NCBI RefSeq assembly: GCF_039954625.1
Contig: NZ_CP157199.1
Coordinates: 1,178,001 to 1,242,000, forward strand
Direction: 5' to 3'
Length of the DNA stretch: 64,000 nucleotides
Origin: Pontimicrobium sp. SW4
GTDB lineage: Bacteria; Bacteroidota; Bacteroidia; Flavobacteriales; Flavobacteriaceae
Shown here: positions 1-64,000 of the stretch, in pieces
Layout of the letters: each line of letters opens with the position of its first letter
Position numbering within the stretch: position 1 is the first letter of the stretch
Translations under genes and position numbers: made by a program
Notes under the pieces: generated by a model
The model's input: only the letters and a program-made list of their open reading frames with translations
The model's database searches: none
Told to the model about the DNA's origin: nothing

Positions 1-102
1 GGTGTACCAACTATGCTATTGTTTAAAAAAGGAAAACAAGTTTGGCGACAGTCTGGTGTACTCCAAAAAAACGAGATTATAAATGTTGTAAAATCATACT
101 AA
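1..102 (+). CDS. thioredoxin family protein, C-terminal fragment
   Basis: The window opens inside this gene, and only the last 33 codons before TAA are present. The fragment starts GVPTMLLFKKGKQVWR. This is the end of a thioredoxin fold: the cis-proline loop (Val-Pro-Thr) followed by the last two beta strands and the C-terminal helix. The CXXC active site would lie outside the window, so oxidoreductase activity is inferred from the fold only. It is followed at 118 by a Crp/Fnr-type box that starts the next transcript. Confidence 0.75.
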   Translation, partial: GVPTMLLFKKGKQVWRQSGVLQKNEIINVVKSY

Positions 103-117
103 TAAATCATCTCTTTA

Positions 118-160
118 TGAGGAATATCATTTTATAATATTAGGTTCAGCACTATTTTTG
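118..160 (+). promoter_or_regulatory. Crp/Fnr-type box plus -7 element for the WG-repeat gene
   Basis: A box TGAG-GAAT-ATCA (118-129) has one half-site base off the TGAT-N4-ATCA consensus of this region. A perfect -7 element TATTTTTG (153-160) is centred exactly 33 bases downstream. The predicted transcript start is near 165, leaving a leader of about 23 bases before the ATG at 188. Confidence 0.65.
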
Positions 161-187
161 AGTTACTAATTATAAAATGATATAATC

Positions 188-799
188 ATGAAAAAAATAA
201 TTATGTTTACGCTACTAGTTCTTATTTCTGTTAGTAGCTTTACACAAACTACAGAAAACTTAGACTATATTTCACCTTTTACCGAGGGTATTGCTGCCAT
301 CAAAAAAGATAATCAATGGGCATTTATTAATAAAGATGGTGATATTATTGTAAAATTTAGAAATGATTTAGTGACTACTAAATCTCCCGATGGTGATTAT
401 CCTATTTTTAAAAATGGAAGGTGTTTAATTGTAAATAAAAAAAATGGGATTTCATATTTTGGATACATAAACACTTTTGGTAAAACAGTTATTGAACCTC
501 GTTTTTTAAATGCTACAAATTTTAAAAATAATACTGCAACAGTATTAGAACTTAAAAAAGAAGAAATTGGTAAAAATATAGCTTTAGATAAAGTTGTTGT
601 ATACTATAAATATTATGAAGTGACTATAGATAGAGATGGTAATGTAAAAAACTATCTAACTCAAAAGGGTAACAATGTTGTTTTAGACAAAAAGTTTTTA
701 CGTAACCCACCAAAATTTACATCAAAGCAAATTTCAGACAATCTTGTAGCTACTAAAAATGAAAAAGGAAAGTGGACAATAAAAAAAATTATTGAGTAG
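188..799 (+). CDS. WG-repeat protein, exported
   Basis: This 203-residue protein has an N-terminal signal peptide (hydrophobic segment, residues 4-18, then Phe-Thr-Gln). WG/KWG-type beta repeats follow, in which an aromatic-Ile-Asn-x-Asp/Phe-Gly-x-x-Ile/Val pattern recurs (around residues 45-55 and 93-105). Such repeats are widespread in Bacteroidota envelope proteins and have no defined activity. It stands 11 bases ahead of the M50 protease gene and is probably co-transcribed with it and the ABC exporter genes. Its promoter carries a Crp/Fnr-type box. The substrate or partner is unknown. Confidence 0.7.
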   Translation: MKKIIMFTLLVLISVSSFTQTTENLDYISPFTEGIAAIKKDNQWAFINKDGDIIVKFRNDLVTTKSPDGDYPIFKNGRCLIVNKKNGISYFGYINTFGKTVIEPRFLNATNFKNNTATVLELKKEEIGKNIALDKVVVYYKYYEVTIDRDGNVKNYLTQKGNNVVLDKKFLRNPPKFTSKQISDNLVATKNEKGKWTIKKIIE

Positions 800-810
800 A
801 ATCATTCATA

Positions 811-1896
811 ATGAAAGCAAGTTTAAATTTGGGGAGTATTTCTGGGATAAAAATAATAGTACACTGGACATTTTTCTTTTTAATCCTGTGGATAGTTTTT
901 GATGAACTAAAACGAGGAGGTACAGCCAAAAGCATTTTGTTTAATGTAGCTTTTGTCTTAGCTGTTTTTATGTGTGTTGTATTGCATGAACTAGGGCATG
1001 CCTTTATGGCCAAACGTTTTGGAGTCAATACAAAAAAAATTACTTTACTTCCTATTGGTGGTATGGCGAGTTTAGATAAAATCCCTGAGTCACCTAAACA
1101 AGAACTTATGGTTGTGATTGCTGGGCCTTTGGTTAATGTAGCTATTGCAATTTTAATCTATTTATTTGTGCCTATTCATAAATTGGCAAATATCAATTTA
1201 ACCGAAAATTTAGAAACATTTAGCAAGCTTACATTACAAAATTTTTTACTTTACTTGTTTATTGTTAATGTAGGACTTGTAATATTTAATATTATTCCAG
1301 CATTTCCTATGGATGGAGGGCGTATTTTAAGAGCTTTATTGGCCATGAAAATAGATCGTGTAAGAGCAACACAAATTGCATCGAGCATTGGTCAAGTTTT
1401 TGCACTTGCTTTTTTGTTAATTGGGCTGTTGTATAATCCATTCTTGATATTTATAGCGCTTTTTATTTTTTTAGGAGCTTATGGAGAAAATCAAATGGTG
1501 TTGCATTTATCCTTGCTTAAAGGGCATACTGTTGAAGATGCTATGATGACAAACATTACGGTATTTAAGCCCGAAGATTCTATTGATATTGTAGTTGATA
1601 AAATAATTTCTGGAACAGAAAACAACTTTGTGGTTGTTAAAGATTTGACCATTGTAGGATTGTTGTATCACAAGGACATTATAGACAACTCAAACAAAAA
1701 TATATTTGTAAAGGATATCATGGATACTAACTTTAAAGAACTTGATGTTAATGATGACCTTAAAGAAGTTTACACCTTGATACAAAGTAAAAGAAAATCG
1801 TTTTTTCCTGTTCTGGAAAATGAAAAACTTGTTGGAGCAATAGATAGTATTAATTTAAATGAATATATATTGTTACAATCTAAATTAGTTTATTGA
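811..1896 (+). CDS. site-2 protease family (M50) membrane metalloprotease with CBS pair
   Basis: This 361-residue polytopic membrane protease has the zinc motif HELGH at residues 59-63 and the second-ligand motif PAFPMDGGR with Asp168, so both catalytic signatures are intact. About six hydrophobic segments fill residues 15-220. The C-terminal third (about 235-355) is a pair of CBS modules, as in the SpoIVFB-like bacterial S2P subgroup. Members cut membrane-anchored regulators or remnant signal peptides; the target here is unknown. The next gene begins 3 bases after its stop, so this is part of one operon with the ABC exporter genes. Confidence 0.88.
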   Translation: MKASLNLGSISGIKIIVHWTFFFLILWIVFDELKRGGTAKSILFNVAFVLAVFMCVVLHELGHAFMAKRFGVNTKKITLLPIGGMASLDKIPESPKQELMVVIAGPLVNVAIAILIYLFVPIHKLANINLTENLETFSKLTLQNFLLYLFIVNVGLVIFNIIPAFPMDGGRILRALLAMKIDRVRATQIASSIGQVFALAFLLIGLLYNPFLIFIALFIFLGAYGENQMVLHLSLLKGHTVEDAMMTNITVFKPEDSIDIVVDKIISGTENNFVVVKDLTIVGLLYHKDIIDNSNKNIFVKDIMDTNFKELDVNDDLKEVYTLIQSKRKSFFPVLENEKLVGAIDSINLNEYILLQSKLVY

Positions 1897-1898
1897 GT

Positions 1899-2978
1899 AT
1901 GAAATTAATTCGCATTTTTATTATTTCATTAATTATTTTATCCTGCTCTTTAGAGCAGGATAAAATTCTTCCAGCAGAAACTACTTTAACAGAATCGGTC
2001 TATTCATCTGTAACTATTCAACCAGATAGTTTGTATCAAGCTTATGCAATTGTAGCAGGTATTTTAGATGCTAATTTAGTAGATGAAGGCGCATTGGTTT
2101 CAAAGGGAGAAACGATTATGCAAATTATTAATAACACGCCAAAGCTTAATTCACAAAACGCAAAGTTTGCACTGAATTTAGCAAAAGAAAATTATAATGG
2201 TAGTGCAGCTATTTTAAGTAGCATTGAAGAAGAAATAGCTGCTTCTAAACTAAAATGCAAGAATGATTCCATTAATTATTTTAGGCAAAAAAACCTATGG
2301 GACAAGAATATTGGTTCTAAAGCTGAGTTTGATGCAAGAAAGTTAAACTACGATTTAGCGTCAAACAATCTAAAACTATTGAGGAGTAAGTATAACAGGA
2401 CAAAGAATGAGTTGTTAACTGCTGTAAAACAAGCTCAAAACAACTATCAAACATCATTAATAGCAACCAAGGATTTCGCAGTTAAAAGTAAAATAAATGG
2501 TAAAGTTTATGCATTATATAAGGAGCCTGGAGAAATTGTTACAACTATGGAACCTTTAGCGGCAATTGGTAGTGCTACTAATTTTATTATCGAAATGTTG
2601 GTAGACGAAGTAGATATTGTACAAATTAGTGAAGAGCAAGATGTTTTAATCAATTTAGATGCTTATTCAGATAAGGTTTTTAATGGGAAAGTATCTAAAA
2701 TATATCCTCAAAAAGACCAACGAAATCAAACCTTTAAGGTAGAGGCTGTTTTTGAGAATCCTCCAGAAGTCTTATATCCTGGACTTTCAGGTGAGGCCAA
2801 CATAGTAATTGCTACAAAAAACAAGGTGTTATCGATTCCAAAATCTTACATTATTGATGGAAATAAAGTCAAAACAGATGAAGGATTGGTTACCATCACA
2901 ACAGGCTTGCAAAACATGGAACTCATAGAAGTGCTTACTGGAATTACCAAAGACACATATATTTATAACCCAAAATAA
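1899..2978 (+). CDS. HlyD/MacA-like periplasmic adaptor lipoprotein of an ABC exporter
   Basis: This 359-residue membrane-fusion protein begins with a lipoprotein signal (ILSCS lipobox, Cys near residue 17). A biotinyl-lipoyl-like half motif, a long helical hairpin (about residues 85-190), a second lipoyl half and a beta-barrel domain follow, the usual order of MacA/HlyD adaptors. An in-frame TTG lies two codons upstream at 1893 and overlaps the previous stop; ATG 1899 is the better start because it begins the signal peptide. The permease and ATPase genes follow directly, which defines a tripartite exporter without its own TolC. Confidence 0.85.
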   Translation: MKLIRIFIISLIILSCSLEQDKILPAETTLTESVYSSVTIQPDSLYQAYAIVAGILDANLVDEGALVSKGETIMQIINNTPKLNSQNAKFALNLAKENYNGSAAILSSIEEEIAASKLKCKNDSINYFRQKNLWDKNIGSKAEFDARKLNYDLASNNLKLLRSKYNRTKNELLTAVKQAQNNYQTSLIATKDFAVKSKINGKVYALYKEPGEIVTTMEPLAAIGSATNFIIEMLVDEVDIVQISEEQDVLINLDAYSDKVFNGKVSKIYPQKDQRNQTFKVEAVFENPPEVLYPGLSGEANIVIATKNKVLSIPKSYIIDGNKVKTDEGLVTITTGLQNMELIEVLTGITKDTYIYNPK

Positions 2979-4240
2979 TGGCAAACTGGAGCGTCATACT
3001 AAACATTGCCAAAACCCATTTGCTAACAAAGATTAAGCAAACATCTACAGCTGCTCTAGGTGTTACTTTTGGAATTGGTGCTTACATTACTTTAGTATGT
3101 TTTATGACTGGATTGAATAGCATGTTAGATGATTTAATATTAAATCAAACGCCACATATTCATGTTTATAATGAGATTGAACCCTCAAAAAAGCAACCTA
3201 TTTCACTATATGAGAATGTAGAAGGAAGCTTTAATGTCGTGCATTCCATTAAGCCCAAACTAAGTCAAAAAAAAATTCATAATGCTTTGCCAATTATAAA
3301 GTATTTGGAAGAGAATCCTAATGTGCGAGGTGCACTTCCTCAAATAAAAACACAAATATTTTATATAGCAGGTTCAATAGAATTGGGAGGTAATCTCACA
3401 GGTATTAACGCCATTGATGAAGCTAATCTTTTTAATATGGGAGATTATATTGTAGAAGGTTCTGCCGAAGATTTACAAAATACAGATAATGGTATTTTGC
3501 TTGGTATTGGCATAGCAAATAAAATGTCTTTAAAAGTTGGTGATCGTGTACAAATAAGTCCTATAAATGGCGGTATTTTCCCATTAAAAATAGTTGGTTT
3601 TTATCAAAGTGGCATAGCCGATTTAGATGCTATTCAAAGTTTTACCAATATTAAAACAGTACAACGTATTTTAGGTGAAGCCAATAATTATATTACCGAT
3701 ATTAATGTGAAGTTGTATGATATTGAACAAGCAATTCCAATGTCAAAAAAAATAGAGCAGCAGTTTAACCTTACTGCTATGGATATTAAAACTGCAAATG
3801 CACAATTTGAAACAGGAACAACTATTAGAAACCTTATTACGTATGCTGTTTCTATAACACTACTTATTGTCGCAGGGTTTGGTATTTATAATATACTAAA
3901 TATGCTTATTTATGAAAAAATGAATGACATTGCTATACTAAAAGCTACAGGTTTTTCGGGTAAGGATGTACAACTTATATTTATGAGTCAAGCAATTATT
4001 ATTGGTTTTGTTGGAGGTGTTTTAGGGTTGCTTATTGGTTATGGCTTGGTAAGTTTAATAGATACAATTCCGTTTAAAACAGAAGCGTTACCTACTGTAG
4101 AAACTTATCCAATAAATATGAATCCTTTGTTTTTTATAATTGGTTTTTCATTTGCCATGCTTTCAACCTTTTTAGCAGGTTATCTACCATCAAAAAAAGC
4201 TAAAAAAATCGACCCAGTACGAATAATAAGAGGGCAGTAA
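2978..4240 (+). CDS. MacB/LolE-like ABC transporter permease (FtsX family)
   Basis: This 420-residue permease has one N-terminal membrane segment (about residues 22-45), a large periplasmic MacB_PCD domain, and three C-terminal segments of the FtsX fold (about 285-310, 333-360, 382-405). The end reads KKAKKIDPVRIIRGQ, the conserved tail of this family. Its ATG overlaps the adaptor's TAA by one base and the ATPase gene starts one base after its stop, so the three proteins are translated together. The family moves lipoproteins, peptides or drugs by mechanotransmission; the substrate is not evident. Confidence 0.88.
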   Translation: MANWSVILNIAKTHLLTKIKQTSTAALGVTFGIGAYITLVCFMTGLNSMLDDLILNQTPHIHVYNEIEPSKKQPISLYENVEGSFNVVHSIKPKLSQKKIHNALPIIKYLEENPNVRGALPQIKTQIFYIAGSIELGGNLTGINAIDEANLFNMGDYIVEGSAEDLQNTDNGILLGIGIANKMSLKVGDRVQISPINGGIFPLKIVGFYQSGIADLDAIQSFTNIKTVQRILGEANNYITDINVKLYDIEQAIPMSKKIEQQFNLTAMDIKTANAQFETGTTIRNLITYAVSITLLIVAGFGIYNILNMLIYEKMNDIAILKATGFSGKDVQLIFMSQAIIIGFVGGVLGLLIGYGLVSLIDTIPFKTEALPTVETYPINMNPLFFIIGFSFAMLSTFLAGYLPSKKAKKIDPVRIIRGQ

Positions 4241-4241
4241 C

Positions 4242-4916
4242 ATGAGTATTGTATTAGAAGCAAAACATATTAATAAATACTTTAGGAAACCTGTGATGTT
4301 TCATGTTTTAAAAGATATTAATTTTGAGATTAAAAAAGGTGAATTTGCTTCAATAATGGGAAAATCAGGTTGTGGGAAATCGACATTACTCTATATTCTC
4401 TCTACAATGGATACAGATTATGAAGGAGAACTTTTTTTAAATAACAAACTTATTACTAATCAAAGTAGAGATAATCTTTCTTACATAAGAAATAAAAGTA
4501 TTGGTTTTGTATTTCAATTTCATTATTTGTTATCGGAGTTTTCAGTGTTGGAAAATGTGATGCTTCCTGCCAAAAAATTAGCCGAAAAATCACATCAAGA
4601 AATAGAGTGTGATGCAATAGAGAAGTTAAAAATGCTCAACATTGGTCATCTAGCAAAAAAACGCGCATCGCGAATTTCTGGTGGCGAAAAGCAACGAGTT
4701 GCTATAGCTAGAGCACTTATTAATAATCCCTCAATTATAATGGGAGATGAACCTACTGGGAATTTGGATAGTCATAACGCTGAAAATGTATTCAACATAT
4801 TTGAGCGATTAAGCAACGAGCAAGGTCTTTCACTTTTAGTAGTTACACATGATAAAGATTTTGCGAAAAAGACCGATAGAATCATACAGATGGAAGATGG
4901 TAAAATTATAGTTTGA
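4242..4916 (+). CDS. ABC transporter ATP-binding protein, MacB/LolD type
   Basis: This 224-residue nucleotide-binding subunit has Walker A GKSGCGKST (about residues 39-47), the signature ISGGEKQR, Walker B IIMGDEPTGNLD and the switch histidine in VVTHD. The length fits a stand-alone LolD/MacB-type ATPase. It is the last gene of the adaptor-permease-ATPase set and is followed by an 80-base gap that holds a new promoter for the chaperone genes. All catalytic motifs are intact, so the exporter should be functional. Confidence 0.92.
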   Translation: MSIVLEAKHINKYFRKPVMFHVLKDINFEIKKGEFASIMGKSGCGKSTLLYILSTMDTDYEGELFLNNKLITNQSRDNLSYIRNKSIGFVFQFHYLLSEFSVLENVMLPAKKLAEKSHQEIECDAIEKLKMLNIGHLAKKRASRISGGEKQRVAIARALINNPSIIMGDEPTGNLDSHNAENVFNIFERLSNEQGLSLLVVTHDKDFAKKTDRIIQMEDGKIIV

Positions 4917-4935
4917 GCAAACCAAAAGCTTTAGA

Positions 4936-4978
4936 TGACTAATGTCATTTTATGATTTTTAAATTAGAACTATATTGT
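4936..4978 (+). promoter_or_regulatory. Crp/Fnr-type box plus -7 element for the DnaJ/CbpM operon
   Basis: A symmetric box TGAC-TAAT-GTCA (4936-4947) has the same spacing as the consensus of this region but C/G at the inner position. The -7 element TATATTGT (4971-4978) is centred exactly 33 bases downstream. The predicted start near 4983 gives a leader of about 15 bases. Confidence 0.55.
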
Positions 4979-4997
4979 TACTTAAATCATCATTATA

Positions 4998-5876
4998 ATG
5001 GCCTTTATAGATTATTATAAAATATTGGAAGTATCCAAAAACGCTAGCGAGAAAGATATAAAAAAGGCTTATCGGAAATTGGCACGTAAGTATCATCCAG
5101 ATTTAAACCCTAACGACAAGGTTGCCGAAAAAAAATTCAAAGAAATTAACGAAGCCAATGAAGTATTAAGCAACCCTGAAAATAGAAAGAAGTACGACCA
5201 ATATGGTGAACATTGGCAAAATGCTGAAGCTTATGAGAAAGCAAAACAGCAACAGCAGTATTCTCAACAATATAGTACTCAAGGACACTCTGAACAAGAT
5301 TTCTCAGATTTTTTTGAGTCTATGTTCGGTGGTAGAGCATCAAGAACACAAGGAAGACAAGCCAAATTTAGAGGACAGGATTTTAATGCCGAATTACAGC
5401 TGGATCTTAAAGATGTTTACACTACCCATAAACGCACCTTAACTGTTAGCAATAAAAATATTCGCATTACCATTCCTGCAGGAGTAGAGAATGGTCAAGT
5501 CATTAAGATAAAAGGACATGGAGGTAAAGGTATTAATGGAGGTCCAAATGGCGATTTGTACATTCAGTTTTCAATTGTTAATTCAACACAATTTAAAAGA
5601 GATGGTGATAATTTATATACCTCGATAGATTTAGATTTGTATAAAGCACTCTTGGGTGGAGAGATTACTGTAAACACTTTTGATGGAAAAGTGAAGTTGA
5701 CTGTAAAACCAGAAACCCAAAACGGAACAAAAGTAAAACTTAAGGGCAAAGGTTTCCCAGTATATAAAAAACAAGGGCAATTTGGTGACTTATATGTTAC
5801 TTATAATATTAAAACACCAACAAACCTTTCAGCCAAAGAAAAAGAACTCTTTACAGAATTAGCAAAATTGAGATAA
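4998..5876 (+). CDS. DnaJ-like co-chaperone (CbpA type)
   Basis: This 292-residue Hsp40 has an N-terminal J domain with the HPD tripeptide at residues 33-35, which stimulates DnaK. A Gln-rich and Gly/Phe-type linker (about 75-115) and the two beta-barrel client-binding domains of the DnaJ C-terminus follow. There is no zinc-finger cysteine cluster, so it is the CbpA/DnaJ2 class and not canonical DnaJ. A CbpM-type gene begins one base after the stop, which supports the assignment. It acts in the cytoplasm. The upstream box suggests control by the local Crp/Fnr-type regulator. Confidence 0.9.
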
Positions 5877-5877
5877 T

Positions 5878-6177
5878 ATGGAAACCACAAAATTAATTTC
5901 AATACAACAGTTTTGTAAGTATTATAATGTTCCTAAAACATTTATTAATGCTTTGCATGAGTATGAATTGGTTGAAATAATAGTCGCTAATGATGAAAAT
6001 TATTTAAAAACCGCACAACTCAATGAAGTTGAAAAAATGATGCGATTACACTACGATCTTGATATAAACCTTGAAGGTATTGACGCTATTTATAATTTAT
6101 TAAAACAAGTGGAGACTTTACAAGATGAAATTGTAACACTAAAGAACAGGTTGGATTTTTACGAAAATTTCAAATGA
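5878..6177 (+). CDS. cbpM: chaperone modulator CbpM family protein
   Basis: This 99-residue protein has a MerR-like N-terminal helix-turn-helix fold (residues 5-60) and a C-terminal coiled-coil (about 65-95), the layout of CbpM. In enterobacteria CbpM binds the J domain of CbpA and restrains it. Placement directly behind the CbpA-type gene matches that pairing. The sequence is divergent from the proteobacterial proteins, so the partner relation is inferred mainly from order and fold. Confidence 0.8.
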   Translation: METTKLISIQQFCKYYNVPKTFINALHEYELVEIIVANDENYLKTAQLNEVEKMMRLHYDLDINLEGIDAIYNLLKQVETLQDEIVTLKNRLDFYENFK

Positions 6178-6200
6178 TTTTCAACCATAAAATATAAATA

Positions 6201-6222
6201 AAAAGGTAAATAACTACCCTTT
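6201..6222 (-). terminator. terminator of the minus-strand lipoprotein pair
   Basis: An eight-base-pair stem (6201-6208 with 6215-6222, one G-U pair on the minus strand) has a six-base loop and is followed on the minus strand by T-rich sequence. It lies between the converging cbpM and 6270 genes and suits the minus-strand transcript better. Confidence 0.4.
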
Positions 6223-6269
6223 GAGTATGAAGTATTGAGAGTTAAAAACAGAAACAAATAAGCTAAAAG

Positions 6270-6638
6270 TTAACTCTTGCGCCTGCTTTTTATTGGAGTT
6301 CTCGTTCTCGAATGGTATTCTTTAATGTCGTTGCCATAATAATTTTCAACTCTAACTTGTTTTGTTCGCCTTAGATTAATACCATTAAATCTTGTTGGCA
6401 ATACATTTACGGTTATCCAAGCACCATTATCAAGATAAATGTACTTACGTAAAGTTAAATCGTAATAAATAGTATAATCTGGAAAGTAAACATATCTAAC
6501 ATTAACAACTCTGTTGGGATAAAACCATGGTGGTGTTGGGTGGCTTGGTCTGGATGAAATAATAACTGGACCACAATTTTCTAGACTTAAAAAAGCACCA
6601 AGTAAAAAGACGATACTTATAAATTTTGCTTTTTTCAT
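6270..6638 (-). CDS. hypothetical exported protein, probable lipoprotein
   Basis: This 122-residue protein has a hydrophobic N-terminus ending Leu-Glu-Asn-Cys-Gly, an imperfect lipobox with Cys22. The mature part is rich in Tyr, Arg and Pro, with a pattern Tyr-Tyr-Asp-Leu...Tyr-Ile-Tyr-Leu-Asp-Asn-Gly-Ala-Trp-Ile that recurs in small flavobacterial envelope proteins. I do not recognise a named family. It overlaps the preceding lipoprotein gene by four bases (ATGA), so the two are co-translated and probably work together. Confidence 0.65.
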   Translation of the reverse strand: MKKAKFISIVFLLGAFLSLENCGPVIISSRPSHPTPPWFYPNRVVNVRYVYFPDYTIYYDLTLRKYIYLDNGAWITVNVLPTRFNGINLRRTKQVRVENYYGNDIKEYHSRTRTPIKSRRKS

Positions 6639-7276
6639 GGCATATAATTTTCATTGATTATTCGTTTTTCTTCTAGGGATTTAATAATAGCAGTTACATA
6701 ATTTGTAACAGTAGTATTAATTCGTTTAGGGTCTACAATATCATAGGATGCTACCCAAACTAATGACTTATCGTTATTCTCTTTTAAATTATATAATGAG
6801 GTTTCTATATGGTAAATATCATATTTGTTATAATAGCCTTCAACTAGATAAACATCTTGAACCAAATAATAATAAAGACCAAAACGTCTCCAATAATAAT
6901 CTCTTCGGTAGGTGTCACCACTATAAGATACCTTTTCATCTATACCTTTTACTGCGGAAATTAAAATCGCATCAAATCCTTCATTGGAGATTCTTTTTAT
7001 TTCGTTTTCAATATCTCCTTCGGTTTGTTTTAAACTGGTAAAAGTAGGTTTAAAGACATCATAACTTTCAACAGCATCAATACCTCTGTTTGTAAATTCT
7101 GTTTTTAGTTGTTCTTCAAACATTTTTCGTGCAATCAAATTGCCGGTAAGACCTACAATAAGTACTTTTTTTGGTTGATAATTTGTGTATTCTTTATTAA
7201 CCCAAGTATCTGTCATTTTTATTGTTGTACAACTTGTGAGCAGCAATACTATTACGATATAGTAAAATGATTTCAT
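6635..7276 (-). CDS. uncharacterised lipoprotein
   Basis: This 213-residue protein has a clear lipoprotein signal (LLLTSCTT, Cys16). The mature part begins with a conserved-looking TDTWVNKEY segment. An alpha/beta domain follows (KKVLIVGLTGNLIARKMFEEQL, then a region resembling a helix-strand pair around DAILISAVKGID), similar in outline to DUF4136-type or CsgG-like lipoproteins, but I cannot assign it. It is first of two overlapping genes and its promoter carries a perfect box at 7330. A role at the inner face of the outer membrane is inferred from the lipobox only. Confidence 0.65.
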   Translation of the reverse strand: MKSFYYIVIVLLLTSCTTIKMTDTWVNKEYTNYQPKKVLIVGLTGNLIARKMFEEQLKTEFTNRGIDAVESYDVFKPTFTSLKQTEGDIENEIKRISNEGFDAILISAVKGIDEKVSYSGDTYRRDYYWRRFGLYYYLVQDVYLVEGYYNKYDIYHIETSLYNLKENNDKSLVWVASYDIVDPKRINTTVTNYVTAIIKSLEEKRIINENYMP

Positions 7277-7298
7277 GGCTTCAATTTTTTTTATAGCG

Positions 7299-7341
7299 TA
7301 AAATTATTCCATGTGCGTTAGTATAGCAATGATATATATCA
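7299..7341 (-). promoter_or_regulatory. Crp/Fnr-type box plus -7 element for the lipoprotein operon
   Basis: A perfect palindrome TGAT-ATAT-ATCA lies at 7330-7341. On the minus strand the -7 element TAATTTTA (7306 to 7299) is centred exactly 33 bases downstream, giving a start near 7294 and a leader of about 18 bases before the start codon at 7276. The plus-strand efflux gene is 128 bases away and has its own operators. Confidence 0.75.
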
Positions 7342-7385
7342 GCCACTTTAGTTATTAATAAACACAAATTAGTTTATCAATTGTG

Positions 7386-7451
7386 GTAACATAAGTTACT
7401 TAATGAAGTAACATAGGTTACTGACTCTGCTTCTTTAAGAACTTAATTTTG
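7386..7451 (+). promoter_or_regulatory. double GTAAC-N4-GTTAC operator and -7 element of the RND efflux operon
   Basis: Two inverted repeats, GTAAC-ATAA-GTTAC (7386-7399) and GTAAC-ATAG-GTTAC (7408-7421), lie 22 bases (two helical turns) apart. The -7 element TAATTTTG (7444-7451) is centred 33 bases after the second repeat, the same geometry as the TGAT-N4-ATCA boxes, and no TTG -33 box is seen. An activator of the Crp/Fnr family with a different half-site is the simplest reading; a TetR-type repressor is the alternative. Confidence 0.65.
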
Positions 7452-7468
7452 CATCAAATTAAAAGATA

Positions 7469-8782
7469 ATGAAGCACAATACATACATATTAATCATCAT
7501 GCTTTTACTAATGACATCGGTAGTAAAGGCACAAAAAACTGTTCCAATTTCTAAAGCAGAGGTTTTAAATAGGGTTTCTAAGGAAAACTTATCAATAAAA
7601 ATTTCGGAACAGAAATTTTTTCAAGCTAGAGCAGACTATAGACAAACTAATGCTGTTTTTTTACCAAACATTACAGCATCCCATACTGGAATTCTAGCCA
7701 CAAACCCATTGATGGCTTTTGGTTCTAAATTAAACCAGGAAATTCTAACTCAAAACGATTTCAACCCTAGCTTGTTAAATGACCCTTCTCAAATTGAGAA
7801 TTATACAACCAAAATTGAGATTCAACAACCGCTAATTAATGTGGATGGCATTTATCAGCGTAAAGCTGCTAAGTCAAAAATGGAGGCTATGTCTTTGCAA
7901 ACCGAAAGAACTACAGACTATTTAATGTTTGAAGTCGATAAAGCTTATATGCAGCTACAATTGGCCTATAAAGGTGTAGATGTTTTAGAGCTAGCGTTGG
8001 AAACAGCTAATGAAAATAAAAAACTAGCTGATAATAGTTATAAGCAAGGTTATTTACAACGTGCCGATGTTTTGTCTGTTGAAGTTAGAGTTACTGAAAT
8101 TAAAAACCAATTACAAACAGCCAAAAGTAATGTGGAAAACGCATCAAACTATTTATCTTTTTTAATGAATACAAATACGAATGCTATTCTAAAACCAACA
8201 GATAGTTTAAAAGTTTCTAATGTTAATCTATATGCTAATAAAAGCATTACCGAAAATCGTTCTGATATTAAAGCAATGCAATTGGCTTTAGATGCTTATA
8301 AAGCGATGAATAAAGCTGATAAAATGGCTTTTCTTCCACGACTAAATGCTTTTGGAAGTTATGAGCTTTATGATGACAAAGTCTTCCAAGGTGGTGCAAA
8401 TGGCTATTTATTTGGTGCACAATTAAGTTGGAATATTTTTGAAGGTTCTAAACGTTTTGGAAAAGCACAAAAGAGCAAAGCAGAATTTGATAAGTCTAAG
8501 CTAGAGTATGAACAATATGTATCGCAAAGTAATTTAGAATTAAATAAAGCGAAGCGAATGCTAACCGATGCTGAAAACAGATTGAATTTAACACAATTAG
8601 CACTAGAACAATCTAAAGAATCCTTAAGGATTAGAATAGACAGGTTTGAAGAAGGATTAGAAAAAACGTCAGATTTGTTAGCAGTAGAAACGCAGTATGC
8701 TCAAAAGCAATTAAAGTATTATCAAACCATTTTCGAATACAATTACGCACAAGCATATTTACAATTTCTAACTAAAGAATAA
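7469..8782 (+). CDS. TolC family outer-membrane efflux protein
   Basis: This 437-residue protein has a signal peptide (to about Ala21-Gln22) and two homologous halves of long helices with the TolC/OEP repeat. The first half is about residues 30-230 and the second about 245-430. It forms the outer-membrane channel of the tripartite pump encoded by the next two genes, which follow at gaps of 8 bases each. No lipobox is present, unlike OprM-type channels. The operon is preceded by the double GTAAC operator. The substrate is unknown; the linked PII-like and DUF2892 genes hint at a metal, sulfur or nitrogen theme, which is inference. Confidence 0.9.
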   Translation: MKHNTYILIIMLLLMTSVVKAQKTVPISKAEVLNRVSKENLSIKISEQKFFQARADYRQTNAVFLPNITASHTGILATNPLMAFGSKLNQEILTQNDFNPSLLNDPSQIENYTTKIEIQQPLINVDGIYQRKAAKSKMEAMSLQTERTTDYLMFEVDKAYMQLQLAYKGVDVLELALETANENKKLADNSYKQGYLQRADVLSVEVRVTEIKNQLQTAKSNVENASNYLSFLMNTNTNAILKPTDSLKVSNVNLYANKSITENRSDIKAMQLALDAYKAMNKADKMAFLPRLNAFGSYELYDDKVFQGGANGYLFGAQLSWNIFEGSKRFGKAQKSKAEFDKSKLEYEQYVSQSNLELNKAKRMLTDAENRLNLTQLALEQSKESLRIRIDRFEEGLEKTSDLLAVETQYAQKQLKYYQTIFEYNYAQAYLQFLTKE

Positions 8783-8790
8783 TTATTAAG

Positions 8791-9870
8791 ATGAAAAAAT
8801 ACATATACATATTAGCGGTCACTACAGTATCACTATTAATAGCAAGTTGTGGTAGTGACGACGAGAAAGTTGTAGTGGGTAATACACAACTAATCACAGT
8901 AAAAATTAACAATGCATCGGCAAATAATAATAATCCATTTTTAGCTGTTAGCGGTAAAATTCAATCGGTTAATAGTGCCGATTTAAGCACGCGTATGATG
9001 GGTTTTGTTTCTAAAATCTATGTAAATGTTGGTGACAAAGTGAATAGAGGACAGTTATTGGTGTCTATTAATAATGCCGATTTACAAGCAAAACGCGCGC
9101 AAGTCACTGCAAGTATTACCGAAGCGACAGCTGCATTCAATAATGCCCAAAAAGACTACAACCGCTTTAAAAATTTGTTTGAAAATAATAGTGCATCACA
9201 AAAAGAGCTGGACGATGTAACAGCTCATTATGAAATGGCTAAAGCACGTTTGGAAGCTGCTAATCAAATGAAAAATGAAGTAAATGCACAATTTACATAT
9301 TCAAATATTACCGCACCTTTTAGCGGTGTTATTACTGTAAAAACAGTTAAAACAGGTGATATGGCTAACCCAGGACAACCACTAATTTCTTTAGAATCTC
9401 CAGGGAATTTTGAGGTGATTGCAATGGTGCCTGAAACCGAGATTTCTCAAATAAAGAAAAACGTTGAAGTTGATGTTTTGGTTAAATCTATAAACAAAAC
9501 ATTAAAGGGAAAGGTTTCCGAAGTTAGTACATCTGCTAAAAATACAGGTGGACAATATCTAGTAAAAATTGCTTTAGATAAAAGTGATGCCAATATGCTA
9601 TCAGGCATGTTTGCAACAGTTCAATTTCCAGTCGATAAAAATTCAACTACTGAATTGATTTTAATTCCAACTGAAGCTATAATCACAAAAGGACAGCTTT
9701 CTGGTGTGTATACAGTTAGTCAAAGTAATACAGCATTGTTACGTTGGTTACGTTTGGGTAGAACTTATGGAGACCAAGTAGAAGTATTATCTGGCTTATC
9801 TGCTAATGAATCATACATTTTATCAGCTGAAGGAAAACTCTATAATGGAGTAAAAGTAACTATTCAATAA
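8791..9870 (+). CDS. RND efflux periplasmic adaptor subunit, lipoprotein
   Basis: This 359-residue membrane-fusion protein has a lipoprotein signal (LLIASCGSD, Cys20). The split lipoyl domain (residues about 65-95 and 165-200), a short helical hairpin between them, and the beta-barrel and membrane-proximal domains follow in the AcrA/MexA order. It links the RND permease to the TolC-type channel. Gene spacing on both sides is under 10 bases, which supports one transcript. Confidence 0.9.
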   Translation: MKKYIYILAVTTVSLLIASCGSDDEKVVVGNTQLITVKINNASANNNNPFLAVSGKIQSVNSADLSTRMMGFVSKIYVNVGDKVNRGQLLVSINNADLQAKRAQVTASITEATAAFNNAQKDYNRFKNLFENNSASQKELDDVTAHYEMAKARLEAANQMKNEVNAQFTYSNITAPFSGVITVKTVKTGDMANPGQPLISLESPGNFEVIAMVPETEISQIKKNVEVDVLVKSINKTLKGKVSEVSTSAKNTGGQYLVKIALDKSDANMLSGMFATVQFPVDKNSTTELILIPTEAIITKGQLSGVYTVSQSNTALLRWLRLGRTYGDQVEVLSGLSANESYILSAEGKLYNGVKVTIQ

Positions 9871-9878
9871 CTATAATT

Positions 9879-12800
9879 ATGAAAGAAGGTTTAGCAGGAA
9901 AAATAGCCAAAAGCTTTATAGGATCTAAGCTTACGGTGCTTTTAATGATCGTATTTATGGTTGTTGGAGTGTATAGTTCGTTTTTGATACCAAGAGAGGA
10001 AGAGCCACAAATAGATGTACCAATTGCAGATATTTTTGTTGGTTATCCTGGAGCAAGTCCAACAGAAGTTGAGTCTCGTGTTATAAAACCATTAGAAAAA
10101 CTTATTTCTAATATTAAAGGCGTAGAGTATGTGTATTCTACGTCTATGAAAGAACAGGGAATGGTGATTGTACAGTTTTATGTGGGCGAAGATATTGAGC
10201 GTTCGTTTGTAAAACTCTACAACGAAATAAACAAACACATGGATCAAATGCCACAAGGTGTGACGTTCCCATTGGTAAAAACACGTGCCATTGACGATGT
10301 GCCAATGCTTGGATTAACACTTTGGAGTGAAAATTATGACGATTTTCAGCTCAACCAAATGGCACAGGAGCTCACGAGTGAAATTGAAAAGATTAATGAT
10401 GTAGCAATTACACATAAAATAGGAGGTAGAGACCGTCAATTACGTGTAGTATTGGATAAAGATAAATTGGCAGCCAGTGGGTTGGATTTTTTATCTGTTT
10501 CAGAAATGATAAAAGCCAATAACCAGCAATTAAGTTCTGGAAAATTTAATAAAAGCGATACCGAATTTTTAGTAACCACTGGAAAGTTTTTAGAAACAAT
10601 TACAGATGTTGAGAATTTGGTAGTTGGCGTGCAACAAAATCAGCCAATTTATTTAAAACAAATAGCGACTATTGTAGATGGACCAGAAATACCAAACAAA
10701 TATGTATCTCTTGGTTTTGGGGCAGCTAGCCAAAAAGCTGATACCTATAAATCGGAATATCCAGCAGTAACTATTTCAGTTGCAAAAAGAAAAGGAGCAG
10801 ATGCGATGAAAATTTCTGATGTGATCCTTGATAAGGTTGAGCATTTAAAAAAGACGCTTATTCCTGATGATGTACATGTCGAGGTTACTAGAAACTATGG
10901 AGAAACAGCTTCACAGAAAGTATCAGAACTGTTAATGCACCTTATAGGAGCTATTATTGCTGTAACGCTTGTAGTAATGCTTGCTATGGGTTGGCGAGGA
11001 GGTTTGGTAGTATTTTTATCAGTGCCAATTACGTTTGCCTTAACGCTTTTAAGTTATTACATGCTTGATTATACCCTTAACCGAATTACCTTATTCGCCT
11101 TAGTGTTTGTAACTGGTATTGTTGTCGATGACTCTATTATTATTGCCGAAAATATGCACAGGCATTTTAAAATGAAACGTTTGCCATTTAAACAGGCAGC
11201 ATTGTATGCAATTAATGAGGTTGGAAATCCAACTATTTTAGCAACATTTACAGTTATAGCCTCAGTATTACCAATGGCATTTGTATCTGGTTTAATGGGA
11301 CCATATATGAGTCCGATGCCGATAGGAGCATCGATAGCCATGTTGTTGTCTTTATTTGTGGCTTTGACCATAACTCCATATTTGGGCTATATCTTCCTTC
11401 GTGAAAAAGATAAAAAAGGCAAAGTTAAGAAGGCTAAAAAGCCAATGGAAGAGACATTTATTTTCAAGGTTTATTCAAAATTTGAAACGCCACTAATTGA
11501 AAACAAAACCAAGCGTTGGTTGTTTTTAGGGATTACATTCTTATTGTTAATGGGTTCGGTGAGTTTATTTTTTACCAAATCGGTTGCTGTAAAAATGTTG
11601 CCTTTCGATAATAAGAATGAATTTCAAGTTGTCATTGACATGCCAGAAGGCACAACTCTCGAGAGAACAGGAGTTGTCACTAAAGAAATAGCACAGTATT
11701 TATCAACCAGGCCAGAAGTAGTTAACTATCAAAGTTATGTTGGTACGTCAGCACCAATAACTTTTAATGGATTGGTGAGACATTACGATTTACGTGGAGG
11801 AAGTAATATGGCCGATATTCAAGTGAATCTTACTGATAAGCATGATAGAAGTGCACAAAGTCATGATATTGCAAAGTCGATGCGTGATGATATTCAAGCT
11901 ATTGGAAACAAGTTTAATGCTAATATAAAATTGGTTGAAGTGCCACCAGGACCTCCAGTATTGTCGACTATTGTTGCCGAAGTATATGGGCCAGATTACA
12001 GTAAGCAAATTGAAGTAGCTAATGAGATACAAAACATTTTAAAAAACACAGTTGATGTTGTTGATGTAGATTGGATGGTTGAAGATGACCAAGTTGAATA
12101 TGAATTTGTGATAGATAAGGAAAAAGCAATGCTTTATGGAGTAGCTCCACAACAAATAGCCTATACCATGAATATGGCTTTATCTAACAGAGCTATTACG
12201 ACATTGTATGATGAAGACGCTGTAAATCAAGTTGGTTTGGTATTAGCTTTAGACGAAAAAGAAAAATCTACTATTACAGATATTTCTCAGCTCAAAGTAA
12301 AGTCTCAACAAGGTAATATGGTTCCTATAGCAGACTTGGTAGATATTAAACAAAATACAAGAGCCAAAAGTATTTATAGGAAAAACCAAAAGCGTGTGGT
12401 ATATGTGTTAGCAGATATGGCAGGTGAATTGGAAAGTCCTGTATATGCCATTTTAGGAATGGAAGATAAGTTAAAAGCTATCGATCTTCCTGAAGGGTAT
12501 ACTATGAATGAATTGTATTTAAATCAACCTAAATTTGAAGACGATTATACCGTAAAATGGGATGGTGAATGGCAAATTACACTTGAGGTATTTAGGGATT
12601 TAGGAATTGCCTTTTTGGGAGTTATCATTATCATCTACATCTTAATTGTTGGTTGGTTCCAAAACTTTAAAGCACCTATTGTAATGATGGTTGCTATACC
12701 ATTATCCTTGGTTGGAATTGTATTAGGTCACTGGGTTATGGGAGCCTTTTTTACAGCAACATCTTTTATTGGTATGATTGCTTTAGCTGGAATCATGGTG

Positions 12801-13073
12801 AGAAATTCAGTCTTACTAATCGACTTTGTCAATTTGAGATTAGATGAAGGTATCCCATTAAAACAAGCGGTAATTGAAGCAGGAGCAGTAAGAACAACGC
12901 CAATCTTGTTAACAGCAGGAACAGTTGTTATTGGAGCATTTGTGATTTTGTTTGATCCAATTTTTCAAGGATTGGCTATTTCATTAATGGGAGGAACCAT
13001 TGTAAGTACAGTTCTTACGTTGTTGGTTGTGCCATTAGTGTATTATATGATTGAAAAGAAGAATTATAAATAA
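9879..13073 (+). CDS. efflux RND transporter permease subunit
   Basis: This 1064-residue inner-membrane pump has the full RND length and symmetry: one N-terminal membrane segment, a porter loop (about 45-345), six segments, a second porter loop (about 580-880) and six more. The proton-relay pair Asp417-Asp418 sits in GIVVDDSII on segment 4, so it is the AcrB/MdtB-like proton-driven class. Divergence in the porter loops prevents a substrate call. It is the third gene of the TolC-adaptor-pump operon, and a strong hairpin follows at 13109. Confidence 0.92.
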   Translation: MKEGLAGKIAKSFIGSKLTVLLMIVFMVVGVYSSFLIPREEEPQIDVPIADIFVGYPGASPTEVESRVIKPLEKLISNIKGVEYVYSTSMKEQGMVIVQFYVGEDIERSFVKLYNEINKHMDQMPQGVTFPLVKTRAIDDVPMLGLTLWSENYDDFQLNQMAQELTSEIEKINDVAITHKIGGRDRQLRVVLDKDKLAASGLDFLSVSEMIKANNQQLSSGKFNKSDTEFLVTTGKFLETITDVENLVVGVQQNQPIYLKQIATIVDGPEIPNKYVSLGFGAASQKADTYKSEYPAVTISVAKRKGADAMKISDVILDKVEHLKKTLIPDDVHVEVTRNYGETASQKVSELLMHLIGAIIAVTLVVMLAMGWRGGLVVFLSVPITFALTLLSYYMLDYTLNRITLFALVFVTGIVVDDSIIIAENMHRHFKMKRLPFKQAALYAINEVGNPTILATFTVIASVLPMAFVSGLMGPYMSPMPIGASIAMLLSLFVALTITPYLGYIFLREKDKKGKVKKAKKPMEETFIFKVYSKFETPLIENKTKRWLFLGITFLLLMGSVSLFFTKSVAVKMLPFDNKNEFQVVIDMPEGTTLERTGVVTKEIAQYLSTRPEVVNYQSYVGTSAPITFNGLVRHYDLRGGSNMADIQVNLTDKHDRSAQSHDIAKSMRDDIQAIGNKFNANIKLVEVPPGPPVLSTIVAEVYGPDYSKQIEVANEIQNILKNTVDVVDVDWMVEDDQVEYEFVIDKEKAMLYGVAPQQIAYTMNMALSNRAITTLYDEDAVNQVGLVLALDEKEKSTITDISQLKVKSQQGNMVPIADLVDIKQNTRAKSIYRKNQKRVVYVLADMAGELESPVYAILGMEDKLKAIDLPEGYTMNELYLNQPKFEDDYTVKWDGEWQITLEVFRDLGIAFLGVIIIIYILIVGWFQNFKAPIVMMVAIPLSLVGIVLGHWVMGAFFTATSFIGMIALAGIMVRNSVLLIDFVNLRLDEGIPLKQAVIEAGAVRTTPILLTAGTVVIGAFVILFDPIFQGLAISLMGGTIVSTVLTLLVVPLVYYMIEKKNYK

Positions 13074-13108
13074 AACTGCGTCAGTTCGAGTGATTCCGAA
13101 AATATTCG

Positions 13109-13152
13109 AAATTGTATCGAGAACATTACCAATGGCTTCTCGATACAATTTT
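13109..13152 (+). terminator. hairpin after the RND operon
   Basis: A perfect 14-base-pair inverted repeat (13109-13122 with 13138-13151) has a 15-base loop and is followed by a short T run. It probably ends or attenuates the efflux transcript before the PII-like gene. The T run is short, so partial read-through or an mRNA-stabilising role is possible. Confidence 0.55.
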
Positions 13153-13193
13153 CTAAAGAAAATCACTAGAAGTGACCATAAAACTAAAAAAAC

Positions 13194-13499
13194 ATGAAAC
13201 TAGTAATAGTAACAGCAGTTGAAGAATTTCAAAACGAGGTTTTGAAGTTGTTTAAAAAAGCAAATATCGAGAGTTTTAGTAGCTCAGATATTGATGGTTA
13301 TAAAAACATACCTTCTGTATTAAGGACGTCAAGTTGGTTTCCAAGTAAAAAAGGAGGTAACGAATCGAGCATGTTTTTTTCTTTTACAGATGAGAAACAT
13401 ATTGATACGCTATTCGACTTAATAAAAATGCATAATAAAAATCTGGAAACGAATAATCCTATTAAGGCGATTGTTGTTCCTATTGAAAAATTTATATAA
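13194..13499 (+). CDS. PII-like (GlnB/ferredoxin-fold) small protein
   Basis: This 101-residue protein starts with MKLVIVTAVEEFQNEVLKLFKKANIESFSS split over a beta strand, a helix and a second strand. A loop and the second beta-alpha-beta unit ending KAIVVPIEKFI follow, the beta-alpha-beta repeat pattern of PII-like proteins. The uridylylation Tyr loop of GlnB is not recognisable. Similar small proteins sit next to cation or drug RND pumps in Bacteroidota, where they may sense small ligands. It lies 120 bases after the pump gene, beyond a hairpin, and 18 bases before the DUF2892 gene. Confidence 0.6.
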   Translation: MKLVIVTAVEEFQNEVLKLFKKANIESFSSSDIDGYKNIPSVLRTSSWFPSKKGGNESSMFFSFTDEKHIDTLFDLIKMHNKNLETNNPIKAIVVPIEKFI

Positions 13500-13517
13500 A
13501 CTTAAAAATTAACTAAA

Positions 13518-13727
13518 ATGTTAAATACATATTTTAGAGTAATCGTAGGTACAATGGTGTTATTGAGTGTTGTGCTTTCTGTTTATGTAAACCCAAAATG
13601 GATGTGGTTTACTGTATTTATTGGTGTAAACTTAATACAATCGGCATTTACAAAATGGTGTTTGTTAGAAATCATACTTGTGAAATTGGGCGTTAAAAAA
13701 GGAGGGGAAGGTTGCGAAATACATTAA
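13518..13727 (+). CDS. DUF2892 / YgaP-type small membrane protein
   Basis: This 69-residue protein has two hydrophobic segments (about residues 5-25 and 28-47) and then a short tail with KWC and Gly-Glu-Gly-Cys. It matches the YgaP transmembrane (DUF2892) module, which is often attached to or placed beside rhodanese, sulfur-handling or heavy-metal genes. It follows the PII-like gene closely, and together they form a tail to the RND operon. The function is unknown; the two cysteines may matter. Confidence 0.75.
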   Translation: MLNTYFRVIVGTMVLLSVVLSVYVNPKWMWFTVFIGVNLIQSAFTKWCLLEIILVKLGVKKGGEGCEIH

Positions 13728-13747
13728 TAAAAAGTTAAACGTTTAAC

Positions 13748-13790
13748 TGACATTTCTCATTTTTAATACACAATGTTTCATGTATTTTTA
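13748..13790 (+). promoter_or_regulatory. degenerate Crp/Fnr-type box plus -7 element before the CDP-alcohol phosphotransferase
   Basis: A weak box TGAC-ATTT-CTCA (13748-13759) has two bases off consensus. The -7 element TATTTTTA (13783-13790) is centred exactly 33 bases downstream, which is the main reason to report it. The predicted start near 13795 is only about 12 bases before ATG 13807. Confidence 0.4.
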
Positions 13791-13806
13791 TGAAAATTAA
13801 AAGTGT

Positions 13807-14415
13807 ATGCTCACATTTAAAAACTATAATATAGCTGATTGGTTTTCGTTCTATAGAGTTATAGCAGCGCCTTTTCTTGTGTTATTATTATGGCTAGACG
13901 AAAGACAGCTTTTTGCATGGTTTTTATTAATTAGTTACTCAACTGATGCTATTGATGGGTATTTAGCTAGAAAGTTAAAAATAACAAGTCCAAGAGGTTC
14001 ACAATTGGATTCTTTTGGCGACCAAATAACGCTTGTGGTTGGGTTAATTGGATTACTTGTTTTTGAAAATGAATTCATCAAAAAAAATATCATTTTAATT
14101 AGCGTTGCATTTGTACCATACATTATACAAATGATTCTTGCCTATTATAAATATGGCAAGGCTACAGCATATCATACCTACTTTGCGAAATTGTCAGCTA
14201 TAATACAAAGTGCATTTATTTTATATTCTTTGTTTTTTGCTCCAAATTACGCTTTGTTTTATATCATGATTGTATTCGGACTCATAGAAACTTTTGAAGA
14301 GATAACACTTATTTTTATGTATGATAATTGGGCGTCAGATGTAAAAGGTATTTATTGGGCGCTTAGAGATAAGCGTCGTTTGAAAAAGGACAAAAATCAA
14401 CATGATATTCTCTAA
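13807..14415 (+). CDS. CDP-alcohol phosphatidyltransferase family protein
   Basis: This 202-residue integral membrane enzyme carries the family signature D-G-x2-A-R-x8-G-x3-D-x3-D (Asp-Gly-Tyr-Leu-Ala-Arg at about residue 46, ending Ser-Phe-Gly-Asp), complete with all catalytic Asp. About five or six hydrophobic segments surround it. It transfers a phospho-alcohol from a CDP donor in phospholipid synthesis; the acceptor (glycerol-P, inositol or other) cannot be read from the motif. Its TAA overlaps the ATG of the metallophosphoesterase gene, so both act from one message. Confidence 0.85.
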   Translation: MLTFKNYNIADWFSFYRVIAAPFLVLLLWLDERQLFAWFLLISYSTDAIDGYLARKLKITSPRGSQLDSFGDQITLVVGLIGLLVFENEFIKKNIILISVAFVPYIIQMILAYYKYGKATAYHTYFAKLSAIIQSAFILYSLFFAPNYALFYIMIVFGLIETFEEITLIFMYDNWASDVKGIYWALRDKRRLKKDKNQHDIL

Positions 14416-15638
14416 TGCGAAGCTACTCATTATTTACTATTTTACTTTTGTGTATTGCAATATTGGTAGTAGATATTTTTGCTTTTTATTGGTTGCAATC
14501 CATGACCCAACTTATTGATTCTGTATTTTTTAGAAATACCATCCATATTGCGTTTTGGGTTTTTACTATTGGACTTATTATATCGATAATGGTACTAAAA
14601 GTAAGATTAGATGATATAGACCCCAGAAGAAAACAACTGCTCGTATCTTCATTGTATGGGTTAACAATATCTTCATTTATTCCCAAAATAATTTTTGTAA
14701 TTGTTATTTCAATTTTATTCTTTACAAACTTTGTGTTTTCAGAAAAAGAATCACTCTTAGTTATTCCACTTATAGGTTTATTTTCTGGATTTCTGCCTTT
14801 TTTTGTAATTGTCTATGGTATTTTTAAGTCAATTTATAACTTTAAAATCTATCATTTAAAAATTGAATTCAAAGACTTACCTAAAACATTCAATGGTTTA
14901 AGAATTGTACATATTTCAGATTTACATTTAGGTAGTTTCAATTATCGATTTCATATTTTAAAGCGTGCTGTAAGCAAGATTAATCATTTAAAACCAGACC
15001 TTATTTTCTTTACTGGAGATTTGGTAAATAATTATGCTTGGGAATTACGTGGATGGACTAGAGTATTCAGGAAATTATCAGCAACAATAGGTAAATATGC
15101 TGTTTTGGGGAATCATGATTATGGAGATTATAGTGAATGGAATTCCAAAAAAGAAAAGCAAGAAAATTTTAAAGCCATTAAGAATTTTTATAAGGAGAAT
15201 GATTTTAACATATTGCTTAATCAATCGGATATAATTGAAAAAGACAATGATAAAATAGCAATTATTGGTGTCGAAAACTGGGGTAAACCACCGTTTAAGC
15301 AATATGGCGATTTGCAAAAAGCTATTAATAAAGTTGGAGCTATTCCATTTAAAATACTGCTATCTCACGACCCATCACATTGGACAGAAGAAGTGGTTGA
15401 CAAAACCAACATAGCCTTAACACTATCTGGGCATACTCATGGTATGCAAGCTGCACTTCAATACAAACAGTTGCAGTGGAGCCCCATAAAGTATAAATAC
15501 AAGCATTGGGCAGGTTTATACAATAGCAAAAACCAATATTTACATGTCAATCGAGGTTTAGGTTGGTTAGGTTTTCCAGGAAGGTTGGGTATGCGACCAG
15601 AAATTAGTTTAATAGAGCTAAAGGTCGAGACTGATTAA
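14415..15638 (+). CDS. membrane-anchored metallophosphoesterase
   Basis: This 407-residue protein has four N-terminal membrane segments (residues about 5-28, 40-62, 85-105, 112-135). The calcineurin-like domain follows with HISDLHLG (Asp169, His171), FTGDLVN, GNHDYGD, LLSHDP and SGHTHG, all five metal-binding blocks intact. It resembles YkuE/UDP-diacylglucosamine hydrolase relatives that act on phospholipid-linked phosphate. Coupling to the CDP-alcohol phosphotransferase suggests a lipid substrate, which is inference. Its last two codons are inside the next promoter's Crp/Fnr-type box. Confidence 0.85.
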   Translation: MRSYSLFTILLLCIAILVVDIFAFYWLQSMTQLIDSVFFRNTIHIAFWVFTIGLIISIMVLKVRLDDIDPRRKQLLVSSLYGLTISSFIPKIIFVIVISILFFTNFVFSEKESLLVIPLIGLFSGFLPFFVIVYGIFKSIYNFKIYHLKIEFKDLPKTFNGLRIVHISDLHLGSFNYRFHILKRAVSKINHLKPDLIFFTGDLVNNYAWELRGWTRVFRKLSATIGKYAVLGNHDYGDYSEWNSKKEKQENFKAIKNFYKENDFNILLNQSDIIEKDNDKIAIIGVENWGKPPFKQYGDLQKAINKVGAIPFKILLSHDPSHWTEEVVDKTNIALTLSGHTHGMQAALQYKQLQWSPIKYKYKHWAGLYNSKNQYLHVNRGLGWLGFPGRLGMRPEISLIELKVETD

Positions 15639-15674
15639 TATCATAGTCTAAGGCGTAAATATTAAATAACTTAG
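15632..15674 (+). promoter_or_regulatory. Crp/Fnr-type box plus -7 element for the 15689 operon
   Basis: A perfect palindrome TGAT-TAAT-ATCA (15632-15643) overlaps the last codons and stop of the metallophosphoesterase gene. The -7 element TAACTTAG (15667-15674) is centred 33 bases downstream. The predicted start near 15679 leaves a leader of only about 10 bases. Confidence 0.65.
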
Positions 15675-15688
15675 ACAAAATGTGAACC

Positions 15689-16204
15689 ATGTATCCTAAA
15701 AAGAAAATATTATTACTTGTTTTATTTACGGGAATGCTTTTGTTGCTATTTGGAATTTGGTATAAATATGAATATTCCATGGAAACAGCTAAAGAGTTTC
15801 AAGTAAATTTTCCCGATTACAGTCGTAAAATTGTTATTGCTACTCAAGGCAGTGATTTTAAAAATGCGGTTACAAACAAAATTATTAATCATTTTGAGCA
15901 GGATTCAATTTTTATAAAAGTTATTGATGTGTCTTCACTCTCAAAAATTAATCCTAAAGATTATAATGCAATTGTATTAATTCATACATGGGAAAACTGG
16001 AAACCCCCTGTTGATATTGAAGAATTTATTAATAGAACAACAACTGATAAAAACAAAATTATTCCGTTTACAACTTCTGGACAAGGCTCATATAAAATGG
16101 AAGGGGTTAATGCCATTACTGGAGCATCTAAATTAGAAGAAATAGATTCTTTCTCAAAAGCAATTATCGATAAGTTAAAACCATTAATAAAACCCATTCT
16201 TTAA
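15689..16204 (+). CDS. flavodoxin-like domain protein, membrane-anchored
   Basis: This 171-residue protein has one N-terminal membrane segment (residues 7-25). The following alpha/beta domain opens with a strand-loop KIVIATQGSDFKNAV, then DYNAIVLIHTWENWKPP, and IIPFTTSGQGSYKMEGV. These blocks correspond to the three FMN loops of flavodoxin-like proteins, although the classical T/S-x-T-G-N-T P-loop is not conserved, so FMN binding is uncertain. It heads a short operon with a pyridoxamine-oxidase-like gene and a zinc-ribbon gene under a perfect box. Confidence 0.55.
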   Translation: MYPKKKILLLVLFTGMLLLLFGIWYKYEYSMETAKEFQVNFPDYSRKIVIATQGSDFKNAVTNKIINHFEQDSIFIKVIDVSSLSKINPKDYNAIVLIHTWENWKPPVDIEEFINRTTTDKNKIIPFTTSGQGSYKMEGVNAITGASKLEEIDSFSKAIIDKLKPLIKPIL

Positions 16205-16214
16205 TACTAAAACG

Positions 16215-16670
16215 ATGATAAAAAACTTAAATATAAAAGAGAGTCTCTTTATCCTTGAAAACAATTATATAGGTCACTTGTCCTACATCTATCAAAACAA
16301 ACCCTATGTGGTACCAATTACTTATTATTTTGACCAAGTTAATAATGCCATTATTTGTTACTCTGGAGAGGGTCATAAAATAACTGCAATGAGAAAAAAC
16401 AATGCAGTATCACTTCAAGTTTCAGAAATCTCTACTGTTAACAATTGGAAGTCCGTATTGGTTCATGGTAAGTTTGAGCAGCACTTTGGTAGTGATGCTA
16501 AGTCATATCTTCATGTATTCTCATTAGGTGTTAAAGATGTTATTATGGAAAAAGAGCATATTAAACTAGACTATATTAGCGAGTTTTCTAGTAAAATTTA
16601 TAAAGGAGATAACCCTATCGTGTATTTAATCAAAATAGAAGGCATTACTGGTAAAAAAAGAAGATATTAA
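16215..16670 (+). CDS. pyridoxamine 5'-phosphate oxidase family (flavin-binding split barrel) protein
   Basis: This 151-residue protein has the split-barrel pattern of PNPOx-like proteins: an N-terminal helix (LNIKESLFILE), then GHLSYIYQNKPYVVPITYYF, the loop GHKITAMRKNN and W-KSVLVHGKFE. It resembles the Nim/general-stress FMN-binding subgroup more than true PdxH, which is longer. FMN or F420 binding is expected but the substrate is unknown. It starts 10 bases after the flavodoxin-like gene, which fits a shared redox role. Confidence 0.8.
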   Translation: MIKNLNIKESLFILENNYIGHLSYIYQNKPYVVPITYYFDQVNNAIICYSGEGHKITAMRKNNAVSLQVSEISTVNNWKSVLVHGKFEQHFGSDAKSYLHVFSLGVKDVIMEKEHIKLDYISEFSSKIYKGDNPIVYLIKIEGITGKKRRY

Positions 16671-16683
16671 AAAACAGAGAATT

Positions 16684-16950
16684 ATGAAAACTATAAAAAA
16701 CAATAAGTTTTGCCAAAGTTGTGGGATGCCAATACAAAAAGATCCTGAAAAAGGAGGTACAAATGTAGGTGGAACTAAGAATAAAAACTATTGTAGTTAC
16801 TGTTATCAAGATGGCGATTTTTTATTTAATGGAACAGTAAAAGAAATGCAAGCCTTTTGTAAAGATAAGATGGTAGAGAACGGATCTTCAAAATTTATAG
16901 CATGGTTATTTACAAGAGTTATCCCAAGATTGGAACGTTGGAAAAAATAA
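16684..16950 (+). CDS. putative zinc-ribbon domain protein
   Basis: This 88-residue protein has four cysteines in two pairs, Cys10-x2-Cys13 and Cys37-x2-Cys40 (FCQSCGMPI ... NYCSYCYQDG), the layout of the zf-ribbon_2 (putative zinc ribbon) family. A short basic C-terminal part with Trp residues follows. It is third in the 15689 operon. In other bacteria this module occurs alone or joined to AraC-type domains; no DNA-binding helix is visible here. Confidence 0.75.
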   Translation: MKTIKNNKFCQSCGMPIQKDPEKGGTNVGGTKNKNYCSYCYQDGDFLFNGTVKEMQAFCKDKMVENGSSKFIAWLFTRVIPRLERWKK

Positions 16951-16958
16951 CTATATAC

Positions 16959-17807
16959 TTATGTGTTGGCTAACACATTAATAAGTTTTTTGCATCCACC
17001 TTGTTTTATATATTCGGTGTGATCTTTTAAATCTTTGAATTTTTTTCCACAAATATCACTACATAGTATTTTTTTATCAGTTTCTTTATTAAAAGCCTTT
17101 AATATTTTTTTAGCCACTTTGTTGTTGAAGAAAGGTGGTTTTTTACTTGTGTTCTCTCGGCACCAATCTAGCATACGTTTCCATATAGTAGTACTTAATG
17201 CACCACAAGCATTCCCACTCAAACCAAGACCACCAGCAAATCCCGCAACCATCACAGTTTCTTCATAACTAGCTCCTATTTGTTTCAAAACTTCTGATGT
17301 GCAACACAATGGCTTGTCTACTATAACAATATCCGCCGACAGACTTTTAGTTGCTGTTTCAACTGCTTCTGGTGCCCATTGTTCAGCGAGATTAAAGCAA
17401 AGACTATTGTTCATCCCTTGAAGTGTGGTTTTAAGCATAAATTTTGTCATACCCAAAATAGTTGTGAGATTATAACCAATTATGTCTTTACAATTTGTAG
17501 CTCCAGAGGTTTTTACAAAAGAGGTGATGATGTCTTGTGTCGCATTAACTGCAATGGTAATGGCTTTGTCAAGGTTTTTATGTTTACGGAAAGATTCGGC
17601 TCCAATTGCCAAAGCTGTTCCCCAAAGCATCCCACATTGATGGCCTTGATTTAAAATGCCTCCTGCTAATGGATTAAGAGCACGCTCTTCATGCTCCATT
17701 GATTGCTCAAATTCACGATTTAATAAATGCGCAAAAGTTCTAGAGCATGTTTGGCATTTTCTAAAAACTTCTTTGGCATCATTCTGGTTTTTTATTGATG
17801 CTTTCAT
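16959..17807 (-). CDS. C_GCAxxG_C_C family redox protein with two domains
   Basis: This 282-residue protein appears to be a tandem of two C_GCAxxG_C_C modules. The first half has KCQTCSRTF, then GHQCGMLWG, then TNCKDIIG. The second half has LCCTSEVL, GNACGALST, then LCSDICGKKF and GGCKKLINV. Cysteines and Gly-rich helical turns recur in the same order in both. Single-domain members are about 130-150 residues. Function is unknown; metal or redox cofactor binding is suspected. It is transcribed divergently from the bactofilin-like operon, with one shared box between them. Confidence 0.75.
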   Translation of the reverse strand: MKASIKNQNDAKEVFRKCQTCSRTFAHLLNREFEQSMEHEERALNPLAGGILNQGHQCGMLWGTALAIGAESFRKHKNLDKAITIAVNATQDIITSFVKTSGATNCKDIIGYNLTTILGMTKFMLKTTLQGMNNSLCFNLAEQWAPEAVETATKSLSADIVIVDKPLCCTSEVLKQIGASYEETVMVAGFAGGLGLSGNACGALSTTIWKRMLDWCRENTSKKPPFFNNKVAKKILKAFNKETDKKILCSDICGKKFKDLKDHTEYIKQGGCKKLINVLANT

Positions 17808-17830
17808 TTTATTTAAAATTAAATTCTTTT

Positions 17831-17904
17831 TTAAGATAATGTTTGTATTAAATATTATAAATGATATATATCATTTTATAAATCATTGATAACGAGTAGA
17901 TTTA
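17831..17904. promoter_or_regulatory. bidirectional Crp/Fnr-type promoter (C_GCAxxG gene and bactofilin-like operon)
   Basis: One perfect box TGAT-ATAT-ATCA (17862-17873) lies midway between the two genes, about 60 bases from one start and 63 from the other. The plus-strand -7 element TAGATTTA (17897-17904) and the minus-strand element TATCTTAA (17838 to 17831) are each centred 33 bases from the box. The predicted plus-strand start (near 17909) excludes the in-frame TTG at 17886 and supports ATG 17931. Confidence 0.75.
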
Positions 17905-17930
17905 GTGTGCAATTCAAAAACTTAGAACTG

Positions 17931-19058
17931 ATGAAAACATTAATAACTTTATTTGTTACACTCTGTTCAATAGTCTCTTTTGGACAAACAGAGAATGAAG
18001 GTGTCATCATTATTGATAAGATACAACAGGATGATACTTATCGCGCTGGAGAATCCATAAAAGTAAATGCTGTGATACAAGGAGACTTGGTCATCGCTGG
18101 AGGAAAGCTCATTGTTAATGACAGTATTATTGGAGACTTAACTGCAGCTGGAGGAGAATTATTTCTCAACAGTTATATAGCAGATGACGTTCGTATAGCG
18201 GTAGGAAGGACTACAATCGACTCAGAAATAGGTGATGATTTAGTTGTTTTTGGTGGGGAAGTTATCCTCACGGAAAATGCCATAATTCACGGAAACCTAA
18301 ATTGCTTTGCTGGAAATATTAAAATAAATGGCAAAGTGTTCGGAAAACTTGACATTAAAGGTGGCGATGTCCTAATAAATGGAACTATAAGAGAAGCCTC
18401 AAAAATAGTTGGAGAAGATATTACCATTGGGTCAAATGCTAAATTTTATAAGGATGTTGAATATTGGCATAGCGATGGAGAAATAGATTTCAATAATGCG
18501 CTTATAAATACTCAAGCGCAATTCAATGAAGATCTTAAAGAAGATGCAACGCAGCTATCTTTAACAACCTTTGGTACGAAGTCGTTGTCATTATGGGTAA
18601 AATATATTTTATCTGCTTTTCTAGGAATTCTTGTTTTTCATGCGCTCTTTAAACACGCATTTTCTATAGCTGTTGAAGGCTTAGAAAATAACTGGCTTAA
18701 AAGTTTTGGCTTTGGATTGGTTTACCTCATTGGTATTCCATTATTAATTGTCGTAGCGTTATTAATGATTATTGGTATCCCAATTGGGCTCTTCGCAACT
18801 GCTATATTTATATTTAGTTTGTTTTTCGGTCATTTTGTTGCTTCAATATTACTTGCCTATTATTTCAAGTATAAAAAGAATAAGAATTGGGGATTTTGGA
18901 GTATTACATTGATAGCTTTAGGATTCACCATCTTAATGCGTCTACTTACAACTATACCGTATGTGGGAATAGTTATTTCTGTTGTTATATTGTCAATTAC
19001 TTATGGTGCATTGACCTTGAAGGTTATACATACAAAAAAGCAACGGGTTGTAAATTAA
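17931..19058 (+). CDS. bactofilin-like polymer-forming protein with membrane domain
   Basis: Counted from ATG 17931 this is a 375-residue protein with a signal peptide (MKTLITLFVTLCSIVSFGQ). The N-terminal half (residues about 25-180) is a beta-helix of short repeats with I-x-G-D-L/V-x-x-x-G-G patterns, as in bactofilin/polymer-forming proteins. The C-terminal half holds about four membrane segments. A TTG start 15 codons earlier would hide the signal peptide and lies before the predicted transcript start. A scaffold role in the envelope is inferred. The NTF2-like gene starts one base after it. Confidence 0.75.
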   Translation: MKTLITLFVTLCSIVSFGQTENEGVIIIDKIQQDDTYRAGESIKVNAVIQGDLVIAGGKLIVNDSIIGDLTAAGGELFLNSYIADDVRIAVGRTTIDSEIGDDLVVFGGEVILTENAIIHGNLNCFAGNIKINGKVFGKLDIKGGDVLINGTIREASKIVGEDITIGSNAKFYKDVEYWHSDGEIDFNNALINTQAQFNEDLKEDATQLSLTTFGTKSLSLWVKYILSAFLGILVFHALFKHAFSIAVEGLENNWLKSFGFGLVYLIGIPLLIVVALLMIIGIPIGLFATAIFIFSLFFGHFVASILLAYYFKYKKNKNWGFWSITLIALGFTILMRLLTTIPYVGIVISVVILSITYGALTLKVIHTKKQRVVN

Positions 19059-19059
19059 G

Positions 19060-19452
19060 ATGATGAATAAAGAACATCCAAATATCAGTATTTTAAAGAG
19101 GTTCAACCCTGCAAATCCTAATACCTTGGCTGAGGTTTTAGCCGAAGATTTCGTTTGGCATTATATTAATCCGAAACTGACTGAGTTAGAAGGGGATTAT
19201 TCTGGCCTCACAGGTTTAACGGATTTCTTCCAAAAAATAGCAGATCGTACTAGTGGTTCTTTTAAGGTAAATCCTATATCCATTATCCCTCTTGGAGATG
19301 AACTAATCATCACACATGTTAAAGACACCATGGTGCTAGATGGTAGAACAATGAAGGTTGACGCTGTTGTGCTATGGTGTATTATCGATGGTGAGATTAA
19401 AGAAGCTTGGGATATTCCTGCTATACATACCTCTAAAGTTATAGAATCATAA
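19060..19452 (+). CDS. nuclear transport factor 2-like (SnoaL-type) protein
   Basis: This 130-residue protein has the alpha-plus-beta barrel pattern of the NTF2/SnoaL superfamily. An N-terminal helix leads to FVWHYINPKLTELEGDYSGLTGLTDFF, split around the pocket, then a beta sheet with ITHVKDTMVLDGR and VVLWCIIDGEIKEAWD. No catalytic Asp-His pair can be assigned. It lies one base after the bactofilin-like gene and 10 bases before the GNAT gene, so it is part of the same stress operon. Members include ketosteroid-isomerase-like enzymes and binding proteins; the ligand is unknown. Confidence 0.75.
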   Translation: MMNKEHPNISILKRFNPANPNTLAEVLAEDFVWHYINPKLTELEGDYSGLTGLTDFFQKIADRTSGSFKVNPISIIPLGDELIITHVKDTMVLDGRTMKVDAVVLWCIIDGEIKEAWDIPAIHTSKVIES

Positions 19453-19462
19453 AATAGAAACT

Positions 19463-20221
19463 ATGAAAATTATAGAAGTGACACCCAATAATGTGGAACA
19501 AGAAACATTGTTCTGTATTAAAGATATAAAAAAGCCTGGTTTTGAAAGTAAGCGTAAATGGTTTGAAAAACGCTATAAAGAAGGTTTGCACTTAAAAATA
19601 TTAAAGGACAATAGCGATAAAATGCTCGGGTTTATAGAATATATCTCAGCTAATCAAGCATGGAGACCTGTAAATGCTGAAAATTTTATGTTTATACACT
19701 GTCTAGTTGTTTATTCTAAAAAAGACAGAGATAAGGGTTATGGTTCTTTACTAATTAATGAGGCCGAAAAAGAGACTAAAAAGCAGCAAATGTCAGGCTT
19801 ATGTGTTATGACAAGTGATGGCTCATGGATAGCAAATAAAACCATTTTCGAAAAATATGGCTTTGCAGAAGTAGATAGAAGAGGTAGATTCGAATTGTTA
19901 TCAAAAACATGGGACAAGAATGCCGATATTCCAAAACTTTTCGACTGGACAAAGCAGCAAAAAAAGTATAAAGGTTGGCATTTAGTGTATGCAGATCAAT
20001 GTCCTTGGCATGAAAAATCTGCCTTTGATTTGTTGAATACCGCAATGGATTATGGTGTCGATTTAAAAGTCACCAAGATAAATTCTGCAAAAGAAGCCAA
20101 AAATGCACCTTCAGGTTATGGTGTGTTTAATCTTTTACACGATGGAAAGTTATTAGAAGATCACTATATAAGTGCTACTAGGTTTAAGAATATTCTTAAT
20201 AAGGAAGTTGAAAATTTATAA
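19463..20221 (+). CDS. GNAT N-acetyltransferase with YoaP-like C-terminal domain
   Basis: This 252-residue protein has an N-terminal GNAT domain (residues about 1-150). The acetyl-CoA loop region is KKDRDKGYGSLLINEAE, and it ends in the usual FEKYGFAEVDRRGRFEL. The C-terminal 80 residues, with DQCPWHEKSA and APSGYGVFNLLHDGKLLEDHYI, match the YoaP-like thioredoxin-fold extension. The acetyl acceptor is unknown. It closes the operon that begins with the bactofilin-like gene, and a new promoter follows within 10 bases. Confidence 0.8.
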   Translation: MKIIEVTPNNVEQETLFCIKDIKKPGFESKRKWFEKRYKEGLHLKILKDNSDKMLGFIEYISANQAWRPVNAENFMFIHCLVVYSKKDRDKGYGSLLINEAEKETKKQQMSGLCVMTSDGSWIANKTIFEKYGFAEVDRRGRFELLSKTWDKNADIPKLFDWTKQQKKYKGWHLVYADQCPWHEKSAFDLLNTAMDYGVDLKVTKINSAKEAKNAPSGYGVFNLLHDGKLLEDHYISATRFKNILNKEVENL

Positions 20222-20228
20222 TCAAGAC

Positions 20229-20271
20229 TGACCAATATCATTTTGTAAATAACCTTCAATTTTTACATTAG
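20229..20271 (+). promoter_or_regulatory. Crp/Fnr-type box plus -7 element before the 22-residue ORF
   Basis: A box TGAC-CAAT-ATCA (20229-20240) has one base off consensus. The -7 element TACATTAG (20264-20271) is centred 33 bases downstream. The distance from box centre to the ATG at 20296 is 61.5 bases, the usual value in this window, while the distance to the 20361 gene is about 126. The small ORF therefore appears to be the first cistron. Confidence 0.55.
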
Positions 20272-20295
20272 TACTATAACCTATAATGTGCTATT

Positions 20296-20364
20296 ATGAA
20301 AATTTATCTTAAACTACTGGTTGCGGTATTACTTCTAATATTTTTTACTGTTTTATTTGTATGA
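20296..20364 (+). CDS. 22-residue hydrophobic small protein
   Basis: This ORF encodes Met-Lys-Ile-Tyr-Leu-Lys and then an uninterrupted hydrophobic stretch of 16 residues to the stop. Its TGA overlaps the ATG of the next gene as ATGA, the standard arrangement for translational coupling. It starts at the position expected for the first cistron behind the Crp/Fnr-type box. It may be a small single-span membrane protein that partners the DUF6544-like membrane protein, or only a leader that couples translation. No homologue is known to me. Confidence 0.45.
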   Translation: MKIYLKLLVAVLLLIFFTVLFV

Positions 20365-21458
20365 AAATTATTTTTGCATTAATAGTGATTATTCATGCAC
20401 TTATCCATTTATTGGGTTTTGTAAAAGCATTTCAATTAGCAGAAATAACACAATTAACCCAAAACATTTCAAAACCAATTGGAATGCTTTGGTTGTTCGC
20501 TACAATAGCTTTTTTGATTTCAATAACCTTGGTTCTACTTAAAAAAGATTGGTGGTTTTTTGTTGCATTAATAGCTGTGATAATCTCTCAAACCCTGATT
20601 ATCATATATTGGAAAGATGCCAAATTTGGCACGATTGCAAATGCAATTATACTTTTGGTTAGTATTTCAGCTTATGGTAATTATCGATTCAATAAAATGG
20701 TTCAAACAGAATCAAAACAAATATTACAAAACATTAAAGTTGAAAATCTTCCTATAGTTTCTAAATCAGCTATTAATCATCTGCCAGAAATTGTTCAAAA
20801 ATGGATGCTAAATTCTGGTGTTATTGGGAAAGAACAAATGGTTTCGGTTCACTTAAAACAAGTTGGAGAAATGCGAATAAAACCAGATGGTAATTGGATG
20901 CCATTTACTGCAACGCAGGATTTTAATGTTAAAAATCCTGCATTTGTTTGGGCGACCAAAGTTAAAGTAATGCCAATAATAAGTATGGTAGGTCGTGATA
21001 AACTCTATAATGGAGAAGGAGAGATGCTCATTAAATTAGCCTCTTTAATCCCAGTTGTAAATGAAGGTGAAAACGATAAGATTAACCAAGGAGCTATGAT
21101 CCGGTTTTTAGCTGAAATATGTTGGTTCCCTTCAGCAGTTATAAATGATAACATTACTTGGGAAAGCATTAATGACACTTCTGCCAAAGCAACATTAACA
21201 ATTAATGATAAGAGTGTATTAGGCTTATTTACATTTTCAGATGAAGGTAATTTAATGTCATTTGAAGCCCAACGCTATTATGGAGGAAAAAATGATTCTA
21301 AACTTGAAAAATGGTACGTTGAAATGCTCTCTTATAAGACTTTTAATGGTATTACAATTCCAAATAAAAGTAGTGTTACTTGGAAATTAAATGAAGGAGA
21401 TTTTAATTGGCTTCAATTAGAAATCACTAATCTAAAATTCAATCATTCTCTTTTTTAG
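20361..21458 (+). CDS. DUF6544-like membrane protein
   Basis: This 365-residue protein has four N-terminal membrane segments (residues about 2-22, 42-62, 68-88, 92-112). A soluble domain of about 240 residues follows with blocks LPEIVQKWML, FNVKNPAFVWATKV, GRDKLYNGEGEM and FSDEGNLMSFEAQRYYG. These blocks resemble the DUF6544/DUF6920 family, of unknown function but of lipoprotein-carrier-like beta architecture. It converges with the MlaD-type gene, overlapping it by 20 bases at the 3' ends. Confidence 0.7.
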   Translation: MKIIFALIVIIHALIHLLGFVKAFQLAEITQLTQNISKPIGMLWLFATIAFLISITLVLLKKDWWFFVALIAVIISQTLIIIYWKDAKFGTIANAIILLVSISAYGNYRFNKMVQTESKQILQNIKVENLPIVSKSAINHLPEIVQKWMLNSGVIGKEQMVSVHLKQVGEMRIKPDGNWMPFTATQDFNVKNPAFVWATKVKVMPIISMVGRDKLYNGEGEMLIKLASLIPVVNEGENDKINQGAMIRFLAEICWFPSAVINDNITWESINDTSAKATLTINDKSVLGLFTFSDEGNLMSFEAQRYYGGKNDSKLEKWYVEMLSYKTFNGITIPNKSSVTWKLNEGDFNWLQLEITNLKFNHSLF

Positions 21459-22434
21459 CTTCTCTTTTTTCTTGACGCTCCAGTTTTCTAAAATAACCTC
21501 TAGTTAAAAAGTTATGTTTTAAAGCTTCCATATTCTGGTTAAACTTATCAGTGCCTTCATTGATATTTTTAAGAGTGGTTTTTAGGCTATTTACAAGAGA
21601 GGTGTCTTTTAAAATATAATTGTAAGCACCTTCATCACTTGAATTAAAATCTTCTACAGTGGCATTAATGTTCGATAACACGTTTTCAATCTCTATGCTT
21701 GATGTTTCTAGGTGACCAACAATATTTTTAAGCTTTTCACCAGTGATGGTATCATTCATTAGCATACCTAACACTGTTTCATCATTTGTTTTAAGTGAAG
21801 AAATTATTGTATTTAATTCGTTTATGGTGTTTGTGGCACTTCTACTCGCAAGCTTAAGGTTGGTGACAGATTGTTTTAAATCTTGCGCCATGATTGTATC
21901 ATTTAAAAGTAATCCAACAGTTCCCTTACCTTTAAGCATTGCTGTGGTGATTTTTAGTAAATCTGAGGTTAGTATAGCTGCGTTTTCTGAACTAACGCTT
22001 AAAGTGCTTAAAATGTCATCAGCACCAATCTTACTGTACGACTCAATGGTGTCTCCATTACTAATAATGTCTGAGTGACCGTTTCCAGGGACAATATTTA
22101 AAATCATGTTTCCGACCAAACCATCAGACCCAATTGTTGCAATGGCATTTTTTTTTATGTGTGTGATTATTTTTTCGTCTATCGACATTTCTACTTTTAT
22201 AGTTGAATCGTTAATCATGGTTATGTCTTTAACTGTTCCTATATCAATTCCAGAGTAACGAACATTATTGCCGTTTTGTAAGCCATTCACATTTTGAAAA
22301 TAAGCACTTATAGTAAAAGTTTTTTTGAACATATTTTGGCGTTGACCTATAAGATATACACCTACTATAAATAGTACAGTTCCAGTAATAACAAATAGGC
22401 CTAACCGTAATTTTTGTGAGTTTGTATTTTTCAT
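21439..22434 (-). CDS. MlaD family lipid-transport protein
   Basis: This 331-residue protein (from ATG 22434) has a single N-terminal membrane anchor (residues about 10-30). The MCE/MlaD domain follows (FQNVNGLQNGNNVRYSGIDIG), and then a long helical region with repeated L-x-x-x-I-x-x-L heptads. Longer ATG-initiated readings exist upstream at 22521 but run back into the MlaF-type gene; 22434 places the anchor at the N-terminus and sits five bases after that gene. With the ATPase and permease genes it forms a Mla-type system that moves phospholipid between the membranes. Confidence 0.88.
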   Translation of the reverse strand: MKNTNSQKLRLGLFVITGTVLFIVGVYLIGQRQNMFKKTFTISAYFQNVNGLQNGNNVRYSGIDIGTVKDITMINDSTIKVEMSIDEKIITHIKKNAIATIGSDGLVGNMILNIVPGNGHSDIISNGDTIESYSKIGADDILSTLSVSSENAAILTSDLLKITTAMLKGKGTVGLLLNDTIMAQDLKQSVTNLKLASRSATNTINELNTIISSLKTNDETVLGMLMNDTITGEKLKNIVGHLETSSIEIENVLSNINATVEDFNSSDEGAYNYILKDTSLVNSLKTTLKNINEGTDKFNQNMEALKHNFLTRGYFRKLERQEKREAKKEND

Positions 22435-22438
22435 AGTG

Positions 22439-23200
22439 TTAGTGTTTAAAAAAGGCTTTAATTTTTGGATCTGTTGAGGCTGATAATTCTGCATAATTGC
22501 CAACGGCATAGTCAATGCCATCTATTAATAATATCATTCTGTCTGAAATGACTCTTGCACAATCAACATCATGCGTAATGATAAGTGATGAGGTACCATA
22601 TTTTTTTTGAATATCTTGCATTAAGATAATAATTTCTTTGGCAGTAATTGGGTCTAAACCGCTTGTAGGTTCGTCGTATAAAATAATTTTTGGTTGTAAA
22701 ATAAGAGTACGAGCCAAAGCTACGCGACGTTTCATTCCTCCAGATAGTTCAGAAGGCATCAAATCTATAGCACTTGCTAATCCAACATTTTCTAGCGCTT
22801 CTAGAACCATTGCCTCGGTATCTATATGTTCACCAAATTTTTTGGTATGACGACGTAAAGGAAATTCTAAATTCTCTCTTACGGTCATAGAATCGTATAA
22901 GGCACTCCCTTGAAATAAAAATCCAATATCTGCTCTTAGTATATCCAACGCTTCTTGGTCAAGTTTAGTGATATCGTTATGCATTACCGAAATTGTGCCA
23001 CTATCGGCTTCCAATAGGCCAACCAGACATTTAATCATCACTGATTTTCCAGAACCAGATTTCCCCATGATTACTAGGCTTTCCCCTTGAAACAGTTGTA
23101 AATTGAATCCATTAAGCACATGATTATCACCAAAACTTTTATGCAAATCTTTTAGTTCAAGAACAATATTCCTTTTTGGTATGTTATTATGCTTTGTCAT
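22439..23200 (-). CDS. MlaF-type ABC transporter ATP-binding protein
   Basis: This 253-residue ATPase has Walker A MGKSGSGKS, the signature LSGGMKRR, Walker B IILYDEPTSGLDP and the switch His in IITHD. The GGMKRR form of the signature and the TSGLDP sequence are characteristic of the MlaF/Ttg2A group. Its ATG overlaps the MlaE-type stop by four bases. It energises phospholipid trafficking through the permease. All catalytic residues are present. Confidence 0.92.
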   Translation of the reverse strand: MTKHNNIPKRNIVLELKDLHKSFGDNHVLNGFNLQLFQGESLVIMGKSGSGKSVMIKCLVGLLEADSGTISVMHNDITKLDQEALDILRADIGFLFQGSALYDSMTVRENLEFPLRRHTKKFGEHIDTEAMVLEALENVGLASAIDLMPSELSGGMKRRVALARTLILQPKIILYDEPTSGLDPITAKEIIILMQDIQKKYGTSSLIITHDVDCARVISDRMILLIDGIDYAVGNYAELSASTDPKIKAFFKH

Positions 23201-23979
23201 AAATCATAAAAAATATCTGTTACAAAAACGGCGATAAAGTCAATAATAAAGAGCAACAAAGATGTGAAAACCACTGCTGAGTTTGCCGCTTTACCAACAC
23301 CTTCGGTTCCTTTTTCACAATTATAACCTTTAAAACAACCTACAATACCAATAGCCAACCCAAAAAAGAAAGATTTAATGGTTGCAGGAACAACATCACC
23401 AAACTCTAAAGCATCAAACACTTGATTAAAATAGAGCATGAAAGACACATTGCCTTTAACATTCTCAACTAAATAAGAACCAAATATGGCGATGACGTCT
23501 CCAATAATCACCAATAATGGGAGCATTAATGTTACTGCTAAAACTCGCGTAACAACCAAATACTTAAATGGATTTGTTCCAGAAACTTCCATCGCATCAA
23601 TTTGCTCGGTAACACGCATAGAGCCTAATTCAGCACCAATACCAGAACCAATTCTACCAGCACAAACCAATGCAGTTATTATAGGACCTATTTCTCTAAC
23701 TATAGAAATACTAACCATGGATGGCATCCATGAAACTGCACCAAACTCCATTAAAGTTGGACGTGTTTGTAGTGTTAAAACTAATCCTATTATAAAACCA
23801 GTAATACCAACTAGTAACAAGGAACGATTTCCCATACTATAACATTGACGCAATAATTCTTTAAACTCAAAAGGCCTTTTGATGGATTCTCTAAAAAAGC
23901 GTGCTGTGAAGAAAGATAATTCTCCAATTTCTATTAAGAAAGAATTTATTTTTGCTTTTATATTGGAGAACTTTATCAT
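23197..23979 (-). CDS. MlaE-type ABC transporter permease
   Basis: This permease has the MlaE core: an amphipathic N-terminal region with ARFFRESIKRPFEFKELL, then five hydrophobic segments with the conserved REIGPIITALVCAGRIGSG split across two helices, and EIDAM-like TEQIDAMEVSGTNP. Two ATG codons are in frame, at 24006 and 23979. The predicted -10-like element lies at 24004-24011 and the transcript start near 23999, so only 23979 can be translated, giving 260 residues. It leads the minus-strand lipid-transport operon of three genes. Confidence 0.88.
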   Translation of the reverse strand: MIKFSNIKAKINSFLIEIGELSFFTARFFRESIKRPFEFKELLRQCYSMGNRSLLLVGITGFIIGLVLTLQTRPTLMEFGAVSWMPSMVSISIVREIGPIITALVCAGRIGSGIGAELGSMRVTEQIDAMEVSGTNPFKYLVVTRVLAVTLMLPLLVIIGDVIAIFGSYLVENVKGNVSFMLYFNQVFDALEFGDVVPATIKSFFFGLAIGIVGCFKGYNCEKGTEGVGKAANSAVVFTSLLLFIIDFIAVFVTDIFYDL

Positions 23980-24003
23980 TGCTGAAATTACATCATGCTT
24001 TAT

Positions 24004-24077
24004 CAAATGTATAAGAAAAGTACAATCAAGAAAATGATATATATCATTGTCTGTTTTAGGTTTTATTTAGACATTTA
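24004..24077. promoter_or_regulatory. bidirectional Crp/Fnr-type promoter (Mla operon and coiled-coil gene)
   Basis: A perfect box TGAT-ATAT-ATCA lies at 24035-24046. On the minus strand a perfect -7 element TACATTTG (24011 to 24004) is centred 33 bases away. On the plus strand GACATTTA (24070-24077) is centred 33 bases away with one base off TA. Distances from box centre to the starts at 23979 and 24101 are 61.5 and 60.5. Confidence 0.75.
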
Positions 24078-24100
24078 TTATCATTATAAATCTAATAGTC

Positions 24101-24706
24101 ATGAAAAATAAAGAGGACGTTCAATTTGTGGATAAAGTGATTGGAGCACTTAGAAAAACAGCCACCGAGATAGAAGAGTTTAGAGTTCAAACCGCATTGG
24201 GGAAAGCTGAAGCTCAAGATAAGTTTGAAGAGGTAAAAAAGAAATTTAATCTATTTGTACATGACAGCGAGTATAAAATAAAAGCTGTTAAAGAAAAAAT
24301 AGATGAACTTAACACCAAATTTGATGAACTACGTGTACAATTAGCTTTAGGAAAAGCAGAAACCAAAGAAGTTTTTAAAAAGCAAAAAAAGCAATTACTT
24401 TTAACATTGCATGATATTGAAGTAAAAATTAAAACTAATAAAACTTTAAATAGAATGTATGCTTTAACTTTAATTGAAATTGAGCAATTTAAAATTCAAT
24501 TAGAGATTTTAGAACAGAAGTTTAATAAAAATAAAGTCGGAGCCAAAGATACTTTTGAAAAAGGAAAAAAAGACTTTAACTCTTTTATAGATAAGCTTAA
24601 AGGAAAATATGCGAAAAAGAAACCAGAAGAAACTAAACTAGAACATTTTCAAAATGAAATTTCTGAAGCGTTTTATCATTTTAAAAATGCGTTTTCCAAA
24701 TCATAA
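24101..24706 (+). CDS. coiled-coil protein with three internal repeats
   Basis: This 201-residue protein is highly charged, almost wholly helical, and lacks a signal peptide or membrane segment. Two clear repeats, FRVQTALGKAEAQDKF (residues 27-42) with a HDSEYKIK tail and LRVQLALGKAETKEVF (77-92) with a HDIEVKIK tail, are 50 residues apart. A weaker third copy covers about 127-168. I recognise no family. It is transcribed alone from the divergent Mla promoter. A cytoplasmic structural or phasin-like role is possible, but this is inference. Confidence 0.7.
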   Translation: MKNKEDVQFVDKVIGALRKTATEIEEFRVQTALGKAEAQDKFEEVKKKFNLFVHDSEYKIKAVKEKIDELNTKFDELRVQLALGKAETKEVFKKQKKQLLLTLHDIEVKIKTNKTLNRMYALTLIEIEQFKIQLEILEQKFNKNKVGAKDTFEKGKKDFNSFIDKLKGKYAKKKPEETKLEHFQNEISEAFYHFKNAFSKS

Positions 24707-24725
24707 CCATCTAAATTTTAAATTA

Positions 24726-24754
24726 AAAGAGTTTCCATATTTGGAAGCTTTTTT
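24726..24754. terminator. bidirectional terminator between converging genes
   Basis: An imperfect stem centred on TTCCA/TGGAA with A-rich and T-rich flanks (T run at 24749-24754) lies between the coiled-coil gene and the UbiB-type gene. It can act on both strands. Confidence 0.6.
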
Positions 24755-24784
24755 ATTTAAAGCATTATACATTATTATGGAAAA

Positions 24785-26488
24785 TTAATAATCATAATCT
24801 CCTTTTCTAATATTACTTATCATACCAAAGCCTAATATTATTGCTAAAGCGAAACTAGCTATACCCAATACAGAAATTCCGTTCCAAAGCGGATTAATTT
24901 CAAAAACAATAAATAAAGAAGACCCAATAATAAGTGCTACCATAATGAAAGCTGCAATTAATTGTTTTGTAATTCTCTGCAAAGTATGTACCATTGGATC
25001 AATACCTTTATGTGTTAAATCGACCTTAACTTGACCTGTATTAATTTTGCGTATGGCATTCTTTAAATCAGACGGGAATTCTTCCATATAATCTGTCATT
25101 TCCAAAATAGAATTTACAACTTTTTTACCCATTTTTACAGGGCTGTATTTTCTAGCTACACTTGTTCTTAAATAAGGTTTTACAATTTCGAACTGTTCTA
25201 ATTTTGGATCCAGTTTGCTAATAACACCTTCAAGAGTTACTAAAGATCTTGCAAAAAGAAAAAAATAGGTAGGTGCTTTTAAGCCATGAGCAATAATAAT
25301 ATCTTTTAAATCCAACAGTATCGTACTCATTTCATTTTCATGTATTTCTCGAACATAATATTTTTCTACAAACTCATTAATATCAAATTCTAAGTCTCTC
25401 ATGTTTGTAATTGGAGCATTATTGGATAGTTGTTGTAAAGCTTTAATTATATTTTTTATATTCTTGTTGGTAATAGCAATGAATAATTTACCTAAAATTG
25501 AAATATCTCTTGGTAGCATACTCCCCATCATACCAAAATCTAAATAACAAATATGATTGTTAGGAAGCACCAATAGATTACCTGGATGTGGATCGGCATG
25601 AAAAAAACCATATTCAAAGATTTGTTTGAAGTAGCTAATAGCAAGTCTTCTAGCAATAACTTTTGTGTCAATATCTTTAGCTATTAGCTGTTCAATTTGA
25701 TTTATCTTAATTCCAGAAATAAATTCCATCGCTAAAACCTTTGTAGTTGTAAGTGACGGATATACTTTTGGGGCTTCAGCAAATTGGTCTAAAGACGTAT
25801 CATTTTCAAGATTATTATAAAACCTTTGTATATTAATTGATTCGTTTATAAAATCAATTTCTTTAAGTATGGAGTCTTCAAAGTTTTTAACTAGTCCAAT
25901 AGGATCAAAACTCTTTAAAGAAGGTATTCTATTTTCTAAAATTCCTGCAATTTTATACATTGCCTTAATGTCGTCTTCAATAATCTCATGAATACCTGTT
26001 CGTTGAATTTTTAACGCAACACGTTTACCAGAATGTAATGTCACATTATGCACTTGTGCTATCGATGCAGAGGCAAAAGGTGTTGGTTCGAACCAAGCAA
26101 ACAGATTTTCTACTTTATCTTTTAGCTCAGTTTCTACAACTTTTTTGGCGACATCTTCAGCCATTGGTGGCACATTATCATGAAGTTTTTCTAATTCCAA
26201 GGCTAATTCTAAAGGCACTAAATCTGGCCTGTTGCTTAGAATTTGACCAAACTTTACAAACGTTGGTCCCAATTCTTCACATACCAATCTCATTTTTGCC
26301 CATTTGCTATATTGAGTTGCATGCTTCCTAGATGTTTTAGGAATTAATTTTTGTAAAAATGTATATTGTTTGTTTTCCTCTAAATAATCCACCAAATCTT
26401 CAAAACCATATTTTATTAGGACTTTAATTATTTGATTATACCTAGAAATGGATCTAAAGTTCTTTCCAATCCCTGCTATGATTCCCAT
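24785..26488 (-). CDS. ABC1/UbiB family atypical kinase
   Basis: This 567-residue protein carries the UbiB marks: KFGQ in EELGPTFVKFGQILSNRPD (about residues 72-90), the Ala-rich loop ASASIAQVH, the ATP-site Lys in VALKIQRTG, FHADPHPGNLL, and the metal motif YLDFGMMG. Two C-terminal membrane segments lie at about 500-560. UbiB proteins support quinone synthesis or lipid balance and have ATPase activity. It follows a small coiled-coil gene by four bases, and both share a Crp/Fnr-type promoter. Confidence 0.9.
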   Translation of the reverse strand: MGIIAGIGKNFRSISRYNQIIKVLIKYGFEDLVDYLEENKQYTFLQKLIPKTSRKHATQYSKWAKMRLVCEELGPTFVKFGQILSNRPDLVPLELALELEKLHDNVPPMAEDVAKKVVETELKDKVENLFAWFEPTPFASASIAQVHNVTLHSGKRVALKIQRTGIHEIIEDDIKAMYKIAGILENRIPSLKSFDPIGLVKNFEDSILKEIDFINESINIQRFYNNLENDTSLDQFAEAPKVYPSLTTTKVLAMEFISGIKINQIEQLIAKDIDTKVIARRLAISYFKQIFEYGFFHADPHPGNLLVLPNNHICYLDFGMMGSMLPRDISILGKLFIAITNKNIKNIIKALQQLSNNAPITNMRDLEFDINEFVEKYYVREIHENEMSTILLDLKDIIIAHGLKAPTYFFLFARSLVTLEGVISKLDPKLEQFEIVKPYLRTSVARKYSPVKMGKKVVNSILEMTDYMEEFPSDLKNAIRKINTGQVKVDLTHKGIDPMVHTLQRITKQLIAAFIMVALIIGSSLFIVFEINPLWNGISVLGIASFALAIILGFGMISNIRKGDYDY

Positions 26489-26492
26489 CGTT

Positions 26493-26861
26493 TTATGCTT
26501 CCAATTTATTTAGTCTTGCTTCTAAGAGAGCAACTGTTGCGTCAAGTTTTTCAAGTTTTGCATTTAGAGCCTTAATTTCATCTAAATGTGCTACATTAAT
26601 TTTTTTGTAAAACTTAATCACTAATTCTTTAATTTTGTCATCTAACTCTTCCTTTAATTCATGAGTTTTTAAAATTATTTTATCTACAAACTCTAATTCA
26701 TTTCCATTTTCATCCAATTGAGATTCAGACACAATTCTATTGATGTTATCTTTACCTTTTTCTGAAAGCTCACTTATTTTGTCTAAAAATTGAGTGTCTC
26801 GTGCCAAATAATAAAGACTAGAACTTAATGTGAGTAACTCTAAAATAGTTTTGGTTTTCAT
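26493..26861 (-). CDS. small coiled-coil (phasin-like) protein
   Basis: This 122-residue helical protein has a long charged coiled-coil. Its C-terminal part holds heptads ending LEKLDATVALLEARLNKLEA, similar to the tails of poly(3-hydroxyalkanoate) granule-associated or phasin-like proteins that often sit beside UbiB-type genes. There is no signal peptide. It starts the operon with the UbiB-type gene four bases downstream, so a joint role is likely. The exact family is not clear to me. Confidence 0.65.
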   Translation of the reverse strand: MKTKTILELLTLSSSLYYLARDTQFLDKISELSEKGKDNINRIVSESQLDENGNELEFVDKIILKTHELKEELDDKIKELVIKFYKKINVAHLDEIKALNAKLEKLDATVALLEARLNKLEA

Positions 26862-26888
26862 AATTACACATTTAATTTAAACTAGTGA

Positions 26889-26962
26889 TAAAAGTATTAA
26901 TAAACACCTTTTTTTAATATGATATTAATCATATATAGAAATTTATTAATGCCTTAATTTTA
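26889..26962. promoter_or_regulatory. bidirectional Crp/Fnr-type promoter (UbiB operon and CBS gene)
   Basis: A perfect box TGAT-ATTA-ATCA lies at 26920-26931. The plus-strand -7 element TAATTTTA (26955-26962) and the minus-strand element TACTTTTA (26896 to 26889) are both centred exactly 33 bases from the box. Predicted transcript starts are near 26967 and 26884. Confidence 0.8.
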
Positions 26963-26992
26963 AATATAATTTAGAACAAAACATTAATTAGG

Positions 26993-27400
26993 ATGAAAAC
27001 GAATTCAATAATAGAAGTAATGACCAAAAATGTGGTTTGTGTCACACCAGAACAACAACTTTTGGATGTAAAACATATTTATGAAAAAGAAAATTTTCAC
27101 CACCACATTCCAGTTGAGGAGAACGGTAAATTAGTTGGTATGGTTAGCTTAATAGATTTTATGTATAATATTTCTGGAGCTGGAATTAGTGATGATAATA
27201 TTGTGTATAAAGAACTTAAAGTTAAAGATATAATGACTCAAAACCCTTTTTACTTAACCACAGATGCAACTATTGAAGATGTTGCTAAAGTATTGGAAAG
27301 AGGAAATTATCATGCTGTTCCAGTATTGAAAAATAATAACATAGTTGGTATAGTATCGACAGCTGATTTGATTAAGTATTTTCTAAATAAAACATTATAA
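26993..27400 (+). CDS. CBS-domain-pair protein
   Basis: This 135-residue protein consists of two CBS modules only. The first is residues about 5-55 (VMTKNVVCVTPEQQLLDVK ... GKLVGMVSLIDFM) and the second about 75-130 (DIMTQNPFYLTTDATIEDV ... IVGIVSTADLI). Such free-standing pairs bind adenine nucleotides (AMP, ATP, SAM or NAD) and sense energy state. It has its own promoter, shared with the UbiB operon, and precedes the Prx6 gene, which has its own box. The ligand cannot be assigned. Confidence 0.88.
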   Translation: MKTNSIIEVMTKNVVCVTPEQQLLDVKHIYEKENFHHHIPVEENGKLVGMVSLIDFMYNISGAGISDDNIVYKELKVKDIMTQNPFYLTTDATIEDVAKVLERGNYHAVPVLKNNNIVGIVSTADLIKYFLNKTL

Positions 27401-27438
27401 TACTTGCTTGTAACTTTTCTAGAAATAGTTTGTTATCC

Positions 27439-27481
27439 TGATATTAATCATTTCAAGTTTTTATGTTGAAATTTATCTTTA
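27439..27481 (+). promoter_or_regulatory. Crp/Fnr-type box plus -7 element for the Prx6 operon
   Basis: A perfect box TGAT-ATTA-ATCA (27439-27450) is followed by the -7 element TATCTTTA (27474-27481), centred exactly 33 bases downstream. The predicted start near 27486 leaves a leader of about 19 bases. Confidence 0.75.
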
Positions 27482-27504
27482 TTCAATAATTAAAACATAA
27501 AAAA

Positions 27505-28242
27505 ATGGAAAATATATTCGAAAAAGAACAAGTAATTTCAATGCCAAGAATTGGTGATAATGCACCAGAATTTAAAGCAGTTACAACACAAGGAGAAATA
27601 AATTTTCCTAAAGATTTTACTGGAGAATGGGTTATTCTATTTAGTCACCCTGCTGATTTTACACCTGTTTGTACGAGTGAATTTATGACTTTTGCACATC
27701 TTGAGGAAAAGTTTGCAAAAGCTAATTGCAAATTAGTAGGGTTGTCTATAGATGGTCTATATAGCCATATTGCTTGGTTAAGAACCATTAAGGAAAAAAT
27801 TGAATTCAATGGCATGAAAAATATTGAAGTTAAGTTTCCTTTAATTGAAGATATAACCATGAACGTGGCCAAAAAATATGGTATGATTCAACCTGGAGAA
27901 AGCGAAACTCAAGCTGTAAGAGCTGTATTTTTTATTGATCCAAAGGGTAAAATTAGAGCCATTATTTACTATCCATTAAGCTTGGGTAGAAATTTTGACG
28001 AAATTTATAGAGCATTGATTGCTATGCAAACTTCTGATGAGTTTTCGGTAGCAACTCCTGCTGATTGGAATCCTGGTGATGATGTTATTATTTCTCCAGC
28101 TGGTTCATGTGGTGTCGCCGAAGAGCGTATGACCTCTAAGGATGAGTTAAAATGCGAAGATTGGTTTTTCTGTACAAAACCATTAAATAAAGATATGGTT
28201 TTGGACAAAATTCTTAAAAAACCCAAACTACTTGCTAAGTGA
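27505..28242 (+). CDS. Prx6-type peroxiredoxin
   Basis: This 245-residue peroxiredoxin has the peroxidatic motif PADFTPVCTSEF with Cys56. The long C-terminal arm carries Cys217 and Cys223 in KCEDWFFC, as in archaeal Prx6 enzymes with two extra cysteines, so it may cycle through an internal disulfide instead of the strict 1-Cys scheme. Cys202 in GSCG is extra. It reduces peroxides in the cytoplasm. The stop overlaps the GTG start of the L,D-transpeptidase gene, and the promoter has a perfect box. Confidence 0.92.
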   Translation: MENIFEKEQVISMPRIGDNAPEFKAVTTQGEINFPKDFTGEWVILFSHPADFTPVCTSEFMTFAHLEEKFAKANCKLVGLSIDGLYSHIAWLRTIKEKIEFNGMKNIEVKFPLIEDITMNVAKKYGMIQPGESETQAVRAVFFIDPKGKIRAIIYYPLSLGRNFDEIYRALIAMQTSDEFSVATPADWNPGDDVIISPAGSCGVAEERMTSKDELKCEDWFFCTKPLNKDMVLDKILKKPKLLAK

Positions 28243-29183
28243 AAAAATTAGTATTGCTTTTTTATGCTTTTGTAGCTTTGCTGTTAGTAGTATTTGCTAG
28301 TTCATGTTTTGAAAACAGTGGGGCAAAAACGCTAACTAAAAAAACAAATAATGTAAACCAAGTTTACCATCAGGATTCTATGGTAAACTTGGTTTTACTC
28401 AAAAAAGAAATAACGGTTGAAAATTATTTTCAGTTCTTAGATTCTTTGGTAAACAAATATGACTCATTAACATCCTATAAATTATCTGAGCACCTATTGG
28501 TAAGAGCAAATTCTTGGATTATTGATACACTTCAAAGCACAGATTATTATAGAAGAATAGCCCAAGATTCATTTGTTTACAACCAAAAAAAGATGATTGT
28601 TTTTGCTAAAGGAGCTACCTTAGTTATTCCTGATTCTATCTTAGCTGAAAAAATTCAGAATTCATTCAATAGCACATTAATAGATGTTAATATCCCAGAG
28701 TTTAAACTACGTATCTATGAAGCTAACAACATGCTTTATGACTTTCCAGTAAGGGTAGGTAGAGATGAAAAGGTATATCTTGAAATGTCAGGAAGAATTC
28801 AAGATTTAAAAACTAAAACAGGAAAAGGTCGCATTGTTAATCATGTTCGCAATCCACGTTATGTTAATCCTGTAAGCAATCACGAATATTTTGTAACAAA
28901 GAGAGATGATGAAAGAGTTACAAAACTTCCTCAAATTCCTTTTATAGAAACCGAAATAAATGGTATTAGAAATGGACAGTTAATTCATCCTACCACAAAT
29001 GCTGTTACATTAGGTAAAGCTTATTCCAACGGTTGTATTGGTACTAGTGAAGCGGATGCTTGGGTTATTTATTATTATGCACCTTTAGAAACCAAAATAA
29101 AAATTAGGTATGACTTAAATGTGGTTAATAAAGAAGGCGACAGCATCCTTTTAAAAGATATTTATAGTAAAAAGAAGAAGTGA
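28239..29183 (+). CDS. L,D-transpeptidase (YkuD domain), probable lipoprotein
   Basis: This 314-residue envelope protein has a hydrophobic N-terminus and a likely lipobox (FASSC, Cys23). The YkuD domain (about residues 150-300) holds His250 in HPTT and the catalytic Cys266 in YSNGCIGTS. Such enzymes cross-link peptidoglycan stems or attach proteins to them. The start is GTG 28239, overlapping the Prx6 stop (GTGA), since no ATG is close. Coupling to a peroxiredoxin suggests that cell-wall strengthening is part of the same stress response. Confidence 0.85.
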   Translation: MKKLVLLFYAFVALLLVVFASSCFENSGAKTLTKKTNNVNQVYHQDSMVNLVLLKKEITVENYFQFLDSLVNKYDSLTSYKLSEHLLVRANSWIIDTLQSTDYYRRIAQDSFVYNQKKMIVFAKGATLVIPDSILAEKIQNSFNSTLIDVNIPEFKLRIYEANNMLYDFPVRVGRDEKVYLEMSGRIQDLKTKTGKGRIVNHVRNPRYVNPVSNHEYFVTKRDDERVTKLPQIPFIETEINGIRNGQLIHPTTNAVTLGKAYSNGCIGTSEADAWVIYYYAPLETKIKIRYDLNVVNKEGDSILLKDIYSKKKK

Positions 29184-30191
29184 TTATACTGTTTTGGTTA
29201 TGTCAGTCAACTCATTTTTAGTTTCTTTACCTTCACTCCAACAGTCTAGATTATATATGGTCGTTTTGGCTATATTTGTCAAAGCCTCTTCAGTTAAAAA
29301 TGCATGATGTCCAGTGATAATCACATTAGGCATTACATTTAATTTAATTAGTAAATCATCATCAGGAATGTTTTGCGACAAGTCATTAAAGAAAACGCCT
29401 TTTTCATTTTCATAAACGTCCATTCCTAAAGCACCAATTTTTCCGCTTTTTAATCCATTGATTATGTGTTCTGTATTGACAACAGAACCTCTTGCAGTAT
29501 TAATAATAATAACCCCATCTTTCATTTTAAAAATTAAGCTTTCATTAATTAGTTGGTGTGTTTCGCTATTTAATGGAACATGCAACGAAATAATATCTGA
29601 TTGTCTGCATAAATCTTCTAGTGGAACATAGTGTAAATTATACTGTTCACATAACTCGTTATTTTCATTAATGTCGTAACCAATCAAGTTACAACCAAAA
29701 CCATGCATTATTTTGGTCATTACCGAACCTATTTTTCCAGTACCAATAATACCAACCGTTTTATTTTTCAAATCGAATCCAACGAGATGATTTAGGTTAA
29801 AATTAAAAAGTTTTACACGGCGGTTGGATTCAATGGTTTTTCTATTAAGTGCTAGCAATAAACCCACAGCATGTTCTGCAATTGCATATGGGGAATAGGC
29901 AGGTACATTAGCTACTCTAATATTTAACCTAGAAGCTGCCCTTAAATTTACATTATCATAGCCAACAGACCGCAAGGTTATATATTTTACGGCTAAATCA
30001 CTTAGTTTTTCAATAGTAATAAAACAAGCCTCATCTGCAGAAAATATGGATATCCCTTCATAGCCAACCGCTTTAGAGGCGGTTTTAGAAGATAATGCTT
30101 CTTCAATAAAAACAAGTTTATGTTTTTTGTTATTGGCCTTTTTTAAATAAGAAATTTCAAAGTCTCTGGTACTATACACAAGTACTTTCAT
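29184..30191 (-). CDS. D-2-hydroxyacid dehydrogenase (D-lactate dehydrogenase type)
   Basis: This 335-residue enzyme has the NAD-binding GIIGTGKIG (about residues 148-156), the substrate Arg in NTARGSVVN, the acidic Glu region and the catalytic His in GHHAFLTEEA. It begins KVLVYSTRDFEISYLKKAN, as D-lactate dehydrogenases do. It would reduce pyruvate to D-lactate with NADH, a fermentative outlet. It converges with the L,D-transpeptidase gene (stops adjacent). Its own promoter has a perfect box, so regulation with low oxygen is plausible. Confidence 0.85.
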   Translation of the reverse strand: MKVLVYSTRDFEISYLKKANNKKHKLVFIEEALSSKTASKAVGYEGISIFSADEACFITIEKLSDLAVKYITLRSVGYDNVNLRAASRLNIRVANVPAYSPYAIAEHAVGLLLALNRKTIESNRRVKLFNFNLNHLVGFDLKNKTVGIIGTGKIGSVMTKIMHGFGCNLIGYDINENNELCEQYNLHYVPLEDLCRQSDIISLHVPLNSETHQLINESLIFKMKDGVIIINTARGSVVNTEHIINGLKSGKIGALGMDVYENEKGVFFNDLSQNIPDDDLLIKLNVMPNVIITGHHAFLTEEALTNIAKTTIYNLDCWSEGKETKNELTDITKTV

Positions 30192-30219
30192 GAGTAATGT
30201 TATTATAATGTGAATTGTA

Positions 30220-30262
30220 TAAAACTATTTAGAAACTCGAAGCTACCAAATGATATTTATCA
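30220..30262 (-). promoter_or_regulatory. Crp/Fnr-type box plus -7 element for the D-lactate-type dehydrogenase
   Basis: A perfect box TGAT-ATTT-ATCA (30251-30262) and the minus-strand -7 element TAGTTTTA (30227 to 30220) are centred 33 bases apart. The predicted start near 30215 leaves a leader of about 24 bases. Confidence 0.75.
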
Positions 30263-30276
30263 TAATAGGTAAAAAT

Positions 30277-30307
30277 AAACCCTTTAGATATAAAATCTAA
30301 AGGGTTT
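30277..30307 (-). terminator. terminator of tRNA-Ser
   Basis: A perfect 13-base-pair stem (30277-30289 with 30295-30307) with a five-base loop lies four bases after the 3' end of the tRNA. On the minus strand it is followed by a T run, so it ends the tRNA transcript just before the box of the dehydrogenase promoter. Confidence 0.85.
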
Positions 30308-30310
30308 TTG

Positions 30311-30395
30311 CGGAGAAAGAGGGATTCGAACCCCCGGAGGTGTGACCCTCAACAGTTTTCAAGACTGCCGCATTCGACCACTCTGCCATTTCTCC
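30311..30395 (-). tRNA. tRNA-Ser (anticodon UGA)
   Basis: The 85-base minus-strand gene pairs GGAGAAA with TTTCTCC in the acceptor stem, with discriminator G and no encoded CCA. The anticodon loop reads CTTGAAA (anticodon TGA), a long variable arm follows as in serine tRNAs, and the T loop is GGTTCGAATCC. Its promoter is at 30430-30461 and a terminator follows at 30277-30307. Confidence 0.95.
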
Positions 30396-30429
30396 AAGTG
30401 TCTCATCAGGTATTCCCTGAATGCGGATG

Positions 30430-30461
30430 CAAATATAGAATCCTTTTTTAATTCTATCAAA
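30430..30461 (-). promoter_or_regulatory. housekeeping promoter of tRNA-Ser
   Basis: On the minus strand TTTG (30461-30458), a 20-base spacer and TATATTTG (30437-30430) match the Bacteroidota primary sigma promoter. The predicted start is about 26 bases upstream of the mature 5' end. Confidence 0.7.
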
Positions 30462-30540
30462 CGTTTTCTAATTTATTTTTATATTCTCAAAAGATGGAAA
30501 TTCACATTATGGATTCATCAGAATTATCTATGATTCTTTA

Positions 30541-30571
30541 TTGTTATTGCTATAACATATACCTAATTTTG
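30541..30571 (+). promoter_or_regulatory. housekeeping promoter of the nitroreductase-like gene
   Basis: TTG (30541-30543), a 20-base spacer and TAATTTTG (30564-30571) fit the Bacteroidota -33/-7 consensus. The predicted start lies about 15 bases before ATG 30595. No Crp/Fnr-type box is present. Confidence 0.6.
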
Positions 30572-30594
30572 TTTTTATAATTTATAGATTGATT

Positions 30595-31224
30595 ATGAAT
30601 ATAATTGAGAAGCTAGAATGGAGATATGCTACTAAAAAATTTGATAGCAAAACCTTGATTACTAAAGGTCAACTGGATGTTTTGAAAGCAGCTTTTAATT
30701 TAACAGCTACTTCTTATGGATTACAACCAATTAAGCTAGTTATTATTAGTGATAAAGAGCTTCAAAAAGAGTTAGTACAATATTCAATGGACCAAGAACA
30801 AGTTGCTGAAGCGTCTCATGTGTTAGTATTTTGTACAGAATGCAATATTGACAAAGCATATATTGAAACGTATTTTAAAAGAGTACAACAAATAAGACAC
30901 ACTCCAAATAGTATACTAAATCCTTTTAAAGAGTTTTTAATTGATGATTTTAATAATAGAAGTATTGAAAACATTAAAAATTGGGCAATTAAACAAGCGT
31001 ACTTAGCAATGGGAAATTTGCTTACTGTTTGCGCAATAGAAGGTATTGATGCATGTCCTATGGAAGGATTTGAACCATCTGCTTATGATGAGCTATTATT
31101 ATTAAAAGAGAAAGGTTTAGAGTCTGCTCTGGTAATGCCTATTGGTTATAGGGCCGAGGACGATATGTTTGCAAGCTTTAAAAAAGTAAGGAAAGAAATA
31201 AAGAATAGTATTATTGAAATATAA
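30595..31224 (+). CDS. NAD(P)H-dependent oxidoreductase, nitroreductase family
   Basis: This 209-residue flavoenzyme begins with RYATKKFDSK, the FMN-binding Arg-x3-Lys-Lys-Phe motif of NfsB-like proteins. It continues with SYGLQPIKLVIISD, an Ala-rich dimer helix (AIKQAYLAMGNLL) and the C-terminal GYRAEDD loop. Substrates of the family include quinones and nitroaromatics; the physiological one is not known. An in-frame TTG lies two codons before ATG 30595; the ATG fits the promoter at 30541 better. It converges with the small lipoprotein gene. Confidence 0.88.
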   Translation: MNIIEKLEWRYATKKFDSKTLITKGQLDVLKAAFNLTATSYGLQPIKLVIISDKELQKELVQYSMDQEQVAEASHVLVFCTECNIDKAYIETYFKRVQQIRHTPNSILNPFKEFLIDDFNNRSIENIKNWAIKQAYLAMGNLLTVCAIEGIDACPMEGFEPSAYDELLLLKEKGLESALVMPIGYRAEDDMFASFKKVRKEIKNSIIEI

Positions 31225-31225
31225 T

Positions 31226-31254
31226 AAAAGGGTAACATTTAAGCTACCCATTTT
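31226..31254. terminator. bidirectional terminator between 31224 and 31264
   Basis: A stem GGGTA/TACCC (31230-31234 with 31245-31249) has a ten-base loop, flanked by A and T runs that extend it. It serves both converging genes. Confidence 0.6.
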
Positions 31255-31263
31255 ATTATTAGA

Positions 31264-31647
31264 TTATTGGGAAACTACTTTTTTTCCATCAGCTTTAAAA
31301 TCAGCACCCATTCCAGAAACATACCCTTTAAAAAGCATTTCTTCAAAAGTACCTGTTAAATCAAAATCCATGTCTTGTGTTACAAAAGTTGCTGAAATCT
31401 TACTTTCTACAATTTTTATATTGTTAAGGTTTATTAATCCCATATCTGAATTTACAGTTCCTGTATATTCACCCACTTCATTTTTTAAAATTTTCATTAT
31501 TGCAGATACGTCACCTTGTGGAGTATCAGATATTACTAGACTCCATTCACCAACATAAGGATCTGCTTTAGCTGCACTTTTACTTGTACCGCAACTAGTA
31601 ATTAGAAATAAAGCTATTAAGCTTAATAATAAATGTGTTTTTTTCAT
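31264..31647 (-). CDS. small uncharacterised lipoprotein
   Basis: This 127-residue protein has a lipoprotein signal (LFLITSCGTS, Cys19). The mature part is all-beta in appearance, with VGEWSLVISDTPQGDV, a Gly-Glu-Tyr-Thr-Gly turn and a repeating strand pattern like a small lipocalin or beta-barrel fold. I know no function. The next gene upstream is transcribed divergently, with 157 bases of AT-rich DNA between them in which I see no clear operator. Confidence 0.65.
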   Translation of the reverse strand: MKKTHLLLSLIALFLITSCGTSKSAAKADPYVGEWSLVISDTPQGDVSAIMKILKNEVGEYTGTVNSDMGLINLNNIKIVESKISATFVTQDMDFDLTGTFEEMLFKGYVSGMGADFKADGKKVVSQ

Positions 31648-31804
31648 AATGTGTTTGTTTATATTGAAAAATACAAAATTTTAAATTATAATTTGACTTT
31701 TATATCAATAGATTCTATTCAATTAAAATCTACTATTTCGTTTTTTAAGTGTTCATTTTAATTGTAATTTTGAATTATTAATTTTTTAATTTAAACATCA
31801 AATT

Positions 31805-33004
31805 ATGCCAGGATTTGAATTATTTGGAGATTTGGAAAGGAAAGAAGTAAATGATGTTCTTGATAATGGTGTTTTAATGCGTTATGGTTTTGATGGTATG
31901 CGTAATGGTCATTGGAAGGCTAAAGAATTAGAAAAAGAATTAGAAAACCAATTACAAGTTAAGCACGCGCAAATAGTTTCTAGTGGTACAGCAGCGGTTT
32001 CTATTGCATTGGCAGCTGCTGGTGTTGGAGCAGGAGATGAGGTGATTATGCCAACATTTACTTTTGTGGCAAGTTTTGAGGCTATAATGATACTTGGAGC
32101 AATTCCAATATTGGTAGATATTGACGATACACTAACTTTAGATATTGAAGCTACAAGAAGTGCCATAACTTCAAAAACCAAAGCAATAATGCCAATACAT
32201 ATGTGTGGTAGTATGGCTAATTTAGATGCTTTAAAAGATTTGTGTGACGCTCATGATTTAATATTAATTGAAGATTCATCACAAGCAACAGGTGCGACTT
32301 ATAAAGGTAAGCCACTTGGTGGTATTGGAGATATTGGGTGTTTATCTTTAGATTTTGTAAAAATTATTACTGCTGGTGAAGGTGGTGCGATATTGACTAA
32401 TAATGAGAAGTTTTATACAAATGCAGACCATTTTTCTGACCATGGGCATGACCATGTAGGAAATGATAGAGGAGCTGAGTCACATCCATTTTTAGGGTAT
32501 AATTTTAGAATTTCCGAACTGCATGCAGCTGTTGGGTTGGCTCAATTACGACGCTTAGATGAATTTGTAGCTATTCAAAAGAAAAACTATTCAATCATTA
32601 GAAATGCTTTATCAAAAGTTCCAGAAGTAACCTTTAGAACTATTCCAGAAGGAGGGGAAGAGAGTTATTCATTTTTAAGTTTCTTTTTGCCAAATTTGGA
32701 ATTAGCCAGAAAAGTATCTATAGCTTTTAAAGAACAAGGAATAGACGCTTGTTTCCATTATTATGACAATAATTGGCATTATATTAGAAAATGGGAACAT
32801 CTTAAAGAGCTAAAAACGTTATATCCTTTATCTAAAGATGTAAAAGATGGGCTTTCTTATCTAAGAGATAAAACCTTTCTACAATCTGACCATTTTATTG
32901 GTAGAAATATTTCGTGTTTAATTAAATTATCTTGGAGTGAAGAGGATGTTAAAAGAAGGGCGTTAAAAATGGAAAAAATTATTAGAGAAATCTGTTCTCA
33001 ATAA
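31805..33004 (+). CDS. kdnA: KdnA-like 8-amino-Kdo transaminase (DegT/DnrJ/EryC1/StrS family)
   Basis: This 399-residue PLP enzyme has the internal-aldimine Lys186 in DFVKIITAGEGG, the PLP-binding EDSSQA, and the distinctive block SDHGHDHVGNDRGAESHP with RISELHAAVGLAQLRRLD. The beginning MPGFELFGDLE and that block match, from memory, the Shewanella 8-amino-3,8-dideoxy-manno-octulosonate transaminase closely. It would make 8-amino-Kdo for LPS. The partner Kdo dehydrogenase KdnB is not in the window. It converges with ribB, overlapping by seven bases, and sits near LPS-transport genes. Confidence 0.8.
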   Translation: MPGFELFGDLERKEVNDVLDNGVLMRYGFDGMRNGHWKAKELEKELENQLQVKHAQIVSSGTAAVSIALAAAGVGAGDEVIMPTFTFVASFEAIMILGAIPILVDIDDTLTLDIEATRSAITSKTKAIMPIHMCGSMANLDALKDLCDAHDLILIEDSSQATGATYKGKPLGGIGDIGCLSLDFVKIITAGEGGAILTNNEKFYTNADHFSDHGHDHVGNDRGAESHPFLGYNFRISELHAAVGLAQLRRLDEFVAIQKKNYSIIRNALSKVPEVTFRTIPEGGEESYSFLSFFLPNLELARKVSIAFKEQGIDACFHYYDNNWHYIRKWEHLKELKTLYPLSKDVKDGLSYLRDKTFLQSDHFIGRNISCLIKLSWSEEDVKRRALKMEKIIREICSQ

Positions 33005-34125
33005 TTCACATACTCCATAATCTCTAAACCATAACCAATCATACCAACACGCTTTGTTTGTTCGCTATTTGATATTAGACGTAATTTATGAATGTTTAAA
33101 TCATGAAGAATTTGGGCACCAATACCAAAATCTTTAGAATCCATTTCTATTGCTGGTGCTTTTGCAATCTCTCCTTCTACTTGGGTGGATTTTAAAACAG
33201 CTAAGCGTTTTAATAGGTTCATGGATTGACTTTGTTGATTAATAAATACAATAGCACCTTTGCTAGCATCATTTACAACCTTAAACATATCGTCTAGTTT
33301 TTTATCGGCATTGTTAGTTAAGGTTCCTAAAATATCATTATTTACTAAGGTAGAATTAATTCTTGTTAATACATGCTCATTAGTACTCCAAGCACCTTTT
33401 GTTAATGCAATATGTATTTGACTGTTAGTGGTTTGCTTGTAAGCTCTTAAACGAAAACTTCCAAATCGAGTTTCAATTTGAAAATCCTCTTTCTTTTCAA
33501 TTAAAGAGTCATGTTCCATTCTATAGGCCACTAAATCTTCAATAGAAACAATTTTAATATCAAATTTTTTAGCAACCTTCATAAGTTGAGGTAACCTAGC
33601 CATTGAGCCATCCTCATTCATTATCTCTACAATCACTCCAGCTGGTTTTAAGCCTGCTAAATTTGCTAGATCTATAGCAGCTTCAGTGTGCCCTGTTCTA
33701 CGCAATACACCGCCTTGTTTTGCCACTAATGGGAAAATATGTCCTGGACGAGCTAGATCAAAAGGTTTTGTGTCTTGATTGATTAATGCGTGAATCGTTT
33801 TTGCTCTATCACTAGCTGAAATTCCTGTGGTTACACCATTACCTCTTAAATCTACAGATACTGTAAAAGCAGTCTCCATTGGGTCTGTATTATTATTAAC
33901 CATCATACCTAAATCAAGCTCTTTACATCTGTTTTCGGTTAATGGTGCACAAATTAAACCTCTTCCATGAGTTGCCATGAAATTAATGGTTTCTGGTGTG
34001 ATTTTTTCTGCAGCAGCAACGAAATCTCCTTCATTTTCTCTATTCTCATCATCTACAACTATAATAACCTTACCCTGTCGAATGTCGTTTATAGCATCTT
34101 CTATGGTATTTAATTGTATTTTCAT
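32998..34125 (-). CDS. ribB: 3,4-dihydroxy-2-butanone 4-phosphate synthase with degenerate RibA-like domain
   Basis: Counted from ATG 34125 this is 375 residues. The N-terminal RibB domain is intact (VDDENRENEGDF, ATHGRGLICAP, GHTEAAIDLANLAG). The C-terminal half aligns with GTP cyclohydrolase II, but the zinc-ligand segment normally containing three Cys reads RINSTLVNNDILGTLTNN, with none. It therefore resembles the RibBX-type proteins, with butanone-phosphate synthase activity only. An upstream start at 34155 is possible but adds only a Pro/Thr-rich leader. It makes the four-carbon precursor of riboflavin. Confidence 0.85.
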   Translation of the reverse strand: MKIQLNTIEDAINDIRQGKVIIVVDDENRENEGDFVAAAEKITPETINFMATHGRGLICAPLTENRCKELDLGMMVNNNTDPMETAFTVSVDLRGNGVTTGISASDRAKTIHALINQDTKPFDLARPGHIFPLVAKQGGVLRRTGHTEAAIDLANLAGLKPAGVIVEIMNEDGSMARLPQLMKVAKKFDIKIVSIEDLVAYRMEHDSLIEKKEDFQIETRFGSFRLRAYKQTTNSQIHIALTKGAWSTNEHVLTRINSTLVNNDILGTLTNNADKKLDDMFKVVNDASKGAIVFINQQSQSMNLLKRLAVLKSTQVEGEIAKAPAIEMDSKDFGIGAQILHDLNIHKLRLISNSEQTKRVGMIGYGLEIMEYVNY

Positions 34126-34192
34126 AGTGTTAGTTGTTGGTTTAGGAGTAATCATATTTAGTGTTTAGGCAAAGATATTGCTTATTTTAAAC

Positions 34193-36190
34193 CTATCTAA
34201 TTTGTTTTAAATCTTCTGACAATTTATTTTTATAATAATAAAAAATTAAGAAATAAAGTGGGATTCCAATTATCATTAATGCAAAAATATTTATGTTGTT
34301 TTTATTCGTACTTAACTTGTAGAAGTTTGATAATGAAATAAATGATCTGAATAAATAAATTAAAAAACCAAGAGAAGTAATTGCTCCAATAGCCATCATT
34401 GTTATTCCAATAGTTGGAAACCCATTGTTATTCAACACAGCTCCAATAATATCTAAGAAAAGTGAAATAAAGTAAAGTTTAAAAGAGAGAGCTGAGTTTT
34501 CGGTATAATTAATTTTATAGCGTAAAGCATTCTCATAGTTTTCATTTTGTAAATTCCCACCAAAGCGTAGTTCTTCTTCGGTAATTCCTCTGGAATTCAA
34601 TATTTTAATCGATGAATTTCTATAGCTTACATCCATATCATATTGGCGGTAGTTTTTTACAATATCAATTAATTTTTTATCAGAATAGTTTTTGATGTTT
34701 TTATATTCAGATGAATTTTCATTCAGAAACACATTTGGATTTAAATCTTGAACTTTTACTTCTTTGGTTAGAAAGCTTTTTATTGGAATGAGTAAACTAT
34801 CCAATTCAAACAAAGCTCTATCCTTAGTTGCCCTGTTGGTTAAGTAAATACTCAATGGAAGCATAATCATTGTGGACAACCATGAGGCGAAAACAGGGTC
34901 GATACTACTATCTTCTGCACTATTTTTTGCAAAAATTCCAATGAAATGATAGGTAAGGAATAATACAATAGCAATAACAATCGGTAAGCCAATTCCTCCT
35001 TTTTTTATAAGAGCACCAAGAGGAGCTCCAATAAAGAATAGTATAATACATGCAATTGCTAATGCAAATTTTTCGTAATATGAAATGATATGTTTGTTGA
35101 GGTTTGTGTCATCTCTACCTTGATCATTTAGCTTACCTCTAATCGTTTGTAAGGTAGTATTTACTGAGGATAATGCATAATTAATTAATTGTACTTTTCT
35201 TAAATTGCTTTGGTATAATTCAATAATGTCATCTCCATCAAATTCTTGGTTAATATCTTCTTTGCTGATGTCTCTATTTAATGTTGGAGCTGTAGTGCTA
35301 GCATATAATTCAAAGGCTAACTTATTATAACTGTTTTTTTTCTTAGTTTTTAAAGAATCTATGGTGTAATCTAGCTCATTAATATTTAGCATAGTATGGC
35401 GTGCAGTTACATCTTTATTTTCAAAATCCACATTATCCATTTGTGCTAAATCTATATAAAAGATATTCTTTTCAAAAGTGCTCTTTACAGATGGAAGATT
35501 TTTAGTGCGTTTTTGATAGTCTTTTGGTTGCAAATTCTCATTATAATGACCATTATAAAGAATAAGTTCTAGAACATCGGAATCGTTATGACTAATCAAC
35601 TCACCAGTTTCTGCAATAATCACTGTGTGATTCCCATCATTTTTGTTTTTCTTCTTGTGAACAATAACCTCTTCTAAATACTGACCTCTATCACCGCTTT
35701 TATCTTTAACTTTAATATTTATAAGGTCTCCAATTTGATTAAATTGTCCTTTTGCTATAGCCATTGCTGGCTTTTTTTTAGCGATATTTTTTCTAAGGTT
35801 ATAAAAATTAAATTCTGCAGTTGGAATGACATTGTTTGCAAAGAAAAAAGTAACTATGGAAAGTCCAAAAATGAATACACCTAAACCTCTCATAGCTCTC
35901 TGCAGTGATATTCCAGTAGATTTCATTGCTGCAAATTCATAGTTCTCTGCAAAACTTCCAAAAACCATGATTGAAGATAAAAGTATGGTTAGTGGTAATA
36001 CCAGTACAATAATTCTTGGTGATACATATATTAAAAACTTAGCAATAATGTCTAGTTCTAAGTCCTTACCTGCAAGCTCATTTATATAAAGCCAAACAGA
36101 TTGTAAAACAAAAATCAGCATGAGAATAATAAATACGCTGAAAAAGGTTTTTAAATATGTAATTAGTATGTATCTATCTAATATTTTCAC
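34193..36190 (-). CDS. LptF/LptG family permease
   Basis: This 665-residue inner-membrane protein has two N-terminal segments, a periplasmic beta-jellyroll region, and several C-terminal segments with FFIGAPLGALIKKGGIGLPIV, the family block. It is longer than proteobacterial LptF/G (about 360) because of extra loops and a C-terminal extension with four more predicted segments, as seen in Bacteroidota. It moves LPS out of the inner membrane with LptB. The lolA gene precedes it by nine bases. Confidence 0.85.
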   Translation of the reverse strand: MKILDRYILITYLKTFFSVFIILMLIFVLQSVWLYINELAGKDLELDIIAKFLIYVSPRIIVLVLPLTILLSSIMVFGSFAENYEFAAMKSTGISLQRAMRGLGVFIFGLSIVTFFFANNVIPTAEFNFYNLRKNIAKKKPAMAIAKGQFNQIGDLINIKVKDKSGDRGQYLEEVIVHKKKNKNDGNHTVIIAETGELISHNDSDVLELILYNGHYNENLQPKDYQKRTKNLPSVKSTFEKNIFYIDLAQMDNVDFENKDVTARHTMLNINELDYTIDSLKTKKKNSYNKLAFELYASTTAPTLNRDISKEDINQEFDGDDIIELYQSNLRKVQLINYALSSVNTTLQTIRGKLNDQGRDDTNLNKHIISYYEKFALAIACIILFFIGAPLGALIKKGGIGLPIVIAIVLFLTYHFIGIFAKNSAEDSSIDPVFASWLSTMIMLPLSIYLTNRATKDRALFELDSLLIPIKSFLTKEVKVQDLNPNVFLNENSSEYKNIKNYSDKKLIDIVKNYRQYDMDVSYRNSSIKILNSRGITEEELRFGGNLQNENYENALRYKINYTENSALSFKLYFISLFLDIIGAVLNNNGFPTIGITMMAIGAITSLGFLIYLFRSFISLSNFYKLSTNKNNINIFALMIIGIPLYFLIFYYYKNKLSEDLKQIR

Positions 36191-36199
36191 TGAGAAAAT

Positions 36200-36841
36200 C
36201 TAGTCTAATTTGTTGATGTAGTAATCTTTATACTTCTTTTCATCAAAGGTAAACAAGGTTTTCGACAATGGCTCGTTTGTTTTAAAAGAATTAACAGTGA
36301 TGGTAGTTTTTGTATTATTAGACCCAACTTCAATAAGATTGTAGATATGCTTAGTTTTTACATCTATGCCTAGAAGCACATTTTTTATCTCTGAGTTTGA
36401 ATCTATAGGAATTAATTTTACATATTGAATTTTTCTTCCATTAACATTTTGTACAATATCCATCTCGTAATCATAGCCTTCTTTATAAAATGATAACATT
36501 TTACTTGGAGTAATAGTGCTTTCATCTTCAGTGTTTTCACTAGAAATTGTTACTTCTTCATCTTCAGGACTAATATTATAAAGAGTTTTTCCATCAAAAA
36601 TTCTTGTAATACCAAAAGCATTTAAAAGGTATTTATCATCTTGAAGCACTACATCACCTCTCATTTCCTGTTTGATGTTTTCTTCAGTATTCACTAATAC
36701 ATATTTAAAATCTATTGAAATGTTATCATAGCTTTTTGCAATAGTATTTACTTCATCTAACAGTTTCTTAGCATCATTGACATTTTGAGAAAATACTAAT
36801 GTTTGACTAATTAAGATTAATGTAATTAATATATTTTTCAT
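36200..36841 (-). CDS. lolA: LolA-like outer-membrane lipoprotein carrier
   Basis: This 213-residue periplasmic protein has a signal peptide (ISQTLVFSQ) and the LolA pattern: an N-terminal helix with DAKKLLDEVNTIAK, SIDFKYVLVNTEE, a RGDVVLQDDKYLL strand pair and the C-terminal half of the open barrel. It would carry lipoproteins or lipid across the periplasm. It is flanked by ftsK upstream and the LptF/LptG-type gene downstream within short gaps, the standard order in this family of bacteria. Confidence 0.85.
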   Translation of the reverse strand: MKNILITLILISQTLVFSQNVNDAKKLLDEVNTIAKSYDNISIDFKYVLVNTEENIKQEMRGDVVLQDDKYLLNAFGITRIFDGKTLYNISPEDEEVTISSENTEDESTITPSKMLSFYKEGYDYEMDIVQNVNGRKIQYVKLIPIDSNSEIKNVLLGIDVKTKHIYNLIEVGSNNTKTTITVNSFKTNEPLSKTLFTFDEKKYKDYYINKLD

Positions 36842-36857
36842 TTTTAATACTTAGTTT

Positions 36858-39272
36858 TTATTCGTTTTCGTTTGCAAGAAGTTGGTCTAGTGCTACAAGA
36901 TCTGGAACTAATACTTGTCTTGCTTTACTGCCTTCAAAATGACCAACAACTCCTGCTGCTTCTAATTGATCTATTAACCTTCCAGCTCGATTATAACCTA
37001 ATTTTAATTTTCGCTGTAATAAAGAGGCTGATCCTTGTTGCGCAGTCACAATAACTTCTGCAGCTTCTCTAAACAGCTTATCTCTATCAGATATATTTAT
37101 ATCAATACTTGTGCCAGTTTCTTCACCAAGAAACTCTGGGAGTAAATGTGCATCAGGATATGCTTTTTGAGAGCCGATAAATTCTGTGATTCGTTCAACT
37201 TCTGGTGTATCAACAAAAGCACATTGCAGACGAATCATATCGTTACCTTGCGTATATAGCATATCACCTCTACCAATTAATTGATCTGCTCCTGAGCCAT
37301 CTAAAATGGTTCTAGAATCTATCTTAGATGTTACTCTAAAAGCAATTCTAGCAGGGAAATTAGCTTTAATAATACCTGTAATAACATTTACAGAAGGACG
37401 TTGCGTTGCAATTATTAAATGAATCCCAATTGCACGAGCTAATTGTGCTAAACGAGCAATAGGTGTTTCTACCTCTTTACCAGCTGTCATAATTAAATCG
37501 GCAAACTCATCAACTACTAAAACTATATATGGTAAAAATTGATGACCATCATTTGGATTTAGTTTACGTGCTCTAAACTTCTCGTTGTACTCTTTTAGAT
37601 TTCTACAAAAAGCATTTTTTAAGAGTTCGTAACGGTTATCCATTTCAATACATAAAGAGTTTAGTGTATTAATAACCTTTGTATTATCTGTTATTATCGC
37701 TTCTTCGCTATCTGGTAGTTTAGCTAAATAATGGCGCTCTATTTTATTAAAAAGAGTTAATTCAACTTTTTTCGGATCAACCAAAACAAATTTCACTTCA
37801 GCGGGATGCTTTTTGTAAAGCAATGATGTAAGAACTGCATTTAAACCAACTGATTTTCCTTGACCTGTAGCTCCTGCCATTAATAAGTGAGGCATTTTGG
37901 CTAAATCAACCACAAATGTTTCATTGCTAATAGTTTTACCAAGTGCAATTGGTAATTCCATTTTTGATTTCTGAAATTTTTGTGACGCAATTACCGAATG
38001 CATTGACACAATGGTTGCATTTTTATTTGGTACTTCAATACCAATAGTGCCACGACCAGGAATTGGCGCAATAATACGAATACCTAATGCTGAAAGCGAT
38101 AAAGCAATATCATCCTCTAGGTTTTTAATTTTAGAAATACGTATACCAGCTTCTGGAACAATTTCGTAAAGTGTTACAGTAGGACCAATAGTAGCTTTAA
38201 TACTTGCTATCCCAATTTTATAATTGTTAAGTGTACTAACAATTCTATTTTTATTTTCTTCTAATTCTTCTTGGTTAATCCTTATGCTCTCAGTGTCATA
38301 TTTTTTTAGAAGATCTAAAGGAGGGAATTTATAATTTCCTAACTCTAGAGTAGGGTCGAAGCGTCCAAAATCTTCAACCAATTTATCAGCGAGATTATCA
38401 GTTTCAGATTTTTCTTCGGTAATTTTTTCGACTTTCATTTCCAGATCTTCTTCTGGTTCGGCTGCTATTTCTACTTCTAATTTCTTTTCAGGCTCAACAA
38501 CCTTTTCTTTTTTAGCATCAAGAGTTGAGTGATTAGTAATTGTTGGTTCAAGATTTTCTAATGGAATCTCAAAAGCAGACTTTATATCTTCAGCTTCGGC
38601 AGATAAGTTATTGTCAACAGGAATAAAATCAGTATTATCAGTTTCATTCCTACCTTTTTTATTAAACTCACTTTTCAGTTCATTTTTTGCTGAACTAAAA
38701 AGCTTTCCAAAATGTTGAGGAGTCATCTTAAAACGGATAGCTAAATAGGTAATTAAGCAAAGCAATAATAGAAGAACTGTGCCTATTTTACCAATATAAT
38801 CTTGTAAAAAATCATTTAATTCGTAGCCAATTGTTCCACCAAGAATAGGGGTCTTACTAGCTAAAAATCCAAATAATATCGAAATCCATATAACACTTAA
38901 AGTTCCCCAAAACCAATGACGCCAAAGACGAGATTTATTAATATTGAGTAAGACATAAACACCTGATAAAAATATTAACCCAGAAAATATAAAGGAAGCT
39001 GCGCCAAAACCTTTGTAAATAAATAAATCGCTCACCCAAGCTCCAAACTTGCTCATCCAGTTTTTAGCTTCTACTTCACGCGTTGTAAATTGATCTAAAA
39101 CACTTTGATCTGCTTGCCCAGTAAAAAAGAAAGACAGAAACGCTAAAAATAGGAGAATGCCAAGAATTAAAAGCAAACTACCAAAAACTAATTTTTGTTG
39201 ATTAGATAATGATAAATTGGGCTTTTTTCTTGTTGGTTTACGCTTTTTTGTGGTTGGTTTTTTCTTTGCCAT
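36858..39272 (-). CDS. ftsK: DNA translocase FtsK
   Basis: This 804-residue protein (from ATG 39272) has a basic N-terminus, four membrane segments (about residues 25-195), an acidic linker (to about 320), and the motor with Walker A GATGQGKSV and Walker B IVLVVDEFADL. The C-terminal gamma winged-helix domain holds LQRKLKLGYNRAGRLIDQLE for KOPS recognition. A TTG reading frame extends eight codons upstream at 39296; ATG is preferred. It segregates chromosome ends at the septum. Confidence 0.95.
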   Translation of the reverse strand: MAKKKPTTKKRKPTRKKPNLSLSNQQKLVFGSLLLILGILLFLAFLSFFFTGQADQSVLDQFTTREVEAKNWMSKFGAWVSDLFIYKGFGAASFIFSGLIFLSGVYVLLNINKSRLWRHWFWGTLSVIWISILFGFLASKTPILGGTIGYELNDFLQDYIGKIGTVLLLLLCLITYLAIRFKMTPQHFGKLFSSAKNELKSEFNKKGRNETDNTDFIPVDNNLSAEAEDIKSAFEIPLENLEPTITNHSTLDAKKEKVVEPEKKLEVEIAAEPEEDLEMKVEKITEEKSETDNLADKLVEDFGRFDPTLELGNYKFPPLDLLKKYDTESIRINQEELEENKNRIVSTLNNYKIGIASIKATIGPTVTLYEIVPEAGIRISKIKNLEDDIALSLSALGIRIIAPIPGRGTIGIEVPNKNATIVSMHSVIASQKFQKSKMELPIALGKTISNETFVVDLAKMPHLLMAGATGQGKSVGLNAVLTSLLYKKHPAEVKFVLVDPKKVELTLFNKIERHYLAKLPDSEEAIITDNTKVINTLNSLCIEMDNRYELLKNAFCRNLKEYNEKFRARKLNPNDGHQFLPYIVLVVDEFADLIMTAGKEVETPIARLAQLARAIGIHLIIATQRPSVNVITGIIKANFPARIAFRVTSKIDSRTILDGSGADQLIGRGDMLYTQGNDMIRLQCAFVDTPEVERITEFIGSQKAYPDAHLLPEFLGEETGTSIDINISDRDKLFREAAEVIVTAQQGSASLLQRKLKLGYNRAGRLIDQLEAAGVVGHFEGSKARQVLVPDLVALDQLLANENE

Positions 39273-39336
39273 TAACACTTGCTTACTATGAAACAAAAAT
39301 ACAAATAACTAACGTTTATCCTAACAGTTATAGTAT

Positions 39337-39705
39337 TTAACTAATCTTTGGTAAATATATTATTAAACCAGCAATAACTGCAGCAATAGAAGCAATAAAG
39401 ACAGCTCCTGCGGCTATATCTTTTATAAACCCTATTTTCTCATGCTTTTCAGGATGAATAAAATCTGCAATGGCCTCTATGGCTGTATTAATACCTTCAA
39501 TGCTAATTACCAATCCTATTGCAAGAATTTGTATAAGCCATTCGGTAGTCGAAATTTGAAAATAAAATCCAGCAAATGTCATTATTATGCCAATCACTAA
39601 TTGGACTTTTATACTAGCTTCTGTAGTTATTAATAGATATGCTCCTCGCATGGCGTAGCCAATACTTTTTATTCTTTCTTTAAAAAAAGATGATTTTTTG
39701 GACAT
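39337..39705 (-). CDS. diacylglycerol kinase family protein (DgkA type)
   Basis: This 122-residue membrane protein has three hydrophobic helices and the active-site block EGINTAIEAIADF, in which the first Glu and Asn are the catalytic and metal-binding positions of the DgkA family. In many Gram-positive and Bacteroidota bacteria this form is an undecaprenol or diacylglycerol kinase. It precedes ftsK in the same direction across a 64-base gap. Confidence 0.9.
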   Translation of the reverse strand: MSKKSSFFKERIKSIGYAMRGAYLLITTEASIKVQLVIGIIMTFAGFYFQISTTEWLIQILAIGLVISIEGINTAIEAIADFIHPEKHEKIGFIKDIAAGAVFIASIAAVIAGLIIYLPKIS

Positions 39706-39732
39706 GTTATATCAGTTGCTTGGTTGATAGGG

Positions 39733-39762
39733 AAAAAGCCTCTTCATTTGAAGAGGCTTTTT
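39733..39762 (-). terminator. terminator of tpx
   Basis: A perfect stem of up to 14 base pairs (39733-39746 with 39749-39762), with the loop read as CATTTG, is flanked by A and T runs. It ends tpx before the diacylglycerol kinase gene. The core is nearly identical to the terminator at 43221. Confidence 0.8.
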
Positions 39763-39773
39763 TATTAAATAAT

Positions 39774-40274
39774 TTATTTTAAAGAATCTAAAGCAGCTTT
39801 ATAATTTGGTTCTTCTGCAACTTCTTGAACTTGTTCTGTATGTATAACTTTTGCGTTTTCGTCAAGAACGATAATAGAGCGCGATAAAAGACCACGAATT
39901 GGTCCATCTACATATGTAAGATTATAATTCTTCCCAAAGTTACCGTTTCTAAAATCTGAAAGTATTTCTACATTTTCTAAACCTTCCGCTCCACAAAATC
40001 TTGACATAGCAAAAGGAAGATCCATAGAGATACAAAGTACTTTGGTGTTTTCTAATTCACTTGCTTCTTTATTAAATTGTCTTACCGAGGCTGCACATGT
40101 TCCAGTATCTATACTGTGAAATATATTCATTATGACCCTTGAGCCCTTGTAATCACTTAATGTTTTATCGGATAGATTTGCTGCTGCTAATTCAAAATCT
40201 GGAGCTTTGGTTCCAACCTGTGGTATATCTCCTAGTGTATGAATTGCATTTCCTTTTAAACTTACTTCTGCCAT
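39774..40274 (-). CDS. tpx: thiol peroxidase (Tpx)
   Basis: This 166-residue atypical 2-Cys peroxiredoxin has the peroxidatic Cys60 in HSIDTGTCAASVRQF and the resolving Cys94 in SRFCGAEG, spaced as in E. coli Tpx. It reduces alkyl hydroperoxides with thioredoxin. It is transcribed divergently from katG with a 183-base gap; no symmetrical OxyR-type site is obvious there. Confidence 0.93.
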   Translation of the reverse strand: MAEVSLKGNAIHTLGDIPQVGTKAPDFELAAANLSDKTLSDYKGSRVIMNIFHSIDTGTCAASVRQFNKEASELENTKVLCISMDLPFAMSRFCGAEGLENVEILSDFRNGNFGKNYNLTYVDGPIRGLLSRSIIVLDENAKVIHTEQVQEVAEEPNYKAALDSLK

Positions 40275-40406
40275 TTTATTTAGATTTAAATTCGTTATAA
40301 AAATAGGAATATTTAGCTGGTCAACCTTAACTATAGCTTTTTTTTCTGCAATAAATTTTATCGATTTTAATATAGCATATTAAAATGTTTTCGTGTGGAA
40401 AGATGA

Positions 40407-42659
<2,253 letters not shown>

Positions 42660-42686
42660 GAGCCAACAATAGTATGAAATTAAGGG

Positions 42687-43202
42687 ATGAGCAGCATAAT
42701 CTTATCGCTTTGTAGACAAAGATATATGACTAGAGATATTGATCTTTTTTTTGAATCTATTAGAATAGGTGATAAATATAGACTTGAGGCTTTATTGGGA
42801 ATTAATCCTGGATTAGTTAATACTCGTGATTCACGTGGTTTTACACCACTTATCTTTGCTACATATTTTGAAAATGAAGAAATCACTAACTTTTTAATTG
42901 AGAAGAATGCTGATATTAATGCACAAGACAATTCAGGAAATACAGCTTTAATTGGAGTGTGCTTTAAGGGTAATGCAACTATAGTTAATTTATTAATTAA
43001 GAAAGGAGCAGATATTAATGCAACTAACAATAATGGATCCACACCATTAATATTTGCAACACTTTATGATAAAGAGAATATTGTTAACTTATTATTAAAT
43101 GCAGGCGCAAATAAATCTATTAAAGACTTTGAAGGAAAAACAGCTTATGATTATGCTTTGGAGAAAGAATATTGTCATTTTTTAAAACTCTTAAATAGTT
43201 AA
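42687..43202 (+). CDS. ankyrin-repeat protein linked to katG
   Basis: This 171-residue protein has about four ankyrin repeats (consensus GFTPLIFATYFENEEI, GNTALIGVCFKGNATI, GSTPLIFATLYDKENI) and no signal peptide. Ankyrin genes next to catalase genes are known in other bacteria (such as ankB with katA in Pseudomonas), where the protein supports catalase activity or haem loading. A second ATG at 42726 would drop 13 residues; the first is reported. A terminator follows at 43221. Confidence 0.85.
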   Translation: MSSIILSLCRQRYMTRDIDLFFESIRIGDKYRLEALLGINPGLVNTRDSRGFTPLIFATYFENEEITNFLIEKNADINAQDNSGNTALIGVCFKGNATIVNLLIKKGADINATNNNGSTPLIFATLYDKENIVNLLLNAGANKSIKDFEGKTAYDYALEKEYCHFLKLLNS

Positions 43203-43220
43203 TAAAAATAATTTCCAACA

Positions 43221-43250
43221 AAAAAGCCACTTCATTTGAAGTGGCTTTTT
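43221..43250. terminator. bidirectional terminator between katG-ankyrin and ahpC
   Basis: A perfect 14-base-pair stem (43221-43234 with 43237-43250) is flanked by A and T runs. It shares the central CTTCATTTGAAG with the tpx terminator at 39733. Confidence 0.85.
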
Positions 43251-43273
43251 GCTTATATAGCTATTCATTAACC

Positions 43274-43912
43274 TTAGTTAACATGCTTTTCTAAAAATTC
43301 AGCAGTCGATTTATGATCTGCTTTCATACCTTCAGAACCTTTACTCCAGTTTGCTGGACAAACCTCACCATTTCCCTCAAAGAATTGTAAAGCATCTACC
43401 ATACGTAATGCTTCATCAACATTTCTTCCTAATGGTAAATCGTTTACTAGTTGGTGGCGAACGGTTCCTTCTTTGTCTATTAAGAATAAACCTCTGTAAG
43501 CGATTAATTCACCTTCAGATTGTAACATATCGTTTTCGTCATAATACGTTTCTCCTGCTAAAACGTCATAGTTTGCAGAAATAGTTTTATTTGTATCTGC
43601 AACTAAAGGGTATGTAACGCCTTTAATGCCGCCTTGACCTTTTTCCATTTGTAACCATCCAAAATGCGATTGTTCAGTATCGGTTGAAACACCAACTACA
43701 GCAACATTTCGAGATTCAAAGTCTGCTAATCTACTTTGAAATGCATGCAATTCTGTTGGGCATACAAACGTAAAGTCTTTCGGATAAAAGAAAAGAACTA
43801 CATATTTCTTTCCTAAATATTGATCTAATGAAAAGTTTTCAGCAAACTCACAGCCATTTATTACTGCTTGTGCGTTAAATTTTGGAGCTTTTTGCCCTAC
43901 TAATACTGCCAT
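43274..43912 (-). CDS. ahpC: typical 2-Cys peroxiredoxin (AhpC/Prx1 type)
   Basis: This 212-residue enzyme has the peroxidatic Cys51 in DFTFVCPTELHAFQ and the resolving Cys185 in GEVCPANW. The sequence is nearer to the Prx1/BAS1 branch than to enteric AhpC. It needs thioredoxin or AhpF-like reductants; no ahpF is adjacent. A -7-like element TATATTTG is on the minus strand at 43954 to 43947. It reduces peroxides in the cytoplasm. Confidence 0.93.
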   Translation of the reverse strand: MAVLVGQKAPKFNAQAVINGCEFAENFSLDQYLGKKYVVLFFYPKDFTFVCPTELHAFQSRLADFESRNVAVVGVSTDTEQSHFGWLQMEKGQGGIKGVTYPLVADTNKTISANYDVLAGETYYDENDMLQSEGELIAYRGLFLIDKEGTVRHQLVNDLPLGRNVDEALRMVDALQFFEGNGEVCPANWSKGSEGMKADHKSTAEFLEKHVN

Positions 43913-44011
43913 TTTTTATTGTTTAAGTTTATTTAAATTTTGATGACAAATATACACAACAGTATATGCTAAAAATGGCTTTGCAATTTAAATTTTTTAT
44001 GAACCAATAGG

Positions 44012-45505
44012 TTATTCTGATTTTGAAGTAAGCTGCTTTATTTTAATAGAAAAGCCTGCGAAAATCAAGGTCATAAAAGGGCTTATAATGCTAAAGAATG
44101 CATAAGGTATATATGCAGTTGCACCAGCATATCCAAAGAGTACTTTAGAGTGATAAGCACCACAAGTATTCCAAGGGACTAATACTGAGGTTACTGTTCC
44201 TGAATCTTCTAATGTTCGACTTAAATTTTCTGGAGCTAAACCTCTATCTTCATAAGCCTTTTTAAACATTTTACCAGGAACTACTAAGGCTAAATATTGA
44301 TCGGATGCTGTTGCGTTTAATGCTAAGCAACTGGCTACTGTACTAGCGAATAAACCAAAAGTAGTAGTCGCTAAACTTAATAAACCTTGTGTAATTCTTG
44401 CTAAGGCACCTATCGCATCCATAACACCACCAAATACCATGGCGCAAACGATTAACCAAATGGTACCAAGCATTCCAGCCATTCCTCCAGCAGTAAATAA
44501 ATCGTTTAATTCTGCACTTGATGTTTCAACTGCGGTATCTACTGTCATGGCATCCATAATCCCTCTGTAAGCTGATTGAAAAGTTAAATTCTCGGCACCA
44601 GCAATTTTTACGACAATATCTGGTTGTGCTATTAGAGCAGCTACACCACCAAAAAGTGCACCTAATAACAAGGCAATAAGTGGAGGTGTTTTTTTTACAA
44701 TCATAACAATAACTAGAACCGGAACCAAAAACAGCCAAGGACTTATATTAAAAGCGCCACTAATGGCATCCAATTTATCTTGGATTTGTGGTGTACCTGT
44801 AATATCTAAATTTAATCCTATAATTATAAAAATTAACAACGTAATTACTATTGTTGGAATGGTTGTTAAGGACATGTATTTAATATGCGAAAATAGTTCA
44901 CCTCCAGCCATTGCTGGGGCTAAGTTTGTGGTGTCGCTTAAAGGAGACATTTTATCTCCAAAATAAGCGCCTGATAATACAGCACCAGCTGTCATACCCA
45001 TTGAAATCCCTAGTGTTTCACCAATTCCTACTAGCGCAATACCCACTGTTGCAGAGGTTGTCCATGAACTCCCTGTGGCTATAGAAATAATAGCACAAAT
45101 AACAACACAAGCAGCTAAAAATATGGTTGGATTTAAAATTTGCAATCCATAATATATCATAGTTGGAATTACCCCACTAATCATCCATGTTCCAGCCAAT
45201 GCACCAACCATCAATAGTATGAGTAACGCTCCTGTGGTAGATTTAACATTTTCGGCAACCTCTTCAAGCATTTGCTTGTAAGACACCTTATTATAAAAAC
45301 CAACAATTGCCGCAACAGCAGCACCAAGTAGTAAAACAAATTGGTTACTTCCACTTAGAGCATCATCACCATAAACAAAAATATTATATGCAAGCATACC
45401 AACTAAAGCAATCACAGGAATAAGTGCTTCCCAAATATTTAGTTCTACGTTTTCAACTATATGCTCATCTTGTGGTTGTCTTGGTTTAATGTCTTGGCTT
45501 TTCAT
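44012..45505 (-). CDS. Na+/H+ antiporter NhaC family protein
   Basis: This 497-residue membrane protein has about 12 hydrophobic segments. Family blocks include GSSWTTSATVGIALVG, AYFGDKMSPLSDTTNLAPAM split over two helices, LALNATASDQYLALVVPGKM and VLVPWNTCGAYHS. These are the conserved polar clusters of NhaC-type Na+/H+ or malate/lactate antiporters. It is a single gene, divergent from the 45599 gene. The substrate may be sodium or a carboxylate. Confidence 0.9.
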   Translation of the reverse strand: MKSQDIKPRQPQDEHIVENVELNIWEALIPVIALVGMLAYNIFVYGDDALSGSNQFVLLLGAAVAAIVGFYNKVSYKQMLEEVAENVKSTTGALLILLMVGALAGTWMISGVIPTMIYYGLQILNPTIFLAACVVICAIISIATGSSWTTSATVGIALVGIGETLGISMGMTAGAVLSGAYFGDKMSPLSDTTNLAPAMAGGELFSHIKYMSLTTIPTIVITLLIFIIIGLNLDITGTPQIQDKLDAISGAFNISPWLFLVPVLVIVMIVKKTPPLIALLLGALFGGVAALIAQPDIVVKIAGAENLTFQSAYRGIMDAMTVDTAVETSSAELNDLFTAGGMAGMLGTIWLIVCAMVFGGVMDAIGALARITQGLLSLATTTFGLFASTVASCLALNATASDQYLALVVPGKMFKKAYEDRGLAPENLSRTLEDSGTVTSVLVPWNTCGAYHSKVLFGYAGATAYIPYAFFSIISPFMTLIFAGFSIKIKQLTSKSE

Positions 45506-45598
45506 AAAAAGTATTGTTAGTTTTTTTGCATTGTAATGTTACGATTTTGCTAAGAGGTTTCCAAATCGATTTTGTTGTGTACATTTGTTGAATTCTAA

Positions 45599-46621
45599 AT
45601 GGATTCACTTACACAAATAGTTTTAGGTGCAGCTTGTGGAGAAGCTACTCTTGGTAAAAAAATAGGTAACAAGGCATTGCTCTTTGGTGCTATTGGCGGA
45701 ACCATTCCAGATTTAGATGTATTTGTTGGTAGATGGATTTACAATAATGAAATTGATATTATGGCCTTTCATAGAGGCTTTATGCACTCTATATTGTTTA
45801 CTATTATTGGCGCTTTTGTTTTTGGTTGGTTAGTTTTTAAACTATATAATAAAGGTTGTCGTAAGGACACAATAACTCAAAAAGATTGGATTTGGTTGTT
45901 CTTTTTATCATTATTCACACATCCTATTTTAGATAGCTTCACGCCTTATGGGACACAGTTGTTTACGCCTTTTTCAAATTATCGAGTAGCTATAAACAAT
46001 ATTTCGGTTGTTGATCCAATGTATACTGTTCCTTTTCTTATTTGTATGATAGTTTTAATGTTTTTTAAAAGGAATGCTTTTAAACGCAAATTATGGTTGA
46101 AGCTAGGTTTAGGAATTAGTTCAGTATATATGTTGTTTACACTTATTAATAAAGTATATATAACGTCTATCTACAAGGAGTCTTTACTAATTGAAGAAGT
46201 ATCATATTTACGGTTTCAAACGCAACCGTCTATATTTAATAATGTTTTATGGTATGGTGTAGCAGAAACTGAAACAGATTATTATGTAGGTTTTTATTCT
46301 TTGTTGGATACGTCTTCAAAAGTTGAGACATGGAATAAATTGCCTAAAAATCATCATTTAGCTTCAACAGAAAACAAAGATATAAAGACCTTAGCTTGGT
46401 TTAGTAATGGTTATTATAATCTTATTGAAAAAGAGGACGGTGTTTTAAGGTATAATGATTTACGTTACCCTTCGTTTGATCAAAATGATCCTAACAATGC
46501 TATTTTTAGTTTTACGATGAAAAAAGAAGGTGAACGATATAATATTTTACCTTTTGATGGTAAGCCTCCTTCTAGCGAAGATTTTTCTTATTTCTGGAAA
46601 AGAATAAAAGGGATTAATTAA
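45599..46621 (+). CDS. membrane-bound metal-dependent hydrolase (DUF457/YdjM type)
   Basis: This 340-residue protein starts MDSLTQIVLGAACGEATLG and holds GTIPDLDVF, AFHRGFMHSILF and LFTHPILDSF. These are the Asp and His ligands and the membrane-helix pattern of YdjM-type metal-dependent hydrolases. About five membrane segments are followed by a soluble C-terminal region. The reaction is unknown. Its 3' end overlaps the converging marC-type gene by eight bases. Confidence 0.88.
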   Translation: MDSLTQIVLGAACGEATLGKKIGNKALLFGAIGGTIPDLDVFVGRWIYNNEIDIMAFHRGFMHSILFTIIGAFVFGWLVFKLYNKGCRKDTITQKDWIWLFFLSLFTHPILDSFTPYGTQLFTPFSNYRVAINNISVVDPMYTVPFLICMIVLMFFKRNAFKRKLWLKLGLGISSVYMLFTLINKVYITSIYKESLLIEEVSYLRFQTQPSIFNNVLWYGVAETETDYYVGFYSLLDTSSKVETWNKLPKNHHLASTENKDIKTLAWFSNGYYNLIEKEDGVLRYNDLRYPSFDQNDPNNAIFSFTMKKEGERYNILPFDGKPPSSEDFSYFWKRIKGIN

Positions 46622-47246
46622 TTATTTCTTGCATAATTGGTTTAAGACCACTAAAAAAGAATTCGACAGCTATAACCATAACAATAAGTCCCATTAACCT
46701 CATCATTACATTAATTCCTGTTTCTCCAAGAATTTTAATAATTCGTGATGAACTATAGAGAATAATATACGTAAGAAGTATTACTATTAATACAGCAAAA
46801 ATTAGAGCTGCTTTTTTTTCAATAGTATTGGCATCCTCCATCATTACTATGGCATTAGTTAAGGCTCCAGGTCCGCAAATCATTGGAATGGCTAGTGGGG
46901 TTACAGAAATATCATTAACATAAGTTTTTATTTCGGTCTCTTTTAGTTTTACTTTTCCTAATCTGGCTTGCAGCATATCCATTCCCATTAAAAAAAATAT
47001 AACACCTCCAACAATTCTAAAACTATTAACAGAAATACCAAAAAAATTAAATAGAACTTGACCAGAAAATGCGAATAGTATTATTGTTATAAAAGATACA
47101 ATTGATGCTTTTTTTGCAGTTTTTGTTCTATGACTTTGGTCCAAACCTACAGTCATAGTCATAAAAATTGGCATCGTCCCAAAAGGGTTTATCAATGTGA
47201 AAAAGGAAGTAAATGATAATATTCCAAATGCAATGATTTCATTCAT
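46614..47246 (-). CDS. MarC family integral membrane protein
   Basis: This 210-residue protein has six hydrophobic segments and the MarC marks LINPFGTMPIFMTMT near the N-terminus and TPLAIPMICGPGALTNAIV in the middle. The function of MarC proteins is not established; the earlier link to multiple antibiotic resistance in E. coli was not upheld. It stands alone, downstream of the trans-sulfuration gene in the same direction (38-base gap). Confidence 0.9.
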   Translation of the reverse strand: MNEIIAFGILSFTSFFTLINPFGTMPIFMTMTVGLDQSHRTKTAKKASIVSFITIILFAFSGQVLFNFFGISVNSFRIVGGVIFFLMGMDMLQARLGKVKLKETEIKTYVNDISVTPLAIPMICGPGALTNAIVMMEDANTIEKKAALIFAVLIVILLTYIILYSSSRIIKILGETGINVMMRLMGLIVMVIAVEFFFSGLKPIMQEIIN

Positions 47247-47284
47247 TTTGCTGCTATTTATTTTTGAAAAAAATAATCTTCTAA

Positions 47285-48484
47285 CTAAAGGATATTAAGT
47301 TTTGTCATACATTCTCGCATCATCTTGTAAGTACGCTCAATATCAGCATCTAAGCCAATAGAAAAACGAATTAAGCCATCACTTAAGCCCATGGCTTCTC
47401 GTTCTTTATCTGGAATTTCAGATGATGTTGAACTCCCTGGAGCAGAGAATAAGGTCTTATAAAACCCTAAGCTTACAGCTAGGTACCCAAGATTTTTTTC
47501 TTGCATCATTTCCATAAGTTCATTGGCTTTGTTAATAGATCCTACATCAATCGTAAGCATACCTCCAAATCCATATTTGTCAAGCATCATACTCTTAAAT
47601 AATTCATGTGAAGGATGTGATTTTAGTCCTGGATATACTGTTTTTAGACCATCAGCTTCAAATTTTTCAGCTAAATAGGAAGCGTTAAGGCTATGCTGTT
47701 GCATTCTAATGTGTAATGTTCTTAAGTTTTTTAGTACTGAAGCAGAACGTAAACTATCCATAGTAGAGCCTAAAAGCATACACGCACCGTCATTCACGTT
47801 TCTCAAATCGTCGATAAATTCTTGAGTTCCGCAAATAACACCTGCAACTGTATCTGATGAACCGTTGATGAATTTTGTTAAGCTATGTACTACAATGTCA
47901 GCTCCTAATTTAACTGGAGAAATTGATAAAGGAGAGAAAGTATTATCTATTATTAGTTTTAGATTGTGCCTTTGAGCAATTTCAGCTAAACCTTTTATGT
48001 CTGCAACTTCTAGTAGAGGATTACTCACAGATTCGCAGTAAATAACCTTAGTGTTTTTAGTTATTGCAGCTTCAACAATATCTAGTTTTGTGATATCTAC
48101 AAAAGATGTTTCTATATTGAATCGAGGTGCGAAATTCTTTAAAAAAGCATAGGTTCCTCCATAAATAGTTCTGCTTGATATAACATGATCTCCCGAACCG
48201 CAAAGTTGCATAATTACTGGAGTTATAGCACCCATTCCAGACGCAGTTACTGTTGCTGTTTCTGTGCCTTCCATAGCAGCAAGGGCTTCTCCAAGATATA
48301 AGTTAGAAGGAGAAGAGTGACGTGAGTATAAATAACACCCATCTGCATTTCCTTCGAACGTGTCGAACATCGTTTTTGCAGAAAGAAAGGTATATGTAGA
48401 CGAGTCTGAAATTGAAGGGTTTACTCCTCCAAATTCCCCAAAATATTGTAAATCTTGTATATTATTTGCGGGTTTAAAAGGCAT
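47285..48484 (-). CDS. Cys/Met metabolism PLP enzyme (methionine gamma-lyase / trans-sulfuration type)
   Basis: This 399-residue enzyme has the PLP-binding pattern IIDNTFSPL and the Lys in HSLTKFINGSSDTVAG, plus the GSGDHVISSRTIYGGTY block of the Cys/Met metabolism family. Closely related members include methionine gamma-lyase, cystathionine gamma-synthase and gamma-lyase; the motifs do not separate them. An Lrp-type regulator is encoded divergently, with an inverted repeat between, so amino-acid-responsive control is likely. Confidence 0.85.
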   Translation of the reverse strand: MPFKPANNIQDLQYFGEFGGVNPSISDSSTYTFLSAKTMFDTFEGNADGCYLYSRHSSPSNLYLGEALAAMEGTETATVTASGMGAITPVIMQLCGSGDHVISSRTIYGGTYAFLKNFAPRFNIETSFVDITKLDIVEAAITKNTKVIYCESVSNPLLEVADIKGLAEIAQRHNLKLIIDNTFSPLSISPVKLGADIVVHSLTKFINGSSDTVAGVICGTQEFIDDLRNVNDGACMLLGSTMDSLRSASVLKNLRTLHIRMQQHSLNASYLAEKFEADGLKTVYPGLKSHPSHELFKSMMLDKYGFGGMLTIDVGSINKANELMEMMQEKNLGYLAVSLGFYKTLFSAPGSSTSSEIPDKEREAMGLSDGLIRFSIGLDADIERTYKMMRECMTKLNIL

Positions 48485-48554
48485 AGTTATGATGATTTGG
48501 TATTTTATGAGGCTGCGAAATTATTAAATTACAGAATAATAATCAACAAAAACT

Positions 48555-48585
48555 ATGTAGTTTAGAAAATAAATCTGCACTACAT
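48555..48585. promoter_or_regulatory. inverted repeat, possible Lrp-type operator
   Basis: ATGTAGT (48555-48561) and ACTACAT (48579-48585) form an inverted repeat with a 17-base AT-rich spacer between the divergent lyase and lrp-type genes. The position suits autoregulation and control of the lyase by the neighbouring regulator. The spacer is longer than a single Lrp dimer site, so two half-turn sites may be involved. Confidence 0.45.
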
Positions 48586-48652
48586 CGATAAAATTGAATT
48601 ATTTTAATTATTTTCATTAATATAGTAGATAATACCGAAAAAAATATTGATT

Positions 48653-49111
48653 ATGAAATTTGATGCTATTGATAACAATCTTTTAGAATTATTGCAAGAG
48701 GATAGTAAACAAACAAATAAAGAACTATCTAACAAGTTAATGCTTTCTGTTACAGCAGTTTACGAACGTATTAAAAAGCTTGAAAAAGCTGGAGTAATTA
48801 AGAAGTATGTAGCTTTAGTAAATAAAGAAAAAATCAATAAATCTTTTGTTGTGTTTTGTAGTATAAAATTGGTGCAACACACAAAGGACTATGTCGTTAA
48901 ATTTGAAAGAGAAGTTGCAAAGTTAAATGAGGTTGCAGAATGTTATCATATAAGTGGTGATTATGACTATCTATTAAAAATTCTAGTTGAAAACATGGAG
49001 GCTTATAGAGAGTTTATGGTAAAAAAACTTACTACTATAGATCATATTGGTAGTACGCATAGTGCATTTATGATTAATGAGGTTAAATACACCACAGCAA
49101 TAAACGTATAA
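48653..49111 (+). CDS. Lrp/AsnC family transcriptional regulator
   Basis: This 152-residue regulator has an N-terminal winged helix-turn-helix (NNLLELLQEDSKQTNKELSN, LSVTAVYERIKKLEKAGVI). The C-terminal RAM ligand-binding domain includes VAECYHISGDYDYLLKILV. The start is ATG 48653; an in-frame TTG lies two codons upstream. It is divergent from the methionine-lyase-type gene, its probable target. A methionine or branched-chain amino acid effector is expected from the family. Confidence 0.92.
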   Translation: MKFDAIDNNLLELLQEDSKQTNKELSNKLMLSVTAVYERIKKLEKAGVIKKYVALVNKEKINKSFVVFCSIKLVQHTKDYVVKFEREVAKLNEVAECYHISGDYDYLLKILVENMEAYREFMVKKLTTIDHIGSTHSAFMINEVKYTTAINV

Positions 49112-49115
49112 ATGT

Positions 49116-49742
49116 ATGTCTTCTGCTTTTTATAAGCTTTCAGAATTTTTTATAATTTTTATACTCATTCCAATTGCTTTTACACTTCATTTTAATGCTT
49201 GGATTAAGATAAGTATTGGGTTAATTGGCTTTGCGTATATTGTTGTATTGCTTATAAGAATTGAAAAACTTAAGCTAAAAATTATTCCAAATTTGAATTG
49301 GAAATCTTTCTTTAAAAGGGTGTTTATTCAATTATTACTAATAGTAATATTAACTAGCTTTTTCGTCTTTTTTACTGAAAAAGAAGCATTATTTAATGTG
49401 TTGATTGCTAAACCAAAACTCTGGGCTTTAATTCTTTTTATATATAGTTTGTTTTCAGTGTATCCTCAAGAATTAATTTATCGGACGTTTTTCTTTCAGA
49501 GATATAAAGAACTAATTAGTAGTGAAATACTTTTTATATTTATTAATGCTATTGTATTTTCTCTTGGACATATTTTTTTTAGAAATACTCTAGTGTTGGT
49601 ATTGACATTTTTTGGAGGGCTACTTTTTGCATTAACTTATTCTAAAACTAAATCTACACTTTTAGTCAGTATAGAGCATGCTATTTATGGTTGTTGGTTA
49701 TTTACTGTTGGTATGGGGAATATGCTTGGGTTTCCTTCATGA
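49116..49742 (+). CDS. CPBP family intramembrane protease-like protein
   Basis: This 208-residue membrane protein has about six hydrophobic segments and the CPBP/ABI blocks in order. The first block reads YPQELIYRTFFFQRY, where the usual Glu-Glu is Gln-Glu, with the later Arg kept. The second is FSLGHIFF and the third SIEHAIYG, both with the expected His. The lost first Glu may alter catalysis, although this form may be a usual flavobacterial variant. It starts four bases after the lrp-type gene. Confidence 0.75.
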   Translation: MSSAFYKLSEFFIIFILIPIAFTLHFNAWIKISIGLIGFAYIVVLLIRIEKLKLKIIPNLNWKSFFKRVFIQLLLIVILTSFFVFFTEKEALFNVLIAKPKLWALILFIYSLFSVYPQELIYRTFFFQRYKELISSEILFIFINAIVFSLGHIFFRNTLVLVLTFFGGLLFALTYSKTKSTLLVSIEHAIYGCWLFTVGMGNMLGFPS

Positions 49743-49885
49743 TTTGTGTGGGAATGGGGCAGTAATTAGCCTCTTCACCTTAAAATGCATGGTGCATTAA
49801 AGCAAAATTTAGTCTAAAAATAAAGGAATATTTAAATAGAATAGGAGCTAAGCGAATAAAATAGCTCCACACTATAAAGCTTATA

Positions 49886-50089
49886 CTAGCCTACCTTAGT
49901 TAAAAGTTTACCGTTTTTATATTCACCAAGAACAATGACATCTTTCGATTTTTCGTATTCTTTAATGGCAAATTCCATTTGCTTTTCGTTGTCTCTTCTT
50001 ATTTTTATACCAGTTTTAGATCCTCTGTTTCTTATTTCAATGTAAAATCCGTCTCTTAAATCTAAAGGCTTTGTTGCTGGTCTCCCCAT
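49886..50089 (-). CDS. small conserved basic protein
   Basis: This 67-residue protein starts MGRPATKPLDLRDGFYIEIR and is rich in Lys, Arg and Glu. It has a beta-like half (GFYIEIRNRGSKTGIKIRRD) followed by a helix and a final strand pair. The length and the strong N-terminal block suggest a real gene of the type seen in flavobacterial genomes, but I know no function. A weak stem (49844-49868, GGAGCTA/TAGCTCC) lies downstream. Confidence 0.6.
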   Translation of the reverse strand: MGRPATKPLDLRDGFYIEIRNRGSKTGIKIRRDNEKQMEFAIKEYEKSKDVIVLGEYKNGKLLTKVG

Positions 50090-50344
50090 GTTTGTAATGT
50101 TTTAAAAAATTTATTGATATTTATTAATAGCGTTGCTTTTTAATAAAAATCATAGTTCCACAATATACAATAACTTTCGTCTTGTAAAATAATTGTTGAT
50201 AAATATTAATTATTATACTATAGTTTATGCATTCTTCTTCAATAAAGTGTAAATATTTGGTGATAAATTTTAACAAAATTTATTTTAAATCTTGTAAGAT
50301 TTTTCAATAGTATTATTCTATATTTAACGGCTAATTAAATTTTA

Positions 50345-51061
50345 ATGAAAAGTATCCTTTTAACTTTTTTTCTTTCTACTTTCCCAATGGCTTTAACTGT
50401 TGCACAAACAAGTGATTTAGAAAAAGAACTATTAGTCTGGTTTGACTCAAAAAATGATATTACTGAGACAAATTTGGTAAACGGTATTGAAGTTTTTGAA
50501 ACGATACTTGCGTATAAAGATTCACATAAATATTATACATCTCCTTATTTCGTTGAAGGAAATATAAACTATCTAAATCAAGATTATTATAATGTTTTAA
50601 TGATGTATAATATTTTTGAAGATAATGTAATTGTAAAATTTAATGAAGGAAAGAGAACATCTATTATTCAGCTTTTAAGTAACGAAGTTAAAAGTTTTAG
50701 ATTGCATAATACACATTTTGAGAGATTAAAGCTCAAAGGAGAAAGTGGTTTTTTTGAGCTAATAGATGTTTATAGTGCTTTTAAGTTGTATAGAAAACAT
50801 AGCAAGTATACTATTGCAAAAACAAATACAAGAAGCAACACAGTAAGGCATGAATTTGTTAAAGCAAATGATGTTTTTGTAATTGAATATGGCACAAACT
50901 ATTCAACTATAGAAACCAAGAAAGATTTATATGATTTGTTTCCAAATATTAAAAGTAAAATAAAAAATTTGTTTAATAAAGATGAAGGGGTGCAATTAGC
51001 TTGGAGGAATAAAGAAATGAAACATGTTTTTAAACAGATTGAAAATTTATTACAAAATTAA
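50345..51061 (+). CDS. hypothetical exported protein of the TonB-receptor locus
   Basis: This 238-residue protein has a signal peptide (to about Val-Ala-Gln at residue 21). The mature protein is mostly alpha/beta with many Tyr, Lys and Asn and no motif I recognise. It is the first gene of a four-gene run with a TonB-dependent receptor, a DUF4249 lipoprotein and an MG2-like protein, with gaps of 16, 11 and 7 bases. A -7-like element TATATTTA lies at 50319-50326. It may be a secreted partner of the receptor. Confidence 0.6.
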   Translation: MKSILLTFFLSTFPMALTVAQTSDLEKELLVWFDSKNDITETNLVNGIEVFETILAYKDSHKYYTSPYFVEGNINYLNQDYYNVLMMYNIFEDNVIVKFNEGKRTSIIQLLSNEVKSFRLHNTHFERLKLKGESGFFELIDVYSAFKLYRKHSKYTIAKTNTRSNTVRHEFVKANDVFVIEYGTNYSTIETKKDLYDLFPNIKSKIKNLFNKDEGVQLAWRNKEMKHVFKQIENLLQN

Positions 51062-51077
51062 TTCTATGTTTTTTTAG

Positions 51078-53843
51078 ATGAAGAAATTTTTACTTTCCAT
51101 GTTGTTTTGCTTATTTGTTATTGGAGCTAAAGCTCAATCGACTACTGAAACAATATCTATAACTTATGATAATGAAACCATTGAGGAAGTTTTTAGTCGA
51201 ATTGAAAAACAAACTTCTTATAGATTTTACTTTCACAGTAAATGGTTAGATAATAAAAGAATTTCCGGAAATTATAACAATAAAACAGTTGCATATATAG
51301 TTGAAGAGATTCTTAAAACAACAAATTCTAATTTTTATATTACTGATGATAAAAAAATAATTTTAACAGGTAATATTGTAGTATATAATTCTCTTCCAGA
51401 AGGTTTTAATAAAAGAAAGAAGTCTTCAGAAATAAAAACTATAGATGCTACAAGTGATGTTCCTGTTTTTTTTGATGAAAAAAAATCAAATAACTCAACA
51501 CAAATTGAAACTGTAAGAGTAGGTAGAGCAAATAAGACATCAACTAAAAAAGTGTTTACTTTAAGCGGGAGAGTAATAGATTTTGGGGCAGGTACTACAC
51601 TTTCAAATGTCAGTTTACGTGTAATTGGCACCAGTACTGGAGTAACAACAAATAGCAATGGTTTTTATAGTTTAGAGCTTCCTTTAGGAGAGCATATTTT
51701 GGAGATAACCTCTTTAGGCTTTCAAAAAGTACAGAAAAGACTTCTTATTTATAATGATGGGAATTTAGATTTTGAATTGTTTGAAGATTTAGAAGAATTA
51801 GATGAAGTTTTAATAGAAGCCGATGTAGATGAAAACACACGAGGAATTATAACTGGATTAACAAAACTTGATGTTAAAAACATTAAAACTATCCCTTTAG
51901 TTCTTGGCGAACGAGATATTTTAAAAGTAGCCACAACTTTACCAGGGATTTCAAAAGCTGGAGAAGGATCTTCTGGTTATAATGTTAGAGGAGGAAAAGA
52001 AGACCAAAACTTAATACTATTGGATGGAGCAGTTATTTATAATCCAAGTCATTTTTTCGGACTATTTTCAGCGTTAAATCCGTTTAGTATTGGCGAAGTA
52101 AATATTTATAAAGGAAATATTCCAGCGGAGTTTGGAGGTAGATTATCCTCTGTATTTGACTTAAAAACAAAAAAAGCAGATAAATCAAAGATTACTGGTG
52201 AGGCATCAGTAGGACCTGTAACTAGTAATGTTTCATTAGAAATACCAATTGTTAAGGAAAAGTCATCATTATTAGTAGGAGCAAGAGGAGCTTATTCGAA
52301 TTGGGTGTTAAAATTATTAGATGATAAAGAAATCAGCAAAAGTAGTGCGTCATTTTATGATTTTATAGCCAAGTATGATCATGAAATTAATGATAAAAAT
52401 GATTTAAGCGTTACAGGTTATTTTAGCAAGGATAACTTTAGTATTTCATCAGATTCATTATTTAGTTATAAAAATAGATTGGTTTCACTTAAATGGAATA
52501 CTGAGATTAATAAGAAAAACACTGGTAGCTTACAACTAACGAACAGTAATTATTCTTTTAATATTGAATATGATGGAGAAGCAGTTAATGACTTTAATTT
52601 AGGTTATAACTTAAATGAAACAGAGTTAAAGTTAAAAGTCAAGTATTTATATAATAAGAATTTAAGTTTTGATTATGGCGTATCAGGTAAATTATATAAT
52701 ATCAATCCAGGAGAAAAGAAACCAATGGGAAATACTTCAATAGTAGCAACTACTATTATACCAAAAGAAAAAGCTTTAGAAAGTGCCGCATTTATTTCTA
52801 CAAAATATAATATAACAGATAATTTAGCAGTAAATGCTGGAATTAGATATGTTAATTATACCTTTTTAGGAGAGATAGCTCAACGAACATATATAAAAGA
52901 CGAGCCCAAATCTACTACTACAATTAAAGACACATTGTATTATAGTAAAAATGAAGTGGTTAAAACTTATGGTGGACCAGAAGCAAGAGTATCTGCAAGA
53001 TATTTTATTACACCAGATATTTCTATAAAAGCAAGTTATAGTAATATGTACCAATTTATTCATACATTATCTAATAATACAACTGCTTCTCCAATAGATA
53101 CATGGAAATTATCGGACTTAAATATTGAACCTCAAAAATCTCAACAATATTCACTAGGCTTATTTACAAATTTTAATGATAATCTATACGAAGTAAGCTT
53201 AGAAGGTTATTACAAAAACACTAATAATGTATTAGATTATAAAGTTGGTGCGGAATTATTATTGAATTCAACTTTAGAAACCGAAGTTTTGCAAGGTAAA
53301 GGAAAGTCGTATGGTTTAGAACTTCTATTAAAAAAGAGTAAAGGAAACTTAAATGGTTGGATTGGTTATACTTACTCACAGTCACTAATAAAGTTAGATA
53401 GTCCTTTTCCTGAAGAGGTTATAAATAAAGGAAGATATTTTCCTGCAAATTTTGATAAGCCACATGACTTTAGTTTAGTATCTAATTTTAAGTTTACTAA
53501 GCGATTTAGCGCATCAATGAATTTTGTTTATCAAACTGGTCGTCCAGTTACTTATCCCATAGGAAGTTATTACCAAAATGGACAAGAGATAGTAGTTTAT
53601 AGTGACCGTAATAAATTTAGAATACCTGACTACTATAGATTAGATTTAAGCTTTAATGTAGAAGGAAACCATAAAACAAACAAATTAGCACATAGTTTTT
53701 GGAATATTTCAGTGTATAATGTTTTGGGAAGAAACAATCCTTATTCTGTGTTTTTTGTAACAGAAGATGGTGAGATTAATGCGAAGCAAGCATCTATTTT
53801 TTCAATACCTATTCCAACAATTACTTATAACTTAAAATTTTAA
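51078..53843 (+). CDS. TonB-dependent receptor with STN and carboxypeptidase-like domains
   Basis: This 921-residue outer-membrane receptor has a signal peptide, an STN (secretin/TonB N-terminal) domain at about residues 25-95 (IEEVFSRIEKQTSYRFYF), and a CarboxypepD_reg-like domain (about 162-245, LSGRVIDFGAGTTLSNVSLR). The plug follows (about 265-370, GYNVRGGKEDQNLILLDGA), then the 22-strand barrel ending in Lys-Phe. The STN domain often links receptors to anti-sigma signalling, but no FecR or sigma gene is adjacent. The substrate may be a peptide or protein. Confidence 0.9.
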   Translation: MKKFLLSMLFCLFVIGAKAQSTTETISITYDNETIEEVFSRIEKQTSYRFYFHSKWLDNKRISGNYNNKTVAYIVEEILKTTNSNFYITDDKKIILTGNIVVYNSLPEGFNKRKKSSEIKTIDATSDVPVFFDEKKSNNSTQIETVRVGRANKTSTKKVFTLSGRVIDFGAGTTLSNVSLRVIGTSTGVTTNSNGFYSLELPLGEHILEITSLGFQKVQKRLLIYNDGNLDFELFEDLEELDEVLIEADVDENTRGIITGLTKLDVKNIKTIPLVLGERDILKVATTLPGISKAGEGSSGYNVRGGKEDQNLILLDGAVIYNPSHFFGLFSALNPFSIGEVNIYKGNIPAEFGGRLSSVFDLKTKKADKSKITGEASVGPVTSNVSLEIPIVKEKSSLLVGARGAYSNWVLKLLDDKEISKSSASFYDFIAKYDHEINDKNDLSVTGYFSKDNFSISSDSLFSYKNRLVSLKWNTEINKKNTGSLQLTNSNYSFNIEYDGEAVNDFNLGYNLNETELKLKVKYLYNKNLSFDYGVSGKLYNINPGEKKPMGNTSIVATTIIPKEKALESAAFISTKYNITDNLAVNAGIRYVNYTFLGEIAQRTYIKDEPKSTTTIKDTLYYSKNEVVKTYGGPEARVSARYFITPDISIKASYSNMYQFIHTLSNNTTASPIDTWKLSDLNIEPQKSQQYSLGLFTNFNDNLYEVSLEGYYKNTNNVLDYKVGAELLLNSTLETEVLQGKGKSYGLELLLKKSKGNLNGWIGYTYSQSLIKLDSPFPEEVINKGRYFPANFDKPHDFSLVSNFKFTKRFSASMNFVYQTGRPVTYPIGSYYQNGQEIVVYSDRNKFRIPDYYRLDLSFNVEGNHKTNKLAHSFWNISVYNVLGRNNPYSVFFVTEDGEINAKQASIFSIPIPTITYNLKF

Positions 53844-53854
53844 ATATAAGTTTT

Positions 53855-55048
53855 ATGAAATCATATAAACACTGCTTACAAGCATTAATTATTACAATAA
53901 CAATCTTTCTTGGTAGTTGTGTAGAGCCTTTTGAATATGAGTCTGAAAACTTTGAAAAGCTTATAATAATTAACGCTGTTATTACAGATGAAAACACAGA
54001 ACAAATAGTAAGTATTACTAATACGACACCAATTGATGAACACTATGTTTCTCCAGAAAATAATGCACAAGTAATTGTAAAAGATGATTTAGGTAATCAA
54101 TATATGTTCTCAGAACTTGAACCTGGTAAGTATGTTTCGCAAAACCCATTTGCAGCTATTCAAGGAAGAAATTATTCACTGCATGTAGTAACTAGTAATG
54201 GTAGAAAATACCATTCTGATGAGATAAGCCTAGTTTCAGGAAAAAAACCAATAAATATTAATCCAATTCGAAGAGTCAATGATCAAGGCATTATAGGCGT
54301 AGATATTTTAGTTAGTAGTTTTGATGAAACTAATAACTCTAAGTATTACAGATATGAATATGAGGAAACATATAAAATTATTGCACCAAACTGGAGTCCT
54401 TTTGATATAGTCCCTAGCGGATTTGGCTGTGGTGCACCTTTTACTCTAATACCTAAACAAACAGAGCAAAAGGTTTGTTACAACACAACCTTATCCAATT
54501 CTATAATACAAACTAACACTATTAGCTTATCTGAAGATAGAGTCGAGGATTTTAGTGTTAGATTTATTCCAATAACCAATTTAATTATTGCGCATAGGTA
54601 TAGTATATTGGTAAAACAGTATGTACAATCTAGAAATGCTTATGCCTATTACGAAAAGATAAATAAAAGTATACAAGAAGGTAATATTTTTTCTCAAGTG
54701 CAAACAGGTTTTGTTCAAGGGAATATGTTTTCAGAGACTGATTCTAACGAAAATGTAATTGGTTTTTTCGAAGTTTCTTCGGTAGTTACCAATAGAGTGT
54801 TCTTTAATTTTGAAGATATTTTTCCTGATGAAGAAAAACCAGAAAAAGAATGTATTTTAATTGCACCACCAATTGCGGAAGAAGGTGAATGTAGTTTATT
54901 ACCCTTTTTAGAAAATTCACAATATAAATATGTTGAGAATAATAGTCCTCAAGGCGAAGGTGAAGGACCATATACAATAACTCAACCTAATTGTGGAGAT
55001 TGCACTAGAGAAGGAGCAGCAGAAGTCCCAAGTTTTTGGATAGAATAA
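53855..55048 (+). CDS. DUF4249 lipoprotein
   Basis: This 397-residue protein has a lipoprotein signal (IFLGSCVEP, Cys22) and the DUF4249 pattern: a first beta domain with LIIINAVITDENTEQIVSI and a Cys-rich later part (four Cys near residues 183-191 and 348-360). These proteins are encoded next to STN-type TonB receptors in Bacteroidota and are thought to sit on the cell surface. It starts 11 bases after the receptor gene. Confidence 0.88.
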   Translation: MKSYKHCLQALIITITIFLGSCVEPFEYESENFEKLIIINAVITDENTEQIVSITNTTPIDEHYVSPENNAQVIVKDDLGNQYMFSELEPGKYVSQNPFAAIQGRNYSLHVVTSNGRKYHSDEISLVSGKKPININPIRRVNDQGIIGVDILVSSFDETNNSKYYRYEYEETYKIIAPNWSPFDIVPSGFGCGAPFTLIPKQTEQKVCYNTTLSNSIIQTNTISLSEDRVEDFSVRFIPITNLIIAHRYSILVKQYVQSRNAYAYYEKINKSIQEGNIFSQVQTGFVQGNMFSETDSNENVIGFFEVSSVVTNRVFFNFEDIFPDEEKPEKECILIAPPIAEEGECSLLPFLENSQYKYVENNSPQGEGEGPYTITQPNCGDCTREGAAEVPSFWIE

Positions 55049-55055
55049 TAGCATC

Positions 55056-56795
55056 ATGAGATTTAAAAATATAATATTAGTTACTAGTTTTGCCTTTCTT
55101 AGTATTTATTTAAGAGCACAAACTAATACAGAATTATCGCAATCTAAAACAGATTTCCCAACCGAAAGTGTTTATATACACTATAATTCAACGATATTAT
55201 TTTCTGGAGAGACATTATATTATAAGTTTTATAGTCTAAACAATTTTTCAAATAAGCTTTCAAACATTAGTAAAGTAGGTTATATAGAATTAGTAGATAA
55301 GGATAAGCAAGTAGTTTTTAAGCATAAAATAAGGCTTAATAGAGGACAGGGTTATGGAGATTTCTTATTGCCAAGCGATGTTCCTACTGGAAATTACAAA
55401 CTAATTGGATACACATTATGGATGAGTAATAACCAAGAAAATAAGTTTTTTGAAGCCGATTTGAAAATTATAAATCCATATAAAGCAATAAACGAAACAA
55501 CTATAAAAAATGATTCTTTAAGTACAAAGCTTAAGAATGAATTAATAGCCAATTCAACAAAAAATCTCGAATTAAAACTGCAAAAAAAGATTTATAACGT
55601 AAGAGATGAAGTGTTATTTAGTATTATTAACGATAAAAAAATATTTAGTAACATTTCAGTTTCTGTTTATAAAGTAAACGAATTAGAAGCATCCCCTTTA
55701 ATATCTGCTCAAACTTATAGAAAAAAACAATTAAGTAGTATTGACCACAATACTATTTATCAGGAAAAGATTATTGAATTTCCAGAGATTAGAGGAGAAA
55801 TTATTAAAGGAACCCTTAAAAGTGACACACAGGATGTTTCCAATAAAAAAATTGCGATTTCTATACCAAGCGGAGGATTAATAAATATTGTAAAAACAGA
55901 CAGTAAAGGAAAGTTTAGTTTGAATGTGAATCAGCACTACAATAGGAATGAATTATATGCTAAGGTATTTGAAAATGATGATGATGATTACAAGCTAGAA
56001 ATAGAGCCGTTATTTAAAATAGATTATAAAAAACTAAACTTTAAAGAGTTTGTAATATATGAAAGCGAGGTTAAAAAGGTTTTAGAGAGGAGTATTTTTA
56101 ATCAAATAGATAATGCCTATTTATTTACTAAAACAGATTCAATATTAGTTCAAGGATCGAATTTGCCATTCTATGATTCCTACGATTTAGAATATGATTT
56201 GGATAACTATAATAGGTTTTCAGATATGAAAGAAGTGTTTGTAGAAATAATTAATCAAGCACAAATTTATAAAACACAAAACGACAATTTTCAGTTTTCA
56301 ATTTTAAACCAAAAAGGATCATTCGATAAAAGCATACCACCTTTACTAGTTATAGATGGGATAATTATTAGAGATCCAAATCTTTTGGTTTATTATAATG
56401 CTAAGAGCATAAAAACAATAAAAATAATTAGAAGTAAGTACTATTTGGGATCAGATATTTTTAATGGTGTTATCGTTTTTCAGACCATTAATAATGATTT
56501 TAATAGAAAGGTTGTTAATTCAATAGCAAATAAGTTTGAATTGTATGATTTAGAAAAAATTAAGCAATATAAAAACACATCTTACGAAGGAAGTTTACTT
56601 ATTGAAAACAATAGAATCCCAGACTATAGAAAGCAATTGTACTGGAACCCCAATATAAAACTAACTAATAGTTTAAAAGATATAAGCTTTTTTACGTCTG
56701 ACAATACTGGTGAATTTGAAATTAGAATAGAAGGGTTTACAGAACAAGGAGATCCAGTTTCTTTATCTTCAACTTTTACAGTTATAGAAGAATAA
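55056..56795 (+). CDS. MG2/plug-domain exported protein
   Basis: This 579-residue protein has a signal peptide and then an MG2-like domain of alpha-2-macroglobulin type (ESVYIHYNSTILFSGETLYYKFY, GYTLWMSN). The C-terminal part resembles a TonB plug-like domain (PPLLVIDGIIIRDPNLLVYYN) without a barrel. Related proteins are typical last genes in these receptor loci. It may capture or present protein substrates to the receptor. No catalytic motif is visible. Confidence 0.7.
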   Translation: MRFKNIILVTSFAFLSIYLRAQTNTELSQSKTDFPTESVYIHYNSTILFSGETLYYKFYSLNNFSNKLSNISKVGYIELVDKDKQVVFKHKIRLNRGQGYGDFLLPSDVPTGNYKLIGYTLWMSNNQENKFFEADLKIINPYKAINETTIKNDSLSTKLKNELIANSTKNLELKLQKKIYNVRDEVLFSIINDKKIFSNISVSVYKVNELEASPLISAQTYRKKQLSSIDHNTIYQEKIIEFPEIRGEIIKGTLKSDTQDVSNKKIAISIPSGGLINIVKTDSKGKFSLNVNQHYNRNELYAKVFENDDDDYKLEIEPLFKIDYKKLNFKEFVIYESEVKKVLERSIFNQIDNAYLFTKTDSILVQGSNLPFYDSYDLEYDLDNYNRFSDMKEVFVEIINQAQIYKTQNDNFQFSILNQKGSFDKSIPPLLVIDGIIIRDPNLLVYYNAKSIKTIKIIRSKYYLGSDIFNGVIVFQTINNDFNRKVVNSIANKFELYDLEKIKQYKNTSYEGSLLIENNRIPDYRKQLYWNPNIKLTNSLKDISFFTSDNTGEFEIRIEGFTEQGDPVSLSSTFTVIEE

Positions 56796-56848
56796 TTCTC
56801 TTTGTTATTTTCTTAAATATAAAGACAAAAATCAGCTAGCAATATTTA

Positions 56849-56878
56849 TTGTCATTAATGGATATGTTTGTACTTTTG
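56849..56878 (+). promoter_or_regulatory. housekeeping promoter of lpdA
   Basis: TTG (56849-56851), a 19-base spacer and the perfect -7 box TACTTTTG (56871-56878) match the Bacteroidota primary sigma consensus. The predicted start is about 24 bases before ATG 56911. Confidence 0.7.
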
Positions 56879-56910
56879 TATTCGATTTTTAATAGAAAGA
56901 AACAAATTTT

Positions 56911-58311
56911 ATGAACTCATACGATGTAGCCATTATTGGTTCTGGTCCTGGAGGTTATGTAGCAGCAATTCGTTGTGCACAACTTGGAATGAAAACTGCA
57001 ATTATTGAAAAATATTCAACGCTTGGTGGTACTTGTTTAAATGTTGGTTGTATACCAAGTAAAGCCCTTTTAGACTCGTCTCACCACTATGAAGATGCTG
57101 TAAAGCATTTTGAGGAACATGGAATAGAAATTCCAGGCGATATAAAAGTGAATTTAGAAAAAATGATTGCACGTAAGCAATCTGTTGTAGATCAAACTAC
57201 AGGTGGCATTGATTTCTTGATGAAGAAAAACAAAATCGATGTTTACGAAGGCTTAGGAAGTTTTAAGGATGCTACCCATATTACTATTTCTGGAAAAGAA
57301 ACTACAGAAATTGAGGCTAAAAACACCATCATAGCCACTGGAAGTAAACCATCAAACTTGCCATTTATAAAAATAGATAAAGAACGAGTTATCACTTCAA
57401 CCGAAGCTTTAAAACTAAAAGAAATCCCTAAGCACATGATTGTGATTGGTGGAGGTGTTATTGGTTTAGAACTTGGTCAAGTGTATAAGCGTTTAGGAGC
57501 AGAAGTCTCTGTAGTTGAATATATGGATCGTATTATCCCAACGATGGATTCTGGGTTATCAAGAGAGTTAAATAAAGTGCTTAAAAAACAGAAATTCAAA
57601 ATTAATGCGTCTCACAAAGTAAAGTCTGTTGAAAGAGTTGGAGATGAAGTAATTGTAAAAGCTGATAATAAAAAAGGAGAAGAAGTAGAGTTTAAAGGAG
57701 ATTATTGTTTAGTATCAGTAGGTCGTCGTCCTTATACAGATGGTTTAAACGCAGAAGCTGCTGGAGTAAAGCTAAATGATAGAGGACAAGTGGAAGTGAA
57801 TGACCATTTACAAACAAGCGTTTCAAACATTTATGCAATTGGAGATGTTATTAAAGGCGCAATGCTTGCGCATAAAGCTGAAGAAGAAGGTGTGTTTGTT
57901 GCTGAAACTATTGCAGGACAAAAACCGCATATCGATTATAATTTAATTCCAGGCGTGGTTTACACATGGCCAGAAGTTGCGGCTGTTGGTAAAACAGAAG
58001 AAGAATTAAAAGATGCTGGAATCAACTATAAAGTTGGTCAATTCCCAATGCGTGCTTTAGGTAGAAGTAGAGCAAGTATGGATTTAGACGGATTTGTAAA
58101 AATCCTTGCAGATAAAACGACTGATGAGATTTTAGGCGTACACATGGTTGGTGCTAGAGCTGCTGATATGATTGCTGAGGCAGTTGTTGCTATGGAATAT
58201 AGAGCTTCTGCAGAAGATGTATCACGTATGTCTCATGCACATCCAACATTTACTGAGGCTATTAAAGAAGCAGCTTTAGCTGCCACAGATGATAGAGCTT
58301 TGCATATCTAA
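56911..58311 (+). CDS. lpdA: dihydrolipoyl dehydrogenase
   Basis: This 466-residue flavoprotein has the FAD site GSGPGGYVAA, the redox disulfide Cys42/Cys47 in GGTCLNVGCIPSKALL, the NAD motif GGGVIGLELGQVY, and the C-terminal His-x4-Glu pair in HAHPTFTEA. It is the E3 subunit of pyruvate, 2-oxoglutarate or branched-chain dehydrogenase complexes. It is monocistronic here, with its own promoter and a terminator at 58361. Confidence 0.96.
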   Translation: MNSYDVAIIGSGPGGYVAAIRCAQLGMKTAIIEKYSTLGGTCLNVGCIPSKALLDSSHHYEDAVKHFEEHGIEIPGDIKVNLEKMIARKQSVVDQTTGGIDFLMKKNKIDVYEGLGSFKDATHITISGKETTEIEAKNTIIATGSKPSNLPFIKIDKERVITSTEALKLKEIPKHMIVIGGGVIGLELGQVYKRLGAEVSVVEYMDRIIPTMDSGLSRELNKVLKKQKFKINASHKVKSVERVGDEVIVKADNKKGEEVEFKGDYCLVSVGRRPYTDGLNAEAAGVKLNDRGQVEVNDHLQTSVSNIYAIGDVIKGAMLAHKAEEEGVFVAETIAGQKPHIDYNLIPGVVYTWPEVAAVGKTEEELKDAGINYKVGQFPMRALGRSRASMDLDGFVKILADKTTDEILGVHMVGARAADMIAEAVVAMEYRASAEDVSRMSHAHPTFTEAIKEAALAATDDRALHI

Positions 58312-58360
58312 TGAATTCCCTTAAAAAAAGGAATCCCATCATTAAAAACTAAAATATTTT

Positions 58361-58391
58361 AAAAGCGAATCTATTATAGGTTCGCTTTTTT
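58361..58391 (+). terminator. terminator of lpdA
   Basis: A nine-base-pair stem (58361-58369 with 58381-58389) has an 11-base loop and is followed by a T run. It lies 50 bases after the lpdA stop. Confidence 0.8.
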
Positions 58392-58526
58392 ATTTCCTTG
58401 TTAATAACTTTGATTTTATACTTTTTATAAAGCATTGACTTTCAATATTTAAAATTATAACTTCGCTTATCGTATGATATAGTTCATTGAAACGGAACGA
58501 TATCTTTACCATTAGCTGCAACCAAA

Positions 58527-59579
58527 ATGAACATCAAAATGAAATTTCTTCTTCCAATACTATTTCCACTTTTATTTACTTCTTGCAACGGACAGAAAAA
58601 TAAACCTGTTGAAATAAAAGAATCTAAAGTTTATACTAATGCTGACATTATTACTAGTAGTCTATTAGATAAAAATGGAGACTTATGGTTTGGAACATCA
58701 ACTGAAGGACTTTACAAATATGATGGAGAAAAATTTTCAAACTTTAATGAAAGTAATGGACTATGCACTAACCAAATATGGAGCATCATAGAAGATGATA
58801 AAGGAATAATTTGGTTGGCAACTAATAAAGGTTTGTGCAAATACAATAGCAATACGTTTACTCAAATTTCGCTTCCATATATTGACACCAGTAGCGATTG
58901 GTATAAAGACATTTACCCAACTATCAACCCAAACCAAGCAAATTCTATAATCCAAGATAAAGACGGGATATTTTGGATTAGCACTTCTGGTGGTGGTGCT
59001 TATAAATATGACGGAAATACATTTGAGAATATTTTGGCTGATAAAGGCAGAAAATATGAAGACAGTCTTCATCACAATGTTATACAGAGTGTCATGGAGG
59101 ACAAAAACGGTAATATTTGGTTTGCTTCTATGAGCAATGGAGGAATAACTCGTTTTGATGGAGAGACATTTAAGGATTTAAAAAGTGAAGATGGATTAAG
59201 CGATAATATGGTTCGTAATCTCTTTCAAGACAATGAAGGAAATATTTGGATTGGAACTAATGGTAATAGGAATGGCGGATTGGATAAGTTTGATGGAAAG
59301 AACTTCACGAACTTTAATGAAAGTAATGGTTTGTGTAGTAACAATATAGATGTCATTTACCAAACTAAAAGTGGAGTAATGTGGTTTGGAAGTGATAGAA
59401 GTGGCGTGTGTTATCTTGAAAATGGAAAATTTATACCAATCCAAGAATTATCCGAAGTCGCAATCCGAACAATTATCGAAGACAAGAATGGGGATTTATG
59501 GTTTGGTGGAAGAAAAGGAAACCTATGGAAATATGAAGGAAAGCAACTGACTGATCTAACCCAATTGAAAAATGAATAA
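58527..59579 (+). CDS. two-component-regulator-propeller-type beta-propeller lipoprotein
   Basis: This 350-residue lipoprotein (LLFTSCNGQ, Cys near residue 22) is built of about seven propeller repeats of 40-50 residues with a recurring I-W-F/I-G-T/S pattern (GDLWFGTSTEGLYKYDG, GIIWLATNKGLCKYN, GNIWIGTNGNRNGGLDKFDG). The same repeats form the sensor domain of hybrid two-component systems, but no kinase is attached. ATG 58539 is an alternative start. Directly after the stop comes an attC-like structured element, and a matching end sequence lies before the gene. Confidence 0.75.
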   Translation: MNIKMKFLLPILFPLLFTSCNGQKNKPVEIKESKVYTNADIITSSLLDKNGDLWFGTSTEGLYKYDGEKFSNFNESNGLCTNQIWSIIEDDKGIIWLATNKGLCKYNSNTFTQISLPYIDTSSDWYKDIYPTINPNQANSIIQDKDGIFWISTSGGGAYKYDGNTFENILADKGRKYEDSLHHNVIQSVMEDKNGNIWFASMSNGGITRFDGETFKDLKSEDGLSDNMVRNLFQDNEGNIWIGTNGNRNGGLDKFDGKNFTNFNESNGLCSNNIDVIYQTKSGVMWFGSDRSGVCYLENGKFIPIQELSEVAIRTIIEDKNGDLWFGGRKGNLWKYEGKQLTDLTQLKNE

Positions 59580-59582
59580 AAG

Positions 59583-59786
59583 GCAACAGCTAACACGGTA
59601 TATAGCAAATAGGGAGTTCGGTGGTTTACGAAAGTTAGTGCTATTATCAAATACCGCCAAATCGTTGATTTGGCTTTTAAGAATGAATAAATTAAAAACA
59701 AAATACAACGCTTTGGCTCTGTGCAAACCTGAAAGTTTATTACTTTCTACTGCCCTACTTGCCATATACTAACCGATAAGCGTAAC
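59583..59786. repeat. attC-like structured inverted-repeat element
   Basis: The 200-base non-coding segment after the propeller gene is bounded by an imperfect inverted repeat: TATATAGCAAATAGGG (59599-59614) pairs with 59753-59768 at 14 of 16 positions. It starts GCAACAGCTAAC and ends ACCGATAAGCGTAAC, the latter resembling ACCATTAGCTGCAAC at 58508-58522 before the gene. A central hairpin is at 59656-59674. The two mismatches become T-G wobbles on the bottom strand. The layout resembles an integron-type recombination site, but no integrase is near. Confidence 0.5.
59656..59678 (+). terminator. hairpin with T run within the structured element
   Basis: A perfect eight-base-pair stem (59656-59663 with 59667-59674) has a three-base loop and is followed by TTTT. 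It could end the propeller-gene transcript 77 bases after its stop. Confidence 0.55.
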
Positions 59787-59812
59787 AAAAATTAATGCTT
59801 TTGCTTTACCAT

Positions 59813-61528
59813 TTAAAAATCACCTATTTCAAAATCAGCATCCATCCAACTTTCATTAATTAAAGATTCCATTTTAGTGACATTCTCAGAATCATTAAGA
59901 CCTTGATAGGCTAATTTTAGTCCATGATGTGCCCAACCATTTTTTGGCAATCTTTTTAAATCATCATTATAGGTTGTAATGGCGTCATTAAATTCACCTG
60001 CTTTATTTTGTATAGCTCCTAGATGGTGTCTTACAGAGAAAAACCAATCTGGTGGTTCATTATAGTTGAGTGTATCCTCAATAGCTATAGCTTCTTTTAA
60101 AAGTATGATACTAGTTGCATAGTCTTCATCAGAAGCCCATAATTCAGCTTCTAGTACTTTGGAGGCTATTTGTACTAAATCATAAACCGAATTAATATCC
60201 CAAATGGTAACCTCTTTTAAGCTTTCATCTTTTGCCAACTCCATTAGTTGTATTAATTCTTTTTTTGCACTTTCCTGATCTCCTTTTCCTAAATGCGCCA
60301 TTCCCTCGGCATAATGCCTTACAGCTTTCACATATTTTAAATCGTAAGTTTCAAATTGCATATCTAAAATATCATCCCATTTTTTAAATTTTACTGCCAC
60401 ATTATATGGTGTGATGTAATAATGCTGTAAAGTACCCCAACCTGGTTGTTTCATGATTTCTGGATGCACATGTTCAGAGACTTTGTTGGCGCCAATCATT
60501 GCCCAATGACTATTACCCTCTAAAGTTGCAGTTGCTGCCATAAAATGATAATTATGTGGATAATACCCTAGAGGATAAGCACCTTGTGCATGGCACAAAG
60601 TAACATAAGTGCTATCAGCTTCAACTGCTGCAATATTTGATAGTGTTCCTTTATGATATTCACCAGTTCTAATATACACATGGGAAGGCATGTGTAATAA
60701 ATGTCCTGAACCAGACACTAAACCATCATCAAACACTTTGGCTGAAATATTTGCCCTTTCTGGAGTACTTGAGGCTTCTGTTGCATGAATGTAGAAGTGA
60801 TGTGCCCCAGGATGTTTAGGATACTGTTTTATAAGCTTCTCTAATAATGTAGTAATTTCTGGAGTCCATTCTTTAGCATTTCCCTCTTTGTCATATAAAT
60901 CCCAAGGATGCAAATTCATAATGGATTCTGCATAAAGGGTACTTATTTCTGAGTCATCAGGATAAGTATCATATAACTTTTTCATTGCAGAAGAATAATC
61001 TACATCTAGTTGGTAACGATCTTCAGGTGGTTCTTGTGCGTAACGAATTGCCATGGTCTCTATAATAGCTTTTTCTCTATCCGTAGCATTTTTTGAAAGT
61101 TTTATGGCCGTTTGAATAGCATCGTAAGCACGCTCATAATTATCATCTTCCATTCCAGCATTATAATTTGGGCCTAAAACATACGCATAACCCCAAAAGG
61201 CCATTGCGCAGCTTGGATCTAGTTTAGTTGCATAATAAAAAGAACGAGCAGCTTCAGCATGATTAAACCCATAAGCCAATGTCATTCCTTGGTTAAAATA
61301 ACGCTGTACTAAACTATCTTTAGTTGTTATTGGGTAGTCTATAGCATCGAGTCCTTCTAACAATGGTGCCTTATTGTCAATTTTGTACCAATCTGCATCA
61401 GTAATAGGAGGAACACAATTATATTTCGAAGTTGGTCCTTTAACTATTGCATCTAAATTGGTGTCTTGTTTTTTTTTGCAGCCAATTAGAATAACTAAAA
61501 GTGCTATTAAAGGAATAATTTTTCTCAT
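59813..61528 (-). CDS. tetratricopeptide-repeat lipoprotein
   Basis: This 571-residue protein has a lipoprotein signal (LLVILIGCKKK, Cys17). TPR-type helical repeats follow (YFNQGMTLAYGFNHAEAARSFYYATKLDPSCAMAFWGYAYVLGP, read as two helices, and later MAHLGKGDQESAKKELIQLM). A central block with PGAHHFYIHATEASS and HMPSHVYIRTGEY has several His that could bind metal. The family occurs in many Bacteroidota without a known function. A minus-strand -7 element TATCTTTA lies at 61564 to 61557. Confidence 0.8.
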   Translation of the reverse strand: MRKIIPLIALLVILIGCKKKQDTNLDAIVKGPTSKYNCVPPITDADWYKIDNKAPLLEGLDAIDYPITTKDSLVQRYFNQGMTLAYGFNHAEAARSFYYATKLDPSCAMAFWGYAYVLGPNYNAGMEDDNYERAYDAIQTAIKLSKNATDREKAIIETMAIRYAQEPPEDRYQLDVDYSSAMKKLYDTYPDDSEISTLYAESIMNLHPWDLYDKEGNAKEWTPEITTLLEKLIKQYPKHPGAHHFYIHATEASSTPERANISAKVFDDGLVSGSGHLLHMPSHVYIRTGEYHKGTLSNIAAVEADSTYVTLCHAQGAYPLGYYPHNYHFMAATATLEGNSHWAMIGANKVSEHVHPEIMKQPGWGTLQHYYITPYNVAVKFKKWDDILDMQFETYDLKYVKAVRHYAEGMAHLGKGDQESAKKELIQLMELAKDESLKEVTIWDINSVYDLVQIASKVLEAELWASDEDYATSIILLKEAIAIEDTLNYNEPPDWFFSVRHHLGAIQNKAGEFNDAITTYNDDLKRLPKNGWAHHGLKLAYQGLNDSENVTKMESLINESWMDADFEIGDF

Positions 61529-61691
61529 GTAACAGGTTAGTTTTTAGCATAAGCCTTAAAGATACAAATTTGTCATTTAATTTGTTGATAATCACTTTTC
61601 AAAAGATATGATTCAACTATATTTGTAGTACAAATTGGTGACTGAAACTTAATTGCTGTGTCCAAACATAGCAAATACCCTAATAATAACA

Positions 61692-62276
61692 TTGAAAGTA
61701 GAACAAGATTTTAATAAATTATCTGACGAAGATTTAGTGAAAACTATCGTGTCTTCTAACGATACGTTATTATTTGAAATTCTATATGATCGTTATGCGA
61801 AAATGGTGTATAACAAGTGTAGAGGGTTTTCAAGAAGTGATGATGAAGCTGAAGATTTAACCCAAGATATCTTTTTGAAGCTTTTTGTAAAGCTGAGTAC
61901 TTTTAAAGGAAACTCTAAATTTTCAACGTGGTTATACGCTTTTACTTATAATCATTGTGTGAATTATGTAAATCGTAATACAGCAAAGAAAATTGAAAAA
62001 CAATCGGTTGATGCTACAAATATTGAAGATTCTGGATATAGTATTGACGATAATGATAATGACATTAATCAACTAAAGGTTGATAAACTGAAAGAAGCAC
62101 TAGAATTAATCTCTCCAGAAGAGAAAATGATTCTGTTGCTAAAATATCAAGATTACTTAAGCATAAAAGAGCTTACAGGCATCTTAGATATTGGAGAAAG
62201 CGCAGTAAAAATGCGTATAAAAAGAGCGAAAGAGAAACTCATTAATGTATATAACGATAATGAAAATGAGCGATAA
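61692..62276 (+). CDS. ECF-type RNA polymerase sigma factor
   Basis: This sigma-70 family protein has region 2 (LFEILYDRYAKMVYNKCR, DEAEDLTQDIFLKLF, FSTWLYAFTYNHCVNY) and region 4 (SPEEKMILLLKYQDYLSIKEL, GESAVKMRIKRAKEKL). No ATG fits: the frame opens with TTG at 61653 and has a second TTG at 61692, where the protein would begin MKVEQDFNKLSDEDLV (194 residues). I prefer the second because the preceding residues look non-protein-like. A -7-like TATATTTG lies at 61618-61625. It overlaps the next gene. Confidence 0.85.
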   Translation: MKVEQDFNKLSDEDLVKTIVSSNDTLLFEILYDRYAKMVYNKCRGFSRSDDEAEDLTQDIFLKLFVKLSTFKGNSKFSTWLYAFTYNHCVNYVNRNTAKKIEKQSVDATNIEDSGYSIDDNDNDINQLKVDKLKEALELISPEEKMILLLKYQDYLSIKELTGILDIGESAVKMRIKRAKEKLINVYNDNENER

Positions 62277-62442
62277 TCCATTTAAATATATAAACACACC
62301 TTTAAAAGAAGTTCCTCAGGAACTAAAGTCTAAGGTGATGAAAGACATTGCAATTGCAAAGCTTTTAATGGAATTAGCTAGTTTATTTTCATTAAATGCA
62401 GGAAGCGTTATTGAGCGAACCATAAAAGAACGAAAAAAATAA
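62260..62442 (+). CDS. small protein coupled to the sigma factor
   Basis: This 60-residue protein starts MKMSDNPFKYINTPLKEVP and then has one helix with a moderately hydrophobic stretch (IAIAKLLMELASLFSLNAGSVIER). It overlaps the sigma-factor gene by 17 bases. ATG 62245 (five codons longer) and 62266 are alternatives. It is too short to be a classical anti-sigma factor, but the tight coupling suggests it affects the sigma factor or the MscS-type channel that follows. Confidence 0.65.
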   Translation: MKMSDNPFKYINTPLKEVPQELKSKVMKDIAIAKLLMELASLFSLNAGSVIERTIKERKK

Positions 62443-62464
62443 TATTACCCTAACAATATTACTA

Positions 62465-63271
62465 ATGGAAAAGCTAGCAGAACTTAAAGACATGGCTATT
62501 GAAAACTTCTCAACCACAGGAGTTAGCATTTTAAAAGCACTATTAGTGCTGTTATTTGGATGGCTGTTTATTAAATTATTATTATCTATTCTAAAGCGTG
62601 CCTTAAAGGCAATTAAGATTGACAAATTTGGTGAAAAACTAAATGATATTGAGATTATTGAAGGAAAGAAACTTAACGTTAACCTTACCAAAATAATTAT
62701 ATCATTCATTAAATGGTCATTGCTATTGATACTTATTATTATAGTATCTGAAATGATGGGTATGACCATTATTTCGGAAGAGATAGGCAATCTAATTTCT
62801 TATTTACCACAATTATTAAGTGCTGCAGCTATTTTCGTAATTGGTTTATTTATTGCCAATTTTGTTAAAAAATCGATTCAATCATTTTTTAAATCGTTTG
62901 AGCTCTCAGGATCTAAAATAGTAAGTCAATTAGTATTCTTTATTTTATTAGCTATTATATCAATTACTGCACTAAATCAAGCTGGGATAAATACAGATAT
63001 TATTACAAGCAATCTTAGCTTAATTTTTGGCGCGTTTCTCGCTGCTTTTGCTTTAGCTATTGGCTTGGGAGCAAGAGAAGTAGTAGCAGATTTACTACGG
63101 ACTTATTATACTAGACGTACTTATGAAGTTGGACAAAGAATAAAGTTTAACAACGTTGAAGGAGAAATAATTACAATAGATGACATCTCTATGACGTTAA
63201 AAACAATAACAGGTAAACTTATTATACCTATTAAAGATATTGTGAATAGTCAAGTTGAAGTTTTAGAATAA
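62465..63271 (+). CDS. MscS-family mechanosensitive channel (small form)
   Basis: This 268-residue membrane protein has one N-terminal segment (about 20-42), one at about 75-98, another at 110-135, and the pore helix block with AAFALAIGLGAREVVADLLRT. The beta domain follows (YEVGQRIKFNNVEGEIITI). The cytoplasmic vestibule of E. coli MscS is missing, so it ends soon after the beta domain. It is encoded 22 bases after the small protein, so the sigma factor may control it. Confidence 0.88.
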   Translation: MEKLAELKDMAIENFSTTGVSILKALLVLLFGWLFIKLLLSILKRALKAIKIDKFGEKLNDIEIIEGKKLNVNLTKIIISFIKWSLLLILIIIVSEMMGMTIISEEIGNLISYLPQLLSAAAIFVIGLFIANFVKKSIQSFFKSFELSGSKIVSQLVFFILLAIISITALNQAGINTDIITSNLSLIFGAFLAAFALAIGLGAREVVADLLRTYYTRRTYEVGQRIKFNNVEGEIITIDDISMTLKTITGKLIIPIKDIVNSQVEVLE

Positions 63272-63332
63272 AACTTGTGTTATGATAAGTTATTGTTAGG
63301 GAAATCTTATTATAGATTCTTGATATTTACAG

Positions 63333-63362
63333 CCCCTTCTCATTTATTTGAGGAGGGTTTTC
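63333..63362. terminator. bidirectional terminator between the MscS and LytTR genes
   Basis: A stem of nine base pairs with one G-U (CCCTTCTCA paired with TGAGGAGGG, loop TTTATT-like) is followed by a T run on the plus strand. It lies between two converging genes. Confidence 0.65.
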
Positions 63363-63363
63363 T

Positions 63364-64000
63364 TTAGAATTTTTTTAATAATTCTAAAACATCGCTTTTG
63401 TAACTTCTACTAATAGTTAAAGATGTATTTTCAATAACAATTTGTTCATTAGTAAACGAAGAAATTTTATGTAATGCGACTATAAACGACCTGTGAATTC
63501 TTATAAATTTATCTTTTGGAAGTTTAACTTCTATAGCACTTATGGTTTCACGAGTCACGATGGTTTCATTCGCTAAATGAATTTTAATATAATCACTATA
63601 ACTTTCAATATAGATAATTTCATTGAAATCAATTTTAATCATTTGTCTGTCTGAACGCACAAACATAAAATCATTGTTTTCTGCTTCAGTTTCAATTTGC
63701 TTTTTTGACCTGCTATACACATCAAAATAAGTGTTAATCGCTTTTAGTAAACGCTCAAACGATACAGGTTTTAATAAATAATCTACAGCTTGCAGTTCAA
63801 ACCCTTCTACTGCATAATCACGATAGGCAGTAGTAAAAATAATCTTAATCTCTTTATTTATCGATTTGGCAAATGAAATACCAGATATTTCAGGCATATT
63901 AATATCTAAGAACACTAAATCTATTTTATGATTTCTAATAGCATTAAATGCTTCCATAGCATTGCTGCAACTAGCAATAACTACAATATTCGCTATTTTT
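63364..64000 (-). CDS. LytTR-family response regulator, 5' end beyond the window
   Basis: The reading frame is open to the window edge; 212 codons are visible. The receiver domain has the phosphorylation Asp in VFLDINMPEISG and the Lys in LLKPVSFERL. The C-terminal LytTR DNA-binding domain (about the last 100 residues) ends with FIRIHRSFIVALHKI and LTISRSYKSDVLELL. The N-terminal acidic pocket of the receiver and the true start lie outside. An internal ATG at 63957 is inside the receiver and is not the start. A LytS/YehU-type kinase probably precedes it. Confidence 0.9.
   Translation of the reverse strand, partial: KIANIVVIASCSNAMEAFNAIRNHKIDLVFLDINMPEISGISFAKSINKEIKIIFTTAYRDYAVEGFELQAVDYLLKPVSFERLLKAINTYFDVYSRSKKQIETEAENNDFMFVRSDRQMIKIDFNEIIYIESYSDYIKIHLANETIVTRETISAIEVKLPKDKFIRIHRSFIVALHKISSFTNEQIVIENTSLTISRSYKSDVLELLKKF

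Follow-up and report, generated by a model that had tools for sequence, protein, structure and literature searches.

Which regulator acts at the series of palindromic boxes in this stretch of the Pontimicrobium genome, and what signal would it convey to the genes behind them? In the window (the whole 64-kb stretch that was analysed), the box TGA-N6-TCA is followed by TAnnTT 23 bases on in 13 pairs, all in the left half, while each of the remaining 33 spacers in the range 8–41 gives 0–3 pairs. Shuffled DNA proved far poorer in such pairs, with a mean of 0.57 and a maximum of 3 over 500 dinucleotide shuffles of the window, and 0/500 reaching 13. The eleven boxes listed in the initial annotation were all recovered, including the seven described as perfect TGAT-N4-ATCA, and each has TAnnTT at an exact gap of 23 bases on at least one strand, which corresponds to 33 bases from centre to centre with the full TAnnTTTG 8-mer. 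The accompanying expectation that chance alone would yield two or three perfect boxes in 64 kb was also right (mean of 2.33 per shuffled window). The count of three divergent boxes and 14 promoters was too high: exact divergent pairs occur at only two boxes (17862 and 26920), and thus 13 promoters fit the rule exactly. At boxes 7330, 24035, and 30251, only the minus strand carries an exact -7 element; the plus-strand elements at the first two, CAAATT and GACATT, are by eye each one base off TAnnTT. The proposed absence of boxes from the right half holds for pairs of box and TAnnTT, but not for bare palindromes, as two perfect ones lie at 35628 and 37540, both within long ORFs. The boxes with fixed -7 spacing are confirmed as a real signal in the window.

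Table 1. Boxed promoters of the window and candidate regulatory genes of the same genome (window positions unless a locus is named).
Feature	Position	Strand	Genes or remarks
Box 118-129 (TGAGGAATATCA), -7 element 153-160	118..160	+	Upstream of WG-repeat protein (188-799) and genes following it
Box 4936-4947 and -7 element	4936..4978	+	Upstream of DnaJ-type chaperone (4998-5876), MerR_2 protein (5878-6177)
Box 7330-7341 (TGATATATATCA) and -7 element	7299..7341	-	Upstream of unknown protein 6635-7276
Box 13748-13759 (TGACATTTCTCA) and -7 element	13748..13790	+	Upstream of CDP-alcohol phosphatidyltransferase (13807-14415), phosphoesterase (14415-15638)
Box 15632-15643 and -7 element	15632..15674	+	Upstream of unknown protein (15689), PNPOx-like protein, zinc-ribbon protein
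Box 17862-17873, minus promoter	17831..17873	-	Putatively drives C_GCAxxG_C_C redox protein (16959-17807)
Box 17862-17873, plus promoter	17862..17904	+	Putatively drives ORF 17886-19058
Box 20229-20240 and -7 element	20229..20271	+	Upstream of DUF6920/DUF6544 protein (20361-21458)
Box 24035-24046 and -7 element	24004..24046	-	Upstream of MlaE/ABC/MlaD lipid-transport operon (24006 down to 21439)
Box 26920-26931, minus promoter	26889..26931	-	Putatively drives 26493-26861 and UbiB/ABC1-type protein (24785-26488)
Box 26920-26931, plus promoter	26920..26962	+	Putatively drives CBS-domain protein (26993-27400)
Box 27439-27450 and -7 element	27439..27481	+	Upstream of peroxiredoxin (27505-28242), L,D-transpeptidase (28239-29183)
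Box 30251-30262 and -7 element	30220..30262	-	Upstream of D-2-hydroxyacid (D-lactate-type) dehydrogenase (29184-30191)
REC-CRP	L019:15825-16877	-	Receiver, cNMP_binding and HTH_Crp_2, each above the Pfam cut-off
Histidine kinase	L019:16965-18848	-	Adjoins REC-CRP; PAS domains, HisKA, HATPase
Fnr-like protein P0002	L016:973-1650		Begins MSKCEQC; stand-alone, same genome

The content of the boxed genes fits the stress or low-oxygen set that had been proposed for them, and universal stress proteins and Hsp20 are also among the products of the island. The WG-repeat protein family and MlaE are the first gene behind such a box in 10 and 6 of 30 regions, respectively. We take the MerR_2 protein to be CbpM-like, and the protein at 6635-7276 has a lipoprotein-like beginning. 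The box at 13748 is the least typical, and that at 15632 overlaps the 3' end of the phosphoesterase ORF. The listed TTG start of ORF 17886-19058 precedes the -7 element, so an in-frame ATG at about 17931 is the more likely true start. The statement that all boxes lie left of 30.3 kb stands within the window, but the block runs on for 12 kb past its left edge, reaching 1,166,468 of contig C1, with outlying boxes further left at 1,150,660 and 1,151,641. In a 124-kb stretch, 20 pairs occur at spacer 23, compared with 0–4 at each other spacer (10–39).

The regulator had been thought to lie outside the window, and the candidate, here called REC-CRP, is indeed encoded 3.1–4.2 kb to its left, directly downstream of a histidine kinase gene. 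It has the cNMP-type beta-roll and Crp HTH of the Crp/Fnr class, and its Asp52, Lys104, and recognition-helix residues E316 and R320 are conserved in 31/31 aligned proteins. Four Crp/Fnr proteins of this genome score above the HTH cut-off, and by eye an E-x3-R helix is present only in REC-CRP and the stand-alone Fnr-like protein P0002; the other two were discarded, as this motif is missing from their recognition helices. In cAMP-responsive Crp, the pocket is formed by a Glu and the Arg-Ser of the phosphate-binding cassette, and no cAMP-type pocket was found in the REC-CRP alignment by eye, where PYKETATA or a similar motif replaces the RSA-type motif. Fnr senses oxygen directly through an Fe-S cluster held by N-terminal Cys residues; no such Cys cluster was found in REC-CRP, whose N-terminus is the receiver domain. 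A search of open-licence papers found no description of a receiver-Crp regulator in Flavobacteriaceae, and an earlier description is possible.

The arrangement is conserved in relatives. Around REC-CRP in 20 of them, 175 pairs occur at spacer 23 vs. 4–15 at any other spacer (8–41), supporting the Crp/Fnr-type regulon with class II-like geometry that the initial annotation had proposed. The gene order kinase, REC-CRP, box, universal stress protein (Usp) is found at 27 of 29 loci. Some carriers have few local pairs: one each in G042 and L064, two in L062, and three each in G071, G040, and L060. A wider survey covered 20 loci of at most 20 kb around REC-CRP, 19 outside the family and one (L158) inside, and gave a weak excess, with 16 pairs at spacer 23 (two in L158) vs. 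at most nine at other spacers. A box with the 23-base spacing lies directly downstream of REC-CRP at five of these loci, and a box-23-TAnnTT pair stands immediately before a D-lactate-type dehydrogenase gene at three REC-CRP loci outside the family. No Usp gene was seen beside REC-CRP (within 600 bases, same strand) at any of the 20 survey loci. Little autoregulation is apparent, as the kinase family is first behind a box in only 2 of 30 regions.

The adjoining kinase has a FixL-type make-up, namely a FixL-related PAS domain with a heme-type His followed by HisKA and HATPase. Among solved structures, its first PAS domain best matches the heme oxygen sensors FixL (1d06, E 6.7e-11) and DosP (E 1.4e-9). 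In both of them a His is aligned with His64 of this domain, that of FixL being the heme ligand. His64 is invariant in 30/30 kinases and is also present at all 11 wider-survey loci with a matched PAS (10 outside the family, one inside), and the kinase His412 is found in 30/30 kinases. These residues suggest that the PAS domain may bind heme and switch with oxygen. A LOV domain is indicated by the match of residues 131-252 to a construct from a blue-light photoreceptor (4gcz, E 4.2e-33); the YtvA model (E 3.6e-46) and a blue-light kinase model (5.7e-35) also match, both under their curated whole-protein cut-offs. The inserted LOV domain is found in 8 of 30 kinases, and the flavin-adduct Cys (NCRFLQ) in seven of these eight, the exception being G115 with Ile. 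The kinase of the window's genome is among the seven and thus has the make-up of a LOV photoreceptor, with predicted flavin binding. The LOV domains with their adduct Cys speak for a kinase that senses a cue other than oxygen, such as the cell redox state, nitric oxide, light alone, or a small ligand, and PAS domains bind many ligands, while Usp and chaperones respond to many stresses. However, the LOV columns are absent from 22 of 30 kinases, the first PAS is nearest to FixL and DosP with an invariant heme-type His, and a D-lactate-type dehydrogenase is among the targets; a non-oxygen cue is possible, but we consider it doubtful.

P0002 offers a second candidate for the boxes, as it shares the E-x3-R helix with REC-CRP. 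Its likely targets elsewhere in the genome (cbb3 oxidase, a hemN-like gene, cytochrome c, and HPF) also show the 23-base spacing, and several carry a box slightly different from the island-type box. The two box types were compared across 119 other genera, with an Fnr orthologue defined by E<=1e-60 and with statistics that ignore phylogenetic kinship. At most 17 candidates per genome were scored in the protein searches, so some recorded absences may be misses. Among Fnr-bearing genomes, those with REC-CRP have more island-type boxes (p 7.7e-9). Such boxes also occur in REC-CRP-negative genomes, 5 of 66 of which have at least five; the reversed-pattern control gave 11 matches in all 120 genomes. 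Genomes with both regulators average 6.85 island-type boxes and those with Fnr but not REC-CRP 2.31. The peak with both regulators, the core and spacing common to both box kinds, and the intermediate look of box 13748 would agree with a shared regulon, in which Fnr and REC-CRP bind the same boxes and the box sequence sets the balance. Among REC-CRP genomes, the presence of Fnr raises the count (6.85 vs. 3.85, p 2e-4), and Fnr therefore probably shares sites. Yet the two patterns follow different regulators across the 119 genera, the Fnr-type pattern following Fnr (p 3.7e-6) and not REC-CRP (p 0.61), and such a shared regulon appears rather unlikely. The same split speaks against the proposal of P0002 as chief activator of the island, with REC-CRP active elsewhere or as a mere modulator, for which the common helix, the common spacing, and the effect of Fnr on box counts can be cited: the 27 genomes with REC-CRP but no Fnr still average 3.85 island-type boxes, vs. 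0.67 in the 24 with neither (p 1.7e-7). In G101, G069, and G040, REC-CRP is the sole match to P0002 at E<=1e-8, the island-type pattern occurs four, six, and seven times genome-wide, respectively, and G101 keeps 11 spacer-23 pairs around REC-CRP. Fnr as the sole activator is rejected on the cross-genus split and the boxes of these three genomes, and a leading role of P0002 is improbable. Chance palindromes in AT-rich intergenic DNA, although perfect ones alone do arise in shuffled windows, have a negligible probability and are rejected on the window shuffles and the spacer profiles of the 124 kb and the 20 relatives, with 18 of 248 spacer-23 pairs within coding sequence, compared with 29 of 84 at six control spacers.

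The reading that we prefer, and consider probable, is a two-component, class II Crp-type stress or low-oxygen regulon run by the kinase and REC-CRP, a Crp-family response regulator whose operators would be the boxes. Phosphorylation, DNA binding, activation, and the sensing of oxygen and light are predicted here from protein and promoter sequence. When oxygen or energy supply drops, the kinase would phosphorylate Asp52 of the receiver, and the Crp dimer would then bind TGA-N6-TCA centred near -41, a position derived from the -7 element alone. Bound REC-CRP may activate RNA polymerase in a class II manner at the Bacteroidota TAnnTTTG promoter. The products would ready the cell for survival under oxygen or energy limitation, and comprise universal stress proteins, Hsp20, the DnaJ-type chaperone, peroxiredoxin, CBS proteins, lipid-transport proteins, L,D-transpeptidase, and the D-lactate-type dehydrogenase. 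As the kinase carries a LOV domain in the window's genome, the response may also be modulated by blue light or by the redox state of the flavin. A pathway by which Flavobacteriaceae would survive low oxygen or energy stress is thereby predicted in full, from sensor, phospho-switch, and operator to promoter rule and targets, and the one-line rule of TGA-N6-TCA, 23 bases, and TAnnTTTG locates targets across genera. More tentatively, the heme-type PAS and LOV domains in one kinase of the window's clade may integrate oxygen and blue light and pass the signal by phosphotransfer to the Crp-type protein that would activate a dormancy-like regulon; stress survival in marine flavobacteria might thus be coupled to both, and the receiver-Crp fusion might serve oxygen responses widely across its bacterial class, in the position that FixJ and FixK take in Alphaproteobacteria.

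The palindrome core is the same as that of Fnr, Anr, and FnrL sites, and Fnr sites likewise have a class II-like position. For Alphaproteobacteria, UspA has been predicted to belong to the core targets of FNR (PMC2908626). Unlike Fnr, REC-CRP has an N-terminal receiver, and the same genome encodes an Fnr-like protein besides, which probably has targets of its own. In the mycobacterial DosRS/DosT dormancy system, heme sensor kinases run a set with many Usp, small heat-shock, and CBS proteins, which resembles the heme-type kinase and targets described here; DosR has a LuxR-type output and a different operator, and no DosR-type (LuxR/NarL HTH) domain was found in REC-CRP, which has a Crp HTH. With its NCRFLQ-type LOV domain next to a kinase core, the sensor recalls LOV histidine kinases and YtvA-type photoreceptors, but here the light-sensing domain is inserted into a FixL-like kinase in some genera and the output is Crp-type. 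In Myxococcus xanthus, NmpRSTU contains a heme-requiring kinase, and the regulon under its control includes cbb3 oxidase and hemN (PMC11841059). Unlike the island, NmpRSTU uses a globin sensor, a multi-step relay, and an NtrC-like regulator. A further likeness is to FixL-FixJ-FixK of rhizobia and Caulobacter, with a FixL-like heme-type PAS kinase on top and a Crp/Fnr-type output. According to the portion available of PMC2908626, oxygen control of FixK2 is not direct but via FixLJ, and the predicted FixK targets include Hsp20, FixL, and FixJ. In that system FixJ, with a LuxR-type output, and FixK come from separate genes and FixJ controls fixK expression, whereas here a single protein joins receiver and Crp module and ends in a Crp HTH; the genes targeted in the island encode stress proteins instead of functions in nitrogen fixation. 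The pathway would thus represent FixL-FixJ-FixK compressed into two proteins.

The window (contig C1, 1,178,001–1,242,000; GC content 31.5%) contains nine perfect copies of TGAT-N4-ATCA against 2.33 expected from shuffles, a figure in line with the two or three chance occurrences estimated in the initial annotation. Seven of the nine are those it had reported; the remaining two lie within ORFs of the right half, where it had found none. The spacing between the box (TGA-N6-TCA) and the TAnnTT -7 element, rather than the palindrome count, was regarded as the strong test. A total of 13 pairs in the window have a spacer of 23 bases, against 0–3 at each of the other 33 spacers (8 to 41) and a mean of 0.57 in shuffled DNA, where none of 500 shuffles reached 13. 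Over the 124 kb comprising the window and the 60 kb to its left, there are 20 pairs at spacer 23, and no other spacer in the range 10–39 gives more than four. The whole genome (3.44 Mb) has 61 spacer-23 matches compared with 20 for the reversed pattern, and 20 of the 61 are located between 1,150 and 1,209 kb. These spacing counts, and a box-rich block (the island) that reaches beyond the window, indicate that the proposed Crp/Fnr-type regulon is real and bigger than first described.

The regulator had been placed outside the window, and a candidate gene was indeed found to its left, encoding a receiver–Crp fusion protein (REC-CRP) together with a PAS histidine kinase. A search of the genome for Crp-type HTH domains gave four proteins above the cut-off, REC-CRP among them, and one weak match. 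The 31 aligned REC-CRP proteins of relatives all keep Asp52 and Lys104 in the receiver and E316 and R320 in the helix. The kinase gene stands immediately before REC-CRP in 29 of the 31 cases; the remaining two are second REC-CRP copies, in loci L060 and L062. In other genera, too, there are second copies, at 42–46% identity. The gene directly downstream of REC-CRP is a universal stress protein (Usp) gene preceded by a spacer-23 box in 27 of 29 loci, G042 and L064 departing from this order; G118 was left out of the gene-order counts because its REC-CRP fell outside the protein cluster. Loci encoding a whole REC-CRP at 69–85% identity (L056–L063) come from Xanthomarina, Gaetbulibacter, Pontimicrobium, Winogradskyella, and two further Flavobacteriales/Flavobacteriaceae.

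Features of the proposed regulatory system and side observations (L019, DNA left of the window; L060 and L062, loci of relatives)
Feature	Location	Strand	Size	Remarks
REC-CRP	3.1–4.2 kb left of window		350 aa	receiver, cNMP-binding, and Crp HTH domains
PAS histidine kinase	L019:16965-18848	minus	627 aa	immediately upstream of REC-CRP, same strand
Small protein family	L019:19005-19421	plus	138 aa	no Pfam or NCBIfam match
Beta-CASP nuclease	L019:9026-10399	minus		in island; adjoins ATP-cone/Mrr-type protein
Second REC-CRP-type protein	L060:3772-4842			near the first; kinase family not directly upstream
Second REC-CRP-type protein	L062:3835-4911			near the first; kinase family not directly upstream
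Perfect TGAT-N4-ATCA	window 35628-35639			no -7 element at the fixed spacing
Perfect TGAT-N4-ATCA	window 37540-37551			no -7 element at the fixed spacing

The 40-kb surroundings of REC-CRP in 20 relatives hold 175 pairs at spacer 23 and 4–15 at each of the other spacers between 8 and 41, with one (G042) to 16 (G108) spacer-23 pairs per region. In 30 regions (the own genome, the 20 relatives, and nine of 25 further loci), a gene start lies downstream of 216 of the 248 spacer-23 pairs, and 18 of the 248 fall within coding sequence, compared with 29 of 84 at six control spacers. The first genes recurring behind these boxes include Usp (28), the 138-aa family (second commonest, in 17 of the 30 regions), Hsp20 (12), WG protein (10), MlaE (6), and an HPF-like ribosome factor (5). 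The predicted targets to the left of the window are four Usp, Hsp20, the beta-CASP nuclease, the ATP-cone/Mrr-type protein, a DUF302 protein, and small unknown proteins. Within it, they comprise a WG-repeat protein, a DnaJ-type chaperone with a MerR_2 protein, a phosphatidyltransferase, redox proteins, an Mla-type lipid transporter, a UbiB-type protein, a CBS protein, a peroxiredoxin, an L,D-transpeptidase, and a D-lactate-type dehydrogenase. For the nuclease, the type VII CRISPR Cas14 model gives 384 bits (cut-off 800) and aCPSF1 gives 273 (cut-off 580); both scores fall short, so it earns neither name. Outside the island there are 41 spacer-23 matches, of which 18 were examined: four are within ORFs, and others precede genes for a fused cbb3 oxidase subunit, a radical-SAM protein taken as hemN, cytochrome c, TonB, CBS, and HPF proteins, which look like an Fnr set.

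The genome also encodes a separate Fnr-like protein, and 120 family genomes, one per genus, were searched for both regulators and both box patterns. REC-CRP (E≤1e-40) was found in at least 54 of the 120, with up to 17 candidates scored per genome, so that some absences may be misses, and the Fnr-like protein (E≤1e-60) in 69. Leaving out the window's own genome (119 genomes), the mean number of island-type boxes is 6.85 with both regulators (n=26), 3.85 with REC-CRP only (n=27), 2.31 with Fnr only (n=42), and 0.67 with neither (n=24). In statistics that ignore phylogeny, island-type boxes are commoner with REC-CRP whether Fnr is present (p=7.7e-9) or absent (p=1.7e-7), and the Fnr-type pattern tracks Fnr (29 genomes with it, three without; p=3.7e-6), showing no association with REC-CRP in the 119 genomes (p=0.61). 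Twelve of the 27 genomes that have REC-CRP but no Fnr orthologue were examined. In nine of them, the Fnr-like protein has a REC-CRP-type protein as its best match; in G101, G069, and G040, REC-CRP is the sole match at E≤1e-8. Against REC-CRP as the reader of the box, some island-type matches occur even with neither regulator, Fnr alone adds some, and five of the 66 genomes scored REC-CRP-negative from up to 17 candidates each have at least five such boxes.

Across the phylum, REC-CRP (E≤1e-50) was detected in at least 38 of 247 sampled genomes, all of the same class as the window; up to eight candidates were scored per genome, which leaves absences soft. The spacing excess is weak in 20 wider loci, 19 of them outside the family (16 pairs at spacer 23, two of them from the family member L158, against at most nine at any other). 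A box with TAnnTT at 23 lies directly downstream of REC-CRP in L142, L143, L147, L149, and L154. In all of these but L147, a pair of palindromes is separated by exactly 22 bases, with TAnnTT 23 bases after the second, and the next gene in L142, L143, and L149 is a relative (44–50% identity) of the D-lactate-type dehydrogenase predicted as a box target in the window too.

The nearest solved structures to the first PAS domain of the kinase are FixL (E=6.7e-11) and DosP (1.4e-9), and in the alignments its His64 falls opposite a His of each, the heme ligand of these two sensors. This His64 is kept in 30 of 30 kinases and in all 11 of the 20 wider loci where the first PAS matched, 10 of them outside the family. 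The second PAS is a LOV domain containing NCRFLQ, which matches the 4gcz blue-light photoreceptor construct (E=4.2e-33), aureochrome 1 (~4e-28), and phototropin (~2e-27). Because the LOV insertion is present in only eight of the 30 related kinases (Cys kept in seven, Ile in G115), an ancestral system with no sensor domain but the heme-type PAS is probable, and the predicted light input would be a later addition.

The most likely controller of the regulon is a FixL-like kinase with a receiver–Crp fusion, with oxygen or light sensing, phosphorylation, and DNA binding all predicted. Earlier reports contain related elements: oxygen control of FixK2 goes via FixLJ, and predicted FixK targets include Hsp20, FixL, and FixJ, and FNR targets UspA (PMC2908626); a Myxococcus kinase requires heme and has a regulon for oxygen use (PMC11841059); and receiver fusions are mentioned in general terms (PMC9239204). 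Flavobacteriales Crp/Fnr homologues are predicted to sense carbon in a report that makes no use of the word "receiver" (PMC8510549). No published account of the kinase and REC-CRP system was found in the open-licence literature. The system is of a kind known in parts, and its architecture and regulon in Flavobacteriaceae appear to be new.
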